Virus record (IMG/VR): IMGVR_UViG_3300023184_000027
Location: 1 to 64,000 of that record
Source: a virus
Reading direction: 5' to 3' (one strand)
Length of the DNA stretch: 64,000 nucleotides
Below the pieces are notes generated by a model that was not told where the DNA came from, made no database searches, and worked only from the letters and a program-made list of their open reading frames with translations. The translations under genes were made by a program, and so were the position numbers. Shown in pieces: positions 1 through 64,000 of the stretch. Positions within the stretch are counted from its first letter, which is position 1, and the number at the start of each line of letters is the position of its first letter.

Positions 1-8
1 ATAAGATT

Positions 9-236
9 ATGGAAAATATGTGTAGTAATTGCGGTTTTTATAAAACCCCTCCTTTATTTTGGGGTGGAAGTACAGAACCATCATTGTGTGATTGTCCAAA
101 AGAAAGAAGTTATAGTGAGGAAGAAGTTAACAAGATGTTTGATACGTTAAAAATAAATTCAGTTGATAACGTAGCAACAATCCATAACGTAGACTTGTTT
201 ATTAGTAGTTGGAAACAAGAATTTAAAAATAAATAA
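9..236 (+). CDS. Small cysteine-containing protein, unknown function
   Basis: This 75-residue protein has four cysteines near its N-terminus (CSNCG, then CDC about 20 residues later), which could bind a metal ion. A hydrophilic helical tail follows. The start lies right after TAAGATT, a pattern also seen before the genes at 240 and 345, so the three probably form one plus-strand unit. A second ATG three codons downstream is an equally possible start. I do not recognise the family. Confidence 0.6.
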   Translation: MENMCSNCGFYKTPPLFWGGSTEPSLCDCPKERSYSEEEVNKMFDTLKINSVDNVATIHNVDLFISSWKQEFKNK

Positions 237-239
237 GAT

Positions 240-326
240 ATGGATAAAACAGGTAAGTTAATTATTTGGGCAATGCTAATTAGTTTTTTACTTGGCATAC
301 TAATGGGAGTTGCAATAATGCAGTAA
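240..326 (+). CDS. 28-residue single-membrane-span microprotein
   Basis: The reading frame encodes 28 residues: a short basic start (MDKTGK) and one hydrophobic segment of about 20 residues. It starts 3 bases after the stop of the preceding gene and has the same AATAAGAT-ATG start context as both neighbours. That context, plus the clean transmembrane composition, is the main support. The function is unknown; small phage membrane proteins of this kind are often holin-like or act in superinfection control, but nothing here shows that. Confidence 0.5.
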   Translation: MDKTGKLIIWAMLISFLLGILMGVAIMQ

Positions 327-344
327 TTAAAAAAAAATAAGATT

Positions 345-686
345 ATGAAATCACACTTTAGAAAAACGGAGTATTACACCTCCCACAACGCAAACGCTCC
401 GGTAGAGTTAGACAGCGAAAAATTCCCCGACTTTAAGGGAGAAACAGAAGAAGAGTTTTTACAATACATCTTTGATAATTTAGATGGATGGGTTGAGGGA
501 GATGATGAATTACCATTTGATGAAGAAACTCAAAACGCATTAGGTGAATTACAATATGGGTCAATGACAGAATATTGGGGTTCTTATCAAAATTATTTTG
601 AAGGAGACCTTCAGATAGGTAAATCAACACCTGATGAGAATTATAAACAAGGTAATTTTGAAATTAACCATTCATTATCCATTTAA
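345..686 (+). CDS. Acidic protein with FPxLxG-type motif, unknown function
   Basis: This 113-residue acidic protein carries PVELDSEKFPDFKGETEEEF followed by YIFDNLDGW. The same pattern (aromatic-P-x-L/F-x-G, then E, then Y-I/V and N) occurs in the minus-strand genes at 5198 and 7114, so the three look like distant paralogs. It is the third gene of the plus-strand run from position 9 and ends at a strong bidirectional terminator. The role is unknown. Confidence 0.65.
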   Translation: MKSHFRKTEYYTSHNANAPVELDSEKFPDFKGETEEEFLQYIFDNLDGWVEGDDELPFDEETQNALGELQYGSMTEYWGSYQNYFEGDLQIGKSTPDENYKQGNFEINHSLSI

Positions 687-696
687 TAACAAATAA

Positions 697-728
697 AAAC
701 CCTCACTTAACGGTGGGGGTTTCTTTTT
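697..728. terminator. Bidirectional rho-independent terminator
   Basis: A 10-bp stem (AAACCCTCAC with GTGGGGGTTT, one G-U pair) closes a 6-base loop. It is flanked by T-rich sequence on the plus side and A-rich sequence on the other. It separates the convergent genes ending at 686 (plus) and 727 (minus). Confidence 0.85.
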
Positions 729-1038
729 AAAATAAATTGAGGGATGTAATTCGTTTATCCGTAATTTTTTCAACAACTTCAGTCATCAAAGATTTTAATC
801 TTTTATAATCAATACCTAATTGATTTGTGATATCACTAATGGTTTTAATACTAAACGCCATATCATCACCTATTTCATCATAAATAATGATAATATCACC
901 ATTTCTTAACGAAACCCATTGTTCTTCTTCACCATAGGTATCGTTTCGTCTCATTTTAGATACCACTTTTTTCTCTAATGGACCAATAAATTTGATGATA
1001 ACATCAATTAATTTATTTTCAGTAATCAATACTTTCAT
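727..1038 (-). CDS. Leader-type (MKVLITE) small protein, unknown function
   Basis: This 103-residue protein begins MKVLITENKLIDVIIKFI: the recurring leader with I-T-E ending at residue 7, followed by an amphipathic helix. The middle has a beta-rich stretch (GDIIIIYDEIGDD), the usual build of this window's leader-type small proteins. It ends at the terminator shared with the plus-strand unit. No catalytic motif is visible. Packaging into the capsid is an inference from the leader only. Confidence 0.6.
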   Translation of the reverse strand: MKVLITENKLIDVIIKFIGPLEKKVVSKMRRNDTYGEEEQWVSLRNGDIIIIYDEIGDDMAFSIKTISDITNQLGIDYKRLKSLMTEVVEKITDKRITSLNLF

Positions 1039-1134
1039 ACTATTAAATACTATTATTTTCCATTATAATGTAATATAACCCAATATTAAGACATTTTTTT
1101 CCACTAAAAGTGGTATTTTGGCAAATATTTTCCA

Positions 1135-1527
1135 CTATTCTATTGTTTTAACAGGAATATTAAAGTTATCCCAAAACCAATCAATAAATGGTTTGTGCCA
1201 TCTATGACCAAATAAACCATTTAATTGGTCTAGTTTATCAGTGTCTTCAAACTCTAATATTGGAGATTTTTCAATCATTTCTTTTAAAAAAACAGGACTT
1301 AAAGTTTCGGTTTCTTCACTACGCCAATAATCCTCACCATACCATCTGAATAGAGTGTTATCGCCACCATCTTCATAATCATCTGTATAGAATTCTATTG
1401 CATAATCAACTTCATTACCCCAATCATCTATGCCTGGTGTCCATCCAATATTATCAACATCAAACATACTATTAATATATTTGAGTATTAAATCATACAC
1501 TTTATCTTCAGTTATTATAATTTTCAT
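1135..1527 (-). CDS. Leader-type (MKIIITE) protein with C-terminal W(F/W)xxNFNxPVKxI motif
   Basis: This 130-residue protein has the MKIIITE leader, an N-terminal helix ending in KYI, a central acidic beta region and a C-terminal helix-strand unit (FIDWFWDNFNIPVKTI). The closest relative in the window is the 133-residue protein at 22675, which shares the leader and the LFG-x-x-W-KP-x-x-x-WF ending. The box ATATTTAT lies exactly 4 bases before the ATG. Function unknown; one member of a large local paralog group. Confidence 0.65.
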   Translation of the reverse strand: MKIIITEDKVYDLILKYINSMFDVDNIGWTPGIDDWGNEVDYAIEFYTDDYEDGGDNTLFRWYGEDYWRSEETETLSPVFLKEMIEKSPILEFEDTDKLDQLNGLFGHRWHKPFIDWFWDNFNIPVKTIE

Positions 1528-1539
1528 ATTTATAAATAT
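1528..1539 (-). promoter_or_regulatory. ATATTTAT box, 4 bases before start codon
   Basis: Read on the minus strand, ATATTTAT is followed by 4 bases and the ATG at 1527. The same geometry is repeated at many genes in this window, which suggests a phage promoter giving a nearly leaderless mRNA. Confidence 0.5.
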
Positions 1540-2384
1540 TAAATTAAATCGGATAAGGGTAAAATATCAATAGAATTATCACCATAATTGGTAACAATAA
1601 CATTAGTATCATTTGACGCTATCCCATGAGGAAAACTAAATCCGGGGATTGTTTTAATAAAACTTAACTTATCGTCGATTAGTTTAAAATGTAATAATGA
1701 ATCTTGAGCTTGTAAGGTTATAAAACCATCCTCACCACTCAAACAAACCGCGTCAGTCTGACCATAAAAAGTTAATTCATCTATTTGTTTTAAACTAGGA
1801 TATTCAAATAAATATAAAATAGAATCGGTCACAGTAACTTTATTTGTCGCCGATGGTCGGCTACTTGAAGATGAGATTAATATTCTATCGTTGATGATTA
1901 AAATATCTTTAGGGTAATGCTTGAAATTATTAAATTGACGAACATAACCACTGTTAATATTCACATAGAAACATCCCCTATATGTATTATTACTTGTATT
2001 AGTAACAATCACATTATCATTATCAATGATTCTACACCCGTGTATTTGGTCTATTTGTTTTTTAACAATATCTTTAACAAAAACAATTTTATTATCAATT
2101 AAATTAAAAATAGAAATAACACCATATCCATTACCGGTTGATATTATTAACCCATCTTTATAATCAATTAAATCAGGACAATAATTTGTGGTAATTTCAT
2201 CTATGATGGTAAAATCGCCATTCTCAATGGTAATTAAATATATTTTTTTATTTAAAAATGATGCCACCAAAATTAAATTATCAGTCACAAATGAAACCGA
2301 TGTTGCCGTCGCATGTCTTTTATTTTGTCCAGCAAAAACTGTTGGGTATTTTTCTAAATTAAAATCCGGTAATTTAAATTTCAT
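1539..2384 (-). CDS. Beta-propeller protein (YncE/NHL-like)
   Basis: The 281 residues consist of repeated short beta-strand blocks of the form hhVTN-xxxx-hxVhxh. Examples are NVIVTNTSNNTY and, near the end, PHGIASNDTNVIVTNYGDN, which is typical of YncE/NHL/SMP-30-like propellers. No signal peptide or catalytic motif is seen. The gene ends 1 base after the glycosyltransferase start region and is probably cotranscribed with it, so it may bind a sugar, a glycan or a protein. The fold is a fair guess; the ligand is unknown. Confidence 0.6.
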   Translation of the reverse strand: MKFKLPDFNLEKYPTVFAGQNKRHATATSVSFVTDNLILVASFLNKKIYLITIENGDFTIIDEITTNYCPDLIDYKDGLIISTGNGYGVISIFNLIDNKIVFVKDIVKKQIDQIHGCRIIDNDNVIVTNTSNNTYRGCFYVNINSGYVRQFNNFKHYPKDILIINDRILISSSSSRPSATNKVTVTDSILYLFEYPSLKQIDELTFYGQTDAVCLSGEDGFITLQAQDSLLHFKLIDDKLSFIKTIPGFSFPHGIASNDTNVIVTNYGDNSIDILPLSDLI

Positions 2385-2385
2385 A

Positions 2386-3093
2386 TTAATTAATTTTATA
2401 GTATTCTTTTATTTCTTTAATGGGGTTTGTCCATTTCCTTAAATATTTTTTTTTAGCAAATGCTTTCACATATACCGACCTTAATTTAGATGATAGATTT
2501 GTCTCTTTATCCACAGTTAGATTAACAGTGTGGATTCTTCTGTGAAATTGAGGTTCTTTAATTAACACAGATTTAATTTTATTATGTTTTAATCTATAGG
2601 AAAATTCAACATCTGCATGACATATCCAATTTTCAAAACCGATTAAATTATTAAATAATGTTTTCTTAATCCCTAAGATTGCAAAAGCGGTTTCCTCACC
2701 CTTAATTGTTTTAATATCATCAACTATTTTAAAATTTAAAAATTTAAAATTAACAACATCAAATGATTCAATATTCTCATAAAAATTATTTAACATCCCA
2801 TCAATCATTAAATCATCAGAGTCAAAAAATAAAACATACTCAAACATTGATTCATTAATTAAATTATTTTTAATAATGTAAGGACCAACATTCTCATTGA
2901 AATGGAAAACTTTTATGTCCCGATAAAACTCCTCGTTTTCTTGTATATGTTTTAATGTTTCTTCACAATTATCTATCCCCACAATTATCTCAACATCAAA
3001 ATTAACATTTTGAGATTGGATGGATTGAATACATTCTTTTAAATATTCAGGGACTTTATGTGTTGGTATTATTATTGAAATTCCGTTAGTCAT
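2386..3093 (-). CDS. Family 2 glycosyltransferase (GT-A fold)
   Basis: The 235-residue protein opens with the typical GT2 nucleotide-sugar fold (ISIIIPTHKVPEYLKECIQSI). It has the metal-binding DxD-type motif in LFFDSDD around residue 92, and a late conserved region with basic residues. It lies directly upstream of the propeller gene on the same strand. Five single glycosyltransferase genes are scattered in this window; they may modify the host surface, the virion or DNA. The class is clear, the acceptor is unknown. Confidence 0.85.
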   Translation of the reverse strand: MTNGISIIIPTHKVPEYLKECIQSIQSQNVNFDVEIIVGIDNCEETLKHIQENEEFYRDIKVFHFNENVGPYIIKNNLINESMFEYVLFFDSDDLMIDGMLNNFYENIESFDVVNFKFLNFKIVDDIKTIKGEETAFAILGIKKTLFNNLIGFENWICHADVEFSYRLKHNKIKSVLIKEPQFHRRIHTVNLTVDKETNLSSKLRSVYVKAFAKKKYLRKWTNPIKEIKEYYKIN

Positions 3094-3111
3094 ACTATTA
3101 AATAATGTTTA

Positions 3112-3141
3112 TATTAAAAATCCCCTCTAATTGAGGGGATT
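3112..3141 (-). terminator. Rho-independent terminator
   Basis: A perfect 9-bp stem (AATCCCCTC with GAGGGGATT) and 5-base loop follow the gene ending at 3145. On the minus strand the stem is followed by TTTTTAATAT. Confidence 0.85.
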
Positions 3142-3144
3142 AAA

Positions 3145-3597
3145 TTATATTTCTTCACCAAATAAATCATCTGTCCATCGTTCAGGGACAAGAACCACAA
3201 TATAACCTTTTGTTACATTAACAGCGGATGTTGGTAATAAGTTATTGATTTCTTCTAATAGTTCCTCATTTTCCTTAAAAACGATTCGTAATTTACCATC
3301 TTCAGCGGTATCAACAACTTTATGCTTATTATTTTCCATAATGGACTTGAAGTTTTCAATATCACCAAATTTATCTTCGGTTTCAATATCCAAATCACCA
3401 GTTAAAAATCTTTCAGGGACACTACTTTCACCTCCAGTTTTTAAATATTTAATTTCTTCGTCTGTCATTCCTTCAAGACCAACCTCATTATATAAATCCA
3501 AGATACTATCGTAATAATCGGTATCAAATTGTTCCGTCATAATTAATTTAATAATATCTTTTAATTCAGATTCTGTTAATTTTATAATCTTTGCCAT
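3145..3597 (-). CDS. Leader-type (IKLTE) acidic protein, unknown function
   Basis: The 150-residue protein begins MAKIIKLTESELKDIIKL, with L-T-E at residues 7-9 and a second candidate cut site (M-T-E) near residue 22. The rest is acidic and ends with a beta-rich part (VNVTKGYIVVLVPERW). ATATTTAT lies about 17 bases upstream of the start. The leader links it to the other possible capsid-targeted proteins. No family recognised. Confidence 0.6.
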   Translation of the reverse strand: MAKIIKLTESELKDIIKLIMTEQFDTDYYDSILDLYNEVGLEGMTDEEIKYLKTGGESSVPERFLTGDLDIETEDKFGDIENFKSIMENNKHKVVDTAEDGKLRIVFKENEELLEEINNLLPTSAVNVTKGYIVVLVPERWTDDLFGEEI

Positions 3598-3641
3598 AAT
3601 TAGTTTTATCTATAAATATCTAATGAAATCGTTTATCCATT

Positions 3642-3761
3642 TTATAACACTTTTTTTAATGTTATATAAATTAGATGTGTTAAAAATATTACCGATATTA
3701 AGATAATAAATCCCAATAATATAAGACCTCCGGTTATTAAAAATTTTAAAAAAGTTTCCAT
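3642..3761 (-). CDS. 39-residue membrane microprotein
   Basis: Between the genes at 3597 and 3833 the minus strand encodes METFLKFLITGGLILLGFII and continues to a second hydrophobic stretch before a basic end (LKKVL). It has an ATG start and is wholly hydrophobic, like the other small membrane proteins of this window. The evidence is composition and position only. Function unknown. Confidence 0.45.
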   Translation of the reverse strand: METFLKFLITGGLILLGFIILISVIFLTHLIYITLKKVL

Positions 3762-3796
3762 ATATTAAATTTAATAAAAGTTAAATAACAAATCAA

Positions 3797-3828
3797 TTTG
3801 ATTGTCTCAAAATTAATAATTATATTTG
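3797..3828 (+). promoter_or_regulatory. Bacteroidetes-type promoter, leaderless geometry
   Basis: TTTG (3797-3800), 20 bp, TATATTTG (3821-3828), then only 4 bases to the ATG at 3833. Transcription would begin at or next to the start codon. Confidence 0.75.
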
Positions 3829-3832
3829 GGTT

Positions 3833-5056
3833 ATGGAAGAAATAATTAACAAACTAATAAAATATCATATAAAGGGTGTGGATACTTACACTTACAATGA
3901 CTCCACTTGGTTAATCTTTACGAAGACCAAACAATGGGTGATAGAATTAACCGATGGAAAAACTCTATGGTATAATTATAGTTTTTTTAATACCGTATTT
4001 TCTTTTGTATCGTTGGAGGTTGTTCAAAACCAACACCTCATTACAAAATGGGTGGAAGATAATGTGATAAATAAAGTAGAAGACATTTATTTTAGAGATG
4101 CCCGAGATAAAAAACAACAATTTGAAGACACCCTTGAATATGGGGTGAAACGAACCTTAAACGCTGTTGGAGACCCTAAACTTTTAATTGAAGACACTAT
4201 TGAAAATGGGGTGAAAAACATTAGAAATGTAAGGGTTAAACGGTTAGATTCTGTTGAAGACACAATTCAAAATGGGGTTAAGACTACCTACGCTTATCCT
4301 GACACATCCAAAGTTGGTGTTAATGACACCATACAAAATGGTGTGAAGAGTACCAAACCTTATGATTATGAACAAATCCCCGATGTTAATTATGTTATTG
4401 AAAATGGTGTTAAAGAAACACAATTTAACACTTACGAAAATAAAAGTTGGATTGAAGGCATTATTAAAGAAGGTGTAAAACAAACCTTACCTGAAGTGGG
4501 AAAATATATTAACGATGTTGAAGAGGTAATTCAAGAGGGGATAAATCATACTCAACCTCATCTTATAAAAAATAGATATATCGTTGAAGAGGTAATTGAA
4601 GATGGTGTTAAAAGTTCTCACCCACTCCAATATATCTCAAAAGAGATAATTGATGGGGTGGTTAATGATGGTATAATAGAAACCCACGATGATACATACC
4701 ACCACAAAGGAAGAATAGATGGCGTAATTAAGAATGGAGTTAAAGAAACTAAAACAACCGGTAATGATGACCTTACAGCAACTTTTCAATGGATGGATGA
4801 AAATAAAACCGATGATGTTCCCAAAATGATTGATGATATAATTGAGAATGGTATTAAAAAAACAAAACCCGCTAATGGTGACCTTGTATCCGCTATTGAA
4901 TGGATGGATGAAAATAAAACTTTGAATGTCCCCAAAATGATTGATGATATAATTGAGAATGGGGAAAAGATAAATGGAACTTATGCTGGTGGTCAACGTC
5001 AAAGTGAAAAATGTAAATCCGTTGTTGAATATGGAATAAAAAACCCCACCGATTAG
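3833..5056 (+). CDS. 22-residue-repeat protein (VEDxIxNGVKxT repeats)
   Basis: The 407-residue protein has an N-terminal domain (about residues 1-85) that ends in LITKWVEDNVINKVEDI. This resembles the C-terminal WFEDKFxLPVKI unit of the small proteins nearby. A repeat array follows: the glycine of (I)xxGVKxT falls at residues 104, 126, 148, 170, 192, 214, 236, 258, 280 and 302, exactly 22 apart. Three less regular units follow (glycines at 340, 377 and 401), two of them joined by a duplicated WMDENKT linker. The repeats probably form an elongated helical-hairpin rod. The gene is transcribed against its neighbours from its own leaderless-type promoter. Function unknown. Confidence 0.7.
   Translation: MEEIINKLIKYHIKGVDTYTYNDSTWLIFTKTKQWVIELTDGKTLWYNYSFFNTVFSFVSLEVVQNQHLITKWVEDNVINKVEDIYFRDARDKKQQFEDTLEYGVKRTLNAVGDPKLLIEDTIENGVKNIRNVRVKRLDSVEDTIQNGVKTTYAYPDTSKVGVNDTIQNGVKSTKPYDYEQIPDVNYVIENGVKETQFNTYENKSWIEGIIKEGVKQTLPEVGKYINDVEEVIQEGINHTQPHLIKNRYIVEEVIEDGVKSSHPLQYISKEIIDGVVNDGIIETHDDTYHHKGRIDGVIKNGVKETKTTGNDDLTATFQWMDENKTDDVPKMIDDIIENGIKKTKPANGDLVSAIEWMDENKTLNVPKMIDDIIENGEKINGTYAGGQRQSEKCKSVVEYGIKNPTD
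4123..4778 (+). repeat. Ten in-frame 66-bp units coding for 22-residue repeats
   Basis: The protein period of 22 residues is exact for ten units, although the DNA is diverged. The array is therefore old and kept in register by selection on the protein. Confidence 0.8.
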
Positions 5057-5069
5057 GATGGGATTTTTT

Positions 5070-5186
5070 TTACATCTCAGATTTTAATCTTCTGATAATT
5101 TCGTTGTTTTTATTAATTATTTTTAATTTCTTAACAACATTTACTCTGTTTTTTTTAGGTTTCCCTAGTTTTTTTGATTTAGACAT
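5070..5186 (-). CDS. 38-residue highly basic peptide
   Basis: The minus strand encodes MSKSKKLGKPKKNRVNVVKK followed by a further basic helix ending in RRLKSEM. About a third of the residues are lysine or arginine. It lies between the repeat protein and the gene at 5198. The composition suggests nucleic-acid or nucleotide-phosphate contact, possibly as a condensing peptide; this is inference from charge alone. Confidence 0.5.
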   Translation of the reverse strand: MSKSKKLGKPKKNRVNVVKKLKIINKNNEIIRRLKSEM

Positions 5187-5197
5187 AATAATAAAAT

Positions 5198-5419
5198 TTA
5201 AATAAGTGTGGCGGCAATATTATCGTCCCACATCCCAAACCCTTCAGCTGAGTTTTCATTAATATAATCCAACACTTCGTGATAACTTTTTCCTTCTAAT
5301 TGAGGAAACTCACTTAAATAAAATGAGATATTAGATGTTAAAGTGATAAGAGACAAACCATCCTCTTCCATTCTTTCAAATTGATTGGGTGTTTGTACAA
5401 TAGTTAATTCTTCTTCCAT
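5198..5419 (-). CDS. Small protein with FPxLxG motif, unknown function
   Basis: The 73 residues contain SEFPQLEGKSYHEVLDYINE, which matches the motif in the proteins at 345 and 7114. It is acidic and has no catalytic signature. ATATTTAT occurs about 20 bases upstream. It may be a regulatory or inhibitor-type small protein; nothing more can be said. Confidence 0.6.
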   Translation of the reverse strand: MEEELTIVQTPNQFERMEEDGLSLITLTSNISFYLSEFPQLEGKSYHEVLDYINENSAEGFGMWDDNIAATLI

Positions 5420-5479
5420 AATATAGTTTTTTATTATAAATATCTAGATTATTAAAAAAATTGGATTATATGATTTTTA

Positions 5480-5851
5480 TTACCAAGTTCTACACGCCCA
5501 ATATCTCGCTTTCCATCTTGGACCAGGAGTATCACAATTCATTCTTGCTCTAAAAGATTTTCTTCTTGCTGGATTATTCTTTTTGATTACCATTCTTTTA
5601 CCTTTGGCGGATTTTCCTCCAAATCCAAAATTTACCTTAACAACATTTCCTTTGTCGTTCTTAACATACACTTTAAACTTTTTTATATCGCCTTGCATAA
5701 TTTTACCAAGTTGGACTTTTCGTCCCTGATATTCAGCTTCCGTTAGTAAATCACCAACAACAAAGTTGGTTTCCTCAACGGAGCCATAAAAACTATCGTC
5801 TATATTGTTAAATAGTTTTTCGTACTGTGATTCTGTAATTATTAATTTCAT
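5480..5851 (-). CDS. Leader-type protein with conserved basic RRKSFRAR...WKARYW domain
   Basis: The 123-residue protein has the leader MKLIITESQYEKLF, then a second candidate processing site (LLTEAEYQGRKV, about residues 35-46). A beta domain (KFKVYVKNDKGNVVKVNFG) follows, with a very basic end (ARRKSFRARMNCDTPGPRWK, then ARYWACRTW). From memory, this C-terminal domain recurs in unrelated large phages and usually follows an LxE-type site, which fits a virion or capsid role. Its start overlaps the stop of the leader-only ORF at 5848 (ATGA), so translation is coupled. Confidence 0.65.
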   Translation of the reverse strand: MKLIITESQYEKLFNNIDDSFYGSVEETNFVVGDLLTEAEYQGRKVQLGKIMQGDIKKFKVYVKNDKGNVVKVNFGFGGKSAKGKRMVIKKNNPARRKSFRARMNCDTPGPRWKARYWACRTW

Positions 5852-5946
5852 TTCTTTTCGTAATGAGTCATCGTTGGTTTATTCTCACCTTCGGCTAAAT
5901 AACCCTCCAATATCGTTTCTTGTCTTTCAGTAATTATAAGTTTCAT
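5848..5946 (-). CDS. 32-residue leader-only peptide (MKLIITE...)
   Basis: The minus strand encodes MKLIITERQETILEGYLAEG and twelve more residues, then TGA. The TGA overlaps the ATG of the 123-residue gene (ATGA). It has the full MKLIITE leader plus a second (L)-A-E tripeptide but no folded domain. ATATTTAT lies exactly 4 bases before its ATG. It may be a packaged peptide, a translational coupler for the next gene, or the stub of a decayed gene. Confidence 0.55.
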   Translation of the reverse strand: MKLIITERQETILEGYLAEGENKPTMTHYEKK

Positions 5947-5958
5947 ATAAATAAATAT
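5947..5958 (-). promoter_or_regulatory. ATATTTAT box, 4 bases before start codon
   Basis: On the minus strand ATATTTAT (5951-5958) is followed by TTAT and the ATG at 5946. It marks the small leader peptide as the first gene of a two-gene unit. Confidence 0.5.
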
Positions 5959-5966
5959 CCCCCAAT

Positions 5967-6218
5967 TCAAAAAGAGAAGGGGATTACATATAATTTATAT
6001 TTCTCGGAGAACCATTTTCCCACCACTTTATGATAATTTCCTGACCCAAACCAATTTACTAAATCTAAATGAACCTTACCTACTACACCAATTTGATTAA
6101 GACTTTTATGATATATCAAAACACCATTAATACCAATAGATTTTTCACTTTCATACACTTCTCTATTACCATAGGTAAGTTCCAAATATTTTAGTATAAC
6201 TTTTTCTTTCTTATCCAT
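5967..6218 (-). CDS. Small protein of the local WFxEKYxLxV group
   Basis: The 83 residues start with a short helix ending in LKYLEL and finish with VVGKWFSEKYKLYVIPF. The ending matches the neighbour at 6218 (GEWFKEKYNLPVLMV). The two genes overlap by 1 base and are diverged tandem paralogs. This copy lacks the ITE leader. Function unknown. Confidence 0.6.
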   Translation of the reverse strand: MDKKEKVILKYLELTYGNREVYESEKSIGINGVLIYHKSLNQIGVVGKVHLDLVNWFGSGNYHKVVGKWFSEKYKLYVIPFSF

Positions 6219-6475
6219 TACAAAACCATTAATACCGGTAAATTATACTTCTCTTTAAACCACTCACCCAAATAATCCTGAAATTCTTTTCTTTCAATAC
6301 CAAACATTGCCGAAACCTCGTCAAGTAAATTACCACCATAAAACACAATTTCAGTCTCAGGCGAATATCCAAATCCTTTTTTATTATTGGGTTTTAACCA
6401 ACCAGGGTCGTTAACATCCGGAATTAGTTCCCCATAATAAAACACATCAAAATATTTGAATATTGACTTTTTCAT
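6218..6475 (-). CDS. Small protein of the local WFxEKYxLPV group
   Basis: The 85-residue protein has an N-terminal helix (KSIFKYFDVFYYG), a central strand pair (SPETEIVFYGGN) and the C-terminal unit LGEWFKEKYNLPVLMV. It is the first gene of the 6475-to-5967 pair and is served by a host-type promoter set 4 bases before the ATG. There is no leader of the ITE type. Function unknown. Confidence 0.6.
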   Translation of the reverse strand: MKKSIFKYFDVFYYGELIPDVNDPGWLKPNNKKGFGYSPETEIVFYGGNLLDEVSAMFGIERKEFQDYLGEWFKEKYNLPVLMVL

Positions 6476-6479
6476 TTGG

Positions 6480-6511
6480 CAAAGATAATAAAAAAATATT
6501 TACCGACCAAA
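6480..6511 (-). promoter_or_regulatory. Bacteroidetes-type promoter, leaderless geometry
   Basis: On the minus strand TTTG (6511-6508), 20 bp, TATCTTTG (6487-6480), then 4 bases to the ATG at 6475. It lies inside the 3' end of the upstream coding region at 6500. Confidence 0.75.
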
Positions 6512-6895
6512 CAATTCAAAAAATTTGTCCTGATTAGTTTTTTCTGGTGGGATAATTAATGATTCAACCTTAAATGTTACAAAGTCCATACCAGTATAGG
6601 TCATCTTAAAATAATCATTTAACATTAATTCATAACTTGTCTTATCACCCAAAACCAAAATATTCTCGTGACAAAATATATTAACACCAACAAGAAATTT
6701 TTTAATAGGTTCAAAATTATGGGGGTCATACATAGTTGTTATCCTAAATCCAGCCGACACAATGTCTCTAATCTCAGGACGAGTCTTTAAGATAACCGAT
6801 TTAAAATTATCAGGTATTTCAATTTCCCTATTTTGTAGAGAGTTCTCGTATAATACCCGAATCTCATCCATACTTAAATTATATTCATTTTCCAT
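6500..6895 (-). CDS. Conserved-looking protein, unknown function
   Basis: The 131 residues are of mixed alpha/beta composition, with a helical N-terminus (LSMDEIRVLYENSL) and a beta-rich second half (VGVNIFCHENILVLGD). There is no leader, membrane segment or catalytic motif. It follows a 27-residue membrane microprotein by 3 bases and probably shares its transcript. Confidence 0.55.
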   Translation of the reverse strand: MENEYNLSMDEIRVLYENSLQNREIEIPDNFKSVILKTRPEIRDIVSAGFRITTMYDPHNFEPIKKFLVGVNIFCHENILVLGDKTSYELMLNDYFKMTYTGMDFVTFKVESLIIPPEKTNQDKFFELFGR

Positions 6896-6898
6896 AAC

Positions 6899-6982
6899 CT
6901 ATTTCTTTTTAACAAATTCAATAACTAATCTTATTATAAGTCCGGCAATAATACCAAACAAAGCAAATATAGTTTCTCTCAT
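6899..6982 (-). CDS. 27-residue single-span membrane microprotein
   Basis: The minus strand encodes MRETIFALFGIIAGLIIRLV, then IEFVKKK and a stop. There is one hydrophobic segment with a basic end, and it sits 3 bases upstream of the next gene. This is consistent with a small inner-membrane protein. Function unknown. Confidence 0.5.
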   Translation of the reverse strand: MRETIFALFGIIAGLIIRLVIEFVKKK

Positions 6983-7016
6983 AACTTTTATTTTTATACA
7001 AGTATAATAAATAAAA

Positions 7017-7036
7017 AACCCCCAATCAAGGGGGTT
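7017..7036. terminator. Rho-independent terminator hairpin
   Basis: A stem of AACCCCC with GGGGGTT and a 6-base loop, with A/T runs on both sides. It follows the genes that end at 7114 or 7061. Confidence 0.75.
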
Positions 7037-7041
7037 AAATT

Positions 7042-7111
7042 TTATTCTTCTTCTTCGTCGTCATCGGGATTCTAATAATCCAAAACTGAGTTTTTTTGGT
7101 GCTTCTGACAT
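7042..7111 (-). pseudogene. Possible frameshifted short acidic gene
   Basis: An ATG at 7111 gives MSEAPKKLSFGLLESR and a stop at 7061. One frame over, the DNA just before that stop continues as a D/E run (DDDEEEE) to a stop at 7042, a common end for small acidic proteins. A single-base indel, real or a sequencing artefact, would join the two. The first residues resemble the start of the next gene upstream (MSEQTENPK). Confidence 0.3.
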
Positions 7112-7113
7112 AA

Positions 7114-7407
7114 TTAAAACATTTTAGCTACAGCGTTAATTTCTTGGGTCTCATTCGTAATTTTATCTCTACGAATATCCATATCGTTAAGTTGTTCCTC
7201 AAGTGAATCATAACCAAATTCATCATTGGTTGGTTTCATTTCCGAAGCGTTGGATTCAACATAATCAATAGCTTGTTCTTTAGTCATACCTTCCAATTCA
7301 GGATAATCTTCAAGGTTTAATTCCACCGGTTCTTTTGTAATTGATGTTTCATAATATTCTCTAGCGAATACTGCAATTGTTTTTGGGTTTTCTGTTTGTT
7401 CTGACAT
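7114..7407 (-). CDS. Small acidic protein with YPxLxG motif
   Basis: The 97 residues contain EPVELNLEDYPELEGMTKEQ followed by DYVESNAS. This aligns with the protein at 345 over the PVEL-(F/Y)P-x-x-x-G-x-T-x-E core, and more weakly with the protein at 5198. It lies between two terminators and is probably expressed alone. Function unknown. Confidence 0.65.
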   Translation of the reverse strand: MSEQTENPKTIAVFAREYYETSITKEPVELNLEDYPELEGMTKEQAIDYVESNASEMKPTNDEFGYDSLEEQLNDMDIRRDKITNETQEINAVAKMF

Positions 7408-7444
7408 AATGTTTAAGTTTTTTTATAAAGATACAAATAAAAAA

Positions 7445-7463
7445 CCCCACTGTCAAGGTGGGG
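7445..7463. terminator. Rho-independent terminator
   Basis: A stem of CCCCAC with GTGGGG and a 7-base loop, downstream of the gene ending at 7472. On the minus strand it is followed by TTTTTTATTTG. Confidence 0.75.
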
Positions 7464-7471
7464 AGTTAAAT

Positions 7472-7777
7472 TTAATGTTTTATTTGTGTTTGTAAAAAAT
7501 AATTTTCTATTCTTTTCATATCTTCTTCCAATCTTTTAATTCTGGTGGATTGTTCCACATCCATAGGCCAAGCGTTATGTCCGTTAGCACTTTCTTCTAT
7601 CGCCACATTGGTTCTGTCTGATTTATCTTTTAACATTTCATAACTATGTTCCAAGTTAGTTAATCTACCACTAACCTCCGAATACGCCCACACAGCCATA
7701 GAAACAGCTATAACAATTTGAATTAACCACTTAATATTTAAGTTTATTTCCGTTGAATCATTTAATTTATTTTCCAT
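7472..7777 (-). CDS. Membrane-anchored coiled-coil protein
   Basis: The 101-residue protein has one membrane segment (about residues 17-33, WLIQIVIAVSMAVWAYS) followed by a long heptad-like helix (RLTNLEHSYEMLKDK, then RIKRLEEDMKRIENYFL). This layout occurs in phage lysis accessory proteins and in tail or membrane anchors, but no specific family is proven. ATATTTAT stands 4 bases before the ATG. Confidence 0.6.
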   Translation of the reverse strand: MENKLNDSTEINLNIKWLIQIVIAVSMAVWAYSEVSGRLTNLEHSYEMLKDKSDRTNVAIEESANGHNAWPMDVEQSTRIKRLEEDMKRIENYFLQTQIKH

Positions 7778-7789
7778 ATATATAAATAT
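7778..7789 (-). promoter_or_regulatory. ATATTTAT box, 4 bases before start codon
   Basis: On the minus strand ATATTTAT (7789-7782), ATAT, then ATG at 7777. Confidence 0.5.
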
Positions 7790-7821
7790 TTGAAAAGTAA
7801 ATAGAATTCACTAAATTTAAA

Positions 7822-8100
7822 TTATTCTGAAATATCTTCAATACCGGCATCAGGAAAATTATCTTGAAGGTATCTCAACATTAAATCATTTGAGTTTCCC
7901 CCAAAGAAATCCTCCAACTCATCTTCCATATCATAACTTGCAAATATAAAACTACTTTTATTTTTCCATCCAAAAACATCCCCGTAACTCTTTAAATTTT
8001 GAAACTCCTTATGTTCGGGGTCATAAATTAAATTTGTTCGGTGATTAATATATTTAACGAACGCATCGTACATTCTACTTTCGGTGATTAGTATTTTCAT
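7822..8100 (-). CDS. Leader-type (MKILITE) small protein
   Basis: The 92-residue protein has leader MKILITESRMYDAFVKYI, a central region with YGDVFGWKNKSSFIFASY and an acidic end (LRYLQDNFPDAGIEDI). The ending is a divergent form of the local W-x-x-x-xF-x-x-x-(V/I)-x-x-I unit. It lies 1 base after the stop of the gene at 8102 and belongs to the three-gene run 8775-7822. Confidence 0.6.
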   Translation of the reverse strand: MKILITESRMYDAFVKYINHRTNLIYDPEHKEFQNLKSYGDVFGWKNKSSFIFASYDMEDELEDFFGGNSNDLMLRYLQDNFPDAGIEDISE

Positions 8101-8101
8101 A

Positions 8102-8425
8102 TTAATAATTTAAATCTGATATATAAAATCGTGAGTTAGTTAATTTGGGTTGGTCAAATTTATCGGCAACATATTCTTTACAAATACTCACCAATTCAGG
8201 GATGGATATACTAAACATATTTTTGACGATACCAAAGTCATCACCATTAAAGTTAATAATTTCAGTTTCTGTATCATAATCAAATGCAACACGACCATCA
8301 CCATTCATATATTCTAATAGAACATGGGGAGCCCTCATACTCATCCTTCGTCTCCCGTGTTTTTCATAACCTTTGAGAACCATATCAAAATATCTAAACA
8401 CAAGTTGTTTTATATTATTCATCAA
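8102..8425 (-). CDS. Small protein of the local paralog group, no leader
   Basis: The 107 residues begin MMNNIKQLVFRYFDMVLKGY, resembling the helix at the start of the proteins at 6218 and 22024. A strand (YDTETEIINFNGDD) matches the SPETEIVFYGGN element of the 6218 protein. It starts inside the stop of the gene at 8422 (ATGA overlap), so the two are translationally coupled. Confidence 0.6.
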   Translation of the reverse strand: MMNNIKQLVFRYFDMVLKGYEKHGRRRMSMRAPHVLLEYMNGDGRVAFDYDTETEIINFNGDDFGIVKNMFSISIPELVSICKEYVADKFDQPKLTNSRFYISDLNY

Positions 8426-8775
8426 GCAAAGTTATTTATGATATAATTTAGCCCAATACCCAAATGTTTAATACCAAGAATATTTAAAAAATCGGATTCC
8501 TCTATTTTACGATTTTGTTTTTCACTTAAAACCAATACACCATATTCTTTTTGAGGTTGGGCATAATAATTATTACCATCAATATGAAACAAATACATTG
8601 GACCAAAATTGTTAAGTAACCATCTAAACTCCTCTCTACCATCAGAGAACAAGTATTGACCTTTAGGTCCTAACTCAATCCAATTTGTAATCACTTCAAT
8701 ATGGTCAGACAAATCATATCCCACCTCCTTGGTAATTAAATCTTTTATTTTATTCTCCGTAATTATAAATTTCAT
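8422..8775 (-). CDS. Leader-type (MKFIITE) small protein
   Basis: The 117 residues begin MKFIITENKIKDLITKEVGY and continue with a beta-rich part (QYLFSDGREEFRWLL, then MYLFHIDGNNYYA). There is no recognised domain. It is the first gene of a coupled run of three. Start by ATG right after ATTAAT; the usual ATATTTAT box is not intact here. Confidence 0.6.
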   Translation of the reverse strand: MKFIITENKIKDLITKEVGYDLSDHIEVITNWIELGPKGQYLFSDGREEFRWLLNNFGPMYLFHIDGNNYYAQPQKEYGVLVLSEKQNRKIEESDFLNILGIKHLGIGLNYIINNFA

Positions 8776-8792
8776 ATTAATAAAAGGGGGGT

Positions 8793-9314
8793 TTAAAATT
8801 TTACTTTTGTTTTGATTGACTCTAAACCTTTACCAATAGCCTCAACCCATTTGTTTTGTCCTTTTAAACTATAGTAGTATTTTCCATTCTCTAACTTATA
8901 ATCATATGACTTATCATTGGTTGTATTTATCTTACTTGTCTGTAATTTACCACTATCTTGTTCCATTACCGATTTAAAACGACCAAGGTCTTTAGTTGTG
9001 ATTTCACCGGCGGAATCATCATGACAATAACCATCCCCTTTCTTACAAACCCAAATTGGAATGTTTTTTTCCTTAAGGTATCTTCCCATAGTATTATTAA
9101 AATCAACATTTGTCCAATTACCATCCAAAGGTAAATTAAGTTTGTAATATTTGTTAAAAAAAGCAGCTAGTTCTTTTGTCTCTTGAGATTTCGGTGAAGA
9201 CAATGCTTGAGGACTTAAAGTTTGCTGTTTTAATGCTTGTTCAGATAACATTTGTTTCTCCAATCTCATATTAGCTTCTTGGATATGTCTGATTTTACTA
9301 AAACTTCTATTCAT
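8793..9314 (-). CDS. Protein with Q-rich leader region, unknown function
   Basis: The 173-residue protein starts MNRSFSKIRHIQEANMRLEK, then has a glutamine/serine-rich linker and a globular part (NKYYKLNLPLDGNWTNVDF to the end). I-Q-E and L-S-E tripeptides occur within the first 25 residues, as in other leader-type proteins. The segment around NWTNVDFNNTMGRYLKEKNI suggests a small helical domain, reminiscent of peptidoglycan-binding-like helices but not clear. Function unknown. Confidence 0.5.
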   Translation of the reverse strand: MNRSFSKIRHIQEANMRLEKQMLSEQALKQQTLSPQALSSPKSQETKELAAFFNKYYKLNLPLDGNWTNVDFNNTMGRYLKEKNIPIWVCKKGDGYCHDDSAGEITTKDLGRFKSVMEQDSGKLQTSKINTTNDKSYDYKLENGKYYYSLKGQNKWVEAIGKGLESIKTKVKF

Positions 9315-9347
9315 AATATTATTTTAATATAAATATATCAACATTCC

Positions 9348-9406
9348 AAAAAAAGGGGGCGGGGGGATTTGAATACGACCGGAGGGAGTTCGGGTTATGT
9401 AATAGG
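9348..9406. repeat. tRNA-like remnant repeat R1
   Basis: This is one of three near-identical copies (R1, R3, R4) of an approximately 60-bp GC-rich element, plus a shortened copy R2. On the minus strand it reads like the 3' half of an initiator-type tRNA-Met: a CAT anticodon, then AACCCGAA, an inserted hairpin, TTCAAAT and a C-rich acceptor strand. The 5' half is missing and the T-stem does not pair, so it cannot be a working tRNA. Confidence 0.5.
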
Positions 9407-9413
9407 CATAAAA

Positions 9414-9438
9414 AAACCCACTCGTTAAAGTGGGGTTT
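9414..9438. terminator. Terminator hairpin
   Basis: A stem formed by AAACCCAC and GTGGG(G)TTT with one bulged G, next to A/T runs. It lies downstream of the 9442-10572 gene. Confidence 0.65.
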
Positions 9439-9441
9439 AAA

Positions 9442-10572
9442 TTATTTTATTTTTTTACTAATAGTGAGGATTTTATCTGTTGGTGAATAAACTGGTGGTT
9501 CAGGACTTTCCCAAGATTCACGACCTTGTATTATTTTATAATTACGGTATATCGGACCATTTGATATTAAAATAAAATCTGACTTATATGATAATTTAGG
9601 TGGTTTAACCCTTTTTGAAAATGGAATATAATACTTATCATCTAATTTATATATTCCCTCATTTTTGGCGTTAACCGGTTGGAAAATAATCCGTTTACCC
9701 TCATCTTCAACAACAACTACTTCAGAATAATCTGTTTTTGTTGAGGGACAAAAATTTTGAACAACTTTTGAATTAGGTAAGAATTTTTTAATATGAGGTT
9801 CATAATTACTTTTTGACATAAAAGTTGGTTTATAACTAATATTTTTGAGTAATGTATTTAAAAATTCACCTTTAAATAATTTATCTTTACTATCGTATAC
9901 CCATTGAACAAAATCATTATGTTCAAAAGTTTTCATTTGTTTAATATATGATTTAATAATTAAACTTATTGGGTCATTTTCAAATATAATGTAATTAAGT
10001 TTTGACCAACTAACACCTTTTTCATTAATAGAATTTGGTAGGGAATAAATATTTAAAAACCCTTCAGTTTTATCACAATACTTTGAATTGTAAACTCCGT
10101 AATTATCACTATAAATTTCTTTCAATGATTTTTCAATAATATTACGAAGGTCTTTACATTGATTGTTATCACAATAACCTTTGTTAGACCTATAAGCTTT
10201 AGAGCGTTCAAAAAATAATCGTTCCGTTTCTTTCTCAGATAACTTACCAATATGTCGTTCAAACTTTTCATCAAAATTAATATTATATTTTCTTCTAATA
10301 TCAGACAAATTCATATAAAAATTTGAATTACCTGATTTTTGAACCAAATCAGCATCAAATATATATTCTTTTCCTGTAGTTATATCAGTGAATATAAACA
10401 CTTCAGTTTCCGGTTTTTTTTCAAATCGTCCGGTTGATTTAAATTGTACCATATGAATACCAAATTGAGGTAATAGATGAGGTTCACTAAATCCATTAAA
10501 ATCAATATCCTGTGTTTGTTCCTCAGTTTCCTTTAATATTCTATACTGTTGTTCTGTTATAATAAATTTCAT
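9442..10572 (-). CDS. Large leader-type (MKFIITE) protein, unknown function
   Basis: The 376-residue protein begins MKFIITEQQYRILKETEE. A beta-rich first domain (VFIFTDITTGKEYIFDADLV) is followed by a helical middle with four clustered cysteines (YCDNNQCKDL and KYCDKTEGF). The second half contains YEPHIKKFLPNSKVVQNFCP, somewhat like the start of Vsr/DUF559-type nuclease folds, but I cannot confirm a nuclease core. The perfect ATATTTAT-N4-ATG geometry and the leader place it with the possible capsid-packaged set. Confidence 0.5.
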   Translation of the reverse strand: MKFIITEQQYRILKETEEQTQDIDFNGFSEPHLLPQFGIHMVQFKSTGRFEKKPETEVFIFTDITTGKEYIFDADLVQKSGNSNFYMNLSDIRRKYNINFDEKFERHIGKLSEKETERLFFERSKAYRSNKGYCDNNQCKDLRNIIEKSLKEIYSDNYGVYNSKYCDKTEGFLNIYSLPNSINEKGVSWSKLNYIIFENDPISLIIKSYIKQMKTFEHNDFVQWVYDSKDKLFKGEFLNTLLKNISYKPTFMSKSNYEPHIKKFLPNSKVVQNFCPSTKTDYSEVVVVEDEGKRIIFQPVNAKNEGIYKLDDKYYIPFSKRVKPPKLSYKSDFILISNGPIYRNYKIIQGRESWESPEPPVYSPTDKILTISKKIK

Positions 10573-10584
10573 ATTAATAAATAT
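10573..10584 (-). promoter_or_regulatory. ATATTTAT box, 4 bases before start codon
   Basis: On the minus strand ATATTTAT (10584-10577), TAAT, then ATG at 10572. Confidence 0.5.
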
Positions 10585-10594
10585 ACCATCATTC

Positions 10595-10622
10595 CAAAAA
10601 AGGGGGAGTTCGGTTTATGTGA
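10595..10622. repeat. Shortened tRNA-like remnant R2
   Basis: AAAAAAGGGGG is followed directly by AGTTCGGTTTATGT. This is the R1 sequence with the middle (hairpin arm and T-loop part) deleted between G runs. The 20 bases upstream also match R1 (ATTCCAAAAAA). Confidence 0.45.
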
Positions 10623-10626
10623 TGAG

Positions 10627-11382
10627 TTAAAACTGAAGGGGTAATCCACTACGATTTCGTGGGTACATTATTTGTTTATATTGGGGTAAATTTAATAATA
10701 ACACATCATTTAAACCATTTATTAACACTTCTTTCATAAATCTATCCCTAAATTCTTCAGTCCTTCCACATAAATGAACAAACACCCCATTCTGAATAGG
10801 ATAAAATTGTTCGGTGCAATTAAGAATATACGGGTCGTGTATAACTATTCTATCTAAATTTTCCGGTATAATTTTCTCAACCATCACTTTTTGTTCATAT
10901 GGGAATTTCTTCCATATCTCATCATCCCGTAATTCCCAAATATCCGACTCAATTTTAATTGCCTCACGACTTACAAATTTTACACCGGTATTCACTTTAT
11001 TTTCGGTTTCTATATCATACTTAAAATCCCATACTCTATGATTGACCTCATTAGGTTTTTCATAAAATAAATGGTATAGTATATTTGTGTCCGATAAGTC
11101 AATAACCGATTCTAACCTAACCTCCATACGATTTACAAAAACATCGGTATCCAACCAAACATACCAGGACGCATTCGGAAATCTTAAAGAGGCTCGTTTT
11201 AAGATTTCACATCTTCTATAATGTAGATGATGAACATCTTTATCAATGGGTTCAACCTCATCATAATAAAAATCATAATTATGTAGGGAACAATAATACT
11301 CAATGGTTTTTTTGGTATTTACCGCAAACTTAACATCCAACGGCCAATGACCGCTAACCAACACAATATCCGATTCTTTCAT
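10627..11382 (-). CDS. Glycosyltransferase-like protein with WLDTDVF motif
   Basis: From the ATG at 11382 the protein has 251 residues. Its core is YVWLDTDVFVN, a DxD-type metal site, followed later by NTGVKFVSREA and an aspartate/histidine-rich end. This is the layout of GT34/GMA12-like and related GT-A transferases. The frame stays open upstream for 38 more codons, but ATATTTAT lies exactly 4 bases before the internal ATG and the extension is low-complexity, so I prefer 11382. The acceptor is unknown. Confidence 0.7.
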   Translation of the reverse strand: MKESDIVLVSGHWPLDVKFAVNTKKTIEYYCSLHNYDFYYDEVEPIDKDVHHLHYRRCEILKRASLRFPNASWYVWLDTDVFVNRMEVRLESVIDLSDTNILYHLFYEKPNEVNHRVWDFKYDIETENKVNTGVKFVSREAIKIESDIWELRDDEIWKKFPYEQKVMVEKIIPENLDRIVIHDPYILNCTEQFYPIQNGVFVHLCGRTEEFRDRFMKEVLINGLNDVLLLNLPQYKQIMYPRNRSGLPLQF

Positions 11383-11394
11383 GTAAATAAATAT
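11383..11394 (-). promoter_or_regulatory. ATATTTAT box, 4 bases before start codon
   Basis: On the minus strand ATATTTAT (11394-11387), TTAC, then ATG at 11382. It supports the shorter start of the glycosyltransferase. Confidence 0.5.
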
Positions 11395-11451
11395 ACATTG
11401 CCAATAAAAAAGGGTCGGTGTGGTATAACACAAATAAAAATTCCCCAGAGT

Positions 11452-11483
11452 ATTGACTGGGAAAATTAAGTTTACTATCTTTG
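11452..11483 (+). promoter_or_regulatory. Bacteroidetes-type promoter
   Basis: ATTG (imperfect TTTG), 20 bp, TATCTTTG (11476-11483), 19 bases before the ATG at 11503. Confidence 0.65.
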
Positions 11484-11502
11484 TAGTATAAAACAATTAA
11501 AT

Positions 11503-11934
11503 ATGGAAAAGATTAAAAAATTATTAAACGAACATTACGATGAATTCATGGATTTGGTAGATTTATTTTACGATGAAAAATATCCATCAAAGAAACCAAA
11601 GACCATATGTTTTTTGACCGTATTGGGAAAAAAATATGACAGCAAAGTATTTGCAAACAACTACAGGGAGTTTTTACACGACCTATCAACAATGGTGGGA
11701 GGGAAAGTATTTAAACATGTATTAGGAAATTATGTGAAATTTATTCCAAATGAATTCTCTAAATCAATACTTAAAAAAAATCAATACGACAACATTAACA
11801 ATGTGTTCTATGTGTCAACCTATACAGACACCGAAAGAAAAATAAATCATGTAAAAGATTTATGTGAATTCTTAGATATTAAAATAGAATTGGAATATCC
11901 AAAACCTCATCATACAGAGATGGAAGTTGTATAA
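11503..11934 (+). CDS. Unknown protein from a host-type promoter
   Basis: The 143 residues are mostly helical and basic/acidic mixed (MEKIKKLLNEHYDEFMDLVDLF), with a middle beta element (KTICFLTVLGKKYDSKVFA). It has no leader. It is transcribed opposite to its neighbours from its own promoter and ends at its own terminator. Being a stand-alone host-promoter gene suggests early expression. The family is not recognised. Confidence 0.6.
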   Translation: MEKIKKLLNEHYDEFMDLVDLFYDEKYPSKKPKTICFLTVLGKKYDSKVFANNYREFLHDLSTMVGGKVFKHVLGNYVKFIPNEFSKSILKKNQYDNINNVFYVSTYTDTERKINHVKDLCEFLDIKIELEYPKPHHTEMEVV

Positions 11935-11938
11935 TAAT

Positions 11939-11960
11939 AAACCCCCTTAATTGGGGGTTT
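11939..11960 (+). terminator. Rho-independent terminator
   Basis: A perfect 8-bp stem (AAACCCCC with GGGGGTTT), a 6-base loop and TATTTTAT downstream, 4 bases after the stop of the 11503 gene. Confidence 0.85.
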
Positions 11961-11972
11961 TATTTTATACTT

Positions 11973-12033
11973 AAAAAGGGGGCGGGGGGATTTGAACACG
12001 ACCGAAGGGAGTTCGGGTCCGGAGAGATTCGAA
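11973..12033. repeat. tRNA-like remnant repeat R3
   Basis: This copy directly abuts the stop codon of the GIY-YIG endonuclease gene. Besides the shared element it carries GGTCCGGAGAGATTCGAA, which on the minus strand reads TTCGAATCTCTCCGGACC, the T-loop and acceptor end of a second tRNA. Its hairpin arm (CCGAA-GGGAG-TTCGG) pairs fully, while R1 and R4 have CCGGA with a G-U pair. Confidence 0.5.
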
Positions 12034-13548
12034 TTATTTTGGAAAAAACTCATCAATATACCCTAATCTTATTGCACTACCATGACCACCCGGATATTTT
12101 TTAGCAAACTCTGTTCTATTCCTACATTCGGCCGCCTTTTCTTTTATTAATTCATATGACCAAGATATTCTTGGGGTAAAAAATTCATTCATAACACCAT
12201 TTTTATTTAACCAATGAAAAGCTCCAAAATACTTTTTTTGTAATTCTGATTTACCTTTACATTCTAACAATTTTTCTTTAACTAACTCAAATGTCCATTC
12301 ATTATACATTATTCTTGATTTCGTCATATCCGAAATTAATTCTTCCCACCATCCATTTTGAATAGCAATAGTTTTAGCGGATTTTGAAATTTTTTCAATG
12401 TATTCTTCTCTAGTTTTACATCCTTCCTTCATTTTTATAAAATACCTGTAAGGATATTTTGGTTTACGAGTACCACCTAACGAACCTGCACCATTTTTAT
12501 TTAATAACACATAACCCATATCACGATATTTTTCCATCCACATTGCCTCACTAATTATAGAATCTTCTTCTTTGAGAATAGGTGTTAAAATTTTAAATTC
12601 CGGAAACATATTCACCTCATTAATTTTTCGGAAAACCGGTGATTTACCACGAGAACCATAGAAATGTGATTTCTTTCTCTGTTCAATCTTACAAGTTAAC
12701 CCAACATAGGCAAATTTTGGGGTTGTATTATTAAATTCACAAACATAAATAACTCTTTCTTTAAGAGTCAATTGTCTTTCCATACGGTCAAGTAAATTAT
12801 TCCATTTATTTTTACGAATTATACCAGCAAGGGTTTTATAATCGTTCTCAAAATCCATAAGAACCGAATAGTTTTTAGTTATTTCTTCACATTTTTCATA
12901 AGTCCAATAACCTTTTGGTTTGGATAAATATTCCATATGTTCTATACAATGTAACCGAAATTCTTTATCCTCAACACTCTCGGATAAGTGACTAAAACTA
13001 TTAAATACCGAAGGTTCGTTTAGTCTCCAATCTCTTTGATTTTCATATTTTAATGCTGATTCAAATATTTCTTCTTTTGTATGTCGTTTTTTTCGTTTTT
13101 TTCGCTCAATATGTGAACAAACTTCATCAAGAATACCTTTTCTTATTGCAGAATTGTAATGACCTGAACTATTTTTGGAAAATTCGGTTCTATTATTATA
13201 TTTTAACGCTTCAGTTCTGATTTCATCATCCTCAATTATTTTTGATTTATTTCTGACTAAATGAAGAGTTAATTCATCATACCAACCATTCTTACATATA
13301 GTACTTAATAAAGTAGTACCTTGTAATTCAGATATATTAGTTAATTTAGAAATTTCTTCTTTACATTTCTCGTATGTCCATTTTGGATTTGTTATTGAGT
13401 AAGGCATTTCCCAATGAGATAATAAATCAAACCATTTATTTTTTCTTATAGTTTCAATGGCTGACCGGTCAGTTTGAATAAATTCACTATAACTATTGTA
13501 TTTAGAAACTTCTTCTTTACATTTTTCATACGTTAATTTTCTTCTCAC
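12034..13548 (-). CDS. GIY-YIG homing endonuclease with flanking DNA-binding-type repeats
   Basis: The 504-residue protein has a GIY-YIG nuclease core at about residues 265-360: VIYVCEF, AYVGLT, an arginine near residue 291, a glutamate in SEAMWMEKY and an asparagine in LLNKNG. About five repeats before it and three after follow the pattern W(T/S)YE-x4-E-x4-C-x5-(T/S)EF-x-K, ending A(I)RKxG-x-xDE. They resemble small helical DNA-recognition modules. It starts with GTG at 13548. R3 touches its 3' end and R4 lies 70 bp from its 5' end, so the gene sits between copies of the tRNA-like repeat. This is a mobile, selfish gene. Confidence 0.8.
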   Translation of the reverse strand: MRRKLTYEKCKEEVSKYNSYSEFIQTDRSAIETIRKNKWFDLLSHWEMPYSITNPKWTYEKCKEEISKLTNISELQGTTLLSTICKNGWYDELTLHLVRNKSKIIEDDEIRTEALKYNNRTEFSKNSSGHYNSAIRKGILDEVCSHIERKKRKKRHTKEEIFESALKYENQRDWRLNEPSVFNSFSHLSESVEDKEFRLHCIEHMEYLSKPKGYWTYEKCEEITKNYSVLMDFENDYKTLAGIIRKNKWNNLLDRMERQLTLKERVIYVCEFNNTTPKFAYVGLTCKIEQRKKSHFYGSRGKSPVFRKINEVNMFPEFKILTPILKEEDSIISEAMWMEKYRDMGYVLLNKNGAGSLGGTRKPKYPYRYFIKMKEGCKTREEYIEKISKSAKTIAIQNGWWEELISDMTKSRIMYNEWTFELVKEKLLECKGKSELQKKYFGAFHWLNKNGVMNEFFTPRISWSYELIKEKAAECRNRTEFAKKYPGGHGSAIRLGYIDEFFPK

Positions 13549-13568
13549 ACTTATTTCTTTAATAATGA

Positions 13569-13599
13569 CAAAGATAATACAATTTATTTAATTACCAAA
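13569..13599 (-). promoter_or_regulatory. Bacteroidetes-type promoter
   Basis: On the minus strand TTTG (13599-13596), 19 bp, TATCTTTG (13576-13569), 20 bases before the GTG start at 13548. Confidence 0.7.
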
Positions 13600-13617
13600 T
13601 TTATTTTATTTTTTTTC

Positions 13618-13680
13618 AAAAAAAAGGGGGCGGGGGGATTGAAACACGACCGGAGGGAGTTCGGGTTATGTAATAGACAC
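13618..13680. repeat. tRNA-like remnant repeat R4
   Basis: This copy nearly matches R1 over about 60 bp, including AGTTCGGGTTATGTAATAG. It lies between the promoters of two divergent endonuclease genes. Confidence 0.5.
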
Positions 13681-13681
13681 A

Positions 13682-13713
13682 TTTGATTCCCCCAATCTTA
13701 TTCACTATATTTA
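13682..13713 (+). promoter_or_regulatory. Bacteroidetes-type promoter, leaderless geometry
   Basis: TTTG (13682-13685), 20 bp, TATATTTA (13706-13713), then 4 bases to the ATG at 13718. Confidence 0.75.
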
Positions 13714-13717
13714 ACCC

Positions 13718-14203
13718 ATGAACTTATACGAACAATACTTACAAGCGTCAAAAACAAAAGATTTAGATGAACAAGAAAAAGTCATCATTAACCTTATGAA
13801 AGAATACCGAAAAATTATACCCTCTTTTTTTAATAGAGCAGCAACTCGTTTTGGACCTCATAAAGTATATGTGGTACATATGACAGTGGATGGGGTGGAT
13901 ATGGTTAAAGTTGGTTATACCAAAAATTCCATTAAAGATAGATACAAAGAAAAAAGATGGAAGGATTACGGCAAAATAGAAATCATCAAAATATATAGAC
14001 AAGAAATTCTTCAAGGATTAGGTGCGTTTAATTTTGAAAATGAACTTAAATCACAATGCTTGGAATATTTAATAAATTCAAATTTGGAACAACCGGGTAA
14101 AGGAGAGTTTATGGATTTCAAACATTTAGATATGGTTCTAAACCTATATGATAGTTTAATACCACAATATGAAAATGTAATAGGTCTTAAACGAACAAAT
14201 TAA
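13718..14203 (+). CDS. T5orf172-like GIY-YIG nuclease domain protein
   Basis: The 161-residue protein contains KVYVVHMTVDGVDMVKVGYT followed by KNSIKDRYKEKRW, about residues 50-85. This is the V-Y, then K-V-G-x-T and R pattern of the T5orf172/MUG113 branch of GIY-YIG nucleases. A glutamate in FENELKSQ is a likely catalytic residue. It is transcribed away from the larger GIY-YIG gene and ends at a terminator shared with the HNH gene. It is probably a small mobile endonuclease. Confidence 0.7.
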   Translation: MNLYEQYLQASKTKDLDEQEKVIINLMKEYRKIIPSFFNRAATRFGPHKVYVVHMTVDGVDMVKVGYTKNSIKDRYKEKRWKDYGKIEIIKIYRQEILQGLGAFNFENELKSQCLEYLINSNLEQPGKGEFMDFKHLDMVLNLYDSLIPQYENVIGLKRTN

Positions 14204-14207
14204 AAAA

Positions 14208-14227
14208 CCCCACTAATTGAAGTGGGG
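14208..14227. terminator. Bidirectional terminator
   Basis: A perfect 7-bp stem (CCCCACT with AGTGGGG) and 6-base loop lie between convergent genes. The hairpin covers the last codons of the HNH gene. Confidence 0.8.
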
Positions 14228-15211
14228 GATTGGTTTAACTTTTATATCAACATTATTTTCAGAATCAATAGATACTTCAAAATAAGGAAACTTTTCTTTA
14301 AGATAACCTTCTGGTGTCATTTGATTACCCTTCTTCAAATTATCATCAGCCCATAATGGTTGAAAATTAGTATAATGACATAACCTCTTAACATCTTCAA
14401 GTGTCTTAGCCAACGATATTGGAATAATGTGGTCAATATGCCAACCATATATCCCATAATTATCCCAACTCATTCCTTTTAAAAATCTATTTTCTAAATA
14501 TTTCCTAAACTCATCCGGAGTACAACCAATTATCTTAAACATTGAACTATCCTTTTTAACACCTATCTGTTTTAAATAAGATGATGTCCTTGTACGAAGA
14601 TTACATATTGCACGATAAAAAGGGTCTCTCTGTCTTCTTAATTTGACATGTTTCTTCTTAGATTTTTTATATGTTTCCTGATTATTATCTTTCCATTTCT
14701 TTTTAGTGGTCTTAACCTTTGTCGGATGCTCAAGTCGATAAATCCTCATTCTCTCTTTCTCACATTCCCCACACTTTGTGATTGTACCTTCGTAAAATTC
14801 AGAAATAGGTTTAGTTAACCCACATTTACCACAAGTACTCTCCGTTAAGGTTTCCCTAAGTAATTTTATTTTTTTATTATATATTATTCTTTTTTCCTTA
14901 ACACTGAGTTTAACCTTAACTATATTTTCAAAACTAAATGTCTCCGTAGGATAATACCATATAACATTAGAGTATTTATTCTTCTTAACCTTACCCCGAT
15001 TATTATATTCTATAATCTTATCAGGGTTATTCTCACGATATTTTTTTTTGGATTCCCTAACCTTATCCGGATTATTCTCACGATATATTTTTTTATCAAT
15101 ATTACAACATTCCCGACAACAATAATTTAGACCATCCGATGAACTCTTAAGATTATTAAATTCCGATAATTCCTTATCAATACCACATTTTGAACATTTC
15201 TTTAATCCCAT
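14213..15211 (-). CDS. HNH endonuclease with two zinc-finger-like elements
   Basis: From the ATG at 15211 the protein has 332 residues. CSKCGIDKELSEF with CRECC at the N-terminus and CGKCGLTKPISEFY with CGECE in the middle are two zinc-ribbon-like units. The C-terminus holds the HNH core (YGWHIDHIIPISLAKTLED, then HYTNFQPLWADDNLKKGN). The frame is open 38 codons further upstream, but that part is palindromic non-coding-like DNA. It is a probable mobile endonuclease next to two GIY-YIG genes. Confidence 0.8.
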   Translation of the reverse strand: MGLKKCSKCGIDKELSEFNNLKSSSDGLNYCCRECCNIDKKIYRENNPDKVRESKKKYRENNPDKIIEYNNRGKVKKNKYSNVIWYYPTETFSFENIVKVKLSVKEKRIIYNKKIKLLRETLTESTCGKCGLTKPISEFYEGTITKCGECEKERMRIYRLEHPTKVKTTKKKWKDNNQETYKKSKKKHVKLRRQRDPFYRAICNLRTRTSSYLKQIGVKKDSSMFKIIGCTPDEFRKYLENRFLKGMSWDNYGIYGWHIDHIIPISLAKTLEDVKRLCHYTNFQPLWADDNLKKGNQMTPEGYLKEKFPYFEVSIDSENNVDIKVKPIPHFN

Positions 15212-15607
15212 AAAGATAATAATAACAAACTTTTTTTCTTTGTCAAGTTTTTTCACTATCCGGAAATTTTCCGGATTATCAACCATTATTTCCGGATACC
15301 CCAAAATGGGGGGATTTTTTCCCAAAAATTTTTCCAGAATTTTTTAGAAAAATTTTCTATAAAAGTTTTTTTTACCCATACACAATGTAGAGAGGATTAT
15401 CCCCCCTTTTTGGATATAGATATGGGGGGGAGCCAAGGGAGGATACGCCCCCGGTAGGGGGTATGGGGGGTATATAGGGGGGGATGGGAGGGTGTATGGA
15501 CAAAAAACCCCCCTGTAAATAGATAAGGGGGGAGGGGGTATATTTGATTTATCCTAATGAATGGGGGAAAAGTTATCAACATGACATGGTGTCAGTTGTT
15601 AATAAGT
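15212..15607. other. Gene-free region with G-quadruplex-type runs and palindromes
   Basis: I see no convincing gene. The left part has short palindromes (CCGGAAATTTTCCGG and CCCCAAAATGGGG). Around 15457-15492 the plus strand carries five G runs of 5, 6, 7, 3 and 3 separated by 3, 6, 2 and 1 bases, with more G runs at 15424 and 15527. At 15582-15594 there is the palindrome TGACA-TGG-TGTCA, followed by TTGTTAATAA at 15596-15605. This is very unlike the AT-rich surroundings. It could be a replication origin or control region. Confidence 0.55.
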
Positions 15608-16057
15608 TTATTCATTGTAGACAATAAAGTTATGAACACTTGGTTGAGCGGGATATAGTTTATCGGGATTACCATACTCTGACTCATAGGTATAAAATCT
15701 TTTGAGTTCATCGGGGATGTATGAGTAGGCTGTCTTATAGTGGCTGTCTATCTTAGTTCTGAAGTTGTACATCTCTTTATCTTGGTTTGCGTATAGTTCT
15801 TGGAAGAATCCCCCAATTGAGTAAGTGGAGTTATATTCATTGTTTGGGTCCTTAAGTCTTATGGCCCAATAGTCCTCGAGGGGAATGTTGAGGTAATCGG
15901 ATAACATATAGAAATCAATGTATAGGTCAATGACAGTAATACCACCATACTTCTTATAGTCTTCCCCATATTTCCATCCTTTAATGAATGGGTATTTCTT
16001 TGATACAGCTTTGGTTGTTATATCAAACCCTTTAGTTATTAATTTATTTTCTTCCAT
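15608..16057 (-). CDS. Unknown tyrosine-rich protein
   Basis: The 149-residue protein is rich in tyrosine and has a regular mixed fold (DLYIDFYMLSDYLNIPLEDY, then SIGGFFQELYANQDKEMY). It has no leader and no membrane segment. ATATTTAT lies 5 bases before the ATG. It sits beside the control-like region and the ncRNA. Function unknown. Confidence 0.55.
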   Translation of the reverse strand: MEENKLITKGFDITTKAVSKKYPFIKGWKYGEDYKKYGGITVIDLYIDFYMLSDYLNIPLEDYWAIRLKDPNNEYNSTYSIGGFFQELYANQDKEMYNFRTKIDSHYKTAYSYIPDELKRFYTYESEYGNPDKLYPAQPSVHNFIVYNE

Positions 16058-16070
16058 ATGATATAAATAT
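16058..16070 (-). promoter_or_regulatory. ATATTTAT box, 5 bases before start codon
   Basis: On the minus strand ATATTTAT (16070-16063) precedes the ATG at 16057. It is the only case of this type with a 5-base gap. Confidence 0.45.
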
Positions 16071-16082
16071 ATTGAAATAATG

Positions 16083-16114
16083 TTTGTGTATGTAATATAT
16101 TATTTGTATCTTTG
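16083..16114 (+). promoter_or_regulatory. Bacteroidetes-type promoter of an ncRNA
   Basis: TTTG (16083-16086), 20 bp, TATCTTTG (16107-16114). No start codon with a usable frame follows; a terminator lies about 45 bases further on. Confidence 0.75.
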
Positions 16115-16118
16115 TACC

Positions 16119-16197
16119 ACAGAATCGGTAATCACTCCGGATGGGGGCGCGACGATAGGGTTGGAAGAGTAGACTCCAACCTGCTTTATATTTTTTT
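16119..16197 (+). ncRNA. Putative approximately 80-nt small RNA
   Basis: A strong host-type promoter ends at 16114. An intrinsic terminator at 158-197 past 16000 has a stem of GGTTGGA with TCCAACC, a 9-base loop, then GCTTTATATTTTTTT. The transcript between them carries no meaningful ORF and can form a small hairpin from ATCGG with CCGGAT. A G-rich middle (GGGGGCGCGACGATAGGG) would be single-stranded. I do not recognise it as tmRNA, 6S or a riboswitch; a regulatory or decoy RNA is possible. Confidence 0.6.
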
Positions 16198-16203
16198 ATA
16201 TAA

Positions 16204-16287
16204 ATCCCCCCGTTTACTGAGAATATGATAATCGAGTATATATGGTTTTGAAAATTATTCTTAGTGAATCCCCCGTTTTACTGAGAA
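16204..16287. repeat. Direct repeat AATCCCCCCGTTT-ACTGAGAAT, two copies
   Basis: AATCCCCCCGTTTACTGAGAA at 16204 recurs, with one base change, at 16266. The second copy runs into the 3' end of the gene at 16278. Confidence 0.6.
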
Positions 16288-16562
16288 TCCCTAATATATT
16301 CCTCTACACACCCTAATGAATGGTTGCGTATCTCCATATTCAGGTTCTTATAATCCCCCTCGTTTAGTGGGGTCTCTAAATTAATACTCTCTATTACCTT
16401 CCACATATCACAATTGACAAGTAGAAGTACATTCTGTTTGATTCTTCTACCCACCTGTTTATAGGTATATACACATTCCCCAATCCCATAATCCACTATA
16501 TATAATTCATCTGACACTATGACAGTGGGGGTAAACCCGGTTAAGTAAGTTCTTGGTACCAT
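16278..16562 (-). CDS. Small protein, unknown function
   Basis: The 94-residue protein starts MVPRTYLTGFTPTVIVSDEL and has the look of a compact beta/alpha domain (VLLLVNCDMWKVIESINLET). It lies inside the control-like region, and an inverted TTGTTAATAA repeat stands directly in front of the start codon, so it may be regulated by whatever binds there. Family not recognised. Confidence 0.5.
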   Translation of the reverse strand: MVPRTYLTGFTPTVIVSDELYIVDYGIGECVYTYKQVGRRIKQNVLLLVNCDMWKVIESINLETPLNEGDYKNLNMEIRNHSLGCVEEYIRDSQ

Positions 16563-16602
16563 AATTGTTAATAAGTTTTTCTAAATATAGTTATTAACAA
16601 TT
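16563..16602. promoter_or_regulatory. 12-bp inverted repeat AATTGTTAATAA
   Basis: AATTGTTAATAA (16563-16574) is mirrored by TTATTAACAATT (16591-16602) around a 16-base AT spacer. It abuts the start codon of the gene at 16562. Further direct copies lie at 15596 and 16627. This fits an operator or iteron. Confidence 0.6.
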
Positions 16603-16646
16603 GAGTTGTACACACTCTCAGAGGGGATTGTTAATAACTTTTTATG

Positions 16647-16784
16647 TTAAATTTCTTGTTTTTGACAAAATGTCAGTCTCTCTTTACGATGGGGATAATC
16701 CTTTCCCCCCACTTTTAACCCCACACACTTACCATCTTCTACCACATATTCCCACCGAATATGGTTCTGTGGATAGTTAAACAT
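16647..16784 (-). CDS. Short ORF, possibly the remnant of a longer gene
   Basis: From the ATG at 16784 the minus strand encodes 45 residues beginning MFNYPQNHIRWEYVVEDGKC. The same frame is open upstream to 16853 and reads like protein (SELIVPHTTLRGEKV) but offers no ATG there. It is either a short gene with GTG or ATG start, or the C-terminal part of a gene that lost its beginning. Function unknown. Confidence 0.4.
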   Translation of the reverse strand: MFNYPQNHIRWEYVVEDGKCVGLKVGGKDYPHRKERLTFCQKQEI

Positions 16785-16856
16785 CACTTTTTCCCCTCTG
16801 AGAGTAGTGTGAGGGACAATTAATTCACTATATACATTCCCCAGTGATTTATGTCA

Positions 16857-17455
16857 GTTATGGTACATAACGCGTGAGAACACGTAGTGTGTTAGGATGA
16901 TTACTTCAACGACCCGTCAGGGGGTATTTAATTGACTACTAATGGACGAACTTAATGGTTATGGAATGGGACACTACAGAGACAGATAATACCATTAAAA
17001 CTTACCTTTCGTATCAGTCCTGTGAGTTTTAAACTGACTACAGTGATACAAAACATAAGTTATTATATATCCCCTCATTGTTCATTTCATTTGATGGTTC
17101 ATGCACAATGAACTGAAACTAATAATGAACACCATACCGGATAACTAATCCTGTCTGTAGTTTGTCCCCCCTTAAAAGGGGATTAGTTAAATGGGGGGTA
17201 AAATGTATATATGATGAGTAAAACAATTATAGTGTATAATGTTTGGGGTAAAATGATTATATGTATAAATTATTGAGTTTTTTATACATATGGAAGTTGA
17301 TGTGTATAAATAAATGGATTTCTTATACATATACGTATTTATCCGTATATATACGATTGGTTATACGAATGAAAAATAGTAAAGGATGGAACTATGAGTG
17401 AAATTCCGGAACGGTAGTGTAGGAATGATAACGAATGGTTTTATCGTTTAGTATT
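16857..17455. other. Approximately 600-bp gene-free region rich in inverted repeats
   Basis: I find no supported gene. The region has TTAATGGT...ACCATTAA (16953-16998 area), GTTCAT/ATGAAC pairs around 17080-17130, GGGGTAAAATG twice (17196 and 17235 areas) and TTATACATAT twice (17283 and 17322 areas). Together with 15212-16650 it is the least coding-dense part of the window. Confidence 0.5.
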
Positions 17456-17812
17456 TTATTCACACTCTTTAATAAATTTTGGGAATATATCTACCGGATG
17501 TCCTGTGAAATCATATATTATATTCCACACCTCATCTATTAAATTATCGTATCTAATCTGTACCGCTTGGGTTTGAGGCCAAAACTTGGTTCCTATTCCC
17601 CCGATAAATGTTATATCCACCCTGTAGTGTTCGTGTTCATAAATATTCTCCGGTAGTTTCGTCCTATTACTTGGATGTTTAACTTTTACACCACAGATGA
17701 TATCTTGGTTATCCTTAACCAACATCTTATTTAATAACTTCTCTAATATTGGGGACAAATCCTTATTTACTTCCTCCATTATTATTCTTCTTATGGTTGT
17801 TTGTAAGTTCAT
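17456..17812 (-). CDS. MNLQ-leader protein, unknown function
   Basis: The 118 residues start MNLQTTIRRIIMEEVNKDLS, a variant of the MNLQE leader with M-E-E at residues 12-14. The rest is a mixed domain (HYRVDITFIGGIGTKFWPQT, then a C-terminal VDIFPKFIKEC). It is the last gene of the 19282-to-17456 run of leader-type genes. No family recognised. Confidence 0.55.
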   Translation of the reverse strand: MNLQTTIRRIIMEEVNKDLSPILEKLLNKMLVKDNQDIICGVKVKHPSNRTKLPENIYEHEHYRVDITFIGGIGTKFWPQTQAVQIRYDNLIDEVWNIIYDFTGHPVDIFPKFIKECE

Positions 17813-17818
17813 AGTATC

Positions 17819-18382
17819 TTAATAGAATGTTTTTAGTTTCATATAGGGTTCTAAACCATATTTGTCTATTATTTGTTTGAAGATTTGTTGTCTGTGTCTT
17901 AAACCTAATGTATTTTTTTGAGTAATAAAACCATAACCAAATCCTGAATCCCCACTTAACCCCACAACTTTATAATAGGGTTGGTTATGAAGTTTTATTG
18001 GGTATAATCTTGCGGTGAACTTATACATCATATGGTCTTTGGCTCCGAATCTAAAATCCCCCAATTCTTTTTCACCACGATGTTGTAGTCGTGTATTATT
18101 ATTTAACCCAAGTTTTTCAACCAACGCGTCATGTAAATATAAAGACTTTTTGTCTACCGACATATATGCAAGTGGTGTATGAGTATCTTCACTGAACTTC
18201 ATAATATCACCATCATAAAGAACACTTATTAAATAATCAATCCCACCGATTAATTTAGATGTTACATCTATCCCTAATTTTTTTAACATTGATTTCATAG
18301 AATCTTTTTTTGATTCAGATTCTTCGGATATAACCCCACCCATCATTTGTTTTATCCTGTTTGTTTGTTCTTGTAAGTTCAT
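17819..18382 (-). CDS. MNLQE-leader protein, paralog of the 19545 gene
   Basis: From the ATG at 18382 the protein has 187 residues and starts MNLQEQTNRIKQMMGGVISE. A KLGIDVTSKLIGGIDYLISV segment (about residues 38-57) matches KMGLYYTIKLFGGYDTIKNM in the 19545 protein, so the two are paralogs. The second half is beta-rich. An upstream extension of 24 codons exists, but ATATTTAT lies exactly 4 bases before the internal ATG. Function unknown. Confidence 0.6.
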   Translation of the reverse strand: MNLQEQTNRIKQMMGGVISEESESKKDSMKSMLKKLGIDVTSKLIGGIDYLISVLYDGDIMKFSEDTHTPLAYMSVDKKSLYLHDALVEKLGLNNNTRLQHRGEKELGDFRFGAKDHMMYKFTARLYPIKLHNQPYYKVVGLSGDSGFGYGFITQKNTLGLRHRQQIFKQIIDKYGLEPYMKLKTFY

Positions 18383-18394
18383 ACATATAAATAT
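18383..18394 (-). promoter_or_regulatory. ATATTTAT box, 4 bases before start codon
   Basis: On the minus strand ATATTTAT (18394-18387), ATGT, then ATG at 18382. Confidence 0.5.
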
Positions 18395-18401
18395 AAAAAA
18401 A

Positions 18402-18423
18402 AGGGAAAATATTACTTTTCCCT
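18402..18423 (-). terminator. Terminator of the 18433 gene
   Basis: An 8-bp stem (AGGGAAAA with TTTTCCCT) and 6-base loop. On the minus strand it is followed by TTTTTTTATATT, which also holds the next promoter box. Confidence 0.75.
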
Positions 18424-18432
18424 CTTTTAATT

Positions 18433-18714
18433 TTATCTCCCCTCGTATTGCCATAGAACCGCATTACAATAAGCATGTACCGCTCCTTCAGTCATATTTG
18501 TCTTATGACAATGTTGTAGATGAATTGGGTAATTTAAAAATCCCTCCGGAAACAATCGCCAATTGATTGGATTCTTTGTTATTCTTTCAGGTGCAACCTC
18601 ATCTAATGTCTCCCCACAATACATACATAGATTATCCTGTTCCTTAATATATTGTATTCTAACCTCTCTTCGTTGTTGAGGTTTTAATTTTGTATAATCT
18701 GTTGGTAATTTCAT
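18433..18714 (-). CDS. Small HNH-type nuclease
   Basis: The 93-residue protein contains CMYCGETLDEV and, near the end, HLQHCHKTNMTEGAVHAYCN. Two CxxC-like cysteine sites and an H-x-x-H...N series form a zinc-containing HNH (beta-beta-alpha metal) core. Free-standing HNH proteins of this size are common in phages; some support terminase-mediated packaging and others are mobile. It starts 1 base after the stop of the 2H phosphoesterase gene. Confidence 0.7.
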   Translation of the reverse strand: MKLPTDYTKLKPQQRREVRIQYIKEQDNLCMYCGETLDEVAPERITKNPINWRLFPEGFLNYPIHLQHCHKTNMTEGAVHAYCNAVLWQYEGR

Positions 18715-18715
18715 A

Positions 18716-19282
18716 TTATTGAAGTCTTACAGGTATCTTATGTTTTGTTCCATCGGTTCTTGAATATACAGCATATTGTGGTGTCATTATCATTTCATTA
18801 TGCTCATCACCCAACATATTAATATAATCATTACCTTTGCCAGGTTTAAGATATGCAATAGTCATATGTGGATGATAGTCAGGGTAATCACTTGTGAATG
18901 GAAATTGTTTTAATTCCTCGTTTGTATCATTTAGATTATCCCCCATTATATCATACTTTAATACATCATACTTTGGGCTGTTGAAACAAGATAGGTTATG
19001 AGCTTTACAATTTGTATAACTATACTTATTTAACACATTTATTATGTCGTCAATACTCACCTCGTTATCGTGTAATCCGTATAATAATGTACAATGTGAA
19101 TCCGGTTCTAAACCAAACCCCTCTTCTTCGGTGTATAAGTCATCAGGGTTTATCTTATTGTGTAATTCCGTAATAGAATCAGGGTTAAAATATAACATCG
19201 CACAAGAATATGGATATGTTTGTTTGTTCTCATTTATCCCCATCATTGTTTTGATTTTTGTTAGCTGTTCGTTTAATTCCAT
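18716..19282 (-). CDS. 2H phosphoesterase (LigT/RNA-ligase-like) with leader
   Basis: The 188-residue protein starts MELNEQLTKIKTMMGINENK, the MNLQE-type leader. It then has the two H-x-T motifs of the 2H phosphoesterase superfamily: H63-C-T65 in DSHCTLLYG and H139-M-T141 in HPHMTIAYL. Family members open cyclic phosphates or 2'-5' bonds. Phage 2H enzymes of the Acb1 type destroy the cyclic signals of CBASS defence. Which substrate applies here cannot be told. With the leader, a role as an injected enzyme is a reasonable guess. Confidence 0.75.
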   Translation of the reverse strand: MELNEQLTKIKTMMGINENKQTYPYSCAMLYFNPDSITELHNKINPDDLYTEEEGFGLEPDSHCTLLYGLHDNEVSIDDIINVLNKYSYTNCKAHNLSCFNSPKYDVLKYDIMGDNLNDTNEELKQFPFTSDYPDYHPHMTIAYLKPGKGNDYINMLGDEHNEMIMTPQYAVYSRTDGTKHKIPVRLQ

Positions 19283-19544
19283 AGTATATCTGTTTGGTAA
19301 TGAATAGGTGATTCCCCCCGATTAATCAAGCGTTTGTTTTTTGTCTATTAATAGTAAATAGTCAAAACATAACCATAATAAGCTATAGATGTATTCTATA
19401 ACTTATTATGGCTATAAGGTTTGGGACTTATATTGTGGGTTTATAAGGTTTGGAACTTATATTACACATTTTGGTAATATGTGGTGAATTATACTTATCT
19501 TTGGTGAATTGTGGTTATATTAATCACCCGATGGTGAAATATAC
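19283..19544. promoter_or_regulatory. Regulatory region with hairpin and two repeat families
   Basis: No gene is seen. It holds a long hairpin (19373-19411: CCATAATAAG, inner stem TATAGA/TCTATA, CTTATTATGG) and a 22-bp direct repeat starting TATAAGGTTTGG at 19413 and 19442. It also has GGTGAA-A/T repeats at 19483, 19503 and 19533, plus one inverted copy (TAATCACC, 19521). It lies upstream of the 19282-to-17456 genes and is a likely control site. Confidence 0.55.
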
Positions 19545-20009
19545 TTATTTGTAATAGTTTAATGTGTCAAGCATAAATAGGAAAACATCATTTAATGTGT
19601 GATTATCAAAATTTTTGTATTTCTCCTCAAAATCTGATTTATGATAACCCTCGTAGTAAACATCTATTACAGCAGATTCCGGGCCAAAATACTCTATCTG
19701 TCGTACCTCATCGCCTGATATACTATATGGGACAGGACTTAAACCTAATTCATATATAGAAATTCCGATTGTATTATAAGGTTTTGCTAAATGTTGGACT
19801 GAATCTTTAATGAAATCAATCTTATCTTCTTTTGTTAAATTAAAACTATCACCATACATATTCTTAATAGTGTCATAACCACCGAAAAGTTTAATGGTGT
19901 AATATAACCCCATTTTATCAATGATTTTTTGTATCTTTGCGGACTTATCGTCCTCATTGATAACCCCCATCATTTGGTGGATTCTATGTATATTCTCTTG
20001 TAAGTTCAT
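19545..20009 (-). CDS. MNLQE-leader protein, paralog of the 17819 gene
   Basis: From the ATG at 20009 the protein has 154 residues and starts MNLQENIHRIHQMMGVINED. The IDKMGLYYTIKLFGGYDTIK block is shared with the 17819 protein. It starts 1 base after the stop of the flavodoxin-like gene and is coupled to it. An upstream extension in the same frame overlaps that gene and is unlikely. Function unknown. Confidence 0.6.
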   Translation of the reverse strand: MNLQENIHRIHQMMGVINEDDKSAKIQKIIDKMGLYYTIKLFGGYDTIKNMYGDSFNLTKEDKIDFIKDSVQHLAKPYNTIGISIYELGLSPVPYSISGDEVRQIEYFGPESAVIDVYYEGYHKSDFEEKYKNFDNHTLNDVFLFMLDTLNYYK

Positions 20010-20010
20010 A

Positions 20011-20784
20011 TTATTTTTCTTCCGGTAATTTTGTATCTTTGATAAACTTCTTATGTGAATCCTTATATGATTTTTGTGTCTCATCATTCACATTTTTTGT
20101 ATATTGCCAGTTCCAATACAAGTCATCGTTTGGTTTGAATCCGTAGAACTCATGAACTTCTTTTTGTGTTTCACTTACAACCTCACCATTCCAATTCTGA
20201 CCAACACAGATGAATCCTGTCTCAATATCCTCAACAAGGTTTGATTCCCCCAATGTTGCATGTCTATTCTCAATCCAAGTCAATCTCTCAATTAAGTTTT
20301 GGTAGAACATATTGGTTTGTCCCCATCTTACCGAACTAAAGAATATAACTGCGTCTGACTCAAATAACTCTTTGGATATCTTCCATAGTTCGTCTTTAGG
20401 ATTATTAATACTTGCCCAACATCTATGGTCTCCGGATGGATTCTTTTTCTTATCTTTGAGCATTGACTTTAATATCCCACAACTGTTTCCGTCTTTTCTT
20501 GAAACATTCCCCTCACAAGGAACAATATTAAGTTCGGAAACATCAATTAGGACCGATGTATCTTTTAACTCATCGTTAAGATACATTGCAATCATCTTTG
20601 ATTTTGGTATGTCAAGGTTTTTTTCATCCCAATTATATCTATTGGAACAACTCAATAACAATACCTTTTTCTTTTTCTTTAGAATGTCTAATGTTTTCTT
20701 TATTGATTTCCATGCGTCCGATTGAACCATCTCCTCAGCAATCATCATTTCCCTTATTCTAATTATATTTTCCTGTAAGTTCAT
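20011..20784 (-). CDS. Flavodoxin-like NAD(P)H:FMN oxidoreductase-type protein with leader
   Basis: The 257-residue protein starts MNLQENIIRIREMMIAEE. It then has a flavodoxin-fold start (KKKKKVLLLSCSNRYNWDEK), a cysteine-containing loop (GNSCGILKSML) and the second flavin-contact strand with FFSSVRWGQTNMFYQNLIER. This layout is typical of FMN-dependent NAD(P)H reductases. An ATATTTAT box stands 4 bases before the ATG. A redox enzyme carrying a possible capsid-targeting leader is unusual. Confidence 0.65.
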   Translation of the reverse strand: MNLQENIIRIREMMIAEEMVQSDAWKSIKKTLDILKKKKKVLLLSCSNRYNWDEKNLDIPKSKMIAMYLNDELKDTSVLIDVSELNIVPCEGNVSRKDGNSCGILKSMLKDKKKNPSGDHRCWASINNPKDELWKISKELFESDAVIFFSSVRWGQTNMFYQNLIERLTWIENRHATLGESNLVEDIETGFICVGQNWNGEVVSETQKEVHEFYGFKPNDDLYWNWQYTKNVNDETQKSYKDSHKKFIKDTKLPEEK

Positions 20785-20796
20785 AATAATAAATAT
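20785..20796 (-). promoter_or_regulatory. ATATTTAT box, 4 bases before start codon
   Basis: On the minus strand ATATTTAT (20796-20789), TATT, then ATG at 20784. It lies next to a divergent host-type promoter. Confidence 0.5.
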
Positions 20797-20800
20797 ATTG

Positions 20801-20832
20801 TTTGGTAGAATAGTTTTTATTTCTTATCTTTG
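20801..20832 (+). promoter_or_regulatory. Bacteroidetes-type promoter
   Basis: TTTG (20801-20804), 20 bp, TATCTTTG (20825-20832), 21 bases before the ATG at 20854. Confidence 0.75.
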
Positions 20833-20853
20833 CGTTCTAAATAAATTAGTCTT

Positions 20854-21633
20854 ATGAAAAACATACACTTATTACCAACAAAATCAAAAACAAGATTATT
20901 TTTATCTAACTATGGTAAAATACTTAATTTAGCAAGTTATCCTACAACATTTTATACTACAGGTCAAAACATCTACATCACTTCTAATGAAGATATTAAT
21001 GAAAATGATTATATAATAATTTTAAACAAAAAAGTTATTCAAGTATCTTATATTTTATTAGAAGAGGTTGCGAATGGTAAAAAAATAATCCTAACCACAG
21101 ACCAACAACTTATTAAAGATGGTGTACAAGCTATTGATGATGAGTTTTTAAAATGGTTTGTTAAGAATCCAAGTTGTGAGGAGGTTGATTTTGAGGTTGT
21201 TGATGATAATATACAATGGTATAAAATAATCAATCCAAGAAAGAATTTCTATTGTGGTGATGAAGTTGATTATGGTGATAAATGTTCAGAGCAATGTGCC
21301 CAATGTGTAAACGCCACCGGTGTTGATTACGGATATCTTCCGAAAGAACATGTTGAATTTATTAATGATAATATTGATGAATTTGATGAAAAGATTAAGG
21401 AGTTCAAACACGAATGTAAAGTGTTAACCACAGAAGAAGTTATGGAAGGACGAAGTAGTGCATATAACTTTATTGATTTTGATAAACAAGAAACACTTGA
21501 AGATATTAAACTTGAAGAAGTGGTTGGGAGTAGTCATTGTCGATATTCCGTCATCGAAAATAAGTTATCAGCACTCTATAGAAATCAAGAACAAATTTTA
21601 AAAGCCATTAAAATGTTAAACAACGGAAAATGA
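20854..21633 (+). CDS. Conserved Flavobacteriia-phage-type protein, unknown function
   Basis: The 259-residue protein has features I associate with a protein common in Flavobacteria and their phages: the start MKNIHLLPTKSKTRLFLSN, the NIYITSNEDINENDYII block, and KKIILTTDQQLIKDGVQAID followed by FLKWFVKNPSCEEV. The last part has three cysteines (CSEQCAQC) and a C-terminal helix. The biochemical role is not known to me. It heads a plus-strand operon (20854-22347) from a host-type promoter, which suggests early expression. Confidence 0.65.
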   Translation: MKNIHLLPTKSKTRLFLSNYGKILNLASYPTTFYTTGQNIYITSNEDINENDYIIILNKKVIQVSYILLEEVANGKKIILTTDQQLIKDGVQAIDDEFLKWFVKNPSCEEVDFEVVDDNIQWYKIINPRKNFYCGDEVDYGDKCSEQCAQCVNATGVDYGYLPKEHVEFINDNIDEFDEKIKEFKHECKVLTTEEVMEGRSSAYNFIDFDKQETLEDIKLEEVVGSSHCRYSVIENKLSALYRNQEQILKAIKMLNNGK

Positions 21634-22034
21634 GACATAAATTAACTTCGACAAATATGGACGATAATTCTTATGCAATTAAAATAATTCCTTTGATGAG
21701 GAAAATCATTAAAAAACATCCGTGGTCCGGAGAATTAGAAGCCGAGAGGTGGTTTAAATATGATTATAAAATTGTTGGTATGACTTTTAACACCGATTAC
21801 TATGAACCAAAATTATTAATTCACATTGAGATTAGTAATTTTAGAATATGCCGATACGACAGGAAAACTGATACTAAAAAATGGGAGAACCCTAAATTTC
21901 GGTATTGGTCATCAATAAAAAGAAATGAATATGTTAGAACTTGGGGTTTAACGGAAATGAAATTATTTGTTAAATTGTTTTCATTCCCACATAGAATTGA
22001 AATTGGGAAAATTAAATTAGTCGATGATGAATAA
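21630..22034 (+). CDS. Unknown basic protein
   Basis: The 134-residue protein begins within the stop of the preceding gene (ATGA overlap) and overlaps the next by 11 bases. It has many tryptophan, arginine and lysine residues (ERWFKYDYKIVGM, then RYWSSIKRNEYVRTW), which could suit a nucleic-acid contact. No family recognised. Confidence 0.55.
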   Translation: MRHKLTSTNMDDNSYAIKIIPLMRKIIKKHPWSGELEAERWFKYDYKIVGMTFNTDYYEPKLLIHIEISNFRICRYDRKTDTKKWENPKFRYWSSIKRNEYVRTWGLTEMKLFVKLFSFPHRIEIGKIKLVDDE

Positions 22035-22347
22035 TAAAATGTCCTCCTTAATTATTAAATACCTCAATCTTACTTACCCCAATAAACTCACATTTAGTCA
22101 ATCCAACTATCATAATAAATCAATTGTGTTTAGGCATGGTGACACTGAAATTGGAATAACGCGGTCGGATATGGACAATTTTATTAGAATTAATAACCGA
22201 ATACATATGGACATATCAAAATGGTTTGGTGATAATTTTGATAAAGGATTTATCAACGAATGTATAATTAAATGGTTATTGATGAAGTATAACTCTAATA
22301 ATGCTGGAGAAATACTTATGTCGGAATGGTTTGGAGTTAACAATTAA
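22024..22347 (+). CDS. Unknown protein, weak member of the local small-protein group
   Basis: The 107 residues start MMNNKMSSLIIKYLNLTYPN, like the starts of the 5967 and 8102 proteins, and contain ISKWFGDNFDKGF and IIKWLLMKYN. It has no ITE leader. It ends the plus-strand operon; its frame overlaps the upstream gene. Function unknown. Confidence 0.55.
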   Translation: MMNNKMSSLIIKYLNLTYPNKLTFSQSNYHNKSIVFRHGDTEIGITRSDMDNFIRINNRIHMDISKWFGDNFDKGFINECIIKWLLMKYNSNNAGEILMSEWFGVNN

Positions 22348-22359
22348 CATTGATTAATG

Positions 22360-22391
22360 TTTGTGTATCTTAAACTTATATCGTATCTTTA
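22360..22391 (+). promoter_or_regulatory. Bacteroidetes-type promoter, leaderless geometry
   Basis: TTTG (22360-22363), 20 bp, TATCTTTA (22384-22391), then 4 bases to the ATG at 22396. Confidence 0.75.
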
Positions 22392-22395
22392 CACT

Positions 22396-22686
22396 ATGAA
22401 ACTACTTAAATATTTGATTATCCGGACAACAACAAAGGGTTCTAATGAGGCAATTAGTGTATATAATACATTATACAACACCAATGTGGTTACGACCCCT
22501 ATAAAACCCTTATCCGTTGTTAAACCTAATGTGACCGTTCATAACTCCCCACTGAAACCTACAGATAAGAAACAGGAGATGATAGATTCTTTAGAATACC
22601 TTAAAGGTAAAATTGTGAAGACAAAAAAAGACAAGGAATCAATCTCTATGTTGGAAGCTATCTTGAAGAATATGTTAGATAGATAA
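22396..22686 (+). CDS. Small unknown protein
   Basis: The 96 residues start MKLLKYLIIRTTTKGSNEAI and end with a lysine-rich helix. The frame is open from 22357, but that stretch is the promoter, so the ATG at 22396 is the better start. The 3' end overlaps the convergent gene at 22675 by 12 bases. Function unknown. Confidence 0.55.
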   Translation: MKLLKYLIIRTTTKGSNEAISVYNTLYNTNVVTTPIKPLSVVKPNVTVHNSPLKPTDKKQEMIDSLEYLKGKIVKTKKDKESISMLEAILKNMLDR

Positions 22687-23076
22687 ATAATCGTCTGTTA
22701 TTTGTTTAACTTCTAATCCCGTATTTTCTTCAAACCATTGTTTAAATATTGGTTTCCACAAATCCCCAAATAAAGACGTTAGTTTTCTACCAACCACAGG
22801 ATATATGTGTAATAAAGGACAGTCATAGTTGTGTAAACGACCATAACCCGCAAAGTATTCATCTTCCGGACCAGCGTTTGCATTACAACCATAATAAATG
22901 TAAGAATCATCATCATTTATGAAAAAAACAATGTCTCCAAATCTATCAACATCATCTTGGTAAGTGCCAGCTGTCGTCCTCATATTCTCATACCACCCAT
23001 AATCCGGAATAAATTCACTATCCAAATACTTACGAATTATCTTATCAATCTTATTTTCCGTTATTACTATTTTCAT
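22675..23076 (-). CDS. Leader-type (MKIVITE) protein, paralog of the 1135 gene
   Basis: The 133-residue protein has leader MKIVITENKIDKIIRKYLDS, a central YGW and acid/tyrosine-rich strands, and the end SLFGDLWKPIFKQWFEENTG. This matches LFGHRWHKPFIDWFWDNFN of the 1135 protein. The two are clear paralogs 21 kb apart. ATATTTAT stands 4 bases before the ATG. Function unknown. Confidence 0.65.
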   Translation of the reverse strand: MKIVITENKIDKIIRKYLDSEFIPDYGWYENMRTTAGTYQDDVDRFGDIVFFINDDDSYIYYGCNANAGPEDEYFAGYGRLHNYDCPLLHIYPVVGRKLTSLFGDLWKPIFKQWFEENTGLEVKQITDDYLSI

Positions 23077-23088
23077 ATAAATAAATAT
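23077..23088 (-). promoter_or_regulatory. ATATTTAT box, 4 bases before start codon
   Basis: On the minus strand ATATTTAT (23088-23081), TTAT, then ATG at 23076. Confidence 0.5.
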
Positions 23089-23101
23089 CCCATAAATGAA
23101 A

Positions 23102-23124
23102 AACCCCCATTAATCTTGGGGGTT
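23102..23124 (-). terminator. Terminator of the 23110 gene
   Basis: An 8-bp stem (AACCCCCA with TGGGGGTT) and 7-base loop, overlapping the last codons of the 23110 gene. On the minus strand TTTTTCATTT follows. Confidence 0.75.
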
Positions 23125-23322
23125 ATCTTTTTCTTTATTATGTACCACATAAAAATTATGTCCAAAGTGAGGTAAATCAATATTGTCACCAAACCCCAAT
23201 GTCTCAACCATATTTTCAAGGTCTCTATTGGACATCTTATTTAGGACATCCACACCAACCTTTAATAGTATCAGTTCTATAACCTCATCTCTACTAATTT
23301 CTACTGTTGATTTCCACCCCAT
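23110..23322 (-). CDS. Conserved small phage-type protein (MGWKxxVEISRDE)
   Basis: The 70 residues start MGWKSTVEISRDEVIELILL and end ETLGFGDNIDLPHFGHNFYV. I have the impression that this pattern (MGW, then ISR-x-E, then a glycine-aspartate loop before a hydrophobic end) recurs in phages of many hosts as an unknown protein. It lies just after the glycosyltransferase gene on the same strand. Confidence 0.6.
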   Translation of the reverse strand: MGWKSTVEISRDEVIELILLKVGVDVLNKMSNRDLENMVETLGFGDNIDLPHFGHNFYVVHNKEKDNPQD

Positions 23323-23326
23323 ATTT

Positions 23327-24016
23327 TTAATTTATATATTCGTTAATTAAACATTCTGTCAGATAAGCGTCAATTCCTTTACATTCAAAAATTGATTCCA
23401 ATTTACAATTATGGTTTGACCCAATATAAAATTCAACCAATAATAAATTATGTTTACCTTCATAAAGGTCAGTACCTAATAAAGTTTTATTATATAAATA
23501 TTCATCGTTTAATGTTTTAATATGGTCAGATGTTGTCCACCAATAATTCCCACTAAAATGGGGATGATAACCAACATGTGTATCATATCTAACATTACAT
23601 CCAACAGCATCCGCACCATTATCTAATTTACGGACACACTCTTTAAACCTGTAGATTATATTATAATCCATACTCATTCTCCAAAGAATTGTCCTAATAT
23701 CAAATTCTTTATTACCCACACCTTTTGTATGGAAATACATCACATAACAATCATTATCTTTACAATAATTTGTTAAAAATTTCATTGTATCAAATTCACC
23801 GTCATTTGTTGGGTGAACGATTACTTTAAATTTAGAGTAATTTAATAGTAAAGATTTAAACCAATCAACTTCATCAATATTATGATAGTTTATCCCAACA
23901 TAAATCATTTCACATTCATCATATAAACCTGAAGTAAATAATTTGGTCATTTGGTCTTGAACAATAACCTTATAATCATTTACCAAGTAAGTGTGCCAAA
24001 ATATAACTTTATTCAT
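23327..24016 (-). CDS. Glycosyltransferase-like protein (YxHTKG / HxSGNYWW type)
   Basis: The 229-residue protein has a Rossmann-like start (KVIFWHTYLVNDYKVIVQDQ), the VMYFHTKGV motif (about residue 95) and HFSGNYWWTTSDHIKTL. This set is found in a family of putative glycosyltransferases of phages and giant viruses. It is the third of five transferase-type genes here. The substrate is unknown. Confidence 0.65.
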   Translation of the reverse strand: MNKVIFWHTYLVNDYKVIVQDQMTKLFTSGLYDECEMIYVGINYHNIDEVDWFKSLLLNYSKFKVIVHPTNDGEFDTMKFLTNYCKDNDCYVMYFHTKGVGNKEFDIRTILWRMSMDYNIIYRFKECVRKLDNGADAVGCNVRYDTHVGYHPHFSGNYWWTTSDHIKTLNDEYLYNKTLLGTDLYEGKHNLLLVEFYIGSNHNCKLESIFECKGIDAYLTECLINEYIN

Positions 24017-24018
24017 AA

Positions 24019-24222
24019 TTATTTACTTTTAGCTTTACCCACAAATTCTATTAATTCATTCGCCAATCGTATCGCCTCATCATAGGACATATACAATCTT
24101 GCGTCAACACTTTTGTCCTGTCTTTCCACCACTCGTAGTACAATTGAATCTTGTCCTTCACTTTCTTGGATAACAGCTTCTTGATACCCACCATCCATTA
24201 TTATTTTTGTTTCTACCCACAT
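24019..24222 (-). CDS. Small unknown protein
   Basis: The 67-residue protein is a compact beta-alpha unit (VETKIIMDGGYQEAVIQESE, then YDEAIRLANELIEFV). It has no leader. It is packed tightly between neighbours on the same strand (gaps of 1-2 bases), so it is cotranscribed with them. Confidence 0.5.
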   Translation of the reverse strand: MWVETKIIMDGGYQEAVIQESEGQDSIVLRVVERQDKSVDARLYMSYDEAIRLANELIEFVGKAKSK

Positions 24223-24223
24223 A

Positions 24224-24589
24224 TCACTTAATTGAATTAGTTAATTTATCTCTATACTCCTGAGATTCTTTCTCAATATGGTATTTTGTCATCACACTCA
24301 TTGCTTTACGTAACCTTGAAGATTTTTTATTAAACGGATTGTAATACATCCAAAACGGTATTTCCCAAGCAAATTTACCATCAATATAAGCACTAACAAA
24401 ATCTCTATCAGAAAAAGATAGTGTTCCTTCATTTGTTGTTGGATATTTCGGACTATAATAATCCACAAAACAACCATCCATTCCACACATCTCGTTTCTT
24501 TCCCAAAGTTCTTTGTCATTCTCTAATAACCCAATAACACGATTAACATATCTCTCGTTAATCTCCTTCATAGTCAATTTTTCACTCAT
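24224..24589 (-). CDS. Small unknown protein
   Basis: From the ATG at 24589 the protein has 121 residues (MSEKLTMKEINERYVNRVIG at the start). The frame is open five codons further, but those codons overlap the upstream gene. It has a helical N-terminal part and a tryptophan/aromatic middle (FAWEIPFWMYYNPFNKKS). Function unknown. Confidence 0.55.
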   Translation of the reverse strand: MSEKLTMKEINERYVNRVIGLLENDKELWERNEMCGMDGCFVDYYSPKYPTTNEGTLSFSDRDFVSAYIDGKFAWEIPFWMYYNPFNKKSSRLRKAMSVMTKYHIEKESQEYRDKLTNSIK

Positions 24590-25094
24590 AATCATAATTA
24601 TCAAAATATTTATTCATCGGTATTGGTTTTTCATAACCTCCGATTTTTTTTAATTGCTTTTTCATTTCCGATATATCATCTTTAGTGTAATGTGGTGGAA
24701 AAGTTGGTTTCATTCCATATGGCATGTTATGTCTCTCTTCCCAAATTTTCAACCTGTGTTCAGCAGTTGATATCTCGTTAGCTAATTCCGTCCCTGATAC
24801 CCATTTATCATACTCATCTTTAGATTTAATAAGCATTATATCACCACCATAATTGGTGATTTTAGCATCCGGATTGGTTGTATAAACATTTACAATACCA
24901 TCTTGACCATTGTAATCCTCACATAAATCATTCACCGCAAGTTCATTGGTTAATGTGTTTTTCCATTTACTACCATATGACCTAACCTCACAGATATATA
25001 TAAACCCATCTTCACGAGTTTGTAAATAATTACCTATCTTGTTTTGAAGTTCTCTTAATTCTTCTACCGAGTATTTAATAAAATCTATTTCCAT
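24582..25094 (-). CDS. Conserved phage-type protein (VRSYGxxW / VYTTNPDA motifs)
   Basis: The 170-residue protein has KYSVEELRELQNKIGNYLQT, FIYICEVRSYGSKWKNTL, and NVYTTNPDAKITNYGGDIML. I associate these blocks with an uncharacterised protein in Bacteroidetes phages. The first helix resembles H-NS-like YSxEEL regions, but there is no DNA-binding tail. It is driven by a host-type promoter at leaderless distance, so early expression is likely. Confidence 0.6.
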   Translation of the reverse strand: MEIDFIKYSVEELRELQNKIGNYLQTREDGFIYICEVRSYGSKWKNTLTNELAVNDLCEDYNGQDGIVNVYTTNPDAKITNYGGDIMLIKSKDEYDKWVSGTELANEISTAEHRLKIWEERHNMPYGMKPTFPPHYTKDDISEMKKQLKKIGGYEKPIPMNKYFDNYDYE

Positions 25095-25098
25095 AAGG

Positions 25099-25130
25099 CA
25101 AATATAGGCATAAAAAAAGGAACTACCAAA
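25099..25130 (-). promoter_or_regulatory. Bacteroidetes-type promoter, leaderless geometry
   Basis: On the minus strand TTTG (25130-25127), 20 bp, TATATTTG (25106-25099), then 4 bases to the ATG at 25094. The TTTG lies in the loop of the preceding terminator. Confidence 0.75.
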
Positions 25131-25137
25131 TAGTTCC
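25112..25137 (-). terminator. Terminator overlapping the next promoter
   Basis: A 7-bp stem (GGAACTA with TAGTTCC), a 5-base loop and T7 on the minus strand end the 25148 gene. The hairpin and T run fill the spacer of the next promoter. Confidence 0.75.
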
Positions 25138-25147
25138 CTTATTTTTT

Positions 25148-25483
25148 TTAACTTAAATCTTCTTTATCTTCCATATAATGAACAATTTTAACCGGTAATT
25201 TAAATTTATCTTCAAACCAATGTTTTACTAACAATTTACTTTCATCCATTGTATAACCGAACCAAACTATAGGTAAGAGAATATCATAACAAATTGATAA
25301 AGTATTTAAATTTGGATTGTACACCATTATAATACCACCACCATTTATATAATTAACCAGAAAAACCTCCTTCCCTTGACCATTTCTAATCTGTTTAGTT
25401 TTATTATACATTTTAGAAAATGTTTTATTCAAGTTTTTTATAGCTAATTCGTCTCTACGACTTTCCTTTATTAATAATTTCAT
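25148..25483 (-). CDS. Leader-type (MKLLIKESRRDEL) protein, tandem copy A
   Basis: The 111-residue protein shares with the 25499 protein the leader IKESRRDELA, the middle NGGGIIMVY and LSICYDILLPIVWFGY, and the ending LLVKHWFEDKFKLPVKIVH. They are tandem duplicates. The I-K-E at residues 5-7 replaces I-T-E. This pair shows the shared small-protein architecture most clearly: helix, strands, then W-F-E-D-K-F-x-L-P-V-K-I. Function unknown. Confidence 0.7.
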   Translation of the reverse strand: MKLLIKESRRDELAIKNLNKTFSKMYNKTKQIRNGQGKEVFLVNYINGGGIIMVYNPNLNTLSICYDILLPIVWFGYTMDESKLLVKHWFEDKFKLPVKIVHYMEDKEDLS

Positions 25484-25498
25484 ATGTTATTTTATTTT

Positions 25499-25828
25499 TT
25501 AATTTAAAACACCTTTTTGTGTGTGATGAGTAATTTTAACCGGTAATTCAAACTTATCTTCAAACCAATTTTTTACTAACATTTTACTTTCATGTGGTGT
25601 ATAACTGAAATAAACTATGGGAGCAAGAATATCATCACAAATGTATAAAGTTTTCGCCCTTTCACCGTAAATCATTATAACACCATCACCATTTCTATAA
25701 TCAATTCTCCTATGTGACCCTGTTGAATCTGTAATATAATCAACATCAATATACATATTGGAAAATGCTTTATCCAACTCTTTTTTTGCCAATTCGTCTC
25801 TACGACTTTCTTTTATTACTATTCTCAT
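25499..25828 (-). CDS. Leader-type (MRIVIKESRRDEL) protein, tandem copy B
   Basis: The 109 residues align end to end with copy A (leader, DGVIMIYGERAKTLYICDDI, then LVKNWFEDKFELPVKITH). Its start overlaps the stop of the 25825 gene (ATGA), so it is coupled to that gene. Confidence 0.7.
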   Translation of the reverse strand: MRIVIKESRRDELAKKELDKAFSNMYIDVDYITDSTGSHRRIDYRNGDGVIMIYGERAKTLYICDDILAPIVYFSYTPHESKMLVKNWFEDKFELPVKITHHTQKGVLN

Positions 25829-26430
25829 ACGTCATTTGATTTTATGTTATAAACACTTCTGTATCTACTCTTTAAATCATAATCACTTAAATCTTCCAAT
25901 TCACTAATCCTGTACAATGAATTTTTATGAAGATAATTAATCATTTCTCCTCTACTTATATTATCAGTATTAACCATCTGATAACATTTACGCCAATCAT
26001 CCGATTCGTGAGTTTCATCAATCTCTATTTCCGGATGACCAATTTCTTGTCCAAACTTGGTTGTATATTTTTCATCATACCATTCAGTTATCACATTAAA
26101 TATAAAAGATTTTCTAACCTGTAACATTGTTGATAAATAATCAATCTCATCTGTATCAACAAATAAATCACCAGCATAAAACTTTTCATCTCCATCATCC
26201 TCATCCTCATCACCCATAAAATTATACCTCGCCTCAATAATAATTTTATCCCCTTTACACCATTCCTCATTATAGTTTCCATAATTCTCTTCAGTAGGTG
26301 GAGTGACTCTTGTTGTATTAGAGATAATTTTCTCCATATGTTTAATGATAATCGATTTAGCTGCGTCTGTACCTCTAATAAATCGTTTATTAACCTCTTC
26401 TCTTAATATCTTTTTAATTAAATCTTTCAT
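25825..26430 (-). CDS. Leader-type (MKDLIKKILREE) acidic protein
   Basis: The 201-residue protein begins MKDLIKKILREEVNKRFIRG, the third leader type, with L-R-E at residues 9-11. An acidic stretch (GDEDEDDGDE) and FNVITEWYDEKYTTKFG, a form of the W-x-D-E-K-Y unit, follow. The C-terminus adds a helical part. It is coupled to copy B. Function unknown. Confidence 0.6.
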   Translation of the reverse strand: MKDLIKKILREEVNKRFIRGTDAAKSIIIKHMEKIISNTTRVTPPTEENYGNYNEEWCKGDKIIIEARYNFMGDEDEDDGDEKFYAGDLFVDTDEIDYLSTMLQVRKSFIFNVITEWYDEKYTTKFGQEIGHPEIEIDETHESDDWRKCYQMVNTDNISRGEMINYLHKNSLYRISELEDLSDYDLKSRYRSVYNIKSNDV

Positions 26431-26431
26431 A

Positions 26432-27040
26432 TTATTTAATAATTCTGAACCTTAATAATGGTTTACCATTTATTGTTATATCACCTTTTTCATTCTTATC
26501 TATTGTTTTAACAACAACCTTTTTGTTTTTGAATTTCCCACCCATTATGGTATCACCAACTTTAATATCCAATTTAATCATTTCACTTAATGTTAATTCT
26601 CTATTATCATCTTGAGTGTTCCAAATATCTTGTCCGGTTCCCTTGTGAATTAATTTAATTGAGTCTCTTGGTATATCATCAAAGGTAACAATATGTTTAT
26701 ACTTATCATCAAAATGAGCATCTTTATACCATTGAACATTTGATTTTTCTGTATCTATCACCCATATGTCATCGTCATAAGTTGAATCAAACATATCTTT
26801 TTTCTTTAAACTATTGGTAGCAAATACTGCAGGGACACATTCTTCATCATCACTGTATTCACTGGCTGCGTGAGTTAAATAACAATCACCTAACACCGCT
26901 CTAATCCCATAGTCCATAATACTATCTCGGTTAGACTTATTAGAGGAATGAACAACATATTTCCCGGGAGTAATCTCATCTCCCTTAACCCTTTGTTCTT
27001 GCAACAATTTATATTGTAATTCTGTTATAATTATTTTCAT
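26432..27040 (-). CDS. Leader-type (MKIIITE) protein, possible ADP-ribosyltransferase-like fold
   Basis: The 202-residue protein starts MKIIITELQYKLLQEQRVKG. A domain with YVVHSSNKSNRDSIMDYGIR, LTHAASEYSDDEE and VPAVFATNSLKKK follows, then VWIDTEK-like strands. The order H-S-S...R-x-x-I-x-x-x-G-(I/L)...A-x-F-A-T resembles the core of Tpt1/ART-type folds. In T4 the packaged Alt protein is such an enzyme and carries a capsid-targeting leader, which would fit, but the key catalytic glutamate is not evident. Treat as a weak call. Confidence 0.35.
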   Translation of the reverse strand: MKIIITELQYKLLQEQRVKGDEITPGKYVVHSSNKSNRDSIMDYGIRAVLGDCYLTHAASEYSDDEECVPAVFATNSLKKKDMFDSTYDDDIWVIDTEKSNVQWYKDAHFDDKYKHIVTFDDIPRDSIKLIHKGTGQDIWNTQDDNRELTLSEMIKLDIKVGDTIMGGKFKNKKVVVKTIDKNEKGDITINGKPLLRFRIIK

Positions 27041-27041
27041 G

Positions 27042-27419
27042 TTATTCTAAAGCCCTATCTAAAAATCTAACCTCTTCTATCTCGTTATTACCATAAATAC
27101 TTGGGTATCTACTAGTATATATTTTAAAAATTCTTCTAATCAAATCTTCTCTTATTGTATTATAAATGTTACGGGAACCAAAAATTGGACTAACTAAATC
27201 ATAAAAATAGTCATCAGACACTCTAATAAGAGTGTTGTTATCAAATCCGTAATAATCAGCTATTACATATTTTCTTGTTCCCGGAGTTAAAAATTGAACT
27301 TTATATCCGTTCATTCTTGATTGGAAGGCTCTTATTAAGTTATCCTCATCAATACCAAGACTACTAATAATAATATCTTTTAATTTTTCTATTTTTTCTT
27401 CACTAATCTTAATATCCAT
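27042..27419 (-). CDS. Leader-like (MDIKISEE) protein, unknown function
   Basis: The 125 residues start MDIKISEEKIEKLKDIIISS with I-S-E at 5-7, then have a beta region (YKVQFLTPGTRKYVIADYYG) and a helical basic C-terminal part. ATATTTAT stands 4 bases before the ATG. It is the first gene of the 27419-to-25148 run of leader-type genes. Confidence 0.55.
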   Translation of the reverse strand: MDIKISEEKIEKLKDIIISSLGIDEDNLIRAFQSRMNGYKVQFLTPGTRKYVIADYYGFDNNTLIRVSDDYFYDLVSPIFGSRNIYNTIREDLIRRIFKIYTSRYPSIYGNNEIEEVRFLDRALE

Positions 27420-27431
27420 ATGTATAAATAT
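27420..27431 (-). promoter_or_regulatory. ATATTTAT box, 4 bases before start codon
   Basis: On the minus strand ATATTTAT (27431-27424), ACAT, then ATG at 27419. Confidence 0.5.
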
Positions 27432-27434
27432 AAC

Positions 27435-27497
27435 ACGAGAGTAAAAATTACTCCCATCTTTTGAACGAAGGTAATTTTGAGTTTTTTTTACTCTCGT
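27435..27497. terminator. Large imperfect hairpin, likely terminator
   Basis: ACGAGAGTAAAAA (27435-27447) pairs with TTTTTACTCTCGT (27485-27497) around a 37-base loop. The T-rich arm suits a terminator for the HNH gene ending at 27534. Confidence 0.5.
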
Positions 27498-27533
27498 TTA
27501 ATTCTTTTCATTAAATAGTAAATCTTATAAGAA

Positions 27534-28160
27534 TCATAAATCAGACGATTTATTTATAACATGATATTTTAATTTACTTTCTAAATAAGCGGTTTTAGCC
27601 TCAAGTTCTGTGTTAAAAACACCTAAATAAATTGATTCCCCTTTAATTCGTAAACAACCAACCCATTTATTAAGATTTTTTCTATACGAATAACCTTTCG
27701 CACCTCTATTAAATGTGTTTTCTTGATTAGAAACATATCTCAAATTTTCTAATTTATTATTTTTAGGATTTCTATCAATATGGTCAACTAATAAATTTGA
27801 TGGACCAACAAATGATAACATAACTAATCTATGTACCGAAAATAACGTGGGTTTATTATTTTCAGATAAATTTACTTGATAATACCCTCTATTACTAAAA
27901 CGAGGCGATAATATTTTCCCCTTATATTTTTGAATTTGACCCTTTTTATTTTCAATAATTCTATTTAAACTTTTTACTCTTCCCATATTACTTACTTGGT
28001 AAATATTTTCATAATTAGGGATATCTTTCCACTCTTCATCAAGTAAATTATTTTCAAGGTCTTTTTTAATTGAATAGTATTCATCTAAAGCCTCGATTAT
28101 TCTTTCTTGCGTTAATGGTTCTCCGGAGAGTCTTTCATTAAAAAATTCTTTTGATGTCAT
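27534..28160 (-). CDS. NUMOD4-HNH-AP2 homing endonuclease
   Basis: From the ATG at 28160 the protein has 208 residues. A NUMOD4 motif (EEWKDIPNYENIYQVSNMGR) is followed by the HNH core (VHRLVMLSFVG, then VDHIDRNPKNNKLENLRYVS). The end is an AP2-like DNA-binding part (GYSYRKNLNKWVGCLRIKGE, then YLGVFNTELEAKTAY). This is the standard domain order of a phage free-standing homing endonuclease. The longer upstream frame is less likely. Confidence 0.85.
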   Translation of the reverse strand: MTSKEFFNERLSGEPLTQERIIEALDEYYSIKKDLENNLLDEEWKDIPNYENIYQVSNMGRVKSLNRIIENKKGQIQKYKGKILSPRFSNRGYYQVNLSENNKPTLFSVHRLVMLSFVGPSNLLVDHIDRNPKNNKLENLRYVSNQENTFNRGAKGYSYRKNLNKWVGCLRIKGESIYLGVFNTELEAKTAYLESKLKYHVINKSSDL

Positions 28161-28285
28161 AATATTATTATATTGGTTTATAATAAAAATACACAATGTG
28201 TAATTAGTTGTCAATTAAATGAAATATATTACCAATCACCGCAAGATGAACCCCAATTTTTAGGGTTTATATTACCACCAAAAGT

Positions 28286-28315
28286 AATAAACCCCCAACA
28301 ATGTGAGGGTTTATT
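28286..28315. terminator. Hairpin, probable terminator
   Basis: A 9-bp stem (AATAAACCC with GGGTTTATT) and 12-base loop, with a T run on the plus side. It overlaps the stop of the 28311 gene. Confidence 0.5.
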
Positions 28316-28478
28316 TTTTTTTCATTATTTCTCTTATTTCCATCTGTAATTCATGTAGTTCAGGGTCAGTCATGAGTAAATAACGAGACTTAATATCCCG
28401 ATAATTATTCCGGATATCATTAGTCGTCCACTTTAGGAACAGAATCATCAAATCAATTTTTATTTTCAGTTTTCTCAT
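28311..28478 (-). CDS. 55-residue helical protein, intact member of a duplicated pair
   Basis: The minus strand encodes MRKLKIKIDLMILFLKWTTN, continuing as a basic/acidic helix to IREIMKKK. A truncated copy with the same first 20 residues lies at 29124. TATCTTTA stands 3 bases before the ATG, a host-type -7 element. Function unknown. Confidence 0.6.
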   Translation of the reverse strand: MRKLKIKIDLMILFLKWTTNDIRNNYRDIKSRYLLMTDPELHELQMEIREIMKKK

Positions 28479-28566
28479 CTCTAAAGATATCGCAAATTGT
28501 TAAAACACAAAAAATAACCAACAATAAAATAAACCCATACAATGGGAATATTGGTTCAGATATCAC
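28453..28566 (-). CDS. Possible 37-residue membrane microprotein (GTG start)
   Basis: From GTG at 28566 the minus strand encodes VISEPIFPLYGFILLLVIFC, then a short polar tail. It has one membrane span and overlaps the next gene by 26 bases. The absence of ATG makes it uncertain. A further 21-residue acidic ORF (28578-28643, MEQIDDEEYLSDEDILIFPN) lies upstream and is weaker still. Confidence 0.3.
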   Translation of the reverse strand: MISEPIFPLYGFILLLVIFCVLTICDIFRDEKTENKN

Positions 28567-28711
28567 GACTTTTATGTTTATAGATTAGGGAAGATTAGTA
28601 TATCTTCATCCGATAAATACTCCTCATCATCAATTTGTTCCATTTTTTGTGATATTATTTTAAGTTTTTTACTATTTTTATGTTTTTTTATCTAATATTA
28701 CCTTTTTTTGA

Positions 28712-28912
28712 TTAAAATATAACAGAAAGAACCCCATATATTACCAAAAACACAACAAAACCGGCAACACAACCTTTATAAAATTCATTACTTGAATTAA
28801 CATCTAAAGGAATTTTACCCTTCCATTTTTGTCCATCACATAAAACATTCCAATAATTTTTAATCATTTCATCAACAACAAAATCATCATTGTTTTTTAC
28901 TTTTTTATCCAT
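28712..28912 (-). CDS. Small C-terminally anchored membrane protein
   Basis: The 66-residue protein has a polar N-terminal half (MDKKVKNNDDFVVDEMIKNY) and a C-terminal membrane span (GCVAGFVVFLVIYGVLSVIF). It lies 5 bases downstream of the next small membrane protein gene. Function unknown. Confidence 0.55.
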   Translation of the reverse strand: MDKKVKNNDDFVVDEMIKNYWNVLCDGQKWKGKIPLDVNSSNEFYKGCVAGFVVFLVIYGVLSVIF

Positions 28913-28917
28913 AACTT

Positions 28918-29058
28918 TTATTTTTTAGACTCCCCAATAACTAAAAAAACAATAATACCTAACACGAACCATACATTAACAAAATATGTTAACCCCGAGC
29001 ACAATATTGTTAAAATATCATATTTATTTTTTAATATAAATTGTTTTATTTTATTCAT
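28918..29058 (-). CDS. 46-residue membrane microprotein
   Basis: The minus strand encodes MNKIKQFILKNKYDILTILC and then a hydrophobic stretch to IGESKK. It overlaps the stop of the upstream 30-residue ORF and precedes the 28712 gene by 5 bases. Such tight coupling supports real translation. Function unknown. Confidence 0.5.
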   Translation of the reverse strand: MNKIKQFILKNKYDILTILCSGLTYFVNVWFVLGIIVFLVIGESKK

Positions 29059-29143
29059 TAACCTTAAATTGTATTGTTATTCTTTTATATCCAAACCAAC
29101 CATCAACAACAACAGTTCTAAATTCAATTCTTTCGTATATCAT
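29051..29143 (-). CDS. 30-residue small protein
   Basis: The minus strand encodes MIYERIEFRTVVVDGWFGYK followed by RITIQFKVNE. The alternating hydrophobic pattern suggests a small beta sheet. It overlaps the genes on either side. Evidence is modest. Confidence 0.4.
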   Translation of the reverse strand: MIYERIEFRTVVVDGWFGYKRITIQFKVNE

Positions 29144-29201
29144 TGATTGTCCATTTTAAAAATAGAGTAATTAAGTCAATTTTTATTTTTAGGTTTCTCA
29201 T
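29124..29201 (-). pseudogene. Truncated copy of the 28311 gene
   Basis: The minus strand encodes MRNLKIKIDLITLFLKWTIN, then DIRKN and a stop after 25 residues. It matches the 55-residue protein at 28311 over its whole length. The upstream bases also match (CGATAT...AGAG before the ATG), but the -7 box has decayed to TATATTAA. It looks like a broken duplicate whose 3' part was replaced by the overlapping 30-residue frame. Confidence 0.55.
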
Positions 29202-29219
29202 CTCTTAATATATCGTAAT

Positions 29220-29810
29220 TTAATTATGCACAAATAAAACTTTATTTATTTTAACCGGATTAGTTTTTGCTGCAATTTTTTCAACATAATATCCATCTGC
29301 TTCCGGTGCATATATATTATCCCAAGGAGTACTATTTATAATATCCATTCTTGTCATAAAACTTCCCTGGTCGATGTTGCTAACGATAGGATAGGAATCT
29401 AAAACTTGATAATTAAAACCATTATGAATTAGATTGCAATAAACCATCCCGCTATTATTTGATATTGCTGCATTTATCATTTCTTCTAAAAATACTGGCA
29501 TGTGATAATTATCATCATTAGCGTAAACAATCCAGTCCGCTTGTGGTTCTATTATTGCAGTTGCATGTCTATACGGATTTCCCCACCATTGAAGTCTTTC
29601 ACCATCATCAATAACAGTTATTTTATCACTGAGTTTTTCTAATTTATCTTTTAGTCCATCTATTAAAAAAGGCCCATCATGCCGTATAAATATTTCAAAA
29701 TTTTGATAAGTCTGAGCAAGTATAGAATGCACACTACAAAAAAGACTATTTAATCTATCCTCATTTTCATTTATATATGTTGTAAGAACAACTCTTATTT
29801 TATTATCCAT
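29220..29810 (-). CDS. Family 2 glycosyltransferase
   Basis: The 196-residue protein opens IRVVLTTYINENEDRLNSLF and has the aspartate motif in WIVYANDDNYHM (about residue 98), as in GT2 enzymes. It is shorter than the family norm at the C-terminus, so it may act on a small acceptor or need a partner. It precedes no obvious partner gene. Confidence 0.75.
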   Translation of the reverse strand: MDNKIRVVLTTYINENEDRLNSLFCSVHSILAQTYQNFEIFIRHDGPFLIDGLKDKLEKLSDKITVIDDGERLQWWGNPYRHATAIIEPQADWIVYANDDNYHMPVFLEEMINAAISNNSGMVYCNLIHNGFNYQVLDSYPIVSNIDQGSFMTRMDIINSTPWDNIYAPEADGYYVEKIAAKTNPVKINKVLFVHN

Positions 29811-29816
29811 TTATTA

Positions 29817-30020
29817 TTATATTGTTTTATTTGTTTCACACACACAGTTTCCGTCACCCCCTTTAGCTGGGTTGCAAACGCATTCTTTTTTTTCTTTAAC
29901 TACTCCGGTAATTAGAGTATATCCCTTGAATATCTCTAATAAAGATTTTATTTCATCAACTCTACCTTCACTATTGTGAATGGTGATAGTTTTATCTTCG
30001 TGATTTATAGTATGTCTCAT
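29817..30020 (-). CDS. Small protein with cysteine-rich end
   Basis: The 67 residues have a beta/alpha start (DKTITIHNSEGRVDEIKSLL) and a C-terminal cysteine cluster (CVCNPAKGGDGNCVC) that could bind metal. Its start overlaps the stop of the 36-residue membrane ORF (ATGA). Function unknown. Confidence 0.55.
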   Translation of the reverse strand: MRHTINHEDKTITIHNSEGRVDEIKSLLEIFKGYTLITGVVKEKKECVCNPAKGGDGNCVCETNKTI

Positions 30021-30127
30021 GTCAAAATTATTATATATAGAATAATAATGAATATAATCTCACCAATCAATATTTTGGAAGCCAATCTACATTGTTTCCC
30101 TAATCTAAAATATTCCGCTCTTGTCAT
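30017..30127 (-). CDS. 36-residue membrane microprotein
   Basis: The minus strand encodes MTRAEYFRLGKQCRLASKIL, then a hydrophobic span (about 16 residues) to a TGA that overlaps the next ATG. A good host-type promoter lies 18 bases upstream. Function unknown. Confidence 0.5.
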   Translation of the reverse strand: MTRAEYFRLGKQCRLASKILIGEIIFIIILYIIILT

Positions 30128-30145
30128 CTTACAATAAATTGAGTA

Positions 30146-30176
30146 CAAAGATATTCATTTATTTTTAATTATCAAA
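30146..30176 (-). promoter_or_regulatory. Bacteroidetes-type promoter
   Basis: On the minus strand TTTG (30176-30173), 19 bp, TATCTTTG (30153-30146), 18 bases before the ATG at 30127. Confidence 0.7.
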
Positions 30177-30893
30177 TTATTTATGGAACTCTATTATCTT
30201 CCATTTACCTTTACGAGTTTCAACAAGAGCCGTACAATTCTCACACCAATCCCCACTATTCATATAATTACCCTTAAGTTCCGGTTGGTGTATATGCCCA
30301 CACACAGCAACATCACATTTTTTTTTGTAAGCCAATAAGATTGCGTTATGTTCAAAATCATTTATGAAATTAACGGCTTTCTTAACACCATTTTTTATAT
30401 CTTTGGAGATGGAATAATAAGGTAATTTTCTCATCTCTCGATATTTGTTGTATATTCTGTTCATCCATAGAGCAAAGTCATAACCCATTGAACCAATCTT
30501 CGCCAACCATTTTGCTTTGGTAATAAACACATCTAACACATCTCCGTGAAACACATACATTTTACGACCATCAACCGATGTGAATGTATAGTCCTCATCT
30601 ATTGTGATGTTAGATAATTTGAATGGTATAAAATCTTTAATAAAATCATCGTGATTACCTCTGAGCCAAACTACATTCACATCTTTCTCACTCATCTTCA
30701 TTATCTTTCTCAACACTTTGGTATGACTTTCTTTCCATTTCCCCCCTCTATTTAGAGCCCAACCATCAATGATATCACCATTCAATATTAATGTCTCTGT
30801 GGTGTTCTTTTCAAGGAATGCGATAACATCATTGGCTCTACTTGATTTGGAACCCAAGTGTATGTCCGATAGAATTATTGTTTTATATTTCAT
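30177..30893 (-). CDS. LpxH-like metallophosphoesterase
   Basis: The 238-residue protein has all calcineurin-type motifs: D10-x-H12, G39-D40-x-x-D43, GNHD at 79-82, FHGD at 115-118 and GHIH at 199-202. The overall layout is that of UDP-2,3-diacylglucosamine hydrolases (LpxH, lipid A synthesis) and related phosphoesterases. It follows a glycosyltransferase gene with a 1-base overlap, so a role in changing the host envelope is plausible. Substrate not proven. Confidence 0.75.
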   Translation of the reverse strand: MKYKTIILSDIHLGSKSSRANDVIAFLEKNTTETLILNGDIIDGWALNRGGKWKESHTKVLRKIMKMSEKDVNVVWLRGNHDDFIKDFIPFKLSNITIDEDYTFTSVDGRKMYVFHGDVLDVFITKAKWLAKIGSMGYDFALWMNRIYNKYREMRKLPYYSISKDIKNGVKKAVNFINDFEHNAILLAYKKKCDVAVCGHIHQPELKGNYMNSGDWCENCTALVETRKGKWKIIEFHK

Positions 30894-31603
30894 TATGTCC
30901 AGTAATTATGTTCCTTTGTGAAGAACTCATCATTATTTCTATTAAACCAAGATTTAATCATCATCTTAACCATATAGAATAATCCTTTATTCTTAAATCT
31001 TCTTGATGTGGTATAAACAATTTCGTTATCCACATAAAACTTATTTGGTGTTATTTTTGAACTTAAATGGTAATCCTCGGCGAACTTATCATCCGGATTA
31101 AATCCTCCTAATGAATTAAATGCCTCTAAATTAAATAACATAAATCCCCCTACAGCAAATGGTGTGGTGAATTTGGTTAAGTATTGGATAACATCAAATG
31201 ATTTATATACATAATTGTAATGTCCATCATCTGTTCTCATTTTAGTTGTGGATAAATGATAATCGTTGTTTTCCATTATCTCAATCATATGAGATAATAA
31301 ATTAAAGTCGGTAATGAATATATCAGCATCCAAAAATAAAACATAAGGAGTTTTTATCTTTTTGGTTCCGTTGTTTCTGGCTTCAGCTGGAAATCCACCT
31401 TTAACTATTTTTACATTAATGTTATTATGAAATGAATGAAGAATACAATTCTGTGTGAATCCGTTGTCTGTTGAAGAGTCGGCAACCATTACATTCACAC
31501 CTTTGATATTATTTTGCAGGTTTAACAATCCTAAAGTTTTCTTTATGATTAAACCCTCGTTTTTACAGGGTATTACTATCGTTAAATCCTTACTTAAACT
31601 CAT
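30893..31603 (-). CDS. Family 2 glycosyltransferase
   Basis: The 236-residue protein starts LTIVIPCKNEGLIIKKTLGL and has the metal site in YVLFLDADIF (about residue 93). AGGF/ED motifs follow near residues 150-180 (FAVGGFMLF, then FAEDYHLS). It is a complete GT2 domain with a hydrophobic, basic C-terminus. It overlaps both neighbours and lies in the same operon as the phosphoesterase. Confidence 0.85.
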   Translation of the reverse strand: MSLSKDLTIVIPCKNEGLIIKKTLGLLNLQNNIKGVNVMVADSSTDNGFTQNCILHSFHNNINVKIVKGGFPAEARNNGTKKIKTPYVLFLDADIFITDFNLLSHMIEIMENNDYHLSTTKMRTDDGHYNYVYKSFDVIQYLTKFTTPFAVGGFMLFNLEAFNSLGGFNPDDKFAEDYHLSSKITPNKFYVDNEIVYTTSRRFKNKGLFYMVKMMIKSWFNRNNDEFFTKEHNYWT

Positions 31604-33192
31604 ATACTAATATCATCTAATCTGTAATTAACATTTTCATTTACTACATCATAATCAGGTGATGGATACCATCTATCATCAGGACTATAATCAGGTTTTT
31701 CTATATAATCTTCTGAAATTAATGTATCAAGGACACCTTCTAAATTATAACTCCTATCTCTATTTAGATTATCTTCAAATATTACATCAATATCTTCATC
31801 ATCAACATCAACTAAACTACTTAAATCAATTTGGATTTTGGCTCCATCACTATTAAAGAAAAACACATTACCATAAAACTCTAACGCCGATTTTATTTCA
31901 TCCTGTAAATGATTAACATAATCATCAGCATCAGCATCATTTATTGCACTACCAATAGCATTTTTAATTTCATAATCATTATCAACCTCATTTATCGCAT
32001 CCTCTAAATCTAATTCCTCATCTAATTCTACACCATCTCTTTGAGCCATGTCTCTAACAATCGCCCATATCTTTTCTTCGGTTGGTTTATCCATTACATA
32101 TTGGAAATAAGAACCCAAATCTTCATTATCGTGATTACCCCATAAATTCCAAGCATCACCTTCCATTATCTCTTCAAAAATACTAACCCTTTTTACCACA
32201 CCTGTTGTTCTATTGGTATAACTATTGTAAGTTCCCCCATCAATATACCTGTGAAAATCATCCGGAGTAATATCTAATACTAATGTTGTTGAGAGTGGTT
32301 GGATATCAACAATTCCCATCTTACCTAACAATCGTTGCATGGCTCTTGATGAGAATAACTCCGGTCTATTTTGATATAAATCTTTGATTGTTTGTTCAGG
32401 TAAATCGGATAATTTAAAGTCCTGTTCTGATGCGTATTCCGTTCCAAATCCCTCAATTAAATATCTTGTACCAGGTTCAGGTTCTCCTCTCTCATAAAAT
32501 AAGGGTAAAATATATTGATGATATTCATCTTTTGGTTTAGAGTTCTTAACACCCTTTAATTGATATAAAATACCATCCTCACCGATTGCGGCAGTTAAAA
32601 CCGATTTATTTAATTTATATTTGTTGTTAATTGGAATTACTTGTCTTAATGAATAAAGATATCCGTAAGAACTTCTACCACAGTGTCCCATTCTTTCACA
32701 CTCTTCTTCAGAATTTTTTGTATCTAAATCTGCCCAATAAAATCCATTACCATCTTCATCTGTAAAATCTATTAGTGTTGGATGTGTCTCTTTATAATTA
32801 ATGGAACCCTGACCTACTTCTAAACTATCGTGCCATTCTTTTGATTTTTCGTATAATTCTTTGAATGGTAAATTTTGATATTCTTTTACATTACCATTAA
32901 GACCTACTCTAACCCAATCCATAACAGATTGTATCTTACTACGTTGCCCATCAATAAATCTATTAGTATTCATTTGAGTTATTAATTCCTGCCCTTGTTT
33001 AGCAATATTACCCCAATTTGCACTAAATTGTTGTTGATATTCCATCATTTTTTTACCCATCCAAACAGATAAAGGACCACATAACCTATCCAATAGTTCA
33101 GCATTTTCTTCGTTAAACCCAATCTTATCCAATAAGATTTGTTTCTTGGATGCTTCAGATATAATTTGTTTTATACTTTCTATTAATTTCAT
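31600..33192 (-). CDS. PcfJ-like domain protein with leader
   Basis: The 530-residue protein starts MKLIESIKQIISEASKKQIL, a leader with I-S-E at about residue 12. Around residues 150-250 lies a PcfJ-like core: FYWADLDTKNSEEECERMGH, then CGRSS...LYSLRQ and LTAAIGEDGILYQLKGVKNS. The C-terminal 200 residues are very acidic. PcfJ-like proteins occur in conjugative elements and phages; their action is unclear. It starts the 33192-to-30177 operon with ATATTTAT 6 bases before the ATG. Confidence 0.65.
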   Translation of the reverse strand: MKLIESIKQIISEASKKQILLDKIGFNEENAELLDRLCGPLSVWMGKKMMEYQQQFSANWGNIAKQGQELITQMNTNRFIDGQRSKIQSVMDWVRVGLNGNVKEYQNLPFKELYEKSKEWHDSLEVGQGSINYKETHPTLIDFTDEDGNGFYWADLDTKNSEEECERMGHCGRSSYGYLYSLRQVIPINNKYKLNKSVLTAAIGEDGILYQLKGVKNSKPKDEYHQYILPLFYERGEPEPGTRYLIEGFGTEYASEQDFKLSDLPEQTIKDLYQNRPELFSSRAMQRLLGKMGIVDIQPLSTTLVLDITPDDFHRYIDGGTYNSYTNRTTGVVKRVSIFEEIMEGDAWNLWGNHDNEDLGSYFQYVMDKPTEEKIWAIVRDMAQRDGVELDEELDLEDAINEVDNDYEIKNAIGSAINDADADDYVNHLQDEIKSALEFYGNVFFFNSDGAKIQIDLSSLVDVDDEDIDVIFEDNLNRDRSYNLEGVLDTLISEDYIEKPDYSPDDRWYPSPDYDVVNENVNYRLDDISI

Positions 33193-33206
33193 ATCACTAT
33201 AAATAT
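33193..33206 (-). promoter_or_regulatory. ATATTTAT box upstream of the PcfJ-like gene
   Basis: ATATTTAT (33206-33199 on the minus strand) lies 6 bases before the start. A second copy in the opposite direction (33231-33238) stands 15 bases before the plus-strand nuclease gene. Confidence 0.4.
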
Positions 33207-33253
33207 ATCAAAATTAAATAATAGGTTAATATATTTATTATAAAATAACCTTT

Positions 33254-33844
33254 ATGAAAATCCTTACACTATTATTACTTACTCTAATTACATTCACATC
33301 ATTCTCACAAAAAAAATTAAGAGATAGTGTTGTAATTAAAACTTCAATGTTTGAGATTGTTTATTCTGAGAAATTAGAACAACCTAAATTCATTCGTTAC
33401 ATCGTTCAGTGTTCAAATGGAACCGCCTCAAGAATCGGAATGGACTTCTATGTTTGTGACTCAATCAAAACATCCGACAATGGTGACTACGAGAACAATC
33501 AGTTTGATAAGGGTCATCTCGCTCCCGCCGCAGATTTTAATTGTGATAAAAAAACTTTATTCAAAACTTTTACCTATCTAAATTGTTCTCTACAACAAGA
33601 AAACTTAAACAGAACCACTTGGAGATTACTTGAGGTGAGAGAAAGAGAATTATCTAAAACAAGTAAAGTAGTTCAAGTAGAAATTAGATGTATTTTTGGA
33701 CCACAATCAATTAAATTACCATCCGGAGCAACAATACCAACAGCATATAGGAAAACAATAAAATACGATGGGAAAACAGAAGTATATTACTTCAAAAACG
33801 AAAAACCATTATCAACCGACTTTACCAAATATAAAGTAAAATAA
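33254..33844 (+). CDS. Secreted DNA/RNA non-specific endonuclease (NUC1 family)
   Basis: The 196-residue protein has a signal peptide (MKILTLLLLTLITFTSFS, cut near Q19). The NUC1 active site is FDKGHLAPAADF (D85-K-G-H88, where H88 is the general base), and the metal-binding asparagine is N117 in QQENLN. The family degrades single- and double-stranded DNA and RNA outside the cytoplasm. In a phage it could clear DNA in the periplasm or block competing phages. Export is inferred from the signal peptide. Confidence 0.8.
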   Translation: MKILTLLLLTLITFTSFSQKKLRDSVVIKTSMFEIVYSEKLEQPKFIRYIVQCSNGTASRIGMDFYVCDSIKTSDNGDYENNQFDKGHLAPAADFNCDKKTLFKTFTYLNCSLQQENLNRTTWRLLEVRERELSKTSKVVQVEIRCIFGPQSIKLPSGATIPTAYRKTIKYDGKTEVYYFKNEKPLSTDFTKYKVK

Positions 33845-33845
33845 A

Positions 33846-33869
33846 AAAACCCCCTGAAATGGGGGTTTT
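33846..33869. terminator. Rho-independent terminator
   Basis: A 9-bp stem (AAAACCCCC with GGGGGTTTT) and 6-base loop right after the nuclease gene, then GTTTTATAT. Confidence 0.85.
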
Positions 33870-33872
33870 GTT

Positions 33873-34160
33873 TTATATATTAAAGGAGAAGTGATTAGTC
33901 CCATCAAAATCAAAATACGCAATCACATCATCATGACCCCACACAAGTCGGATATATAAACTAATATCAGGATATAAATTACCGGAGTTCCCCGGAAATG
34001 TAATGGTGAGTTTTGTTTTATAACCTCTCATCCCACCAACATAACCTATCGTAGGAATATCATAATCACACTCAATTAATGTGCTAATAGACACGGAATT
34101 AACATACTTCGGATGGTATCGTTTTAATATCATCATAAAACTTTTGACTCCTGATACCAT
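33873..34160 (-). CDS. Small unknown protein
   Basis: The 95-residue protein is beta-rich (YKTKLTITFPGNSGNLYPDI, then LVWGHDDVIAYFDFDG). Its start overlaps the stop of the membrane protein gene at 34160. No leader or known motif. Confidence 0.5.
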   Translation of the reverse strand: MVSGVKSFMMILKRYHPKYVNSVSISTLIECDYDIPTIGYVGGMRGYKTKLTITFPGNSGNLYPDISLYIRLVWGHDDVIAYFDFDGTNHFSFNI

Positions 34161-34399
34161 TATTTTATTTCCTTATCAAAGAAAACACCTTTCATATTTT
34201 TTAAGAACATAAGGATATTACTACGAAATAAAATCACAGGGCTTACCAACCAAAAAGTTAATGTTATAATACCAATACATAATAATCTAACATCGGATTG
34301 ATTTATAAAATATATTGACATATCAATTAATCCAACCCAAACAAGAAGGCAATATAGAACCCCAATAAATTTTAATACATTTTTCATCTTACTTTTCAA
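34160..34399 (-). CDS. Two-span membrane protein
   Basis: The 79 residues have two hydrophobic spans (FIGVLYCLLVWVGLIDMSIY and LLCIGIITLTFWLVSPVILF) between basic ends. It overlaps both neighbouring genes. A phage inner-membrane protein of unknown role; a holin is possible but not shown. Confidence 0.55.
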   Translation of the reverse strand: MKSKMKNVLKFIGVLYCLLVWVGLIDMSIYFINQSDVRLLCIGIITLTFWLVSPVILFRSNILMFLKNMKGVFFDKEIK

Positions 34400-34598
34400 T
34401 TAACATATTTGTATTCGCCACCGGAACTCTTAATACCGGAATTACTGAAATCCCCGATTTTTGCATTACTTCGTAATACCCATTCTCAATCCTTACCGTT
34501 GGTACATTATCAAAGTAATATAATTTCTGCCCTTCAAATGCGGTTAAAAGGGTTACTGTTTTTTCTGTGCTATTAAATAGCAATACTTGATTCATCAT
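34389..34598 (-). CDS. Small unknown protein
   Basis: The 69-residue protein is beta-rich (QVLLFNSTEKTVTLLTAFEG, then VIPVLRVPVANTNMLI). It is the first gene of a three-gene overlapping run (34598 to 33873). A -7-type TATCTTTG lies 15 bases upstream (34621-34614), but the TTTG element is weak. Confidence 0.5.
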   Translation of the reverse strand: MMNQVLLFNSTEKTVTLLTAFEGQKLYYFDNVPTVRIENGYYEVMQKSGISVIPVLRVPVANTNMLIEK

Positions 34599-34673
34599 TT
34601 TAATTTGTTTTTACAAAGATAACATAATTATCCCAATAATAAAACATTTTCACAAAAAAATAGATTAGAAGTT

Positions 34674-35279
34674 TTACCCAATTTTAGGTTGTAGTGGCGG
34701 GTCTAATAAAAATTTATCATTAATCCAATGTCTCAATTCGTTCTCAACAAAATATTCAGGGACTTCCTCGTCTTCTGATTTTTCTGTTGCTAACTCACTA
34801 ATATGTTTAGCGAATTTAATTTTATATTTATCGTCCAACATAGTCATTAATCCGTCAGATATGAAAAATATTTTAGAAAATGGGTCATCTAAATGTATTT
34901 CACCTTCAGCTACTTGGAAAGCCTTTAATATTAATCTACCCCAAAAAGTTTTATAACTTTCTGTTTCAGTTAAACTTGGTCGTAAAAGTTTGTTAACCGC
35001 TCTCATTGTACCGGCAATAATTCCCGGAATCATAAGTTGGGGTAAGAACCACGGCAATAATCTAATAGTTGTTTTTACACCACCTTCACCAACATGCTTA
35101 AACACTCTTCGTTTTGTTGCACTATCAACAATAGCCTTTAATTGTCCAAAAGTTATCTTACCTTGACTACTACAAAATCTCTCACTATCACAAATATTTT
35201 TAATGGTTGTTTTTGACGGATGTACATCTACAGTTTCAAATAATTTAATATATTGGGTTTCATTTACTATAATTCTCAT
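34674..35279 (-). CDS. Leader-type (MRIIVNE) protein, conserved-looking
   Basis: From the ATG at 35279 the protein has 201 residues and starts MRIIVNETQYIKLFETVDVH. It has a helical core with GKITFGQLKAIVDSATK, LLPWFLPQLMIPGIIAGTMR and DPFSKIFFISDGLMTMLDDK. It ends in VPEYFVENELRHWINDKFLL, the local W-x-x-D-K-F unit. The hydrophobic stretch around residue 75 may touch a membrane. ATAAATAC (one change from the box) lies 4 bases before the ATG, which decides this start over one six codons upstream. Confidence 0.6.
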   Translation of the reverse strand: MRIIVNETQYIKLFETVDVHPSKTTIKNICDSERFCSSQGKITFGQLKAIVDSATKRRVFKHVGEGGVKTTIRLLPWFLPQLMIPGIIAGTMRAVNKLLRPSLTETESYKTFWGRLILKAFQVAEGEIHLDDPFSKIFFISDGLMTMLDDKYKIKFAKHISELATEKSEDEEVPEYFVENELRHWINDKFLLDPPLQPKIG

Positions 35280-35291
35280 ATTTATAAATAC
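35280..35291 (-). promoter_or_regulatory. ATATTTAT-type box (GTATTTAT), 4 bases before start codon
   Basis: On the minus strand GTATTTAT (35291-35284), AAAT, then ATG at 35279. Confidence 0.45.
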
Positions 35292-35310
35292 ATTCATACT
35301 TTAAAATAAA

Positions 35311-36138
35311 ATGGAAAAAGATAGATTATTAAAACTTGTTAGTAGAAGCTCTAAATCATTCAAAGAGTTAACACCAACCCAAATTTATAATAAAATACAA
35401 TCAGACTCAATGTTTGAACCTTTGTTGTCTATATTACAACCTAACGATATTGTATTATATTGTTTTTTAGTTAATCAAAACCAATTAAAAAAAGATATTG
35501 ATGAGATGTATGACCGAATAACTAGTGGTCTATACGCTGTTCAAATTGCTGAAATAGATGAACAAAACCCTGAAGTGGATTGCTCATATTGTGACGCAGG
35601 TCTTACTAATTGTAGTAATTGTGATTCATCAGGTGTTATCCCTTGTAGTCAATGTGATGAAACCGGTGAAGTTCCTTGTCATTATTGTGAAGGGACTGGT
35701 TATGAAGATGATGATACCGAATGTGAATATTGTAAAGGTAGTGGTAATGAAACTTGCGATAAGTGTGATGGAGATGGTGAAGATGGTTGTCACTGGTGTG
35801 ATGATGGTTATAATCTTTGTGATGATTGTGGTGGAAGTGGTGAAATACCCGACTATGATTTAACATCAGTTGTCTATTCAGAGTTTGTATCTTGGAGCGA
35901 AGGTTGGAGAAATAATTTTGATACTTATGTTTCAGATGAAATCATTGATGACGATGATTACCACAATTTTATTGAGAATAATCAAACTTTATTACTTCAC
36001 TATGTTACACTCAAGAGCGAACATTATAAAGACTTTGAAGTTGGCGAATTACTTTTTGATGAATTAATATTTCAACCGACAGTCAGTCGAGCAGGAACAA
36101 TAGGAAATAAACTAGTAGTTAAAAACTTTAGACATTAA
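35311..36138 (+). CDS. DnaJ-type cysteine-rich zinc-finger protein
   Basis: The 275-residue protein has an N-terminal helical domain and then, at about residues 89-185, a row of eight CxxC units. Examples are CSYCDAGLTNCSNCDSSG, CHYCEGTGYEDD and CDKCDGDGEDGCHWC. The CxxCxGxG spacing resembles the DnaJ central domain but with twice the usual number of units and many acidic residues. There is no J domain. It may act as a thiol or zinc chaperone, or bind protein. It is cotranscribed with the 36140 gene. Confidence 0.7.
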   Translation: MEKDRLLKLVSRSSKSFKELTPTQIYNKIQSDSMFEPLLSILQPNDIVLYCFLVNQNQLKKDIDEMYDRITSGLYAVQIAEIDEQNPEVDCSYCDAGLTNCSNCDSSGVIPCSQCDETGEVPCHYCEGTGYEDDDTECEYCKGSGNETCDKCDGDGEDGCHWCDDGYNLCDDCGGSGEIPDYDLTSVVYSEFVSWSEGWRNNFDTYVSDEIIDDDDYHNFIENNQTLLLHYVTLKSEHYKDFEVGELLFDELIFQPTVSRAGTIGNKLVVKNFRH

Positions 36139-36139
36139 A

Positions 36140-36787
36140 ATGGAAAAACTTATTGGAATGTATTACAAATCCCTTAAAAAGCCAACAAACATAAATGGTC
36201 TTTTACTTTATCCATTCATGGAAGATGGGAATATAAGGTGGGAATATGATAACCAAAATAATGCATCATTTAATATTGATACAGTAGAAGGATATTTAGA
36301 ACAATTAATTTATGATTTTTTTAAATTAGTGGGTCTTGAACCTGATTTCAGAGAACTAACCCCAAAATATTGTAAAATAGATTCCCCTAAAATTTTATAT
36401 ATTACTAATGAATTAAAATCAAAACTTGAAAAGTCATTATCTAAAATAAATAAGATAAATCTTTTTGATGGTGGTCAATTTTTTAAATGTGATTCACAAA
36501 TGATTAATTGGGAATTAAAAAGACAGGACACCGAATCAGTATCTCTTTATGTTAGTTTTAAAATTTACAACTCATCTATAGATGAAAAACTTGTTAATAA
36601 TATTAATGCAAGTGAGTGGTTACAAGAATTTACTTATTCTGATGAGGCAATGGAAAGTGAAGAAGATGTGATACACGAAGCGACAAGTATCATATACAAT
36701 GAAAAAAATATATATGATAGTGATTATATGTATGTTAATACGGTACTAGATTATTATGATACTGAAGGTAATCCAATGCTTCGTTAA
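36140..36787 (+). CDS. Unknown protein
   Basis: The 215-residue protein starts 1 base after the preceding stop. It is of mixed composition with MYYKSLKKPTNINGLLLYPF at the start and an acidic tail. Its 3' end overlaps the convergent 36784 gene by 4 bases. No motif recognised. Confidence 0.5.
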   Translation: MEKLIGMYYKSLKKPTNINGLLLYPFMEDGNIRWEYDNQNNASFNIDTVEGYLEQLIYDFFKLVGLEPDFRELTPKYCKIDSPKILYITNELKSKLEKSLSKINKINLFDGGQFFKCDSQMINWELKRQDTESVSLYVSFKIYNSSIDEKLVNNINASEWLQEFTYSDEAMESEEDVIHEATSIIYNEKNIYDSDYMYVNTVLDYYDTEGNPMLR

Positions 36788-37149
36788 GTGAAATCAATAT
36801 CAACACAAACCATTGGTAACCATTTCTCAATTTCATCAAGAATATTATCCTTAATATCGTCTCCAATCCAACTTGGTAAATCTGTAATGTATTTCAAATA
36901 CTCCCAATCATCTTCAAAACCAACCTTAATTTCAATTGGTTCTACATAGATAGTTCCACTATATTTACAATTATTATATTTTTCAGTTTCCCAAATATTA
37001 ACACGGTCAATCTTATAAATCACAGACCAATCAACATAATCGTTACCAGTAGAATATGGCATCATATATTGTCCCTTAATAGTTATAACCTTACCAAATA
37101 ATCTAATGATTAACTTTTTAATTTTTTCTATTTTTTCTTCAGGATTCAT
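36784..37149 (-). CDS. Small protein of the local architecture, no ITE leader
   Basis: The 121 residues start MNPEEKIEKIKKLIIRLFGK and end DNILDEIEKWLPMVCVDIDF, a weak form of the shared helix-strand ending. The middle is beta-rich (SGTIYVEPIEIKVGFEDDWE). It overlaps the upstream stop by 1 base. Function unknown. Confidence 0.5.
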   Translation of the reverse strand: MNPEEKIEKIKKLIIRLFGKVITIKGQYMMPYSTGNDYVDWSVIYKIDRVNIWETEKYNNCKYSGTIYVEPIEIKVGFEDDWEYLKYITDLPSWIGDDIKDNILDEIEKWLPMVCVDIDFT

Positions 37150-38183
37150 TATATGTAGTCAGGAAATATTTCATTTATATTTTCATTAATGTTATTATAA
37201 TCCGGATAATCAGGGATTCTAAAATCAAGACGAGGTTCTCCACCATCATCCATTAGTTCATTCATCATAGTTAACCAATTCCCTATATAATCAATATTAT
37301 ACTCATAACTTCCCCACAAATTTCTATCCCCAACATATTTTTTAATTGAGTTCTTAACTTCATTGGGGTTAAATTTGATATAATAATATTCAATAAGTTG
37401 GTCAGGATAATTTCTTTTAGGTTCTGATAACCATTGTGTTGAATTAGTATCAAAAAAAGTCTCTAATTCATTCATAACCATATCGTAAATTTCAGATTCT
37501 AACGCGTTATTATAAGCATTGTTATGAATGTTATATAATTCACTTTCTAAATCCTCTAAATAACCTTCATTCATCAAATAGTTCATTGATTCCTCATCAC
37601 CTATAACATCACCAACATTATCAGATTCTAAATAAAAAACACCCTCATCATCTACATAATTTTTAAATAAATCCGGACTATCGTCATCAACCTCAACCTT
37701 CCAATTGGTTAATATATCTAAAATATATGTTTTTAATAAGTTAACATTACTAGGATTTAATTCACTAATAACATCACGATAAACATCATCTGTTGTATTA
37801 TCATATGGATGCCAACTATCTTCACCCAATACCGATATTACTATCTGAGCTGTAGTTAAATCTCTACCTCTATCATCAAATAATACCGATAAATCTTCTC
37901 GGTCACCCATTTTTAAATAATAACCATCTTCTTTTTGAACAATATTTGATAATTGTTTTATACATTTTTGAAGAACCTCCTCACTACCTAATGTGTTAAT
38001 CATATAGTCAAGTAATTCTAGTTGTTCGTCCTCTAATTCACCAATAAATGGGTCAATTAAATGAATTAAGTTTTTAGTTTTGAAGAATCTTAATACACTA
38101 TTTATATCACCAAATATATCAACAAGATTATTAATTTCTCCTCCATTAAATTCCTCAACATATTTTAATAATTTATCTGCCAT
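37149..38183 (-). CDS. Acidic helical protein, unknown function
   Basis: The 344-residue protein is strongly acidic and helical (KYVEEFNGGEINNLVDIFGD and similar). There are possible short internal repeats (VDIFGDINSVLRFF, LDYMINTLGSEEVL). It overlaps the start of the next gene by 1 base and the stop of the 38173 gene by 11 bases. No leader of the usual type. Function unknown. Confidence 0.5.
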   Translation of the reverse strand: MADKLLKYVEEFNGGEINNLVDIFGDINSVLRFFKTKNLIHLIDPFIGELEDEQLELLDYMINTLGSEEVLQKCIKQLSNIVQKEDGYYLKMGDREDLSVLFDDRGRDLTTAQIVISVLGEDSWHPYDNTTDDVYRDVISELNPSNVNLLKTYILDILTNWKVEVDDDSPDLFKNYVDDEGVFYLESDNVGDVIGDEESMNYLMNEGYLEDLESELYNIHNNAYNNALESEIYDMVMNELETFFDTNSTQWLSEPKRNYPDQLIEYYYIKFNPNEVKNSIKKYVGDRNLWGSYEYNIDYIGNWLTMMNELMDDGGEPRLDFRIPDYPDYNNINENINEIFPDYI

Positions 38184-38712
38184 AATATCTTTTCCTTTTA
38201 CTCGTATATTCCGGTGTTCCGTAGATAACTTTTATTCCAGTGTTTGTTGTTATGTTATCTTTAAAATAATCATTTATACCCCAATCTACCTCATCTCTTA
38301 TTTCCCACCCAAAAATATCATCATTTAATGCGTCCTCTAATGTCCTTTCTCCACCACCCAAATTAACACTACCCGACATATCATCTACCTTTATTCTAAC
38401 AACAACAAATGGTTCATCATCGTCTAAACCCCAATTATCAATATCCACAACCTCAAAAAAGAAATCATAATTACCATAATCATCTATATGATGGGGATTT
38501 TGAAGTAATAAAGATTTTGCTAACTCTTTTGCTTGGTCATTACCTCTAAACTCAACTAAATATTTATATGCTTGGTCATAAGTAACCATTGGGTTACCAC
38601 TATCCAACCCGAACAAACTAATAAAAGTCTTATCTACCTTCCATTTTCCGGTCTTATCCCAATATTTGAAAAAGATGTTCTTTAATTTGGATTCTGTCAG
38701 TATAAATTTCAT
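38173..38712 (-). CDS. Leader-type (MKFILTE) protein
   Basis: The 179-residue protein begins MKFILTESKLKNIFFKYWDK, with L-T-E at 5-7. It has YDFFFEVVDIDNWGLDDDEP with FVVVRIKVDD in the middle and ends WGINDYFKDNITTNTGIKVI, another form of the shared ending. It heads the minus-strand run 38712-36784. Function unknown. Confidence 0.6.
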   Translation of the reverse strand: MKFILTESKLKNIFFKYWDKTGKWKVDKTFISLFGLDSGNPMVTYDQAYKYLVEFRGNDQAKELAKSLLLQNPHHIDDYGNYDFFFEVVDIDNWGLDDDEPFVVVRIKVDDMSGSVNLGGGERTLEDALNDDIFGWEIRDEVDWGINDYFKDNITTNTGIKVIYGTPEYTSKRKRYYGR

Positions 38713-38768
38713 TGATTAATTGTCTCGTTAAATTATAATTATAATGATAAATAGTTAAAACTACAGAA

Positions 38769-39119
38769 ATGGCACATCCAATATTACATTCTAAATCATC
38801 CGCCAAAAAGTTTGGTGGTATATGGGAAGATTATATTCACCTACATAATTGGTTAGATGAGACCAAGGCGTGGTACGGACACTCATTACATAGAATTTTC
38901 AGACATCATTCAGAAGGTATTTTTGAGATGGAGCAGAAGTTTGGAGCATCCTTTACAAATAGTGATGGGAAAATTGTTTATACCCGATATGTGGGGGAAC
39001 AACATATTAAAGAAGATTGTTATAATTATATTCCCACAGCCCGTGAGTGGTTACAAGCGTTAGAAAATAAAGAAAAACCCATGTGGATGATAAGAACTTT
39101 AGATATTAATGTAGATTAA
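38769..39119 (+). CDS. DUF6915-like protein
   Basis: The 116 residues match, from memory, a widely distributed phage and plasmid family. Matching blocks are MAHPILHSKSSAKKFGGIWE, DYIHLHNWLDETKAWYGHSL, RHHSEGIFEMEQKFGASF and YVGEQHIKEDC. Conserved histidines and a glutamate could bind a metal, but the function is unknown. The family name is my best recollection. Confidence 0.6.
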   Translation: MAHPILHSKSSAKKFGGIWEDYIHLHNWLDETKAWYGHSLHRIFRHHSEGIFEMEQKFGASFTNSDGKIVYTRYVGEQHIKEDCYNYIPTAREWLQALENKEKPMWMIRTLDINVD

Positions 39120-39143
39120 CATATTTATAATAAAAAACAGATT

Positions 39144-39842
39144 ATGCAACCAGAAATAACAGAAGACCAATTAAAATCCCTTAAATTATTCGCAATCTAT
39201 TGTAGAGGTTATGGAGCCGATGAAGTTAATTACACCATATACACAATGAATTGTGAGGAAGATTGGAGAGACGATAGATTTTATCCAACTAACGGGGTTA
39301 GTAGTATAGAAGGATATGATAGAATTAATGAAGTTCTTGACCAAATTATTGACCAAAACGAGTTATTTGAAAATAGTGTTACTGATTGTGAAAATAGAGG
39401 ACAATTAGTGTTTAACATTGATTGTAAAGAAAGAACATTAACTATAAACGCTTGGGAATGGCTATATGGTTATAACGAATCTTCAGCATCTTGGACATTA
39501 GAAGAACTTAAAAAGGATGATGAAAACTATTATAACGAAGTTGTACAAGTATTTGAAATGTTGGGTGATGATAGAACCGCAAGTGTTAGTTTTGAAGGAA
39601 GTGGTGATTCAGGTTCTTTAGATAATTATATGGATATTGAGGGTCAAAGTGAAGATATTTCAGCCGGTCTTGAAGATTTATTGTATAGATTATTAGAAAA
39701 TCATTATGGTGGTTGGGAAAATAACGAAGGTGGTAGAGGAGATTTTATATTTAATCCCTCCGATGGTGAGATACAATTAGAATTCCTTGAAAATACCGAA
39801 GAAGAAGTTTCAGTCCCACTAAATTTCACAATAAAGTTTTAA
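39144..39842 (+). CDS. Acidic unknown protein
   Basis: The 232-residue protein is acidic with a conserved-looking end (GGWENNEGGRGDFIFNPSDG). ATATTTAT at 39121-39128 lies 15 bases before the ATG, and a strong terminator follows. It forms a plus-strand pair with the 38769 gene. Function unknown. Confidence 0.55.
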   Translation: MQPEITEDQLKSLKLFAIYCRGYGADEVNYTIYTMNCEEDWRDDRFYPTNGVSSIEGYDRINEVLDQIIDQNELFENSVTDCENRGQLVFNIDCKERTLTINAWEWLYGYNESSASWTLEELKKDDENYYNEVVQVFEMLGDDRTASVSFEGSGDSGSLDNYMDIEGQSEDISAGLEDLLYRLLENHYGGWENNEGGRGDFIFNPSDGEIQLEFLENTEEEVSVPLNFTIKF

Positions 39843-39845
39843 TAA

Positions 39846-39871
39846 AAAACCCCACCGAAAGATGGGGTTTT
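39846..39871. terminator. Bidirectional terminator
   Basis: A 9-bp stem (AAAACCCCA with TGGGGTTTT) and an 8-base loop between the convergent genes ending at 39842 and 39882. Confidence 0.85.
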
Positions 39872-39881
39872 TATTTATGAT

Positions 39882-40634
39882 TTAAATCATTTTAAGGATG
39901 ATTTCGGTTTTACCTTCCCACTTTATGATTTTAGATTTTGGTATCCAAAATTCCATCTCACCAATCTCATCAACCTTTTTTAGATACTCCTCTCTAAATC
40001 TTTCAGTCTGACTTCTGTCAGTGATGTAAGGAATACCCATATGTTTAGAACATAACTTACCAACTCCGGTTAACATAGAGAACTCATCGGTCAATGTTTT
40101 AGCACAACATCTACAAATATTACCTCGTTTAATTGTCATTTTACCCTCAAATTTAACCGCTTTTGGTGAAACACCCAATACTTTAGTAATATCAATTAAA
40201 ATTGGGTTAAACTTTAATCCGTATTTTTCTTTCAAATCCTGACCGATTGTTCTACCAATTTTAAGAGTCTCACCAGGAGTAGGAATTTTTAATTGGATGG
40301 TTCGTTTCTTATCAGATTCTTTTTGAATTTGATTTAGTGCCGCTCTAACTTGACTATCGGTTAAAGTACCATATGACATCAATTTATTTTTAATGTCAGT
40401 CATAAATACATTAGTACCTTCGTATTTAGCGATTTTTTGTAAGTCTTCAGACATATTCTCAATTTTAACTGACTGAATACCTTTAAGAGCCTTTTCCGCT
40501 GACTCAAGTTGTTTTGGGGTTAGATTACCCCATTTTTTTAATGAAGCTTTAAGATTTAAAAGAAATGGAGTAGTACCTTCGTAGTTTCTTACTCTTGAGA
40601 AAATAGTCGATGTTGATGTAGTTGTAGTTGTCAT
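39882..40634 (-). CDS. Protein with duplicated YEGT repeat and DUF6011-type zinc finger
   Basis: The 250-residue protein has two copies of YEGTxxFxxxxKxxLxxxGxLTxxQ (about residues 18-43 and 70-96). A C-terminal zinc-ribbon, CRCCAKTLTDEFSMLTGVGK followed by LCSKH, is typical of the DUF6011 type. It begins with a threonine-rich tail (MTTTTTSTSTI). A host-type promoter lies 22 bases upstream. Possibly DNA-binding; not established. Confidence 0.6.
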   Translation of the reverse strand: MTTTTTSTSTIFSRVRNYEGTTPFLLNLKASLKKWGNLTPKQLESAEKALKGIQSVKIENMSEDLQKIAKYEGTNVFMTDIKNKLMSYGTLTDSQVRAALNQIQKESDKKRTIQLKIPTPGETLKIGRTIGQDLKEKYGLKFNPILIDITKVLGVSPKAVKFEGKMTIKRGNICRCCAKTLTDEFSMLTGVGKLCSKHMGIPYITDRSQTERFREEYLKKVDEIGEMEFWIPKSKIIKWEGKTEIILKMI

Positions 40635-40656
40635 AGGATGTTTGTTTTTGTGAGTA

Positions 40657-40687
40657 CAAAGATAAGCCTTTATTTCATATAACCAAA
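40657..40687 (-). promoter_or_regulatory. Bacteroidetes-type promoter
   Basis: On the minus strand TTTG (40687-40684), 19 bp, TATCTTTG (40664-40657), 22 bases before the ATG at 40634. Confidence 0.7.
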
Positions 40688-40694
40688 CTTTTTA

Positions 40695-40724
40695 TAAAAA
40701 AAAAAAGGAACAAAATGTTCCTTT
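40695..40724 (-). terminator. Terminator of the 40728 gene
   Basis: A 9-bp stem (AAAGGAACA with TGTTCCTTT), a 3-base loop and a long T run on the minus strand. Confidence 0.8.
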
Positions 40725-40727
40725 AAT

Positions 40728-41666
40728 TTAATATATAAATTCAAATGTAGAATTATCCTCTGATAAATACTTTTCATTACTTGAGATTATTTGTCGTTTT
40801 ATCCCATTTTCAACCTCTTCAACAAATCCCGGAATATTTTGGTAGTCATTATCAACAACCATTTTATTATTAACAACTTTACCGGCTTTAATTATTTTAA
40901 CAATAATTTTAATTTTCCCATCTTCTTCTTTAATATCTGTAATAGTAAAACTTACTTTTTTTGCTGTATCACCATAACCTAAAGTCAATAATTTTTTAGA
41001 ACCAATTAATTCAGATTTAATTTTTGTTGTAAAATTTACCACTCTTTTATTATTGATATCCTCTAAAGTATAATCACCGTTCATAATTCCTTTAATTTCG
41101 TCTTGAGTAGCTCTTATAACATTACTCTTTAAATCCGAACTATAACTTATCGGATTAACCTGAGACATTTGTTTTGCAGTCGCCATCGAATATGTATCAG
41201 AGGATTTAAACCATTTATCATTAATAAATAAATAAACCGGGTACCAGCCATATGATGTTATAACATAATACCATTCATTTTTTTTATTAACATCCCACTT
41301 ACCTTCAATATTTGAACCCTTAAAAGGAATTTTAGCTGAACTATATTCTGACGCTTTATTATTTGGAGTCTTACTTTGTTTAAATAATCTATAATCTTTG
41401 AAGTTCTCTTTGGTTAAATTTTCATAGTCCCCATCTTCCCTAAAATTCGCCGTATAAACCTCATAGTAGAATAACGCATCTTTAGATGGTAACCCAAAAA
41501 CATCCATCATCGATTTAATTAAATCAATTAATACTTTTTTAGTTTTTGTTTGATGTTTGTGTTTGTTAAGGTATTTGAAAAGTAATATTTCTTTTTTTGA
41601 TAAAGGATTTTCATTTTCACCACCCTCAAGTTGTTCTTTTAATATTTTCTTAATTAAATCTCTCAT
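40728..41666 (-). CDS. Leader-type (MRDLIKKILKEQ) protein, unknown function
   Basis: From the ATG at 41666 the protein has 312 residues and starts MRDLIKKILKEQLEGGENEN, nearly the same leader as the 25825 protein. The rest has a helical part, a WYYVITSYGWYPVYLFINDK block and a beta-rich end (KKVSFTITDIKEEDGKIKII). Near the C-terminus PGFVEEVENGIKRQII resembles the VEDxIxNGVKxT repeat unit. It starts inside the end of the ferritin-like gene. The 18-codon upstream extension overlaps that gene and is not favoured. Confidence 0.55.
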   Translation of the reverse strand: MRDLIKKILKEQLEGGENENPLSKKEILLFKYLNKHKHQTKTKKVLIDLIKSMMDVFGLPSKDALFYYEVYTANFREDGDYENLTKENFKDYRLFKQSKTPNNKASEYSSAKIPFKGSNIEGKWDVNKKNEWYYVITSYGWYPVYLFINDKWFKSSDTYSMATAKQMSQVNPISYSSDLKSNVIRATQDEIKGIMNGDYTLEDINNKRVVNFTTKIKSELIGSKKLLTLGYGDTAKKVSFTITDIKEEDGKIKIIVKIIKAGKVVNNKMVVDNDYQNIPGFVEEVENGIKRQIISSNEKYLSEDNSTFEFIY

Positions 41667-41667
41667 T

Positions 41668-42267
41668 TTAGAAATAAGTTTGCTCAAAATATAATACTTG
41701 GAATTTATCGTTCTTGTCAATTAAATTACTAGCGTTGATTAAATCATTGTATTCTACAACCGCATTTTTTTGAAATTTTCTAAATTTAGTTAAAACATCA
41801 AAAGTTGTAATATCATCATTAAATAATGATTGTGAGTTTTTATTATACTCATTCATTAAACCTAACTCCATTTTATATGCTCCGTGAACAATATCAATTA
41901 GATTAGAAAAATCGTGTTTAGTTGGAGCTTGGGGTATTTCCGGTTGAACATTAAAGTCTACCATATATTCTTGTAGAGTCTGAGCATGTGTTAATTCATC
42001 TGACGCCTCATTTGTGAAAAATTCTGCCGCTTTCTTATAATTCATATCCTGACACCAATTAGCCGCCGCTCTATAAAAATAATGTGCTGTGTATTCATCT
42101 TTAATTCTATCAGTAAGAATTTTGATTGTTTTTGTATCTAATTTATATAAGGTAACCTTACTAATTTTATTTAATGTGTTATCACTTTCAACAATCACTT
42201 CGTTATTGGATAATTCCATATTCTTAATATTTTGAAACATTTTATCGGTTAATGTATTTTTTTCCAT
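41668..42267 (-). CDS. Ferritin-like protein
   Basis: From the ATG at 42267 the protein has 199 residues. A four-helix ferritin-like core lies at about residues 60-180: ILTDRIKDEYTAHYFYRAAA, FFTNEASDELTHAQTLQEYM, DIVHGAYKMELGLMNEYNKN. E-x-x-x-H...E-x-x-x-E-x-x-H-A-like residues could form a di-iron site. Ferritin/bacterioferritin-like proteins of this type store or oxidise iron. A 10-codon extension upstream begins with TTG and is unlikely. A ferritin-like gene in a phage region is unusual. Confidence 0.7.
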   Translation of the reverse strand: MEKNTLTDKMFQNIKNMELSNNEVIVESDNTLNKISKVTLYKLDTKTIKILTDRIKDEYTAHYFYRAAANWCQDMNYKKAAEFFTNEASDELTHAQTLQEYMVDFNVQPEIPQAPTKHDFSNLIDIVHGAYKMELGLMNEYNKNSQSLFNDDITTFDVLTKFRKFQKNAVVEYNDLINASNLIDKNDKFQVLYFEQTYF

Positions 42268-42286
42268 CTTTTTAATCTTAATTATT

Positions 42287-42601
42287 TTATTTACCAATTA
42301 TTATATCACTATAATCTAATTTACTCATACCATCAATTTCTTTCTCGTCAACAACCTCATCATACATAAATGCTTTTACAACAGATGTCACACTTTCTTC
42401 AGATTGAGCAATTTTACTCTCCATCCAATCCTCAAGTTGTTCTCCATCTTCTAAATGTTCCCACATTTTATGAGCTAAAGTCGCTATTATAAATAATTGT
42501 TGTTTAGCCATATAAGAACCTTTACCATCGTTTTCTTTAATGGTTTTCATTTTTGTTACCAATTTTTCAAATTGTTTTTCAGTAAGTATAATGTTTTTCA
42601 T
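42287..42601 (-). CDS. Leader-type (MKNIILTE) small acidic protein
   Basis: From the ATG at 42601 the protein has 104 residues, starting MKNIILTEKQFEKLVTKMKT. It has a helical block (LEDGEQLEDWMESKIAQSEE, then VTSVVKAFMYDEV) that I associate with a small conserved phage protein. ATATTTAT lies 13 bases upstream. It precedes the ferritin-like gene in the same run. Function unknown. Confidence 0.6.
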   Translation of the reverse strand: MKNIILTEKQFEKLVTKMKTIKENDGKGSYMAKQQLFIIATLAHKMWEHLEDGEQLEDWMESKIAQSEESVTSVVKAFMYDEVVDEKEIDGMSKLDYSDIIIGK

Positions 42602-42636
42602 ATTCAGTTTATTTATAAATATATCATAAAACAAAA

Positions 42637-42681
42637 AACCCCCACTATTGTGAGGGTTAATTTTGGACCGACAGATGTCGG
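42637..42681. terminator. Terminator hairpin next to a palindromic element
   Basis: AACCC(CC)CAC-TATT-GTG-A-GGGTT (42637-42658) forms an interrupted stem. Beside it CCGACA-GA-TGTCGG (42668-42681) is a perfect small hairpin with GC-rich flanks (GGCGACTCCACCATCC). The latter looks like a foreign or RNA-derived piece similar in style to the tRNA-like repeats, but I cannot identify it. Confidence 0.5.
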
Positions 42682-42710
42682 CGACTCCACCATCCTATTT
42701 TTAAAGAGAA

Positions 42711-43214
42711 TCAGGAAAACTCCGCACTTGTTGATACTCTGAGACCATCAACATTTTTATCATAATAACTTGACATATTAAATGAACTAGGTCTGTAATT
42801 AGGTTTCTTGCGTTGTTCTTCCATATAATTATCATCCAACACATAACCATCCGGTTGACCCCACTCTAAAGCCATCTTAATAAACTCTTCGGTGTCTTGT
42901 AATTCACCATATTCATCAATGATTCTACCTGACCGGATGAACTTCAAAAGTTCTTCTTTGTTAGTGTAAAACTTATTATCTTGGAAGTTCCAAAGGAATT
43001 TCCAACCTCCACTTCTCTTTCCAATATGGATTCTCATATCGTCCAAGAACACATCCCAAGGTGATAGGTTATCAAACCCTCTCTGTGTAGTTCTAAAGTC
43101 ATTTCTTATGTTATCCGGACACCATATATCTAAATTAGATATTTCATCAACCAGCTTAAGGTATTTCTCTCTAACCTCAGTTGCTTTTGGTATTTTATAG
43201 TAATTAGTGGACAT
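42711..43214 (-). CDS. Conserved phage-type protein (HIGKRSxGW motif)
   Basis: The 167 residues contain MSTNYYKIP at the start and MRIHIGKRSGGWKFLWNFQD followed by RSGRIIDEYGELQDTEEFIK. I recall this combination from phages of various hosts as a protein of unknown role. It is followed by three small membrane or secreted proteins on the same strand. Confidence 0.65.
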   Translation of the reverse strand: MSTNYYKIPKATEVREKYLKLVDEISNLDIWCPDNIRNDFRTTQRGFDNLSPWDVFLDDMRIHIGKRSGGWKFLWNFQDNKFYTNKEELLKFIRSGRIIDEYGELQDTEEFIKMALEWGQPDGYVLDDNYMEEQRKKPNYRPSSFNMSSYYDKNVDGLRVSTSAEFS

Positions 43215-43216
43215 AG

Positions 43217-43423
43217 TTATCTTTCTTGTTTATAAATGAATAAAGTATCAATTGTTTTTCCGTCAGTTGTTAATCTTTTTTCCGGTTGGATTCTTTTATC
43301 TGTATGAATTTCTATTGAAGTATCTTTGTTAACTATCATAAACAAAACCACCGCTGTCATCATTCCAATAAACCATCCAATAAAAAATGTTCCTACATCA
43401 GGTGTATTATCTGTTGAGCTCAT
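43217..43423 (-). CDS. Small membrane protein
   Basis: The 68-residue protein has one membrane span (TFFIGWFIGMMTAVVLFMIV, about residues 12-31) and a polar tail (IHTDKRIQPEKRLTTDGKTI) ending in DTLFIYK. The tail pattern seems conserved among phage small membrane proteins. It lies 2 bases downstream of the next gene in the run. Function unknown. Confidence 0.6.
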   Translation of the reverse strand: MSSTDNTPDVGTFFIGWFIGMMTAVVLFMIVNKDTSIEIHTDKRIQPEKRLTTDGKTIDTLFIYKQER

Positions 43424-43429
43424 AATAAT

Positions 43430-43819
43430 TTAATTAAAATATTCTATGGAATCTTTAAAACTTTCATTGGTAAATATTCGGAGAGCGGTTTCAAATAGTT
43501 GTAAGTAAACTACATTACCCTTATCTTTATTTATACACTTAACCACTTGGTATTTACTACCATTATTAGTGGCACCTGTCTCAACTTTACCGGAACTGTA
43601 TAATAATACTTTACTTTCACCAAAATACAAACCGATATCTGTGCTGTTACTCTCATTATACACAACAGTGGTTAAACCGTATTGAGCCGCTTCGGGGACA
43701 TCATTCCTTGTAATAATGTATTTTGTGTATTTTCTAACAAAAGTATCATTCTTAATACTTTCTTGACCAAACATTGATAATGATACAACAATCATTAAAC
43801 CTAACAGTAATTTTTTCAT
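43430..43819 (-). CDS. Secreted small protein
   Basis: The 129-residue protein has a signal peptide (MKKLLLGLMIVVSLSMFG, cut before Q19 or after) and a beta-rich mature part (YTKYIITRNDV, YLQLFETALRIFT). It is likely exported to the periplasm. Function unknown. Confidence 0.6.
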   Translation of the reverse strand: MKKLLLGLMIVVSLSMFGQESIKNDTFVRKYTKYIITRNDVPEAAQYGLTTVVYNESNSTDIGLYFGESKVLLYSSGKVETGATNNGSKYQVVKCINKDKGNVVYLQLFETALRIFTNESFKDSIEYFN

Positions 43820-43834
43820 AATTTTTTTTTGTTT

Positions 43835-44026
43835 TTATTTATCTTTAATATCCAAGTAACCCACTATTGCTCCCACACCAGTTATACTAGCCACCGTATA
43901 TACAGCCTCAGCTTTACCTATTGGTTCCCAATTACACTGAAGTGCTTTTATAATACACTTAACCTCTCCCACAATCAAAACTACCACAATCAATATCGCT
44001 ATGATTCCTGTTTTCATAATATTCAT
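43835..44026 (-). CDS. Two-span small membrane protein
   Basis: The 63 residues have one long span (IIAILIVVVLIVGEVKCI) and a second shorter one (VYTVASITGVGAIVGYL). It is placed between the secreted protein and the 44029 gene with 2-16 base gaps. It might serve in the membrane at lysis or injection, but this is not shown. Confidence 0.55.
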   Translation of the reverse strand: MNIMKTGIIAILIVVVLIVGEVKCIIKALQCNWEPIGKAEAVYTVASITGVGAIVGYLDIKDK

Positions 44027-44028
44027 TT

Positions 44029-44304
44029 TTATTTAGTTACTAACGCCTCTACTTTACTTCTCATATGGTCTGCCAAATCATAATCATTAACTGATGTTAC
44101 GATAATGGAATCTACCAAATATTTGTGGGGGATGTGGATTAGAAAATCCATCCCGTTGAAGAACGACAAATCATTCTTTAATTCAATACATCCTTGAATC
44201 ATCTTCAAAAATAACTTGAATTGTGTGGTATCCACGAATGTTTCGTGTAATAGTTTTCCGAACTTCTCGTTCTCAATTCTGATAGTGTGAGTGTTTGTCG
44301 TCAT
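44029..44304 (-). CDS. Small unknown protein
   Basis: The 91-residue protein starts MTTNTHTIRIENEKFGKLLH and is otherwise helical/beta mixed. It is read from its own host-type promoter. No motif recognised. Confidence 0.55.
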   Translation of the reverse strand: MTTNTHTIRIENEKFGKLLHETFVDTTQFKLFLKMIQGCIELKNDLSFFNGMDFLIHIPHKYLVDSIIVTSVNDYDLADHMRSKVEALVTK

Positions 44305-44324
44305 ATGTTTTAGTTTCTATGGTA

Positions 44325-44355
44325 CAAAGATAATTCTTTTTTTGATAATACCAAA
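44325..44355 (-). promoter_or_regulatory. Bacteroidetes-type promoter
   Basis: On the minus strand TTTG (44355-44352), 19 bp, TATCTTTG (44332-44325), 20 bases before the ATG at 44304. Confidence 0.7.
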
Positions 44356-44362
44356 TATATTT

Positions 44363-44617
44363 TTAATATTTTTCAATATTATATGAACCACAGATTCTGT
44401 GCTCTCTATTATACTCATCTTTGAATGTAATACATCCGTTTTTCTCCACATATGTATTAGTGAAAAAATTTGTGTTCTGAGTTCTATTACCCGAAATGGT
44501 AATTTCATAATAGTGACCATTTATTGAGACACGACTTACCATATACATTCTGTGTCCAATAATAACAAATACAAATAAAAAAATAACACCCACCAAAGTC
44601 AATAACTTATTTACCAT
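44363..44617 (-). CDS. Membrane-anchored small protein
   Basis: The 84-residue protein has one N-terminal membrane span (LLTLVGVIFLFVFVIIG) and an external domain with two cysteines (NGCITF and RICGSY) that may form a disulfide. It is read from its own host-type promoter. Function unknown; an envelope-located early protein is plausible. Confidence 0.6.
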   Translation of the reverse strand: MVNKLLTLVGVIFLFVFVIIGHRMYMVSRVSINGHYYEITISGNRTQNTNFFTNTYVEKNGCITFKDEYNREHRICGSYNIEKY

Positions 44618-44640
44618 ATTAATTTAATTTAAATTCCCGA

Positions 44641-44671
44641 CAAAGATAATACTATTATTTATATAAACAAA
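44641..44671 (-). promoter_or_regulatory. Bacteroidetes-type promoter
   Basis: On the minus strand TTTG (44671-44668), 19 bp, TATCTTTG (44648-44641), 23 bases before the ATG at 44617. It directly follows a terminator. Confidence 0.7.
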
Positions 44672-44672
44672 A

Positions 44673-44706
44673 AAAACCTCAACAAATTTTACTCTGTTGA
44701 GGTTTT
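44673..44706 (-). terminator. Strong terminator
   Basis: A perfect 12-bp stem (AAAACCTCAACA with TGTTGAGGTTTT) and a 10-base loop, with TTTTGTTTATA after it on the minus strand. It insulates the Nudix gene from the next promoter. Confidence 0.9.
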
Positions 44707-44778
44707 TATTATAACAGCTAAAAAGAAAGGGGGCTGTTGGCTGAATGAATATATAAATATGTTGTAAAATTAGAAAAG

Positions 44779-45204
44779 TTAATCTTTTTTTAACAATCTC
44801 GTAATTAATTTACATAATTGGTCTGATTTATTATCAAATGGTAAGGTATCAAGGTTAAAATATCCACATTCGCTATGTTCATCACCATCAATTGCGTTTT
44901 CTAAATCCGGATTTATTGGTTCGTCTGTTTCCACCATAAAAACATACATCAGTCCTTTAATCTCAGAACCATCACGATTATATCTCTTAACAAATCCAAT
45001 TAATTTTAAATTATTATCTAATGTATAGTTAGTTTCTTCCTTAAATTCTCGTTTCACTCCATCCATAGGGTGTTCCCCCTTTTCCAAATGACCACAAGGA
45101 ATACTCCATTGTCCTGGTAACTCACCTGTCGCATTTCTTTTGCAAAGCAATACCTCATCACCACATTTAACTATTACCCCGGAATATCGTTTAACCTCTT
45201 TCAT
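44779..45204 (-). CDS. Nudix hydrolase
   Basis: The 141-residue protein has a full Nudix box (G38-x5-E44-x7-R52-E53-x2-E56-E57) in GHLEKGEHPMDGVKREFKEE. The usual central sheet lies around it. Nudix enzymes hydrolyse nucleoside diphosphates linked to another group; phage members act on dNTPs, RNA caps or ADP-ribose. The exact substrate is unknown. Confidence 0.9.
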   Translation of the reverse strand: MKEVKRYSGVIVKCGDEVLLCKRNATGELPGQWSIPCGHLEKGEHPMDGVKREFKEETNYTLDNNLKLIGFVKRYNRDGSEIKGLMYVFMVETDEPINPDLENAIDGDEHSECGYFNLDTLPFDNKSDQLCKLITRLLKKD

Positions 45205-45219
45205 TTTATTAAATTTATG

Positions 45220-45231
45220 ATATTTATCTAT
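45220..45231 (+). promoter_or_regulatory. ATATTTAT box, 4 bases before start codon
   Basis: ATATTTAT (45220-45227), CTAT, then ATG at 45232. It decides the start of the DUF192 gene. Confidence 0.5.
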
Positions 45232-45573
45232 ATGATTATAAATATAGGTAATTCAGAATTCAAAGTCAAAGTAGTTTTTTCAAAAAAAGATACATCAAAT
45301 GGTATGATGGGTAAAAGATTTGATAAAACTTTTAATGGTATGTTATTTTTAATGTCCGATGGACAACACGGATTTTGGATGAAAGATTGTATAATACCTT
45401 TAGATATAATTTTCATATCCGATAATGTAATTACAAAAATATACCATAACTGCCCACCTTGTAATACCAAAGAATGTAAATCATATATTGGTGAAGGAGA
45501 CACAATTCTTGAAGTTCAAGGGAACACCTGTAAAAAATTAGGTATTAAAATTGGTGATAAAATATCCGCATAA
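45232..45573 (+). CDS. DUF192 family protein
   Basis: The 113-residue protein has the family blocks SNGMMGKRFDKTFNGMLFLM, GFWMKDCIIPLDIIFIS, and NCPPCNTKECKSYIG before ILEVQGN. DUF192 proteins are small beta-domain proteins, often exported, of unknown action. An ATG five codons upstream exists, but the promoter-like box would overlap it. It is a lone plus-strand gene among minus-strand ones. Confidence 0.75.
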   Translation: MIINIGNSEFKVKVVFSKKDTSNGMMGKRFDKTFNGMLFLMSDGQHGFWMKDCIIPLDIIFISDNVITKIYHNCPPCNTKECKSYIGEGDTILEVQGNTCKKLGIKIGDKISA

Positions 45574-45603
45574 AAAATGAATCATTATAGGTCATCTCTT
45601 ATT

Positions 45604-47013
45604 TTATTTTTTTGTTTCAATTTTACTTTGTAATACTTTCACAAACTCATTCTGAATCATTTTAACAAACTTTACATAAGGAGAATCGTCAGAATCCGGA
45701 TTGTATTTATAATCACCTTTTGGTGGACGAGCGCTTCTACCCATAAAATTTAATCCCGATATATTTGTAATACATTTGTGTCCTCCACTATTAGATTGGA
45801 TAAAGTCCCAAGCATTTACTTTAATATCATCCAACATCTTTCTATGTTCTTCAGGTAATTCAGAAAAAGGTTTTTCCATCATCTCACCAATGTGAACTAA
45901 TTTTCCCTTACCATCTTCCATTGTCTTATATTCTTTACCATATAAAGCAACAAAATCTTTAAAAGTAAACCCAACTGATTCTCCACTAAAATCTTTTGAC
46001 GATTCCGATATCCATTTAATCGTTGATAATGGAATTTCTCTTTGTTTTAATTGGTCTTCCCATTTAGATAAAACTTCTTGAGCTATCTCACCTAAATTAA
46101 CACCTTTTAATTCTCTTTCTTTTTTGAATGGATTACAAGATGCTTGAACTAATCCTAATGGCCAAGCAATAACTATAAAGTCAGCATCAGGATTATTTTT
46201 AAATGGAGTATATCTATCGTAAGAACCTGGTTTAAACATTGACCCACCACCATACTGAACAATAATATTACCCAATACTTTAACATTGGGATTGGTTTTC
46301 ATTGACTCAACATAATCTTCTTTATTTTTTTCAAGTTGTTCAGGTTTTGCATATCCTTTCTCAACCATTATTCTTTTGATGTTGTGTAATATGTTTAACA
46401 ATGATGGAGTTGATTTCATAACCAACTCATCTAAAAACCCAGGTTTGTTTTTAAACGCTAACAACAATTTATTAGCAACTAATCCCATCGCCGTTTTATT
46501 TTTAGATAATGATTTTTCTTTATCTAATCTAAATAAATAAGAAATTACTTGGTCAACACTAATATCATTTATTGAGTAATTAGCAGAATCCACAGTAGAA
46601 ATAAGTAATATATCCTCATTTGGAAATATATCTCGTGGAGAGACTATTTGAGATAATGTTTCAACATTTGACCTAGAAGGTCTAAAAGATGTTGATGTTG
46701 TTTCTTCCGCACCAGCTTGTCTATCGTGGTGGTCCGTGTGAATCATAAACATTGGTTTACCGTGAGCAAAATCTACTAATACCGGCATAATCTCACCACT
46801 AGCGTCAGGTTTTTTAACTGCAAATTCTTTATCACCGTATTGGATAATTTCACAATCAACAACTTTAATACCATTACTTTCAAGATATTGTTTCATAGCA
46901 ATTGCTGAAACAACACCATCAAGGTCCATATGATAATATATCTTAGCCTTCTGATATCTTTTAGCGAGAGATTTTATTTCCCTTAAACCACTTTCTTTAA
47001 TTAATTTTTTCAT
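45604..47013 (-). CDS. DHH-family phosphoesterase with leader
   Basis: The 469-residue protein starts MKKLIKESGLREIKSLAKRY (I-K-E at 5-7). It has the DHH motifs H28-x-D30-x-D32 (YYHMDLDGVVSA), D81 in LVDFAHG, and D94-H-H96 in HTDHHDRQ. A later region with SNSGGHKCITNISGLNFMGR provides the glycine-histidine (DHHA1-like) part. Such enzymes cut short oligonucleotides or cyclic dinucleotides. With its leader it may be an injected enzyme acting on defence signals; this is speculation. Confidence 0.75.
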   Translation of the reverse strand: MKKLIKESGLREIKSLAKRYQKAKIYYHMDLDGVVSAIAMKQYLESNGIKVVDCEIIQYGDKEFAVKKPDASGEIMPVLVDFAHGKPMFMIHTDHHDRQAGAEETTSTSFRPSRSNVETLSQIVSPRDIFPNEDILLISTVDSANYSINDISVDQVISYLFRLDKEKSLSKNKTAMGLVANKLLLAFKNKPGFLDELVMKSTPSLLNILHNIKRIMVEKGYAKPEQLEKNKEDYVESMKTNPNVKVLGNIIVQYGGGSMFKPGSYDRYTPFKNNPDADFIVIAWPLGLVQASCNPFKKERELKGVNLGEIAQEVLSKWEDQLKQREIPLSTIKWISESSKDFSGESVGFTFKDFVALYGKEYKTMEDGKGKLVHIGEMMEKPFSELPEEHRKMLDDIKVNAWDFIQSNSGGHKCITNISGLNFMGRSARPPKGDYKYNPDSDDSPYVKFVKMIQNEFVKVLQSKIETKK

Positions 47014-47014
47014 A

Positions 47015-47962
47015 TTATATCAAACCCTTCACCGCATTTCCTAACAATGGTGCCAATAATGTTGTTATTGGGTCAGACCCTGTTTTAGGTTGAGTTGGAG
47101 GTGTTGCTTTCATTTCCTGATTTTCACCACCAAATTCACTATTAAATAATTCTTGATTTTTTGAGTCACTATTAAATTTTGCAACTTTTTGTTCTACATC
47201 CGGAACCTTTTGTTCCAATTCATCCGGACCAACAAAATTATGAATACCTAATGTATCTAATAACGCCAAATACCACTTACTTCTTCTCATCAATGACCTT
47301 GTCGCCGCATTACCACCAATTCTTGGGACACCACCAACAAGTCTATTAAGGAAGGATGGTTTTAACGCCTCATAACCTCTGAAAGCCTTGAATTTACCTG
47401 TCGTACCCATTTCTTTACTTGCTTTAGTAAATAATTTCACATATTCTTCCAATAAATTAACAAATCTACTACCTAAATAAGGAACTTTACCAATAGAAGA
47501 CCTTAATGTAGTTATTAATTTCTCACCCCAAGCCGGAGATTTTTCTACCATTTTAGCAATTGGTCCACCAACTGATTTGGCAGCACCAGCAACTTTAACA
47601 GCATCACCAGTAAGTGTCGCCGCTTTAAATGCTTTAGCTCCTTCACCACCTAATTTCATAACACCCACAACCGGTTTAGCTATAATATCACCAAAAATAG
47701 GTAAAGCAGCTATAAAAGATAAAATTGCAAACAATTTATCTCCTTGTCTCCAATAACTAATACCATTAACTAAATCCACAACACCTGTTGGGTCGAATAT
47801 ACCCGCAATATCACCAACGGTATTATACCATTTTGATTCTGAAAGTAATTTTTTCTTTTCAGGGTAAAGAGTTTTCATTACCTCAACAACAAAAATTTTC
47901 TCACCACGAGTTAAACCTTCCCACTTTTCAGTTAACTCATTAATTTGATTTGATTTTTTCAT
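47015..47962 (-). CDS. Leader-type protein with glycine-rich amphipathic region, possibly membrane-active
   Basis: The 315-residue protein begins MKKSNQINELTEKWEGLTRG. The region WYNTVGDIAGIFDPTGVVDL followed by VNGISYWRQGDKLFAILSFI resembles a pattern seen in pretoxin-like and phage internal proteins. It is followed by alanine/glycine-rich amphipathic helices. This could be a pore-forming or DNA-injection protein. No membrane span is long enough to be sure. Confidence 0.45.
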   Translation of the reverse strand: MKKSNQINELTEKWEGLTRGEKIFVVEVMKTLYPEKKKLLSESKWYNTVGDIAGIFDPTGVVDLVNGISYWRQGDKLFAILSFIAALPIFGDIIAKPVVGVMKLGGEGAKAFKAATLTGDAVKVAGAAKSVGGPIAKMVEKSPAWGEKLITTLRSSIGKVPYLGSRFVNLLEEYVKLFTKASKEMGTTGKFKAFRGYEALKPSFLNRLVGGVPRIGGNAATRSLMRRSKWYLALLDTLGIHNFVGPDELEQKVPDVEQKVAKFNSDSKNQELFNSEFGGENQEMKATPPTQPKTGSDPITTLLAPLLGNAVKGLI

Positions 47963-47964
47963 AA

Positions 47965-48324
47965 TTAATCTAACCCCAAGAAATGAATACCTTTATCAAT
48001 AATACTACCTTCTTGAGATACACAACTTTTGAATATTTGAACATCCGAGTCAGGCATTTTACTTTGTGTTGAAGGTCCCCAAATACCGTCCACAGGATAA
48101 ACACCAATTTTAGATTGGTATTTACTCAATGCTTGTTTAACACTATCACCCAAAAGACCATCAACTTTTAGTGGTTGATTCTTATCATCTCTGTGTCCTT
48201 TTTTATTTAAAAAACATTGAATACCCTTCTTTAATTCAGGACTTTCATTTTGTTCAGTAACCAATCCGTATATAGAACGGATGTCACTTTTTTCTTCTTC
48301 GGAAATTATAAATCTTTTTGCCAT
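47965..48324 (-). CDS. Peptidoglycan-binding domain protein with leader
   Basis: The 119 residues start MAKRFIISEEEKSDIRSIYG (I-S-E at 7-9, V-T-E near 22). The rest is a PG_binding_1-like domain: LKVDGLLGDSVKQALSKYQS, then GVYPVDGIWGPSTQSKM, with the two D-G-(L/I)-x-G-x-x-(S/T) units. It probably binds cell-wall peptidoglycan during entry or lysis. It is adjacent to the possible membrane-active protein, which fits a cell-wall penetration module. Confidence 0.65.
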   Translation of the reverse strand: MAKRFIISEEEKSDIRSIYGLVTEQNESPELKKGIQCFLNKKGHRDDKNQPLKVDGLLGDSVKQALSKYQSKIGVYPVDGIWGPSTQSKMPDSDVQIFKSCVSQEGSIIDKGIHFLGLD

Positions 48325-48367
48325 AATAAATCATTTAGTTATAAATATACGGAAAACAAAAAAGAGG

Positions 48368-50275
48368 TTATAACACCTCTTCTTTTAATTCTAATTTTGT
48401 TTGTTTCCTTTCATCAATGAATGCTTGAACTCTTTTCCGAGCAACTTCCGTATAATCCGGAGATAACTCAATTCCAATCCATCGTCTCTCTAACACTTCT
48501 GCCGCCACAGCTGATGTTCCACTTCCCATGAAGGGGTCAAGAACAATATCATCCTTATATGTAAGTATCTTAATCGCCTTCCCTGGTATATCCATACTAA
48601 AGGTCGCCTTGGTTAAGGATTTAGTATCAGCAAAGTATTCCCACCTTCCAAACACCAAGTTCATAAACTCTTTCTTATCCTCATCCTTATAAACCATCTT
48701 ATTTTTGATAGTTCCATCTTCCTGAATTACTTTAGTTGGTTCTCCCGTCCATTGAGATTCACCTTTGAGTAATTTCTTACTTGTCTTCTTATATGCTAAA
48801 ATAATACACTCTTTTGGATTATAGATATAAGGACTTGATGCTGACATCCATGAGTTACCACACCACACTAATTGTCCTGATTTTTCAACTAATAATGTTT
48901 TATTAGGTACTGACACACAATAAACTTTATCATCATAATCAATTGTGGTAACATTTTTTTTCTTTATATAACTTTGTTCTTTGTTGAGGATTTGAATTGT
49001 TGTCATTGGGTAATTAGATTTTATTAATTTACCATTCCAAAGTCTATCTTTTGCAAAATAACTATATAATGAACAAATTCTCCCCGATTCAAATAATAAT
49101 CTAAGAATTTGGTCTTTCATTATTTCACTACATACAGAAATTTTCCACAATTCATTGTCTTTAGTAAAAGACCCATCACCATAAAATATCCATAATAATA
49201 ATATTTCTTTCTGTCTTTTAGACATATTAAAAACATAATCAGGTATTGTTCTTAAATTTTTACTTTTTGTATCAAGTAAAAACGACGCTAATTGTTTTGA
49301 ACAACAAAAATATTCGTTTTTTTGTTTTTTATATTCAAAATTAAATGGTAATCTCTCCAACAATTCTTCAATTTCTTTTAAAAATTTTATTTTTGTTTGA
49401 TAAATAGATATTTTGTATATACCTCGTTTAACATCATATGTTAATGAACCATCTGTTAGAAAAATACCTAAAAATCTCACCCAATCATCCGCATCAACAA
49501 TTACCGAATCTCCATTTCTATATATCTTTTTACTTCTTAACCCATACTCTACAGGAGGTATTACTACAGTTTCTACATCCACAACATTATTTAACCCATT
49601 ATGACTTCTAGGTATTGTGAAAACATCTTGAGTTATCTCATTAAATGGTATAACATCTATTTTAGAGTTGTCTACTCTAACCATATTATGGTTTTCTGTT
49701 ATAGTAAGATTAACCGAACGAGTTTTAATATTTACTAATTTACCTTTAAATGGTTTTTCAATATAATCAAAAGCCTTTTGATACTCAATTTCTTTAGTTG
49801 TAGGATTTAATGTCATAAATAAATCCGTCTTAATATCAACATCTTTAAAAAATTTAAGACCATTATTTGTCATAACTTTAGTTTCATTATCATAACAACC
49901 CCAAGCTGTTTGTCTCACTCTATGTGGAGAATCTTCAGTTAAATCAACCATCCCGTAAAATTTAAAACCAACTTCCTTCATCTTCATCCAAAATTCAGCA
50001 TTGAATAATATTCTTCCACCTCTTTCTTGAACATTCACTTCTATTGGAACATTGATGGCAATTCTTCCGTCATCCTTTAATACTCTATAAGCTTCAGTTA
50101 ACCATTTTGTTGTAAAATCCCAATACTCATCCATTGGAATACTATCGTTATAGACATCGTATTTGATGTTAACCCCGTATGGAGGACTAGTTACAACTAA
50201 ATCAACACAACCTTCAGGAAATGTCTTCATAACCTCAACACACTCACCATTTATAATCTTTCCTGTCTCTATCAT
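48368..50275 (-). CDS. DNA methyltransferase (TSPPY type) interrupted by an intein
   Basis: The 635-residue precursor has the catalytic T29-S-P-P-Y33 near the start and the AdoMet-binding FxGxG (LDPFMGSGTSA, about residue 580) at the end, the beta-class order. TSPPY is usual for N4-cytosine (and some N6-adenine) enzymes. Residues 127-474 are an intein, so the mature protein would be 287 residues joined at ...RQTAWG-SWMSASSP.... It probably protects phage DNA from restriction or marks it. It starts 1 base after the 50277 gene, at the end of a coupled operon. Confidence 0.85.
   Translation of the reverse strand: MIETGKIINGECVEVMKTFPEGCVDLVVTSPPYGVNIKYDVYNDSIPMDEYWDFTTKWLTEAYRVLKDDGRIAINVPIEVNVQERGGRILFNAEFWMKMKEVGFKFYGMVDLTEDSPHRVRQTAWGCYDNETKVMTNNGLKFFKDVDIKTDLFMTLNPTTKEIEYQKAFDYIEKPFKGKLVNIKTRSVNLTITENHNMVRVDNSKIDVIPFNEITQDVFTIPRSHNGLNNVVDVETVVIPPVEYGLRSKKIYRNGDSVIVDADDWVRFLGIFLTDGSLTYDVKRGIYKISIYQTKIKFLKEIEELLERLPFNFEYKKQKNEYFCCSKQLASFLLDTKSKNLRTIPDYVFNMSKRQKEILLLWIFYGDGSFTKDNELWKISVCSEIMKDQILRLLFESGRICSLYSYFAKDRLWNGKLIKSNYPMTTIQILNKEQSYIKKKNVTTIDYDDKVYCVSVPNKTLLVEKSGQLVWCGNSWMSASSPYIYNPKECIILAYKKTSKKLLKGESQWTGEPTKVIQEDGTIKNKMVYKDEDKKEFMNLVFGRWEYFADTKSLTKATFSMDIPGKAIKILTYKDDIVLDPFMGSGTSAVAAEVLERRWIGIELSPDYTEVARKRVQAFIDERKQTKLELKEEVL
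48854..49897 (-). mobile_element. LAGLIDADG intein inside the methyltransferase
   Basis: The 348-residue insert begins at C127 (CYDNETKVMTNNG) and ends at N474, followed by S475. Splicing motifs are block B T-E-N-H (residues 193-196) and block F KVYCVSVPNKTLLVEKSGQL. The C-terminal end is WCGN, so the usual penultimate histidine is glycine. Two endonuclease motifs, RFLGIFLTDGSL (268-279) and LLLWIFYGDGSF (359-370), show a LAGLIDADG homing nuclease. Removing it restores the common methyltransferase sequence AWGSW. Confidence 0.9.
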
Positions 50276-50276
50276 A

Positions 50277-50576
50277 TTATTTTGCGTGGTATTCCCACTC
50301 GTTTTCTTTATTTTTAATTGGTTCTAAACTTTGGTCTAAAAACACAGCATTTTGTTCTCCAGCATATAAACCTAATATGTTATAGTCATAGAACTCTTCA
50401 GCCTCACCCATAGTCATTAGGTCTCGTTCTTGCAGAATTTCAAGGATTCTCTGTTTTGAGTATAGAACTCTATTACCATTACCAAACTCTTGAACAATTC
50501 CAACAATAGCACTTTCTAACCCGTCTAATAGAACCGCACCTTCCGCGTACTCATCAATATCAACTAACACTTTCAT
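50277..50576 (-). CDS. Conserved phage-type small protein
   Basis: The 99-residue protein has DGLESAIVGIVQEFGNGNRV, LYSKQRILEILQERDLMTMG and AEEFYDYNILGLYAGEQNAV. I recall these blocks from many phages as an unknown protein linked to replication genes. It overlaps its upstream neighbour by 1 base. Confidence 0.65.
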   Translation of the reverse strand: MKVLVDIDEYAEGAVLLDGLESAIVGIVQEFGNGNRVLYSKQRILEILQERDLMTMGEAEEFYDYNILGLYAGEQNAVFLDQSLEPIKNKENEWEYHAK

Positions 50577-50797
50577 TATTTATTTTCTAAATTTTCTATT
50601 CTACGATTAAGATACCAAGCCGCCTTGAGTAAATCTTCCAATTCTTTCTCCGGATATTTCTTACCCGCTCTTGAGATATATTTCACCGTATTACCCAAAT
50701 GAAACCCTAAATCCCAATTTTCTATCACCTTAATAGCCTCATATGGATTATCTACACCCCCATAATGGTCGGGGTTTTTCACCATTTCTTTACTCAT
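50576..50797 (-). CDS. DUF3310 protein (nucleotide-kinase-like)
   Basis: The 73 residues match the DUF3310 pattern: NPDHYGG, YEAIKVIENW, LGNTVKYISRAGKK and DLLKAAWYLNRRIE. The best-known members are phage nucleotide-kinase-like proteins such as T7 gp1.7 relatives. It probably helps nucleotide metabolism during replication. It overlaps the genes on both sides. Confidence 0.85.
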   Translation of the reverse strand: MSKEMVKNPDHYGGVDNPYEAIKVIENWDLGFHLGNTVKYISRAGKKYPEKELEDLLKAAWYLNRRIENLENK

Positions 50798-51018
50798 AAT
50801 TTTACCAAATAATATTTACCTAATTTTATACTCTTTCTATAACCCTGTCTAACAGAAAACAATGGTTTTGTTGTTATTTTAAACCCAACCCCACTCTTAC
50901 CTGAAGTAATATAAAACTGACTTTTAGATTTACCTATTAAGAGGGGAAAGTTAAATATTCTAATCACTGTTTGACTACAACCACTACCAATATGATATGT
51001 TTTTTTAGATAACCACAT
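50794..51018 (-). CDS. Small basic unknown protein
   Basis: The 74-residue protein is beta-rich and basic (KSQFYITSGKSGVGFKITTK, ending SIKLGKYYLVKL). It overlaps both neighbours (ATGA with the 50576 gene), which supports real translation. Function unknown. Confidence 0.5.
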   Translation of the reverse strand: MWLSKKTYHIGSGCSQTVIRIFNFPLLIGKSKSQFYITSGKSGVGFKITTKPLFSVRQGYRKSIKLGKYYLVKL

Positions 51019-51187
51019 AATAATCTTTCGCTGTTTTACTTTCTACAATAATACCGGATTCTATCAAAAAATCCAGCTCTTTTTTTGTTTCTTCAATATT
51101 CTTTTTAAGAATATACTTTGAAATGTAATTAATGTGGATTGGTTGTCTTAATTTACCAATCAAATTACTAATTTGTTTTTCGTCCAT
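51005..51187 (-). CDS. Small winged-helix-like protein
   Basis: The 60 residues (MDEKQISNLIGKLRQPIHIN, then KKNIEETKKELDFLIESGII) suggest a helix-turn-helix with wing (VESKTAKDYYVV). It overlaps both neighbours and is part of the coupled run. It may bind DNA or protein; not established. Confidence 0.5.
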   Translation of the reverse strand: MDEKQISNLIGKLRQPIHINYISKYILKKNIEETKKELDFLIESGIIVESKTAKDYYVVI

Positions 51188-51368
51188 AATTAAGTTTTTC
51201 TTTAATTTTATCTTCAGTCAATCCTTTCATATACCATTTATAAACTTTGGACGATATTTTATCTGATAGAATCAACATATCCGATTTAAACAGCAAAGTT
51301 AATCCTAAATCATTATTAAAACAATTTTTTATTGATTTTTTATCAATTATTTTTTTGTTAAATCCCAT
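51168..51368 (-). CDS. Small helical protein
   Basis: The 66-residue protein (MGFNKKIIDKKSIKNCFNND at the start, VYKWYMKGLTEDKIKEKLNY at the end) is basic and helical. It overlaps the downstream start by 20 bases and the upstream stop by 1. The ending suits a helix-turn-helix. Function unknown. Confidence 0.5.
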   Translation of the reverse strand: MGFNKKIIDKKSIKNCFNNDLGLTLLFKSDMLILSDKISSKVYKWYMKGLTEDKIKEKLNYGRKTN

Positions 51369-52138
51369 TAAGACAATAATCTTTTATTTTGTTTTCCACT
51401 TTGACTTATATACGCTAATATTTTCCTTTTAAAGATTGGTACTAATGTTTCCTCTAACGGAAAAATATCACTACAAAAAACTTCAAATAATGGATGTGAT
51501 TCTTCATTATTCTTTTCATAAGTTTTAGAAAATTTAGATATAATTTGGGGAATTGTCAAATCGTCTTGGATACCTTCGTAAACTAATTTTAACGATGTTT
51601 TAGTTTGATTCTTTGTTTTGTAAATTTTTCTTGTAGTATATTGCCAAATATATAATTTATCCGGTAATTTGTAGTAAAAAAACCCTGACTTGTTTGATAA
51701 ATTATTTTTGTTTTTTTTCATCACAACATCTATGGAATCATAAACAATACTCCAAATAGATTTTGCAAAATTAAAATAGTCGTATAATTGGGGTTGACTA
51801 TTTTTTAAAATTTTTCGGTATTCAATTACTTCTTCGTCCGCTAGCACGGGAATATCTTTAACTTTTAAATCTGAAAAAATTAATTCATCATCTTTTGATG
51901 ATAATTTTTTATCAATATAAAGTATTTTGTTTTGTGTCAATAAGGTTTGCATATTACCCAAATGTAATGAAAGCTCAATAAACATTGGGTAAACCTCCAT
52001 TCTCTCAAGATGTTTATTCATCTTTTGAAAATAGTCTAATAAGACATATTGTTTTTGTTCTGCATCAAGCACACCATCAAATAACCAATCGGTATTCATT
52101 ATAAATGATGTCTTTTTATTTTTTTGTTTCTTTTCCAT
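51368..52138 (-). CDS. Conserved large-phage-type protein (FIMNTDWLFDG)
   Basis: The 256-residue protein has TSFIMNTDWLFDGVLDAEQK followed by QYVLLDYFQKMNKHLERMEV and LSLHLGNMQTLLTQ. I believe related proteins occur in other large Bacteroidetes phages, with unknown role. It is the first gene of the seven-gene coupled run 52138-48368, which ends with the methyltransferase. Confidence 0.6.
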   Translation of the reverse strand: MEKKQKNKKTSFIMNTDWLFDGVLDAEQKQYVLLDYFQKMNKHLERMEVYPMFIELSLHLGNMQTLLTQNKILYIDKKLSSKDDELIFSDLKVKDIPVLADEEVIEYRKILKNSQPQLYDYFNFAKSIWSIVYDSIDVVMKKNKNNLSNKSGFFYYKLPDKLYIWQYTTRKIYKTKNQTKTSLKLVYEGIQDDLTIPQIISKFSKTYEKNNEESHPLFEVFCSDIFPLEETLVPIFKRKILAYISQSGKQNKRLLS

Positions 52139-52187
52139 ATATTATTATATTAATTATATGAAAATATATTAAAGAAATGAATAGTTT

Positions 52188-53546
52188 TTAACCAACTCTC
52201 ATAACATAATATCTAGTATTGTTAACAACTACATCATCATATGTACCATCGTATCCATTCATCATACCCCAACCATCATCATCAACTAATCCTTGAGCTA
52301 AAGCATCTTTATCAATATAATCCTCAATACTTAATCCAAAATCACTCATATAAGATGTAATATTATTCTCAACATCTTTTAACATTGAGTCTACCTTATT
52401 ATCAATCATATCTTGGGATGGTTCCATATCAACCTCAATATTATCTAATTCTTCTTGAAGATAGTCTATGTGGTCTTGTGTTTGTTCATATTCTGTTGAG
52501 TCCGAATCATCTATATTTCTTAATCTTTCTTCATATTCTTCAATTTCAGATTCAAGTTGTTCTTTCCTTTCTTCTTGTTCTGAGGTTAACTCAAAATCAT
52601 CATCACTAAAATAGACATCCGGTTCGTTAGATATATCATTTTCATAAAATTCTCTAAAATAATCAAGAACCTCATCTTCGTTAATATAATAATCAATAAA
52701 ACCACTTCTAAACCCCTCAACACCTATTTCATCAATTAAATTTTTTGCGTAATCTAACGCAGAACTTTCCATCTCATCTTCATCACCAACAGAATATTCT
52801 CTACCTTTAAATCCTGGTAGTAAAACCTCAAATTGGGATAAACCATAATAACTGTAATCACCAGGGTACATATCGTAAACATCCGCAACATCTTCTGTTA
52901 ACCCATCAATTTCTTCTTGAACTTCCTCAATAGTATTTAATATTTCAACATTTTCATCGGGGTCACCTTCTCTATCTTCATCTTCATATTGAGCTTCAAG
53001 GTCTTCTTTCTTTTTTATTAATACCGATAATTTTTCTTTATCATCCTCATCTAAAACTTTTACATCACCCTCTTGTTCTAAATATTCTAATAACGCTTGA
53101 GCCTTCATACCTAACTCGTCTTCCTGTTCAAGGTTCCAATCATCACCATCTCTATATTCATTCATTGTTTGTTTCTTATGATTCAATTCCTCCAATTCTC
53201 GTCTTTTTTCTCGAGGTGAACCGTAATCAGTAGTATAACTCTGAACCTTTATATTTGAAATATCAGACACCATAGTATTACTGATATTTAAATAACCATC
53301 AATATAACCAATATTACCTAATGAGGTTGTTGGAGTATTCGCAAGATTTAAGTCATCAGTTATCCATAATGGTTTTCCTCCAAATTTTTTAAGATTCGTT
53401 ATAGCTTTTCCATTATAACTAGTTAAAACCATTAAATCCGTATATTCTTTAGGCGTCATTTTATAATAATCGTCCTCAACTTGTTCAACAATTGTTTTAA
53501 TAAAACGAAATAACCCTTCTTCTGTAAGTCTAATTTTTCTGCTCAT
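52188..53546 (-). CDS. Leader-type (RLTEEG) protein with LRR-like part and acidic coiled coil
   Basis: The 452-residue protein starts MSRKIRLTEEGLFRFIKTIV (L-T-E at 7-9). An LRR-like part has LWITDDLNLANTPTTSLGNI followed by GYIDGYLNISNTMVSDISNI. A long, very acidic coiled coil (LEAQYEDEDREG, ERKEQLESEIEEYEERLRNI) follows. ATAAATAC (one change from the box) lies 4 bases before the ATG. It may be a structural or packaged protein. Confidence 0.6.
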   Translation of the reverse strand: MSRKIRLTEEGLFRFIKTIVEQVEDDYYKMTPKEYTDLMVLTSYNGKAITNLKKFGGKPLWITDDLNLANTPTTSLGNIGYIDGYLNISNTMVSDISNIKVQSYTTDYGSPREKRRELEELNHKKQTMNEYRDGDDWNLEQEDELGMKAQALLEYLEQEGDVKVLDEDDKEKLSVLIKKKEDLEAQYEDEDREGDPDENVEILNTIEEVQEEIDGLTEDVADVYDMYPGDYSYYGLSQFEVLLPGFKGREYSVGDEDEMESSALDYAKNLIDEIGVEGFRSGFIDYYINEDEVLDYFREFYENDISNEPDVYFSDDDFELTSEQEERKEQLESEIEEYEERLRNIDDSDSTEYEQTQDHIDYLQEELDNIEVDMEPSQDMIDNKVDSMLKDVENNITSYMSDFGLSIEDYIDKDALAQGLVDDDGWGMMNGYDGTYDDVVVNNTRYYVMRVG

Positions 53547-53558
53547 AATTATAAATAC
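53547..53558 (-). promoter_or_regulatory. ATATTTAT-type box (GTATTTAT), 4 bases before start codon
   Basis: On the minus strand GTATTTAT (53558-53551), AATT, then ATG at 53546. Confidence 0.45.
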
Positions 53559-53635
53559 CCAAAATTAAAAAAAAATCTTTACATATTACTATTATAACAG
53601 ATATTTATTGATATAAACATTTAAAAAATTTTATC

Positions 53636-53782
53636 ATGGGATGCGGTTGCAAGGGAAATTCAAATCAAACACAAACAACTCAACAAACGAGCCAGTCTCA
53701 ACCTAAAGCTCCTGAGCCTAAAACTCAGCCTATACAAGAGTCAATTCGTAAAGTTGTTGAGAAATATTATAATAAAAAATAA
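53636..53782 (+). CDS. 48-residue MGCGC protein
   Basis: The plus strand encodes MGCGCKGNSNQTQTTQQTSQ, then a P/Q-rich linker and PIQESIRKVVEKYYNKK. The MGCGC start followed by a spacer and an IQESIRKVVEKYY helix seems familiar from small phage proteins. The two cysteines might be lipidated or bind metal. ATATTTAT lies about 30 bases upstream and a terminator follows. Confidence 0.6.
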   Translation: MGCGCKGNSNQTQTTQQTSQSQPKAPEPKTQPIQESIRKVVEKYYNKK

Positions 53783-53804
53783 TATTTATTGTGTTAAAAA
53801 TCTG

Positions 53805-53827
53805 AGGGACTTTATGTCCCTTTTTTT
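53805..53827 (+). terminator. Rho-independent terminator
   Basis: A stem of AGGGAC with GTCCCT, a 5-base loop and TTTTTTATTTT directly after. Confidence 0.85.
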
Positions 53828-53883
53828 ATTTTCTATTTAGAATTAATATAATTTTAATTATTAATTGGTATAAGTTTAAAATT

Positions 53884-54708
53884 ATGAAATATATTAACGA
53901 AAAATCAAATAGAGGTATTGTGAATTTATTCTCCGATTACCTATTAAAAGAATTAACTAAAGAAAATAATATTGATGCAGTTATAGAAGTAACCGATTGT
54001 GGTAAATTTTTTATCGTTAACGGATTAACTAATTCAAATAAGATATTAGATATGACTAAATTAAAATCTTCTTTCTTGGAAGAATATAAAGAACTATTAT
54101 CTGAATTTGGTTATACACAAATAAACATTATTGATGTAATTACTTATGGTCAAGAATTAGTTAAAAAATCTGAATATACTTACGATTTTTATGATTCAGT
54201 TAGACCAATATACCCACAATCAATTATTAATTATGTATCGAATGATACTCAAGGATTAAAATACCATTCTATTTCTGATATTAATGGTTTAACCCTTGAA
54301 TTAGATTATTCTGAAGAGAATACTAAAGATTTAACAACTTTTAATTACTCACCTTTGAATATCACATCTGAGTTCCCACACGGGTATAGTTTAGATATGG
54401 GTAGATTAGAATTTTATTATTCAGAATATATCGCTAATCATTTATTTTGTCACTCAATCACCGATAAAATACAATTCAAATATTCTAACATTAAAAATAA
54501 TGATGACGATTATATGATTAACATTAATACAACATCTGTCCATAATAATGAATCTATCGTTTCAATGGTATTAGATGTGTTTGATTTTGATATGTTGAAA
54601 TTTAAGTCTACAATAAAATCATACGATATAATAGAAGACTTGACAAAACCTTTTGATAAAAAACCTTGGTTAGTGAAAGACCGAATAAAAGATTTGGTTA
54701 TTTTTTAA
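53884..54708 (+). CDS. Unknown protein
   Basis: The 274-residue protein starts MKYINEKSNRGIVNLFSDYL and has alternating helical and beta parts, with several acid/asparagine-rich stretches. The frame ends 4 bases before the stop of the minus-strand adhesin gene. No signal peptide or known motif. Confidence 0.5.
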   Translation: MKYINEKSNRGIVNLFSDYLLKELTKENNIDAVIEVTDCGKFFIVNGLTNSNKILDMTKLKSSFLEEYKELLSEFGYTQINIIDVITYGQELVKKSEYTYDFYDSVRPIYPQSIINYVSNDTQGLKYHSISDINGLTLELDYSEENTKDLTTFNYSPLNITSEFPHGYSLDMGRLEFYYSEYIANHLFCHSITDKIQFKYSNIKNNDDDYMININTTSVHNNESIVSMVLDVFDFDMLKFKSTIKSYDIIEDLTKPFDKKPWLVKDRIKDLVIF

Positions 54709-54712
54709 AAAA

Positions 54713-57700
54713 TTAACAACTTGACACTGTTATACCTCCAGCAGTATTAACCCACGAAATTCTCCATCCTTTTGCTTTCATTTGAGTTAAACCACTACAA
54801 GTACCTGAATCCGACGAACTTGGAAATGAGATATAACTATAATTAGACACAGTATTAATATTTGTTGCCCATCCAAGTAAAGTACTGGTAAGATTAGCAG
54901 GTGTTAAATCAAAAGTATTTCTAGGTCTATTAGCATCACCTGTCGATAAAGACCAAAATGATGCTTGCGCTTGGGTTAAGGATGATAAATTCCACGAACT
55001 AAGATTTTGATTAAGAGAAAAACAATTTGAAAACATAGAATCCGCAGTACTAATTTTTGATGTATTCCAATTATTCATTGGTTGATTAAATAAATAACAC
55101 CTTGCAAACATTCCTTGGGAATTTGATAATCTTTGTAGATTCCAAGTATTAACCGAACCATTAAATTTACGACAACTTCCAAACATAAAAAATGTATCGG
55201 TTATCCATTGCATTGTAGAACCAACTCTTTCCCAATTTGAACAATCTTGATTAAATTCATAACAATATTGGAACATGTAGGTAGTTCCCGATACTTTAGT
55301 AAAATTAAAATTGGTTAATGGTTGATTAAATGTAGTTGCGGAATAGAACATACTTGCTACATAAACAACACTAGATGTGTTCCAATTCTTAATTGAGTCA
55401 CTACCACCATTATTAAAATTAGTTGCCTCATAAAACATATATGTCATATCAGTAACACCTGTTACATTCCAATTACCAACATTGTGATTAAGTCTTGACG
55501 ACATATACATTTCATCCATGTATGTAACATTACTTGTATTCCAAGAACTAAGGTCTTGAGGAAGAGGAGCTGGCGTATTTACTGACCCTAAAATAGGTGA
55601 CGTTAAAGCAAACATTCTATACATTCCTATAATATTAGACACATTCCAATATTCTAACCCACCTACTTTACCTAATTTAGTACATCCATCAAAACAATTA
55701 TCAAGACTAGTTACCGTACCTAAATTAGGAGCATTCACACAAGTATCCATCGTTAAATTCACACAACCCATAAATAAAGCATCTGAATTACCAGGACTAA
55801 CATTATTTATAAATTTAATTGCTCCCCAATTATAAATTCTATCTAATAATTTCTTTTGGTCAGTAGATAAAGCCCTATAACTGAAACCATCAACTTGACC
55901 TGTTAATGTTATATCATAAGCCCATAATAAACTACTTGTTGTATATGTATGGAATCTTTGACTATAATTAGTTATTGTACTTGTTGTTCCATCACCCCAA
56001 TTAGCAACAAAATTATAAGTGCCATTACTAACTAAAGGTAATTCAATTGTTTTAGTGTTAACATAGTATGTACTATTACCCGCATTATTATTAACTCGCA
56101 AAGTCGCAACATTTGATACTAAATTTTGAGTTAAACAACTTGGAATTTGAGATGTGTCAACAATAAGTTTTCCAACATTACGACTATAACTAAGAGTATA
56201 CGGATAATTTAAATTAACCACATATGTTTTAGAGACTGGAGACACATCAGTTGTTGTTGACGATACATAAATATTATTGTTATATTGAAATAGACCCCAA
56301 GTATCTAAAGTATCTAAAGGTGGTATAAATAATTGAGTATCTACCTCTAATGTTCCTGTTAAGTAATCCCATTGAGTTAAATAACGATTAGAACCACTTA
56401 TATCCCTTGTAAGTGCTAAAAATTTATTAGTTGTTGTTTTATAAAAATCACCTGTAATCTCCCTATTTAACATTAACGAAAATTTAGTTGTCATAACCGC
56501 CGCTCCCGACACATCAATCTCAACCACTTTGTTAGGTGTGGTATTTGCGTTTACAGCTAAAATAACTGTGTCTGAAATCGATGCTAGTCCATTTGATTGG
56601 TAATAACCTGAAGGCCAAGGTATATCACGACTAAATGTCGTTACAAATGATGTTAACGATATGTTATATTCTTTAAACGAACTAGTATTATCACTTGAAC
56701 CCCAAAGTTTATTGCTCGTATGTGACATACCAGGTCCAATAGGAAAATTAGGAACTGTTAATTGTGTTGATGTATTTGCGGTAACATTATAATAAAAAAC
56801 ATTTCCGTTATTATCATTAAATAAAACACCACAAGTTGGTATAGCCGGATTACTACTTGGTGTTGGCGTTAGAGTTGGAGTTTGAGTATTTGTTTGAGTT
56901 ATTGTTGGTGTTGGCGTTGGTGTTGCTGGTAAATCTTGTATTAAACGAACTGACAGTCCCCAATTATAAGATGCTCCGACACCACCTGCAAATGCGTCAG
57001 TCGAACTAGAATTAATTGTAATGTAATAAGCTGTTGTAAGGTCGTACTCAGAAGAAGTCCACCAATAACCATTGGTACGAATACTACTGAATGTACCGAG
57101 ATTTGAGCGATAACCACCAGGAAGAGCCCTAAAACCACTATACGGTGTTAATATTGGATTAGGAGCGTTCCAATATGTTGTACCAGATAATTTCATCTTA
57201 CCTCCCGCAAATTGATATATTGTTGGAACTCCCGATTGAGTACCTAAAGATTCTATGACTGTAATCCATTCAGATTCTGTTGGTATATGATACCCTGATG
57301 GTGCTAACTTTTTTCTTAATGATGGGTTGGATGCTGACGCAGCATCATAGATACCTGCCACGGCATACCAATTATATAATTTTCCGTATGTGTTTCCAGT
57401 TATTGTGACATTATTATAATAACACCAAGCCCCTGTTGTTAACCCTGACCAAGCATTGACACCAGTTGTACCTGTCACTTGAGGTATTGAAGTACCATCG
57501 CTATAAGTCGTAACATTTAAATTACATACCGTCCAAATTTGAGTTCCAATAGTTACACCCGACTCTGGACAAAGATATGTTCTAGTCGGTGTCGGTGTAG
57601 GAGTTTTAGTTGATGTAGGAGTAGGTGAATTGGGTAATAACACCCCATTTATTTTATCTGTGTTTGCTTTAAGAGTATTGTTAGCACTTTTCATAGACGC

Positions 57701-57736
57701 TAACAATACATTATCAAATCTTTTAAGTAGTGCCAT
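54713..57736 (-). CDS. Composite adhesin: FISUMP domain, proline/threonine linkers, BspA-like DUF285 repeats
   Basis: The 1007-residue protein has a short N-terminal helix and a P/T linker (TPTPTRTYLCPESG). A FISUMP-type domain (about residues 55-285) follows, with IGTQIWTVCNLNVTTYSDGT, YGKLYNWYAV, GYHIPTESEWITVIESL and WWTSSEYD. A second P/T linker leads to a propeller-like middle. Near residue 585 lies FVANWGDGTTSTIT, and at about 640-1000 come BspA-type repeats of the form MFxxCxxFNQDLxxWNxSxV. These parts are known from Bacteroidetes surface and fibre proteins. It is probably a tail-tip or fibre-tip protein; the order with the collagen-like fibre supports this. Confidence 0.8.
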   Translation of the reverse strand: MALLKRFDNVLLASMKSANNTLKANTDKINGVLLPNSPTPTSTKTPTPTPTRTYLCPESGVTIGTQIWTVCNLNVTTYSDGTSIPQVTGTTGVNAWSGLTTGAWCYYNNVTITGNTYGKLYNWYAVAGIYDAASASNPSLRKKLAPSGYHIPTESEWITVIESLGTQSGVPTIYQFAGGKMKLSGTTYWNAPNPILTPYSGFRALPGGYRSNLGTFSSIRTNGYWWTSSEYDLTTAYYITINSSSTDAFAGGVGASYNWGLSVRLIQDLPATPTPTPTITQTNTQTPTLTPTPSSNPAIPTCGVLFNDNNGNVFYYNVTANTSTQLTVPNFPIGPGMSHTSNKLWGSSDNTSSFKEYNISLTSFVTTFSRDIPWPSGYYQSNGLASISDTVILAVNANTTPNKVVEIDVSGAAVMTTKFSLMLNREITGDFYKTTTNKFLALTRDISGSNRYLTQWDYLTGTLEVDTQLFIPPLDTLDTWGLFQYNNNIYVSSTTTDVSPVSKTYVVNLNYPYTLSYSRNVGKLIVDTSQIPSCLTQNLVSNVATLRVNNNAGNSTYYVNTKTIELPLVSNGTYNFVANWGDGTTSTITNYSQRFHTYTTSSLLWAYDITLTGQVDGFSYRALSTDQKKLLDRIYNWGAIKFINNVSPGNSDALFMGCVNLTMDTCVNAPNLGTVTSLDNCFDGCTKLGKVGGLEYWNVSNIIGMYRMFALTSPILGSVNTPAPLPQDLSSWNTSNVTYMDEMYMSSRLNHNVGNWNVTGVTDMTYMFYEATNFNNGGSDSIKNWNTSSVVYVASMFYSATTFNQPLTNFNFTKVSGTTYMFQYCYEFNQDCSNWERVGSTMQWITDTFFMFGSCRKFNGSVNTWNLQRLSNSQGMFARCYLFNQPMNNWNTSKISTADSMFSNCFSLNQNLSSWNLSSLTQAQASFWSLSTGDANRPRNTFDLTPANLTSTLLGWATNINTVSNYSYISFPSSSDSGTCSGLTQMKAKGWRISWVNTAGGITVSSC

Positions 57737-57748
57737 TTTTATTTAAAT

Positions 57749-60700
57749 TTATGATATTTCAACCCAACTATTATCCGGACAGAAATATATTATATCATTT
57801 GTTGCGTCGGTACAATAACCAATGATTCTAACATTATTAAGTGATGCCGGTGGAGATGTTGAACTAAACGCTCCCGCAGTTGTTGATACATATAGTATAG
57901 AACCTAAAGTCGCTGAGGTAAATGATGTTGTACTAAATTTAGCATAACCTCTTAATAACATTCCACTACCAATTGTTGGCCCTAACGCCATACCTAATAA
58001 TCCTGTTGACCCAGAAACTGTTGTAGCATTTGCCAATGTCCAAGTACCACCAGTACTATAATAATAAACCGACCCGGCAGTTAATGTTGTACCTGTACCA
58101 AAATAAACAACTTCACCTGCACCTCCATTAACGGTAGGAACTGTATATATTTTATTTTTTTGAATATTAAGATTATTAACAAATGTTGTACAACTTGTTG
58201 TTGCTGTTAGAGAACTACCTATGATATGAACGTGTTGACAACTTACAGGTATTAAATTACATTTACCACCTAATATTGACGAATAAAATGCAGCGGTATC
58301 AATTTTATTACAATAACCACCAGAAATTGTAGATTCACTACCGTAATTCTTATTAAGACAACCACCACCAATATGTGAACAATTACCGCAAATCGTATTA
58401 GAATTACCACCACCGATAGAACCGTATGGTTGAGTGATACAATTACTATTACCACCTCCAATAAACCCTCCAGAAGATTTAATTATATTGAATAGACCAC
58501 CAGCAATTACAGAATTGTAATTAGTTGACTCAAATACACAATTAAAAGCACCCGCACCAATAAATGAATTAGAACCATTATTAGTATTTCGGTATCCACC
58601 ACCGATAACAGAATAACTACCACAAACAGTGTTTGCTAAACCTCCACCAATGAATGAAGAATCACCCCCTGGTAAACTTTTTGTTAAATTCCTAACAAAT
58701 GGAGTATTTCCAACACCGAAGTTTCCAACAGAAGCTGTTGCTCCGGTAACATTTACATATGTATATGAGCCGGTAAAAGTTGTTGCAGTCACCACAACAT
58801 TTCTAGAACAAGTAGAATCAAAAGTTAATAATAAGTCATTATTTGTAAAACAAGCAACACAATTACCAACAAACCTTAAACGACAAGCGGACATAACATA
58901 AGAACTCTCTATTGCTGGAGAATTACCCACCATATTTAAAACACCTCCATTAATATTTCCTTGACTACCACAAACAACATTTACTTGACCACCACCAACA
59001 AAACTAAAATTACTAGATACTTTATTATTATTACCTGAAACCATCCCTGAACCATAACCTATCGCACAATTACCACAACCACCTAAAATAGCCGCTCTAA
59101 CACCCGCAGTTTTATTAGAATTACCACCACCAATAACAGCGTCTTCACCACTATTAACAGCTCCCGCTATTGTATTAAATCTACCACCACCAATAAAACC
59201 TATTGTATTTGATATTGTATTATATCTACCACCACCAATTACCGAAGACTGACCACTCGCATTATTAGTATCACCACCACCAACAAACGAATAACTTCCA
59301 CTTATATTTTTACAACCACCCGCTATTGTTGAGTAAGAATTTAAAACACAATTTAAACGACCTCCGCTAATAGTTGATGAGGCTCCTGTTATACTATTAA
59401 GTACCCCACCACCAATTGTTGAATTACCATTAAGGATGTAATTACCAGAACCACCACCGATGGTTGAGTTACTCGATTTAACTGTATTTCCAAAACCACC
59501 ACTAATAGTTCCAAAAGTAATACTGTTACCAGATATTGCATTATCCTTACCACCACTAATGGTTGAATTACAATGGTCTGAACCATTAATTGTATTAGAA
59601 TATCCACCCCCGATAAATGAATTTTTTACTCGAACACCATAAATTGTATTGGATAACCCACCACTTACAGTATTGTCATATAAATAACGACTACTGGAAC
59701 CAAGACCTACTCTATTTAAATGACCACCACCAATAGTGTTACGTCCACTCGGATAAAGACTATTAGAGTTCATCATATTATTAGAACCACCCCCAATAAA
59801 AGACTCAAAATGCGAATACAACGAATTATCACATCCTCCACCAATAAATGAACAAGAAGAACACTCAACCTGATTGTTTCTACCACCCACGATTGTTCCA
59901 TGAGGAGATGAAGTATACACACAATTACAGTAACCACCTAAAGCCGCTGAATATACCCCATCTGCTTTATTACTAACACCACATCTAATGGATGAATTAG
60001 TACCACCACCTAATATGATAACGGGAGGATTAGGACTTGTTCCACTAGAACCCGCGGTACCCGATGAACCACTTGTTCCTGATGAACCACTAGCACCCGC
60101 AGCTCCTGATGTTCCTGAAGAACCACTAGTACCCGATGTTCCTTTAGTACCCGATGAACCACTAGTACCCGATGAGCCCGATACTCCTGTAACACCTGAC
60201 GTTCCTGATGAGCCCGATGCTCCTGTAACACCTGACGTTCCTGATGAACCACTTGTCCCACTAGACCCCGATGCTCCCGCAACCCCCGAAGTCCCTGATG
60301 AACCACTAGTTCCACTAGAACCTGATGTTCCTGATGTTCCACTAGAACCTGAAGTTCCCGATGTTCCACTAGAACCTGAAGTTCCCGATGTTCCTGAAGA
60401 ACCACTTGTCCCACTAGAACCTGATGTTCCTGAAGAACCACTCGTTCCGCTAGAACCTTTATCACCAGCTCTAGTAAAACTCACTATAACAGTATTTCCT
60501 GATATACTAGCTAATGACCCCGCATATGAAACGGAAGTAACACCAATTTGAGCATAACCAGCAGTTGTTGTAACACTTGTAATTTGATAATCACCATAAA
60601 GATTTACACCACCATAAGTTCTACCAAATCTTAAACTACCTTTTATTGTATTTGTACTTGCACCTAACGCTGTTAACCAAGATGTTGCAGTTCCACCTAT

Positions 60701-63700
60701 TCTATCCGTAAAACTAATTGATATTGTTGTTGTACCACTAAAATCCGGACCATTAAAATACATTTGACCTGAAGGTGGTGAACTTGGTCCAGTACTTAAT
60801 GCCGCTAAAGTCCATTCTAAACTATCACCACCATAATTACCATCTCTACCTGATGTTCCCGGTACGCCACTTGAGCCTGATGTTCCACTTGAACCCGATG
60901 TTCCTGAAGAACCCGACTCACCTGACGAACCACTAGTTCCCGATGAACCGCTAGTACCCGATGAACCACTTGTCCCTGATGTTCCTTTAGTTCCTGAAGA
61001 ACCTGAAGTTCCTGAAGAACCTGAAGACCCAGCAGCACCTGAAGCACCATTAATATTTGTTGTCCAACCCGTATAAGAACCTGAACCAGTTATATCAGTT
61101 ACTTTAACAGTTAAAAGTCCATTAGTAATATTGTAAACTTGAACTGTACCAATAAATGAACCTGAAGTATTCGCAATAATGATACTTTGACCTACAGTAT
61201 AAGACAATCCCAAAGATGTTGTTAATGATTGATTAGTATTAATAGATAAACTCGATAAATCTATAGGAGTTGTTGATTGACCTATAATTGCTAAACTAGT
61301 CCCCGATGAACCATCTCTACCCGCCGTTCCTGAAGAACCACTAGTCCCTGAAGTCCCTGAAGAACCACTTGTTCCACTAGAACCTGAAGTACCCGATGAA
61401 CCACTTGTTCCACTAGTTCCTGAAGAACCACTTGTCCCACTAGTCCCCGATGAACCTGAAGTACCTGAAGTACCTTTAGTTCCCGATGAACCACTTGTTC
61501 CACTAGAACCACTATTCCCACTAGTTCCTGATGTTCCACTAGACCCTGATGTTCCCGATGTACCACTAGAACCTGATGTTCCTGAAGAACCACTCGTTCC
61601 TGAAGTACCACTAGAACCACTTGTACCTGACGTTCCACTAGAACCACTTGTACCTGACGTTCCATTCGCACCTGATGAACCTGAAGTACCTGATGAACCA
61701 CTAGCACCTGAAGTTCCACTAGAACCTGACGTTCCTGATGAACCACTAGTTCCCGAAGAACCTGACGTTCCTGATGAACCCGATGCTCCTGCAACACCTG
61801 AAGTTCCTGATGAACCACTAGTCCCTGATGTTCCCGAAGAACCACTAGTCCCTGATGTTCCCGAAGAACCACTAGTCCCTGAAGAACCACTTGTTCCTGA
61901 TGTACCTTTAGTTCCTGAAGAACCACTTGTTCCACTAGAACCCGAAGACCCCGCAGCTCCTGATGTTCCTGAAGACCCCGCAGCACCTGATGTTCCTGAA
62001 GAACCACTAGTCCCTGATGAACCATTCTCACCTGATGAACCACTTGTCCCACTAGACCCCGATGCTCCCGCAACCCCTGAAGTCCCTGAAGTCCCTGATG
62101 AACCACTAGTTCCATTAGAACCTGAAGTCCCTGATGAACCACTAGTTCCACTAGAACCTGAAGTCCCTGATGTTCCACTAGAACCTGAAGTTCCCGATGT
62201 TCCTGAAGAACCACTTGTTCCACTAGAACCTGATGTTCCTGAAGAACCGCTAGTACCTGACGTACCACTAGAGCCGCTAGTACCTGACGTACCACTAGAG
62301 CCGCTAGTACCTGACGTACCACTAGAACCGCTAGCACCTGATGTTCCCGATGAACCACTTGTACCTGACGTTCCCGATGAACCGCTAGTTCCTGATGTTC
62401 CTTTAGTTCCTGAAGACCCTGACGTACCACTTGAACCTGATGTACCGCTTGAACCCGATGTACCACTAGTCCCTGAAGAACCACTTGTCCCTGATGTTCC
62501 TTTAGTTCCTGAAGAACCTGAAGTTCCTGAAGAACCTGAAGACCCAGCAGCACCTGAAGCACCATTAATATTTGTTGTCCAAGAGTTAAAATTTCCCGTT
62601 CCCGTTACACTAGTCACTAAAACAGTTAAAGTACCATCACCAATATTGTAAGCTTGAACTGTCCCGATAAATGAACCAGAAGGATTTGCAATAATTAAAC
62701 TCTGACCTACAGTATAAGACAATCCCGAATATGTTGTTAATAATTGAGGATTTCCAACCATTGAGGGTGATAAAGTTATAGGTGTTATTGATTGACCTAT
62801 AATAGCTAAACTTGTTCCCGATGAACCGTCCCTACCTGAAGACCCCGATGTCCCACTAGAACCTGTTGCCCCTGACGAACCACTTGTTCCACTAGAACCT
62901 GAAGTACCCGATGAACCACTCGCCCCACTAGAACCTGAAGACCCCGATGTCCCACTAGAACCTGTTGCCCCTGACGAACCACTTGTTCCACTAGAACCTG
63001 AAGTACCCGATGAACCACTCGCCCCACTAGAACCTGAAGTACCACTAGAACCACTAGTCCCTGATGTACCTGATGAACCACTAGTCCCTGATGTTCCACT
63101 TGACCCTGATGTTCCGCTTGACCCTGATGTTCCGCTTGACCCTGATGTTCCACTTGACCCTGATGTTCCACTTGACCCTGACGTTCCACTTGACCCTGAC
63201 GTTCCACTTGACCCTGACGTTCCACTTGACCCTGACGTTCCACTTGACCCTGACGTTCCACTAGTACCACTATTACCTGAAGAACCACTTGTTCCCGAAG
63301 AACCACTTGTTCCCGATGTTCCATTTGCTCCTGATGTCCCACTAGAACCGCTAGTTCCTGAAGAACCGCTAGTTCCTGAAGACCCTGACGTACCACTAGA
63401 ACCACTATTTCCTGAAGAACCACTTGTTCCTGAAGAACCACTTGTTCCTGATGTTCCACTTACCCCAGATGTTCCTGATGACCCTGAAGTTCCTGATGAA
63501 CCACTTGTTCCACTAGTTCCTGATGAACCACTTGTCCCACTAGTTCCTGATGAACCACTTGTCCCACTAGTCCCTGATGAACCACTAGTTCCTGACGTTC
63601 CTTTAGTTCCCGATGAACCACTTGTTCCACTAGAACCACTATTTCCACTTGTTCCTGATGAACCACTAGTCCCCGAAGAACCCGATGTTCCGCTAGACCC

Positions 63701-64000
63701 TGATATTCCTGATGTACCACTAGAACCTGATGTACCACTAGAACCTGACACCCCACTAGAACCTGATGTTCCTGAAGAACCTGATGTTCCACTAGAACCT
63801 TTATCACCAGCTCTAGCAAAACTCACTATTACCGTACCACCGGTTAAGTTTGAAGCACTACCATTAGATGAAACAGAAGTAACACCAATTTGTCCATAAC
63901 CATTTACTGTACTAGCACTAGTGATTTGATAATCACCATATATATTTGTTCCACCATAAGTTCGACTAATTCTTAAACCACCTTTTATTGTATTTGTACT
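57749..64000 (-). CDS. Giant collagen-like tail fibre with YadA-head-like IGGG repeats (partial)
   Basis: The frame is open through the window edge, so the true start lies beyond 64000; the GTG at 63826 is internal. More than 2025 residues are visible. Long (G-S-S-G-T-S)n collagen-like stretches are separated by small beta domains (about 340-430 and 840-925, starting SLAIIGQS). Another beta domain (about 992-1115, ending VIVSFTRAGDKG) is repeated at the window edge. From about 1270 to 1875 come roughly 30 IGGGxxNxxxGxxS units, as in YadA/Hia heads. A C-terminal domain (IYTVPTVNGGAGEVVYFG to the end) follows. It is likely a trimeric receptor-binding fibre. Confidence 0.85.
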   Translation of the reverse strand, partial: STNTIKGGLRISRTYGGTNIYGDYQITSASTVNGYGQIGVTSVSSNGSASNLTGGTVIVSFARAGDKGSSGTSGSSGTSGSSGVSGSSGTSGSSGTSGISGSSGTSGSSGTSGSSGTSGNSGSSGTSGSSGTKGTSGTSGSSGTSGTSGSSGTSGTSGSSGTSGTSGSSGTSGSSGTSGVSGTSGTSGSSGTSGSSGNSGSSGTSGSSGTSGSSGTSGSSGTSGANGTSGTSGSSGTSGSSGNSGTSGTSGSSGTSGSSGTSGSSGTSGSSGTSGSSGTSGSSGTSGSSGTSGSSGTSGSSGTSGTSGSSGTSGTSGSSGTSGSSGASGSSGTSGSSGTSGSSGATGSSGTSGSSGSSGASGSSGTSGSSGTSGSSGATGSSGTSGSSGRDGSSGTSLAIIGQSITPITLSPSMVGNPQLLTTYSGLSYTVGQSLIIANPSGSFIGTVQAYNIGDGTLTVLVTSVTGTGNFNSWTTNINGASGAAGSSGSSGTSGSSGTKGTSGTSGSSGTSGTSGSSGTSGSSGTSGSSGTKGTSGTSGSSGTSGTSGSSGTSGASGSSGTSGTSGSSGTSGTSGSSGTSGTSGSSGTSGSSGTSGSSGTSGTSGSSGTSGTSGSSGTSGSSGTSGSNGTSGSSGTSGTSGVAGASGSSGTSGSSGENGSSGTSGSSGTSGAAGSSGTSGAAGSSGSSGTSGSSGTKGTSGTSGSSGTSGSSGTSGTSGSSGTSGTSGSSGTSGVAGASGSSGTSGSSGTSGSSGTSGSSGTSGASGSSGTSGSSGANGTSGTSGSSGTSGTSGSSGTSGTSGSSGTSGSSGTSGTSGSSGTSGTSGNSGSSGTSGSSGTKGTSGTSGSSGTSGTSGSSGTSGTSGSSGTSGSSGTSGSSGTSGTSGSSGTAGRDGSSGTSLAIIGQSTTPIDLSSLSINTNQSLTTSLGLSYTVGQSIIIANTSGSFIGTVQVYNITNGLLTVKVTDITGSGSYTGWTTNINGASGAAGSSGSSGTSGSSGTKGTSGTSGSSGTSGSSGTSGSSGESGSSGTSGSSGTSGSSGVPGTSGRDGNYGGDSLEWTLAALSTGPSSPPSGQMYFNGPDFSGTTTISISFTDRIGGTATSWLTALGASTNTIKGSLRFGRTYGGVNLYGDYQITSVTTTAGYAQIGVTSVSYAGSLASISGNTVIVSFTRAGDKGSSGTSGSSGTSGSSGTSGSSGTSGTSGSSGTSGTSGSSGTSGTSGSSGTSGSSGTSGVAGASGSSGTSGSSGTSGVTGASGSSGTSGVTGVSGSSGTSGSSGTKGTSGTSGSSGTSGAAGASGSSGTSGSSGTAGSSGTSPNPPVIILGGGTNSSIRCGVSNKADGVYSAALGGYCNCVYTSSPHGTIVGGRNNQVECSSCSFIGGGCDNSLYSHFESFIGGGSNNMMNSNSLYPSGRNTIGGGHLNRVGLGSSSRYLYDNTVSGGLSNTIYGVRVKNSFIGGGYSNTINGSDHCNSTISGGKDNAISGNSITFGTISGGFGNTVKSSNSTIGGGSGNYILNGNSTIGGGVLNSITGASSTISGGRLNCVLNSYSTIAGGCKNISGSYSFVGGGDTNNASGQSSVIGGGRYNTISNTIGFIGGGRFNTIAGAVNSGEDAVIGGGNSNKTAGVRAAILGGCGNCAIGYGSGMVSGNNNKVSSNFSFVGGGQVNVVCGSQGNINGGVLNMVGNSPAIESSYVMSACRLRFVGNCVACFTNNDLLLTFDSTCSRNVVVTATTFTGSYTYVNVTGATASVGNFGVGNTPFVRNLTKSLPGGDSSFIGGGLANTVCGSYSVIGGGYRNTNNGSNSFIGAGAFNCVFESTNYNSVIAGGLFNIIKSSGGFIGGGNSNCITQPYGSIGGGNSNTICGNCSHIGGGCLNKNYGSESTISGGYCNKIDTAAFYSSILGGKCNLIPVSCQHVHIIGSSLTATTSCTTFVNNLNIQKNKIYTVPTVNGGAGEVVYFGTGTTLTAGSVYYYSTGGTWTLANATTVSGSTGLLGMALGPTIGSGMLLRGYAKFSTTSFTSATLGSILYVSTTAGAFSSTSPPASLNNVRIIGYCTDATNDIIYFCPDNSWVEIS
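62841..63040 (-). repeat. Approximately 99-bp tandem duplication in the fibre gene
   Basis: The block from ACCCCGATGTCCCACTAGAA to CACTCGCCCCACTAGAACC occurs twice in a row without visible change, which suggests a recent expansion. Confidence 0.75.
63091..63265 (-). repeat. 18-bp tandem repeat in the fibre gene
   Basis: About nine copies of GTTCCACTTGACCCTGAC (with single-base variants) in a row encode SSGTSG units. Other parts of the collagen region use varied codons for the same residues. Confidence 0.85.

Follow-up and report, generated by a model that had tools for sequence, protein, structure and literature searches.

Recurrent N-terminal leaders on diverse proteins of a T4-related phage resemble capsid-targeting propeptides

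The 64,000-nt window, positions 1 to 64,000 of IMG/VR record IMGVR_UViG_3300023184_000027, encodes many proteins that begin with one of a few short leaders, which are very probably T4-type capsid-targeting sequences (CTSs), that is, propeptides that gp21 would cut and whose cargo would be packaged and ejected. The sequences contain leaders shared between proteins, modular arrangements, candidate sites at exact junctions, gp21 in leader-bearing phages and matching sites in gp23 and gp22, from which we infer core binding, prohead cleavage, packaging and ejection. The leader, about 7-31 residues long and largely an amphipathic helix, would recruit the protein into the prohead core, and the T4-family gp21 (S77) protease would cut after (I/L/V/M)-x-E at the leader end. 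The freed body would remain in the head until it enters the next host together with the ejected DNA. The leader families appear interchangeable on unrelated cargo, including a putative Acb1-like enzyme of anti-CBASS type, and some cargos may be polyproteins with domains separated by the same (I/L/V/M)-x-E site.

The initial annotation placed such leaders on about 29 unrelated proteins. A leader of this kind is present on 27 of the 29 ORFs, ~24-25 of them solid, far above chance. "Unrelated" was slightly too strong: most bodies are unrelated, but 1135/22675, 25148/25499 and 17819/19545 (ORFs named by their low ends) are paralogous pairs. Each position originally listed marks the low end of an ORF on the minus strand, with the leader at the opposite end, and six ORFs (5848, 17819, 19545, 34674, 40728 and 42287) need a downstream ATG as true start. 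Leaders also occur beyond the window in the same record, for example at 67405, 150567, 151001 and 151405.

All features lie on the minus strand; a slash marks the candidate cleavage site. The short leader MKVLITE of ORF 727-1038 (1018..1038) has no second site, and MKIIITE opens ORF 1135-1527 (1507..1527), a member of a small paralogous family. ORF 3145-3597 carries a long leader of LTESDL type, MAKIIKLTESELKDIIKLIMTE/Q (3532..3597), with its site at residue 22. In ORF 5480-5851 the leader or pro-region reads MKLIITESQYEKLF...GDLLTE/A (5738..5851), and (L)xE/A or (L)xE/G precedes this body in four relatives as well. It is followed by MKLIITERQETILE/G (5905..5946) in a small ORF with its true start at 5946, MKILITE (8080..8100) in ORF 7822-8100 and MKFIITE (8755..8775) in ORF 8422-8775. 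The leader of ORF 8793-9314, MNRSFSKIRHIQEANMRLEKQMLSE/Q (9240..9314), is a separate type, sharing 77% identity over 26 aa with that of G001_235905 on an unrelated body; ORF 9442-10572 has a 15-aa type, MKFIITEQQYRILKE/T (10528..10572).

Further along the window, MNLQTTIRRIIME/E (17774..17812) of ORF 17456-17812 lacks the MMG core. Next come MNLQEQTNRIKQMMGGVISE/E (18323..18382) in ORF 17819-18382 (true start 18382), MELNEQLTKIKTMMGINE/N (19229..19282) in ORF 18716-19282, MNLQENIHRIHQMMGVINE/D (19953..20009) in ORF 19545-20009 (true start 20009) and MNLQENIIRIREMMIAE/E (20734..20784) in ORF 20011-20784. MKIVITE (23056..23076) opens ORF 22675-23076, again of a small paralogous family, MKLLIKE (25463..25483) ORF 25148-25483, MRIVIKE (25808..25828) ORF 25499-25828 and MKDLIKKILRE/E (26398..26430) ORF 25825-26430. 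ORF 26432-27040 combines the leader MKIIITELQYKLLQE/Q (26996..27040) with a KOW-like mobile module (26432..26584) after an internal site, TLSE/M; an ADP-ribosyltransferase (T4 Alt-like) reading of this ORF was dropped, its AlphaFold pLDDT being only 44. The leader of ORF 27042-27419, MDIKISE (27399..27419), is weak.

The remaining leaders are MKLIESIKQIISE/A (33154..33192) in ORF 31600-33192, MRIIVNETQYIKLFE/T (35235..35279) in ORF 34674-35279 (true start 35279), MKFILTE (38692..38712) in ORF 38173-38712 and MRDLIKKILKE/Q (41634..41666) in ORF 40728-41666 (true start 41666), whose relative G002_303337 is a fusion with a leader and a second domain. They continue with MKNIILTE (42578..42601) in ORF 42287-42601 (true start 42601) and MKKLIKE (46993..47013) in the DHH-like phosphoesterase ORF 45604-47013. 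The leader of ORF 47015-47962, MKKSNQINELTE (47927..47962), is weak; homologues of this ORF carry MNRLVLTE or MKNIIITE. MAKRFIISEEEKSDIRSIYGLVTE/Q (48253..48324) precedes a peptidoglycan-binding body in ORF 47965-48324, and MSRKIRLTEEGLFRFIKTIVE/Q (53484..53546) opens ORF 52188-53546.

Chance or AT-rich composition as the source of the leaders is ruled out by a motif-free comparison of 40-mers and by a motif-based test. Across five related genomes, with pairs counted across families only, N-terminal 40-mers yield 189 BLAST pairs between unrelated bodies vs 25, 25 and 13 in three other windows; the matches span 77 families, and one cluster comprises 52 proteins. Patterns anchored at real starts, with expectations from internal Mets of the same proteomes, are enriched throughout: 86 observed vs 8.7 expected for the short MK-hh-(T/N/S/K)E, 24 vs 2.0 for the long LTExxLxxIIxxIxE, and 12, 13 and 4, each vs 0, for RIxxMMG, EEKxRILxLH and DLIKKILKE. 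Synonymous leader codons for K, T and E differ less than random codon pairs; those for I differ at 0.41-0.61 vs 0.57 for random pairs, so near random that the likeness is mainly at the protein level and not a product of recent DNA copying. As with T4-type CTSs, a short N-terminal peptide is common to otherwise unrelated proteins.

The leaders fall into several families: MKxIITEsQYxxLxE, LTESDLxRIVKRVIxE, MNLQENxxRIxxMMGxxxE, xxTEEEKxRILxLHExATKxxYLxEQ and DLIKKILKE in window-type phages, with FDLKKFLxENKLTxNSxLLxE and MKxIKLFEEFIxE in relatives. Their end, (L/I)-x-E, is the motif at which gp21 cleaves. The LTESDL-type DNA pattern in IMG/VR is N-terminal in 131/131 matches, on 69 body families, and [LIVM]xE follows within 16 aa in 123/123 vs 30/123 in the control, with P1 at residue 22 in 96. 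For the FDLKKFL type, (L/I/V)xE occurs in 122/126 vs 30/126, counted beyond the anchor since the anchor itself contains LxE, at positions varying from 17 to 33. The KLFE[EQ]F type, on 66 body families, has it in 119/143 vs 13/143. In 257 Gb of cellular genomes the leader pattern hardly occurs.

The earlier proposal, a capsid-targeting leader of T4 kind with cleavage after (L/I/V)-x-E, has good support from the junctions, leader swaps, leaderless homologues, gp21 and the gp23/gp22 sites, but its register needs correcting for most leaders. It had placed the cut right after the first I-T-E; cleavage there for all leaders is ruled out by the KOW and thioredoxin junctions described below, and the likely cut in most leaders is the second (L/I/V/M)xE, which ends the leader at residues 10-31. 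(L/I/V)xE is a loose motif; at residue 7, the first I-T-E has the look of a helix N-cap. Residue 7 is plausibly the cut site only in a small MKxIITE/N family; it is the sole ITE site in eight window leaders. Some of these eight are paralogues in a single family, and the N-terminal ITE may just be part of that family's own structure; in the profile analysis of the MKxIITE family some boundaries are misplaced.

The strongest evidence comes from the junctions, which place the site precisely. (L/I)xE stands exactly before the mobile KOW-like module in 25/27 distinct contexts, which comprise 16 leaders and 11 positions within multidomain proteins, and further multidomain junctions read LNESLNFKSVISE/G and INE/S. 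The Acb1-like body carries at least 6 different leaders, all ending in (I/L/V)xE; one of these in relatives, MKHIKLFEEFIAE/, is close to MKTYQEFIAE/, a proven tag in T4. Thioredoxin occurs both with a leader ending VISE/Q and as leaderless homologues. Such natural leader swaps on the two bodies hint that a leader may suffice to bring a foreign protein into the head.

The cargo body of ORF 18716-19282 (18716..19228) scores above the PF23474 cutoff and has two HxT motifs and a 2H phosphoesterase fold; the HxT/HMT motifs are invariant. Its AF2 model (pLDDT 88) comprises a leader helix at residues 3-13 and a folded body from residue 25, with pLDDT below 50 at 14-19, the stretch containing the E18 site. 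In Foldseek the best matches are the phage Acb1-like PDE 9q2g and Acb1 7t27, with moderate scores (TM about 0.5-0.6) that other 2H enzymes nearly equal. The modelled fold points to an Acb1-like body of anti-CBASS type, with putative activity on CBASS cyclic nucleotides. Few cargos have recognisable functions: a Pfam survey of 80 representatives of leader-bearing families returned only scattered weak matches.

Neither gp21 nor gp23 has a match in the window's own record (208 kb). This record also lacks terminase, portal and capsid genes, which its relatives possess, and the protease is absent because the fragment is missing the head module. The expectation of a prohead protease gene is borne out in leader-bearing relatives and not in the fragment itself. 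The closest relative, G046 (322 kb), encodes a T4 gp21 (S77) prohead protease, and gp21 of window-type relatives matches PF03420 at E 1e-23 to 1e-28 and T4 gp21 5jbl at E 3.5e-16, with homology over the protease domain. The blocks ELNHPESS and GISSRGVGS, which we take to be the active-site His and Ser regions, are conserved and align with T4 gp21. By matches above the family cut-off, gp21 is present in 21/25 contigs with leaders and in 3/12 large contigs taken at random (Fisher p 0.0008), and in every tested leader contig having gp23. The candidate substrates carry corresponding sites: gp23 has QASFLINE60/A (or SYLINE60/A) in 5/5 window-type relatives, and gp22 has ELVKESL(T/S/K)E, with the putative site ESLTE/Q.

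Uncut leaders might instead direct proteins to the prohead or scaffold, or the cargo might be core-digested assembly factors like T4 gp67/gp68, never injected. The C-terminal halves of leaders are indeed similar to the N-terminal region of gp22 (IVKRVIKEQ vs LVKESLTEQ in gp22), and many packaged head proteins of SPN3US are uncut (PMC10052503), so a protein may be packaged without being cleaved. This account is unlikely, as (L/I/V)xE persists between internal domains and where its spacing to the leader core varies, and cargo including enzymes (thioredoxin, Acb1-like phosphodiesterase) would make improbable scaffolds. Lower odds still attach to a tag unrelated to the head, serving membrane, GroEL, the phage replication compartment, translation or degradation. 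Short amphipathic helices are capable of many jobs, and the T4 gp23 N-terminus is reported to bind GroEL, but such a tag predicts neither an (L/I/V)xE that always closes the leader and recurs between domains nor the T4 CTS match and the perfect gp21-gp23 pairing among leader phages.

Ordinary paralogy or gene fusion, with a single small, duplicated domain family whose first strand and helix form the ITE leader, is highly improbable as a general account. ORFs 1135, 22675, 151001 and 151405, and likewise 25148 and 25499, are true paralogues, and an HMM of the small ITE domain finds leaderless copies; even so, paralogy covers at most about 8/29 leaders, the others lie on dissimilar bodies, and one and the same body can be found with different leaders or leaderless. 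Unrelated bodies and leader swaps rule paralogy out for the long types.

Like the propeptides of T4 IPI, IPII, IPIII and Alt, which are 7-19 residues long, end in a Glu site and are cut by gp21, the leaders occur in phages encoding gp21, gp22 and gp23, on putative internal proteins that are diverged or unrelated. The annotated 10-aa propeptide of IPII, MKTYQEFIAE/A, is nearly the same as the relatives' leader above. Unlike T4, with one family on about four proteins, leader phages have several distinct, longer families on tens of proteins per genome, presumably packaged, and use the site at internal junctions of multidomain cargo. T4 gp23 loses 65 residues (PMC9958956). Ejection proteins of phiKZ/SPN3US are similar in belonging to giant phages with many head-packaged proteins and Glu-specific cuts, and an N-terminal 15-mer is common to gp53/gp54. 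They differ in their site, A-x-E (S-x-E in phiKZ) vs (I/L/V)-x-E, and in propeptides often >100 aa, with most packaged proteins uncut, against the short leaders here.

The tag is widespread in T4-like phages and not specific to this one, recurring in hundreds of aquatic T4-like phage loci. The initial annotation knew of no description for phages of this type. A text search limited to PMC articles without their supplements turned up no paper that names the leaders, and the CTS papers it did find deal almost exclusively with T4, SPN3US and P1. The T4 literature already puts the CTS forward as a route of general use in T4-like phages. A tblastn search of a 23-aa leader against named phages, a weak test with so short a query, gave no match even at E 10. 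We consider it somewhat probable that a large aquatic T4-like clade uses a modular packaging code, in which several interchangeable leaders load tens of effectors per virion, among them counter-defence enzymes and polyproteins split in the capsid by the head protease, and the injected set is predictable from the genome. Injected proteins are normally learned by proteomics from a single phage each time; if the tags do package, sequence would give a catalogue of them for hundreds of uncultured phages. Most would have no known function, with early takeover or anti-defence factors probably overrepresented, one tagged protein already being Acb1-like. The tags would also be a new source of peptides for capsid loading, and multidomain cargo hints at polyprotein processing inside the capsid.

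The phage is large, aquatic and T4-related, with a probable Bacteroidetes host, and probably of the same group as the bS21-encoding Bacteroidetes lake phages (PMC9723584), large freshwater phages with a terminase-portal-protease-capsid block; the abstract of that paper does not mention leaders. The nearest cultured relative is Flavobacterium phage immuto (NC_055915, Immutovirus), with an annotated gp21 and IVSE59/A in gp23. Its own leaders, FDLKKFLxEN.., EQFKRMQxLAGIITE and KKSQLRxII, belong to families different from those of the window, and its UvsX is only 38% identical.

The leaders, short N-terminal peptides on otherwise unrelated proteins, were present when each ORF was read; the initial annotation had described about 29 such proteins in the window, its coordinates being the low ends of minus-strand ORFs and some entries requiring correction. 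The window covers bases 1-64000 of the source record (207,952 bases, 31% G+C), which was compared with four close relatives (282, 309, 203, and 158 kb), picked via UvsX (78-84% identical), and the cultured Flavobacterium phage immuto, with genes called by the longest-ORF rule. Anchored leader patterns were about tenfold or more enriched at real start codons over internal methionines (86 versus 8.7, 24 versus 2.0, 12 versus 0, 13 versus 0, and 4 versus 0). Pattern-free comparison of the first 40 residues of 977 proteins from five related genomes gave 189 matches in which the paired proteins had unrelated bodies, one cluster containing 52 proteins, versus 25, 25, and 13 matches for residues 46-85, mid-protein, and C-terminal windows. 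Leader codons vary synonymously, for Ile to roughly the extent of random codon pairs and for Lys, Thr, and Glu less, so that leader likeness is apparently maintained at the protein level and the sequence looks conserved as protein.

Several window proteins have further features. The small domain of 5480-5851 ends NPARRKSFRARMNCDTPGPRWKARYWACRTW and recurs within longer proteins from relatives and from immuto, in every case with xE/A or xE/G before it (slashes mark proposed cuts). A ferritin-like protein (41668-42297; PF00210, E 6e-17) adjoins leader genes, itself without a clear leader, and two giant collagen-like proteins with GTSGTSGSSG repeats (2025 and 2126 aa) lie at 57749-63826 and at 201441-207821 of the window's record (G000:C1).

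Three independent leader types, named by their cores, were scanned in IMG/VR as degenerate DNA, the counts of two being samples. Among matches listed, LTESDL was N-terminal in 131/131, spanning 69 body families, and (L/I/V/M)xE occurred within the next 16 residues in 123/123 (control, 30). FDLKKFL was N-terminal in 131/137 matches listed (51 families), with the motif in 122/126 versus 30 in the control and the site ranging from residue 17 to 33; for KLFE[EQ]F, the motif occurred in 119 of the 143 matches listed versus 13, across 66 families. Retained at varying distance from the leader core, the conserved (L/I/V/M)xE looks like a protease site.

Domain junctions indicate where cleavage would fall. 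A KOW-like module of ~50 residues, first seen in ORF 26432, recurs across many loci, either directly after a 15-residue leader (MKIIITEDQYGQLTE/MIKL) or within longer proteins; (L/I)xE forms the three residues just before it in 25 of 27 distinct contexts (16 N-terminal, 11 internal). One phage encodes a thioredoxin with the leader MKKVITLTENDLVRLIKKVISE/Q; its homologues in two others are leaderless, the alignment beginning at residue 24. Outside the window, the polyprotein at G000:C1:154496-156034 has Fe/Mn superoxide dismutase domains joined to a second body through VISE/G (internal ISE/G junction); relatives encode that body as a gene of its own, bearing an N-terminal (I/L)TE. From these junctions, the predicted cut of most leaders is the second (L/I/V/M)xE, rather than right after the first ITE as initially proposed; the first ITE would fit a helix N-cap. 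The small MKxIITE family has no second site, and its domain is preceded by INE/S in two fused proteins, which would place the cut at residue 7, similar to the ~7 residues removed from T4 Alt (PMC9026906); the existence of leaderless copies makes this assignment less certain. The superoxide dismutase protein of one relative (G005) has an additional N-terminal metallopeptidase-like part, HEWVHEYQH.

The record's replication and tail genes (e.g., UvsX, tail sheath, tube) look T4-like by position and likeness to annotated immuto genes, several names being inferred. No gp23, gp21, portal, or large terminase was found in its 207,952 bases, indicating a fragment; the prohead protease, which the initial annotation suggested looking for in the rest of the genome, is absent from this record and present in relatives. 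In the closest relative found (322 kb; two window proteins matched at 95% and 85% identity), gp21, gp22, and gp23 are adjacent. In relatives, gp21 aligns to the T4 prohead protease of known structure (E 3.5e-16), and candidate cut sites are FLINE60/A in gp23 and ESLTE/Q in gp22. T4 gp21 trims 65 residues off gp23 (PMC9958956) and takes short N-terminal peptides off IPI-III and Alt (PMC9026906). A gp20 portal homologue (G002:C1:202751-205567, L126, in another relative) contains a ~300-aa insert resembling an HNH endonuclease-containing intein (CIAGDTKIATPDGFITIKEL).

gp21 scored above the family cut-off in 21/25 large leader-bearing contigs versus 3/12 random large contigs (Fisher p 0.0008). 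Among leader records tested for both genes, gp21 was always present with gp23, and gp23 was absent wherever gp21 was. Immuto has its own leader families, gp21, and gp23. Across 257 Gb of cellular genomes, LTESDL occurred twice, as a chance match and, in a Bacteroidota assembly, as an orphan leader; the latter, a 53-aa ORF (MKKIIKLTESDLYRIVKKVISEQ; L728, around 2165-2330) amid bacterial-looking genes, is perhaps a phage remnant.

Capsid targeting sequences are Black's concept, and a general route is already proposed for T4-like phages (PMC9026906); relative to open PMC text, the scale, several interchangeable leader families, junction use, and cargo appear new. Cleavage, packaging, and injection of leader proteins are predictions from sequence.

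One cargo, ORF 18716-19282, is a 2H phosphoesterase nearest to phage Acb1 enzymes, with Pfam PF23474 above cutoff and invariant HxT and HMT. Foldseek best matches of its AlphaFold model (pLDDT 88) are Acb1-type phage phosphodiesterases (TM ~0.5-0.6). Among its homologues, at least six different leaders occur, all ending (I/L/V)xE; one, MKHIKLFEEFIAE/, is very close to the annotated 10-residue T4 IPII propeptide, MKTYQEFIAE/. The leader is modeled as a short helix and the folded body from residue 25, with pLDDT below 50 over residues 14-19, which include E18, the proposed site.
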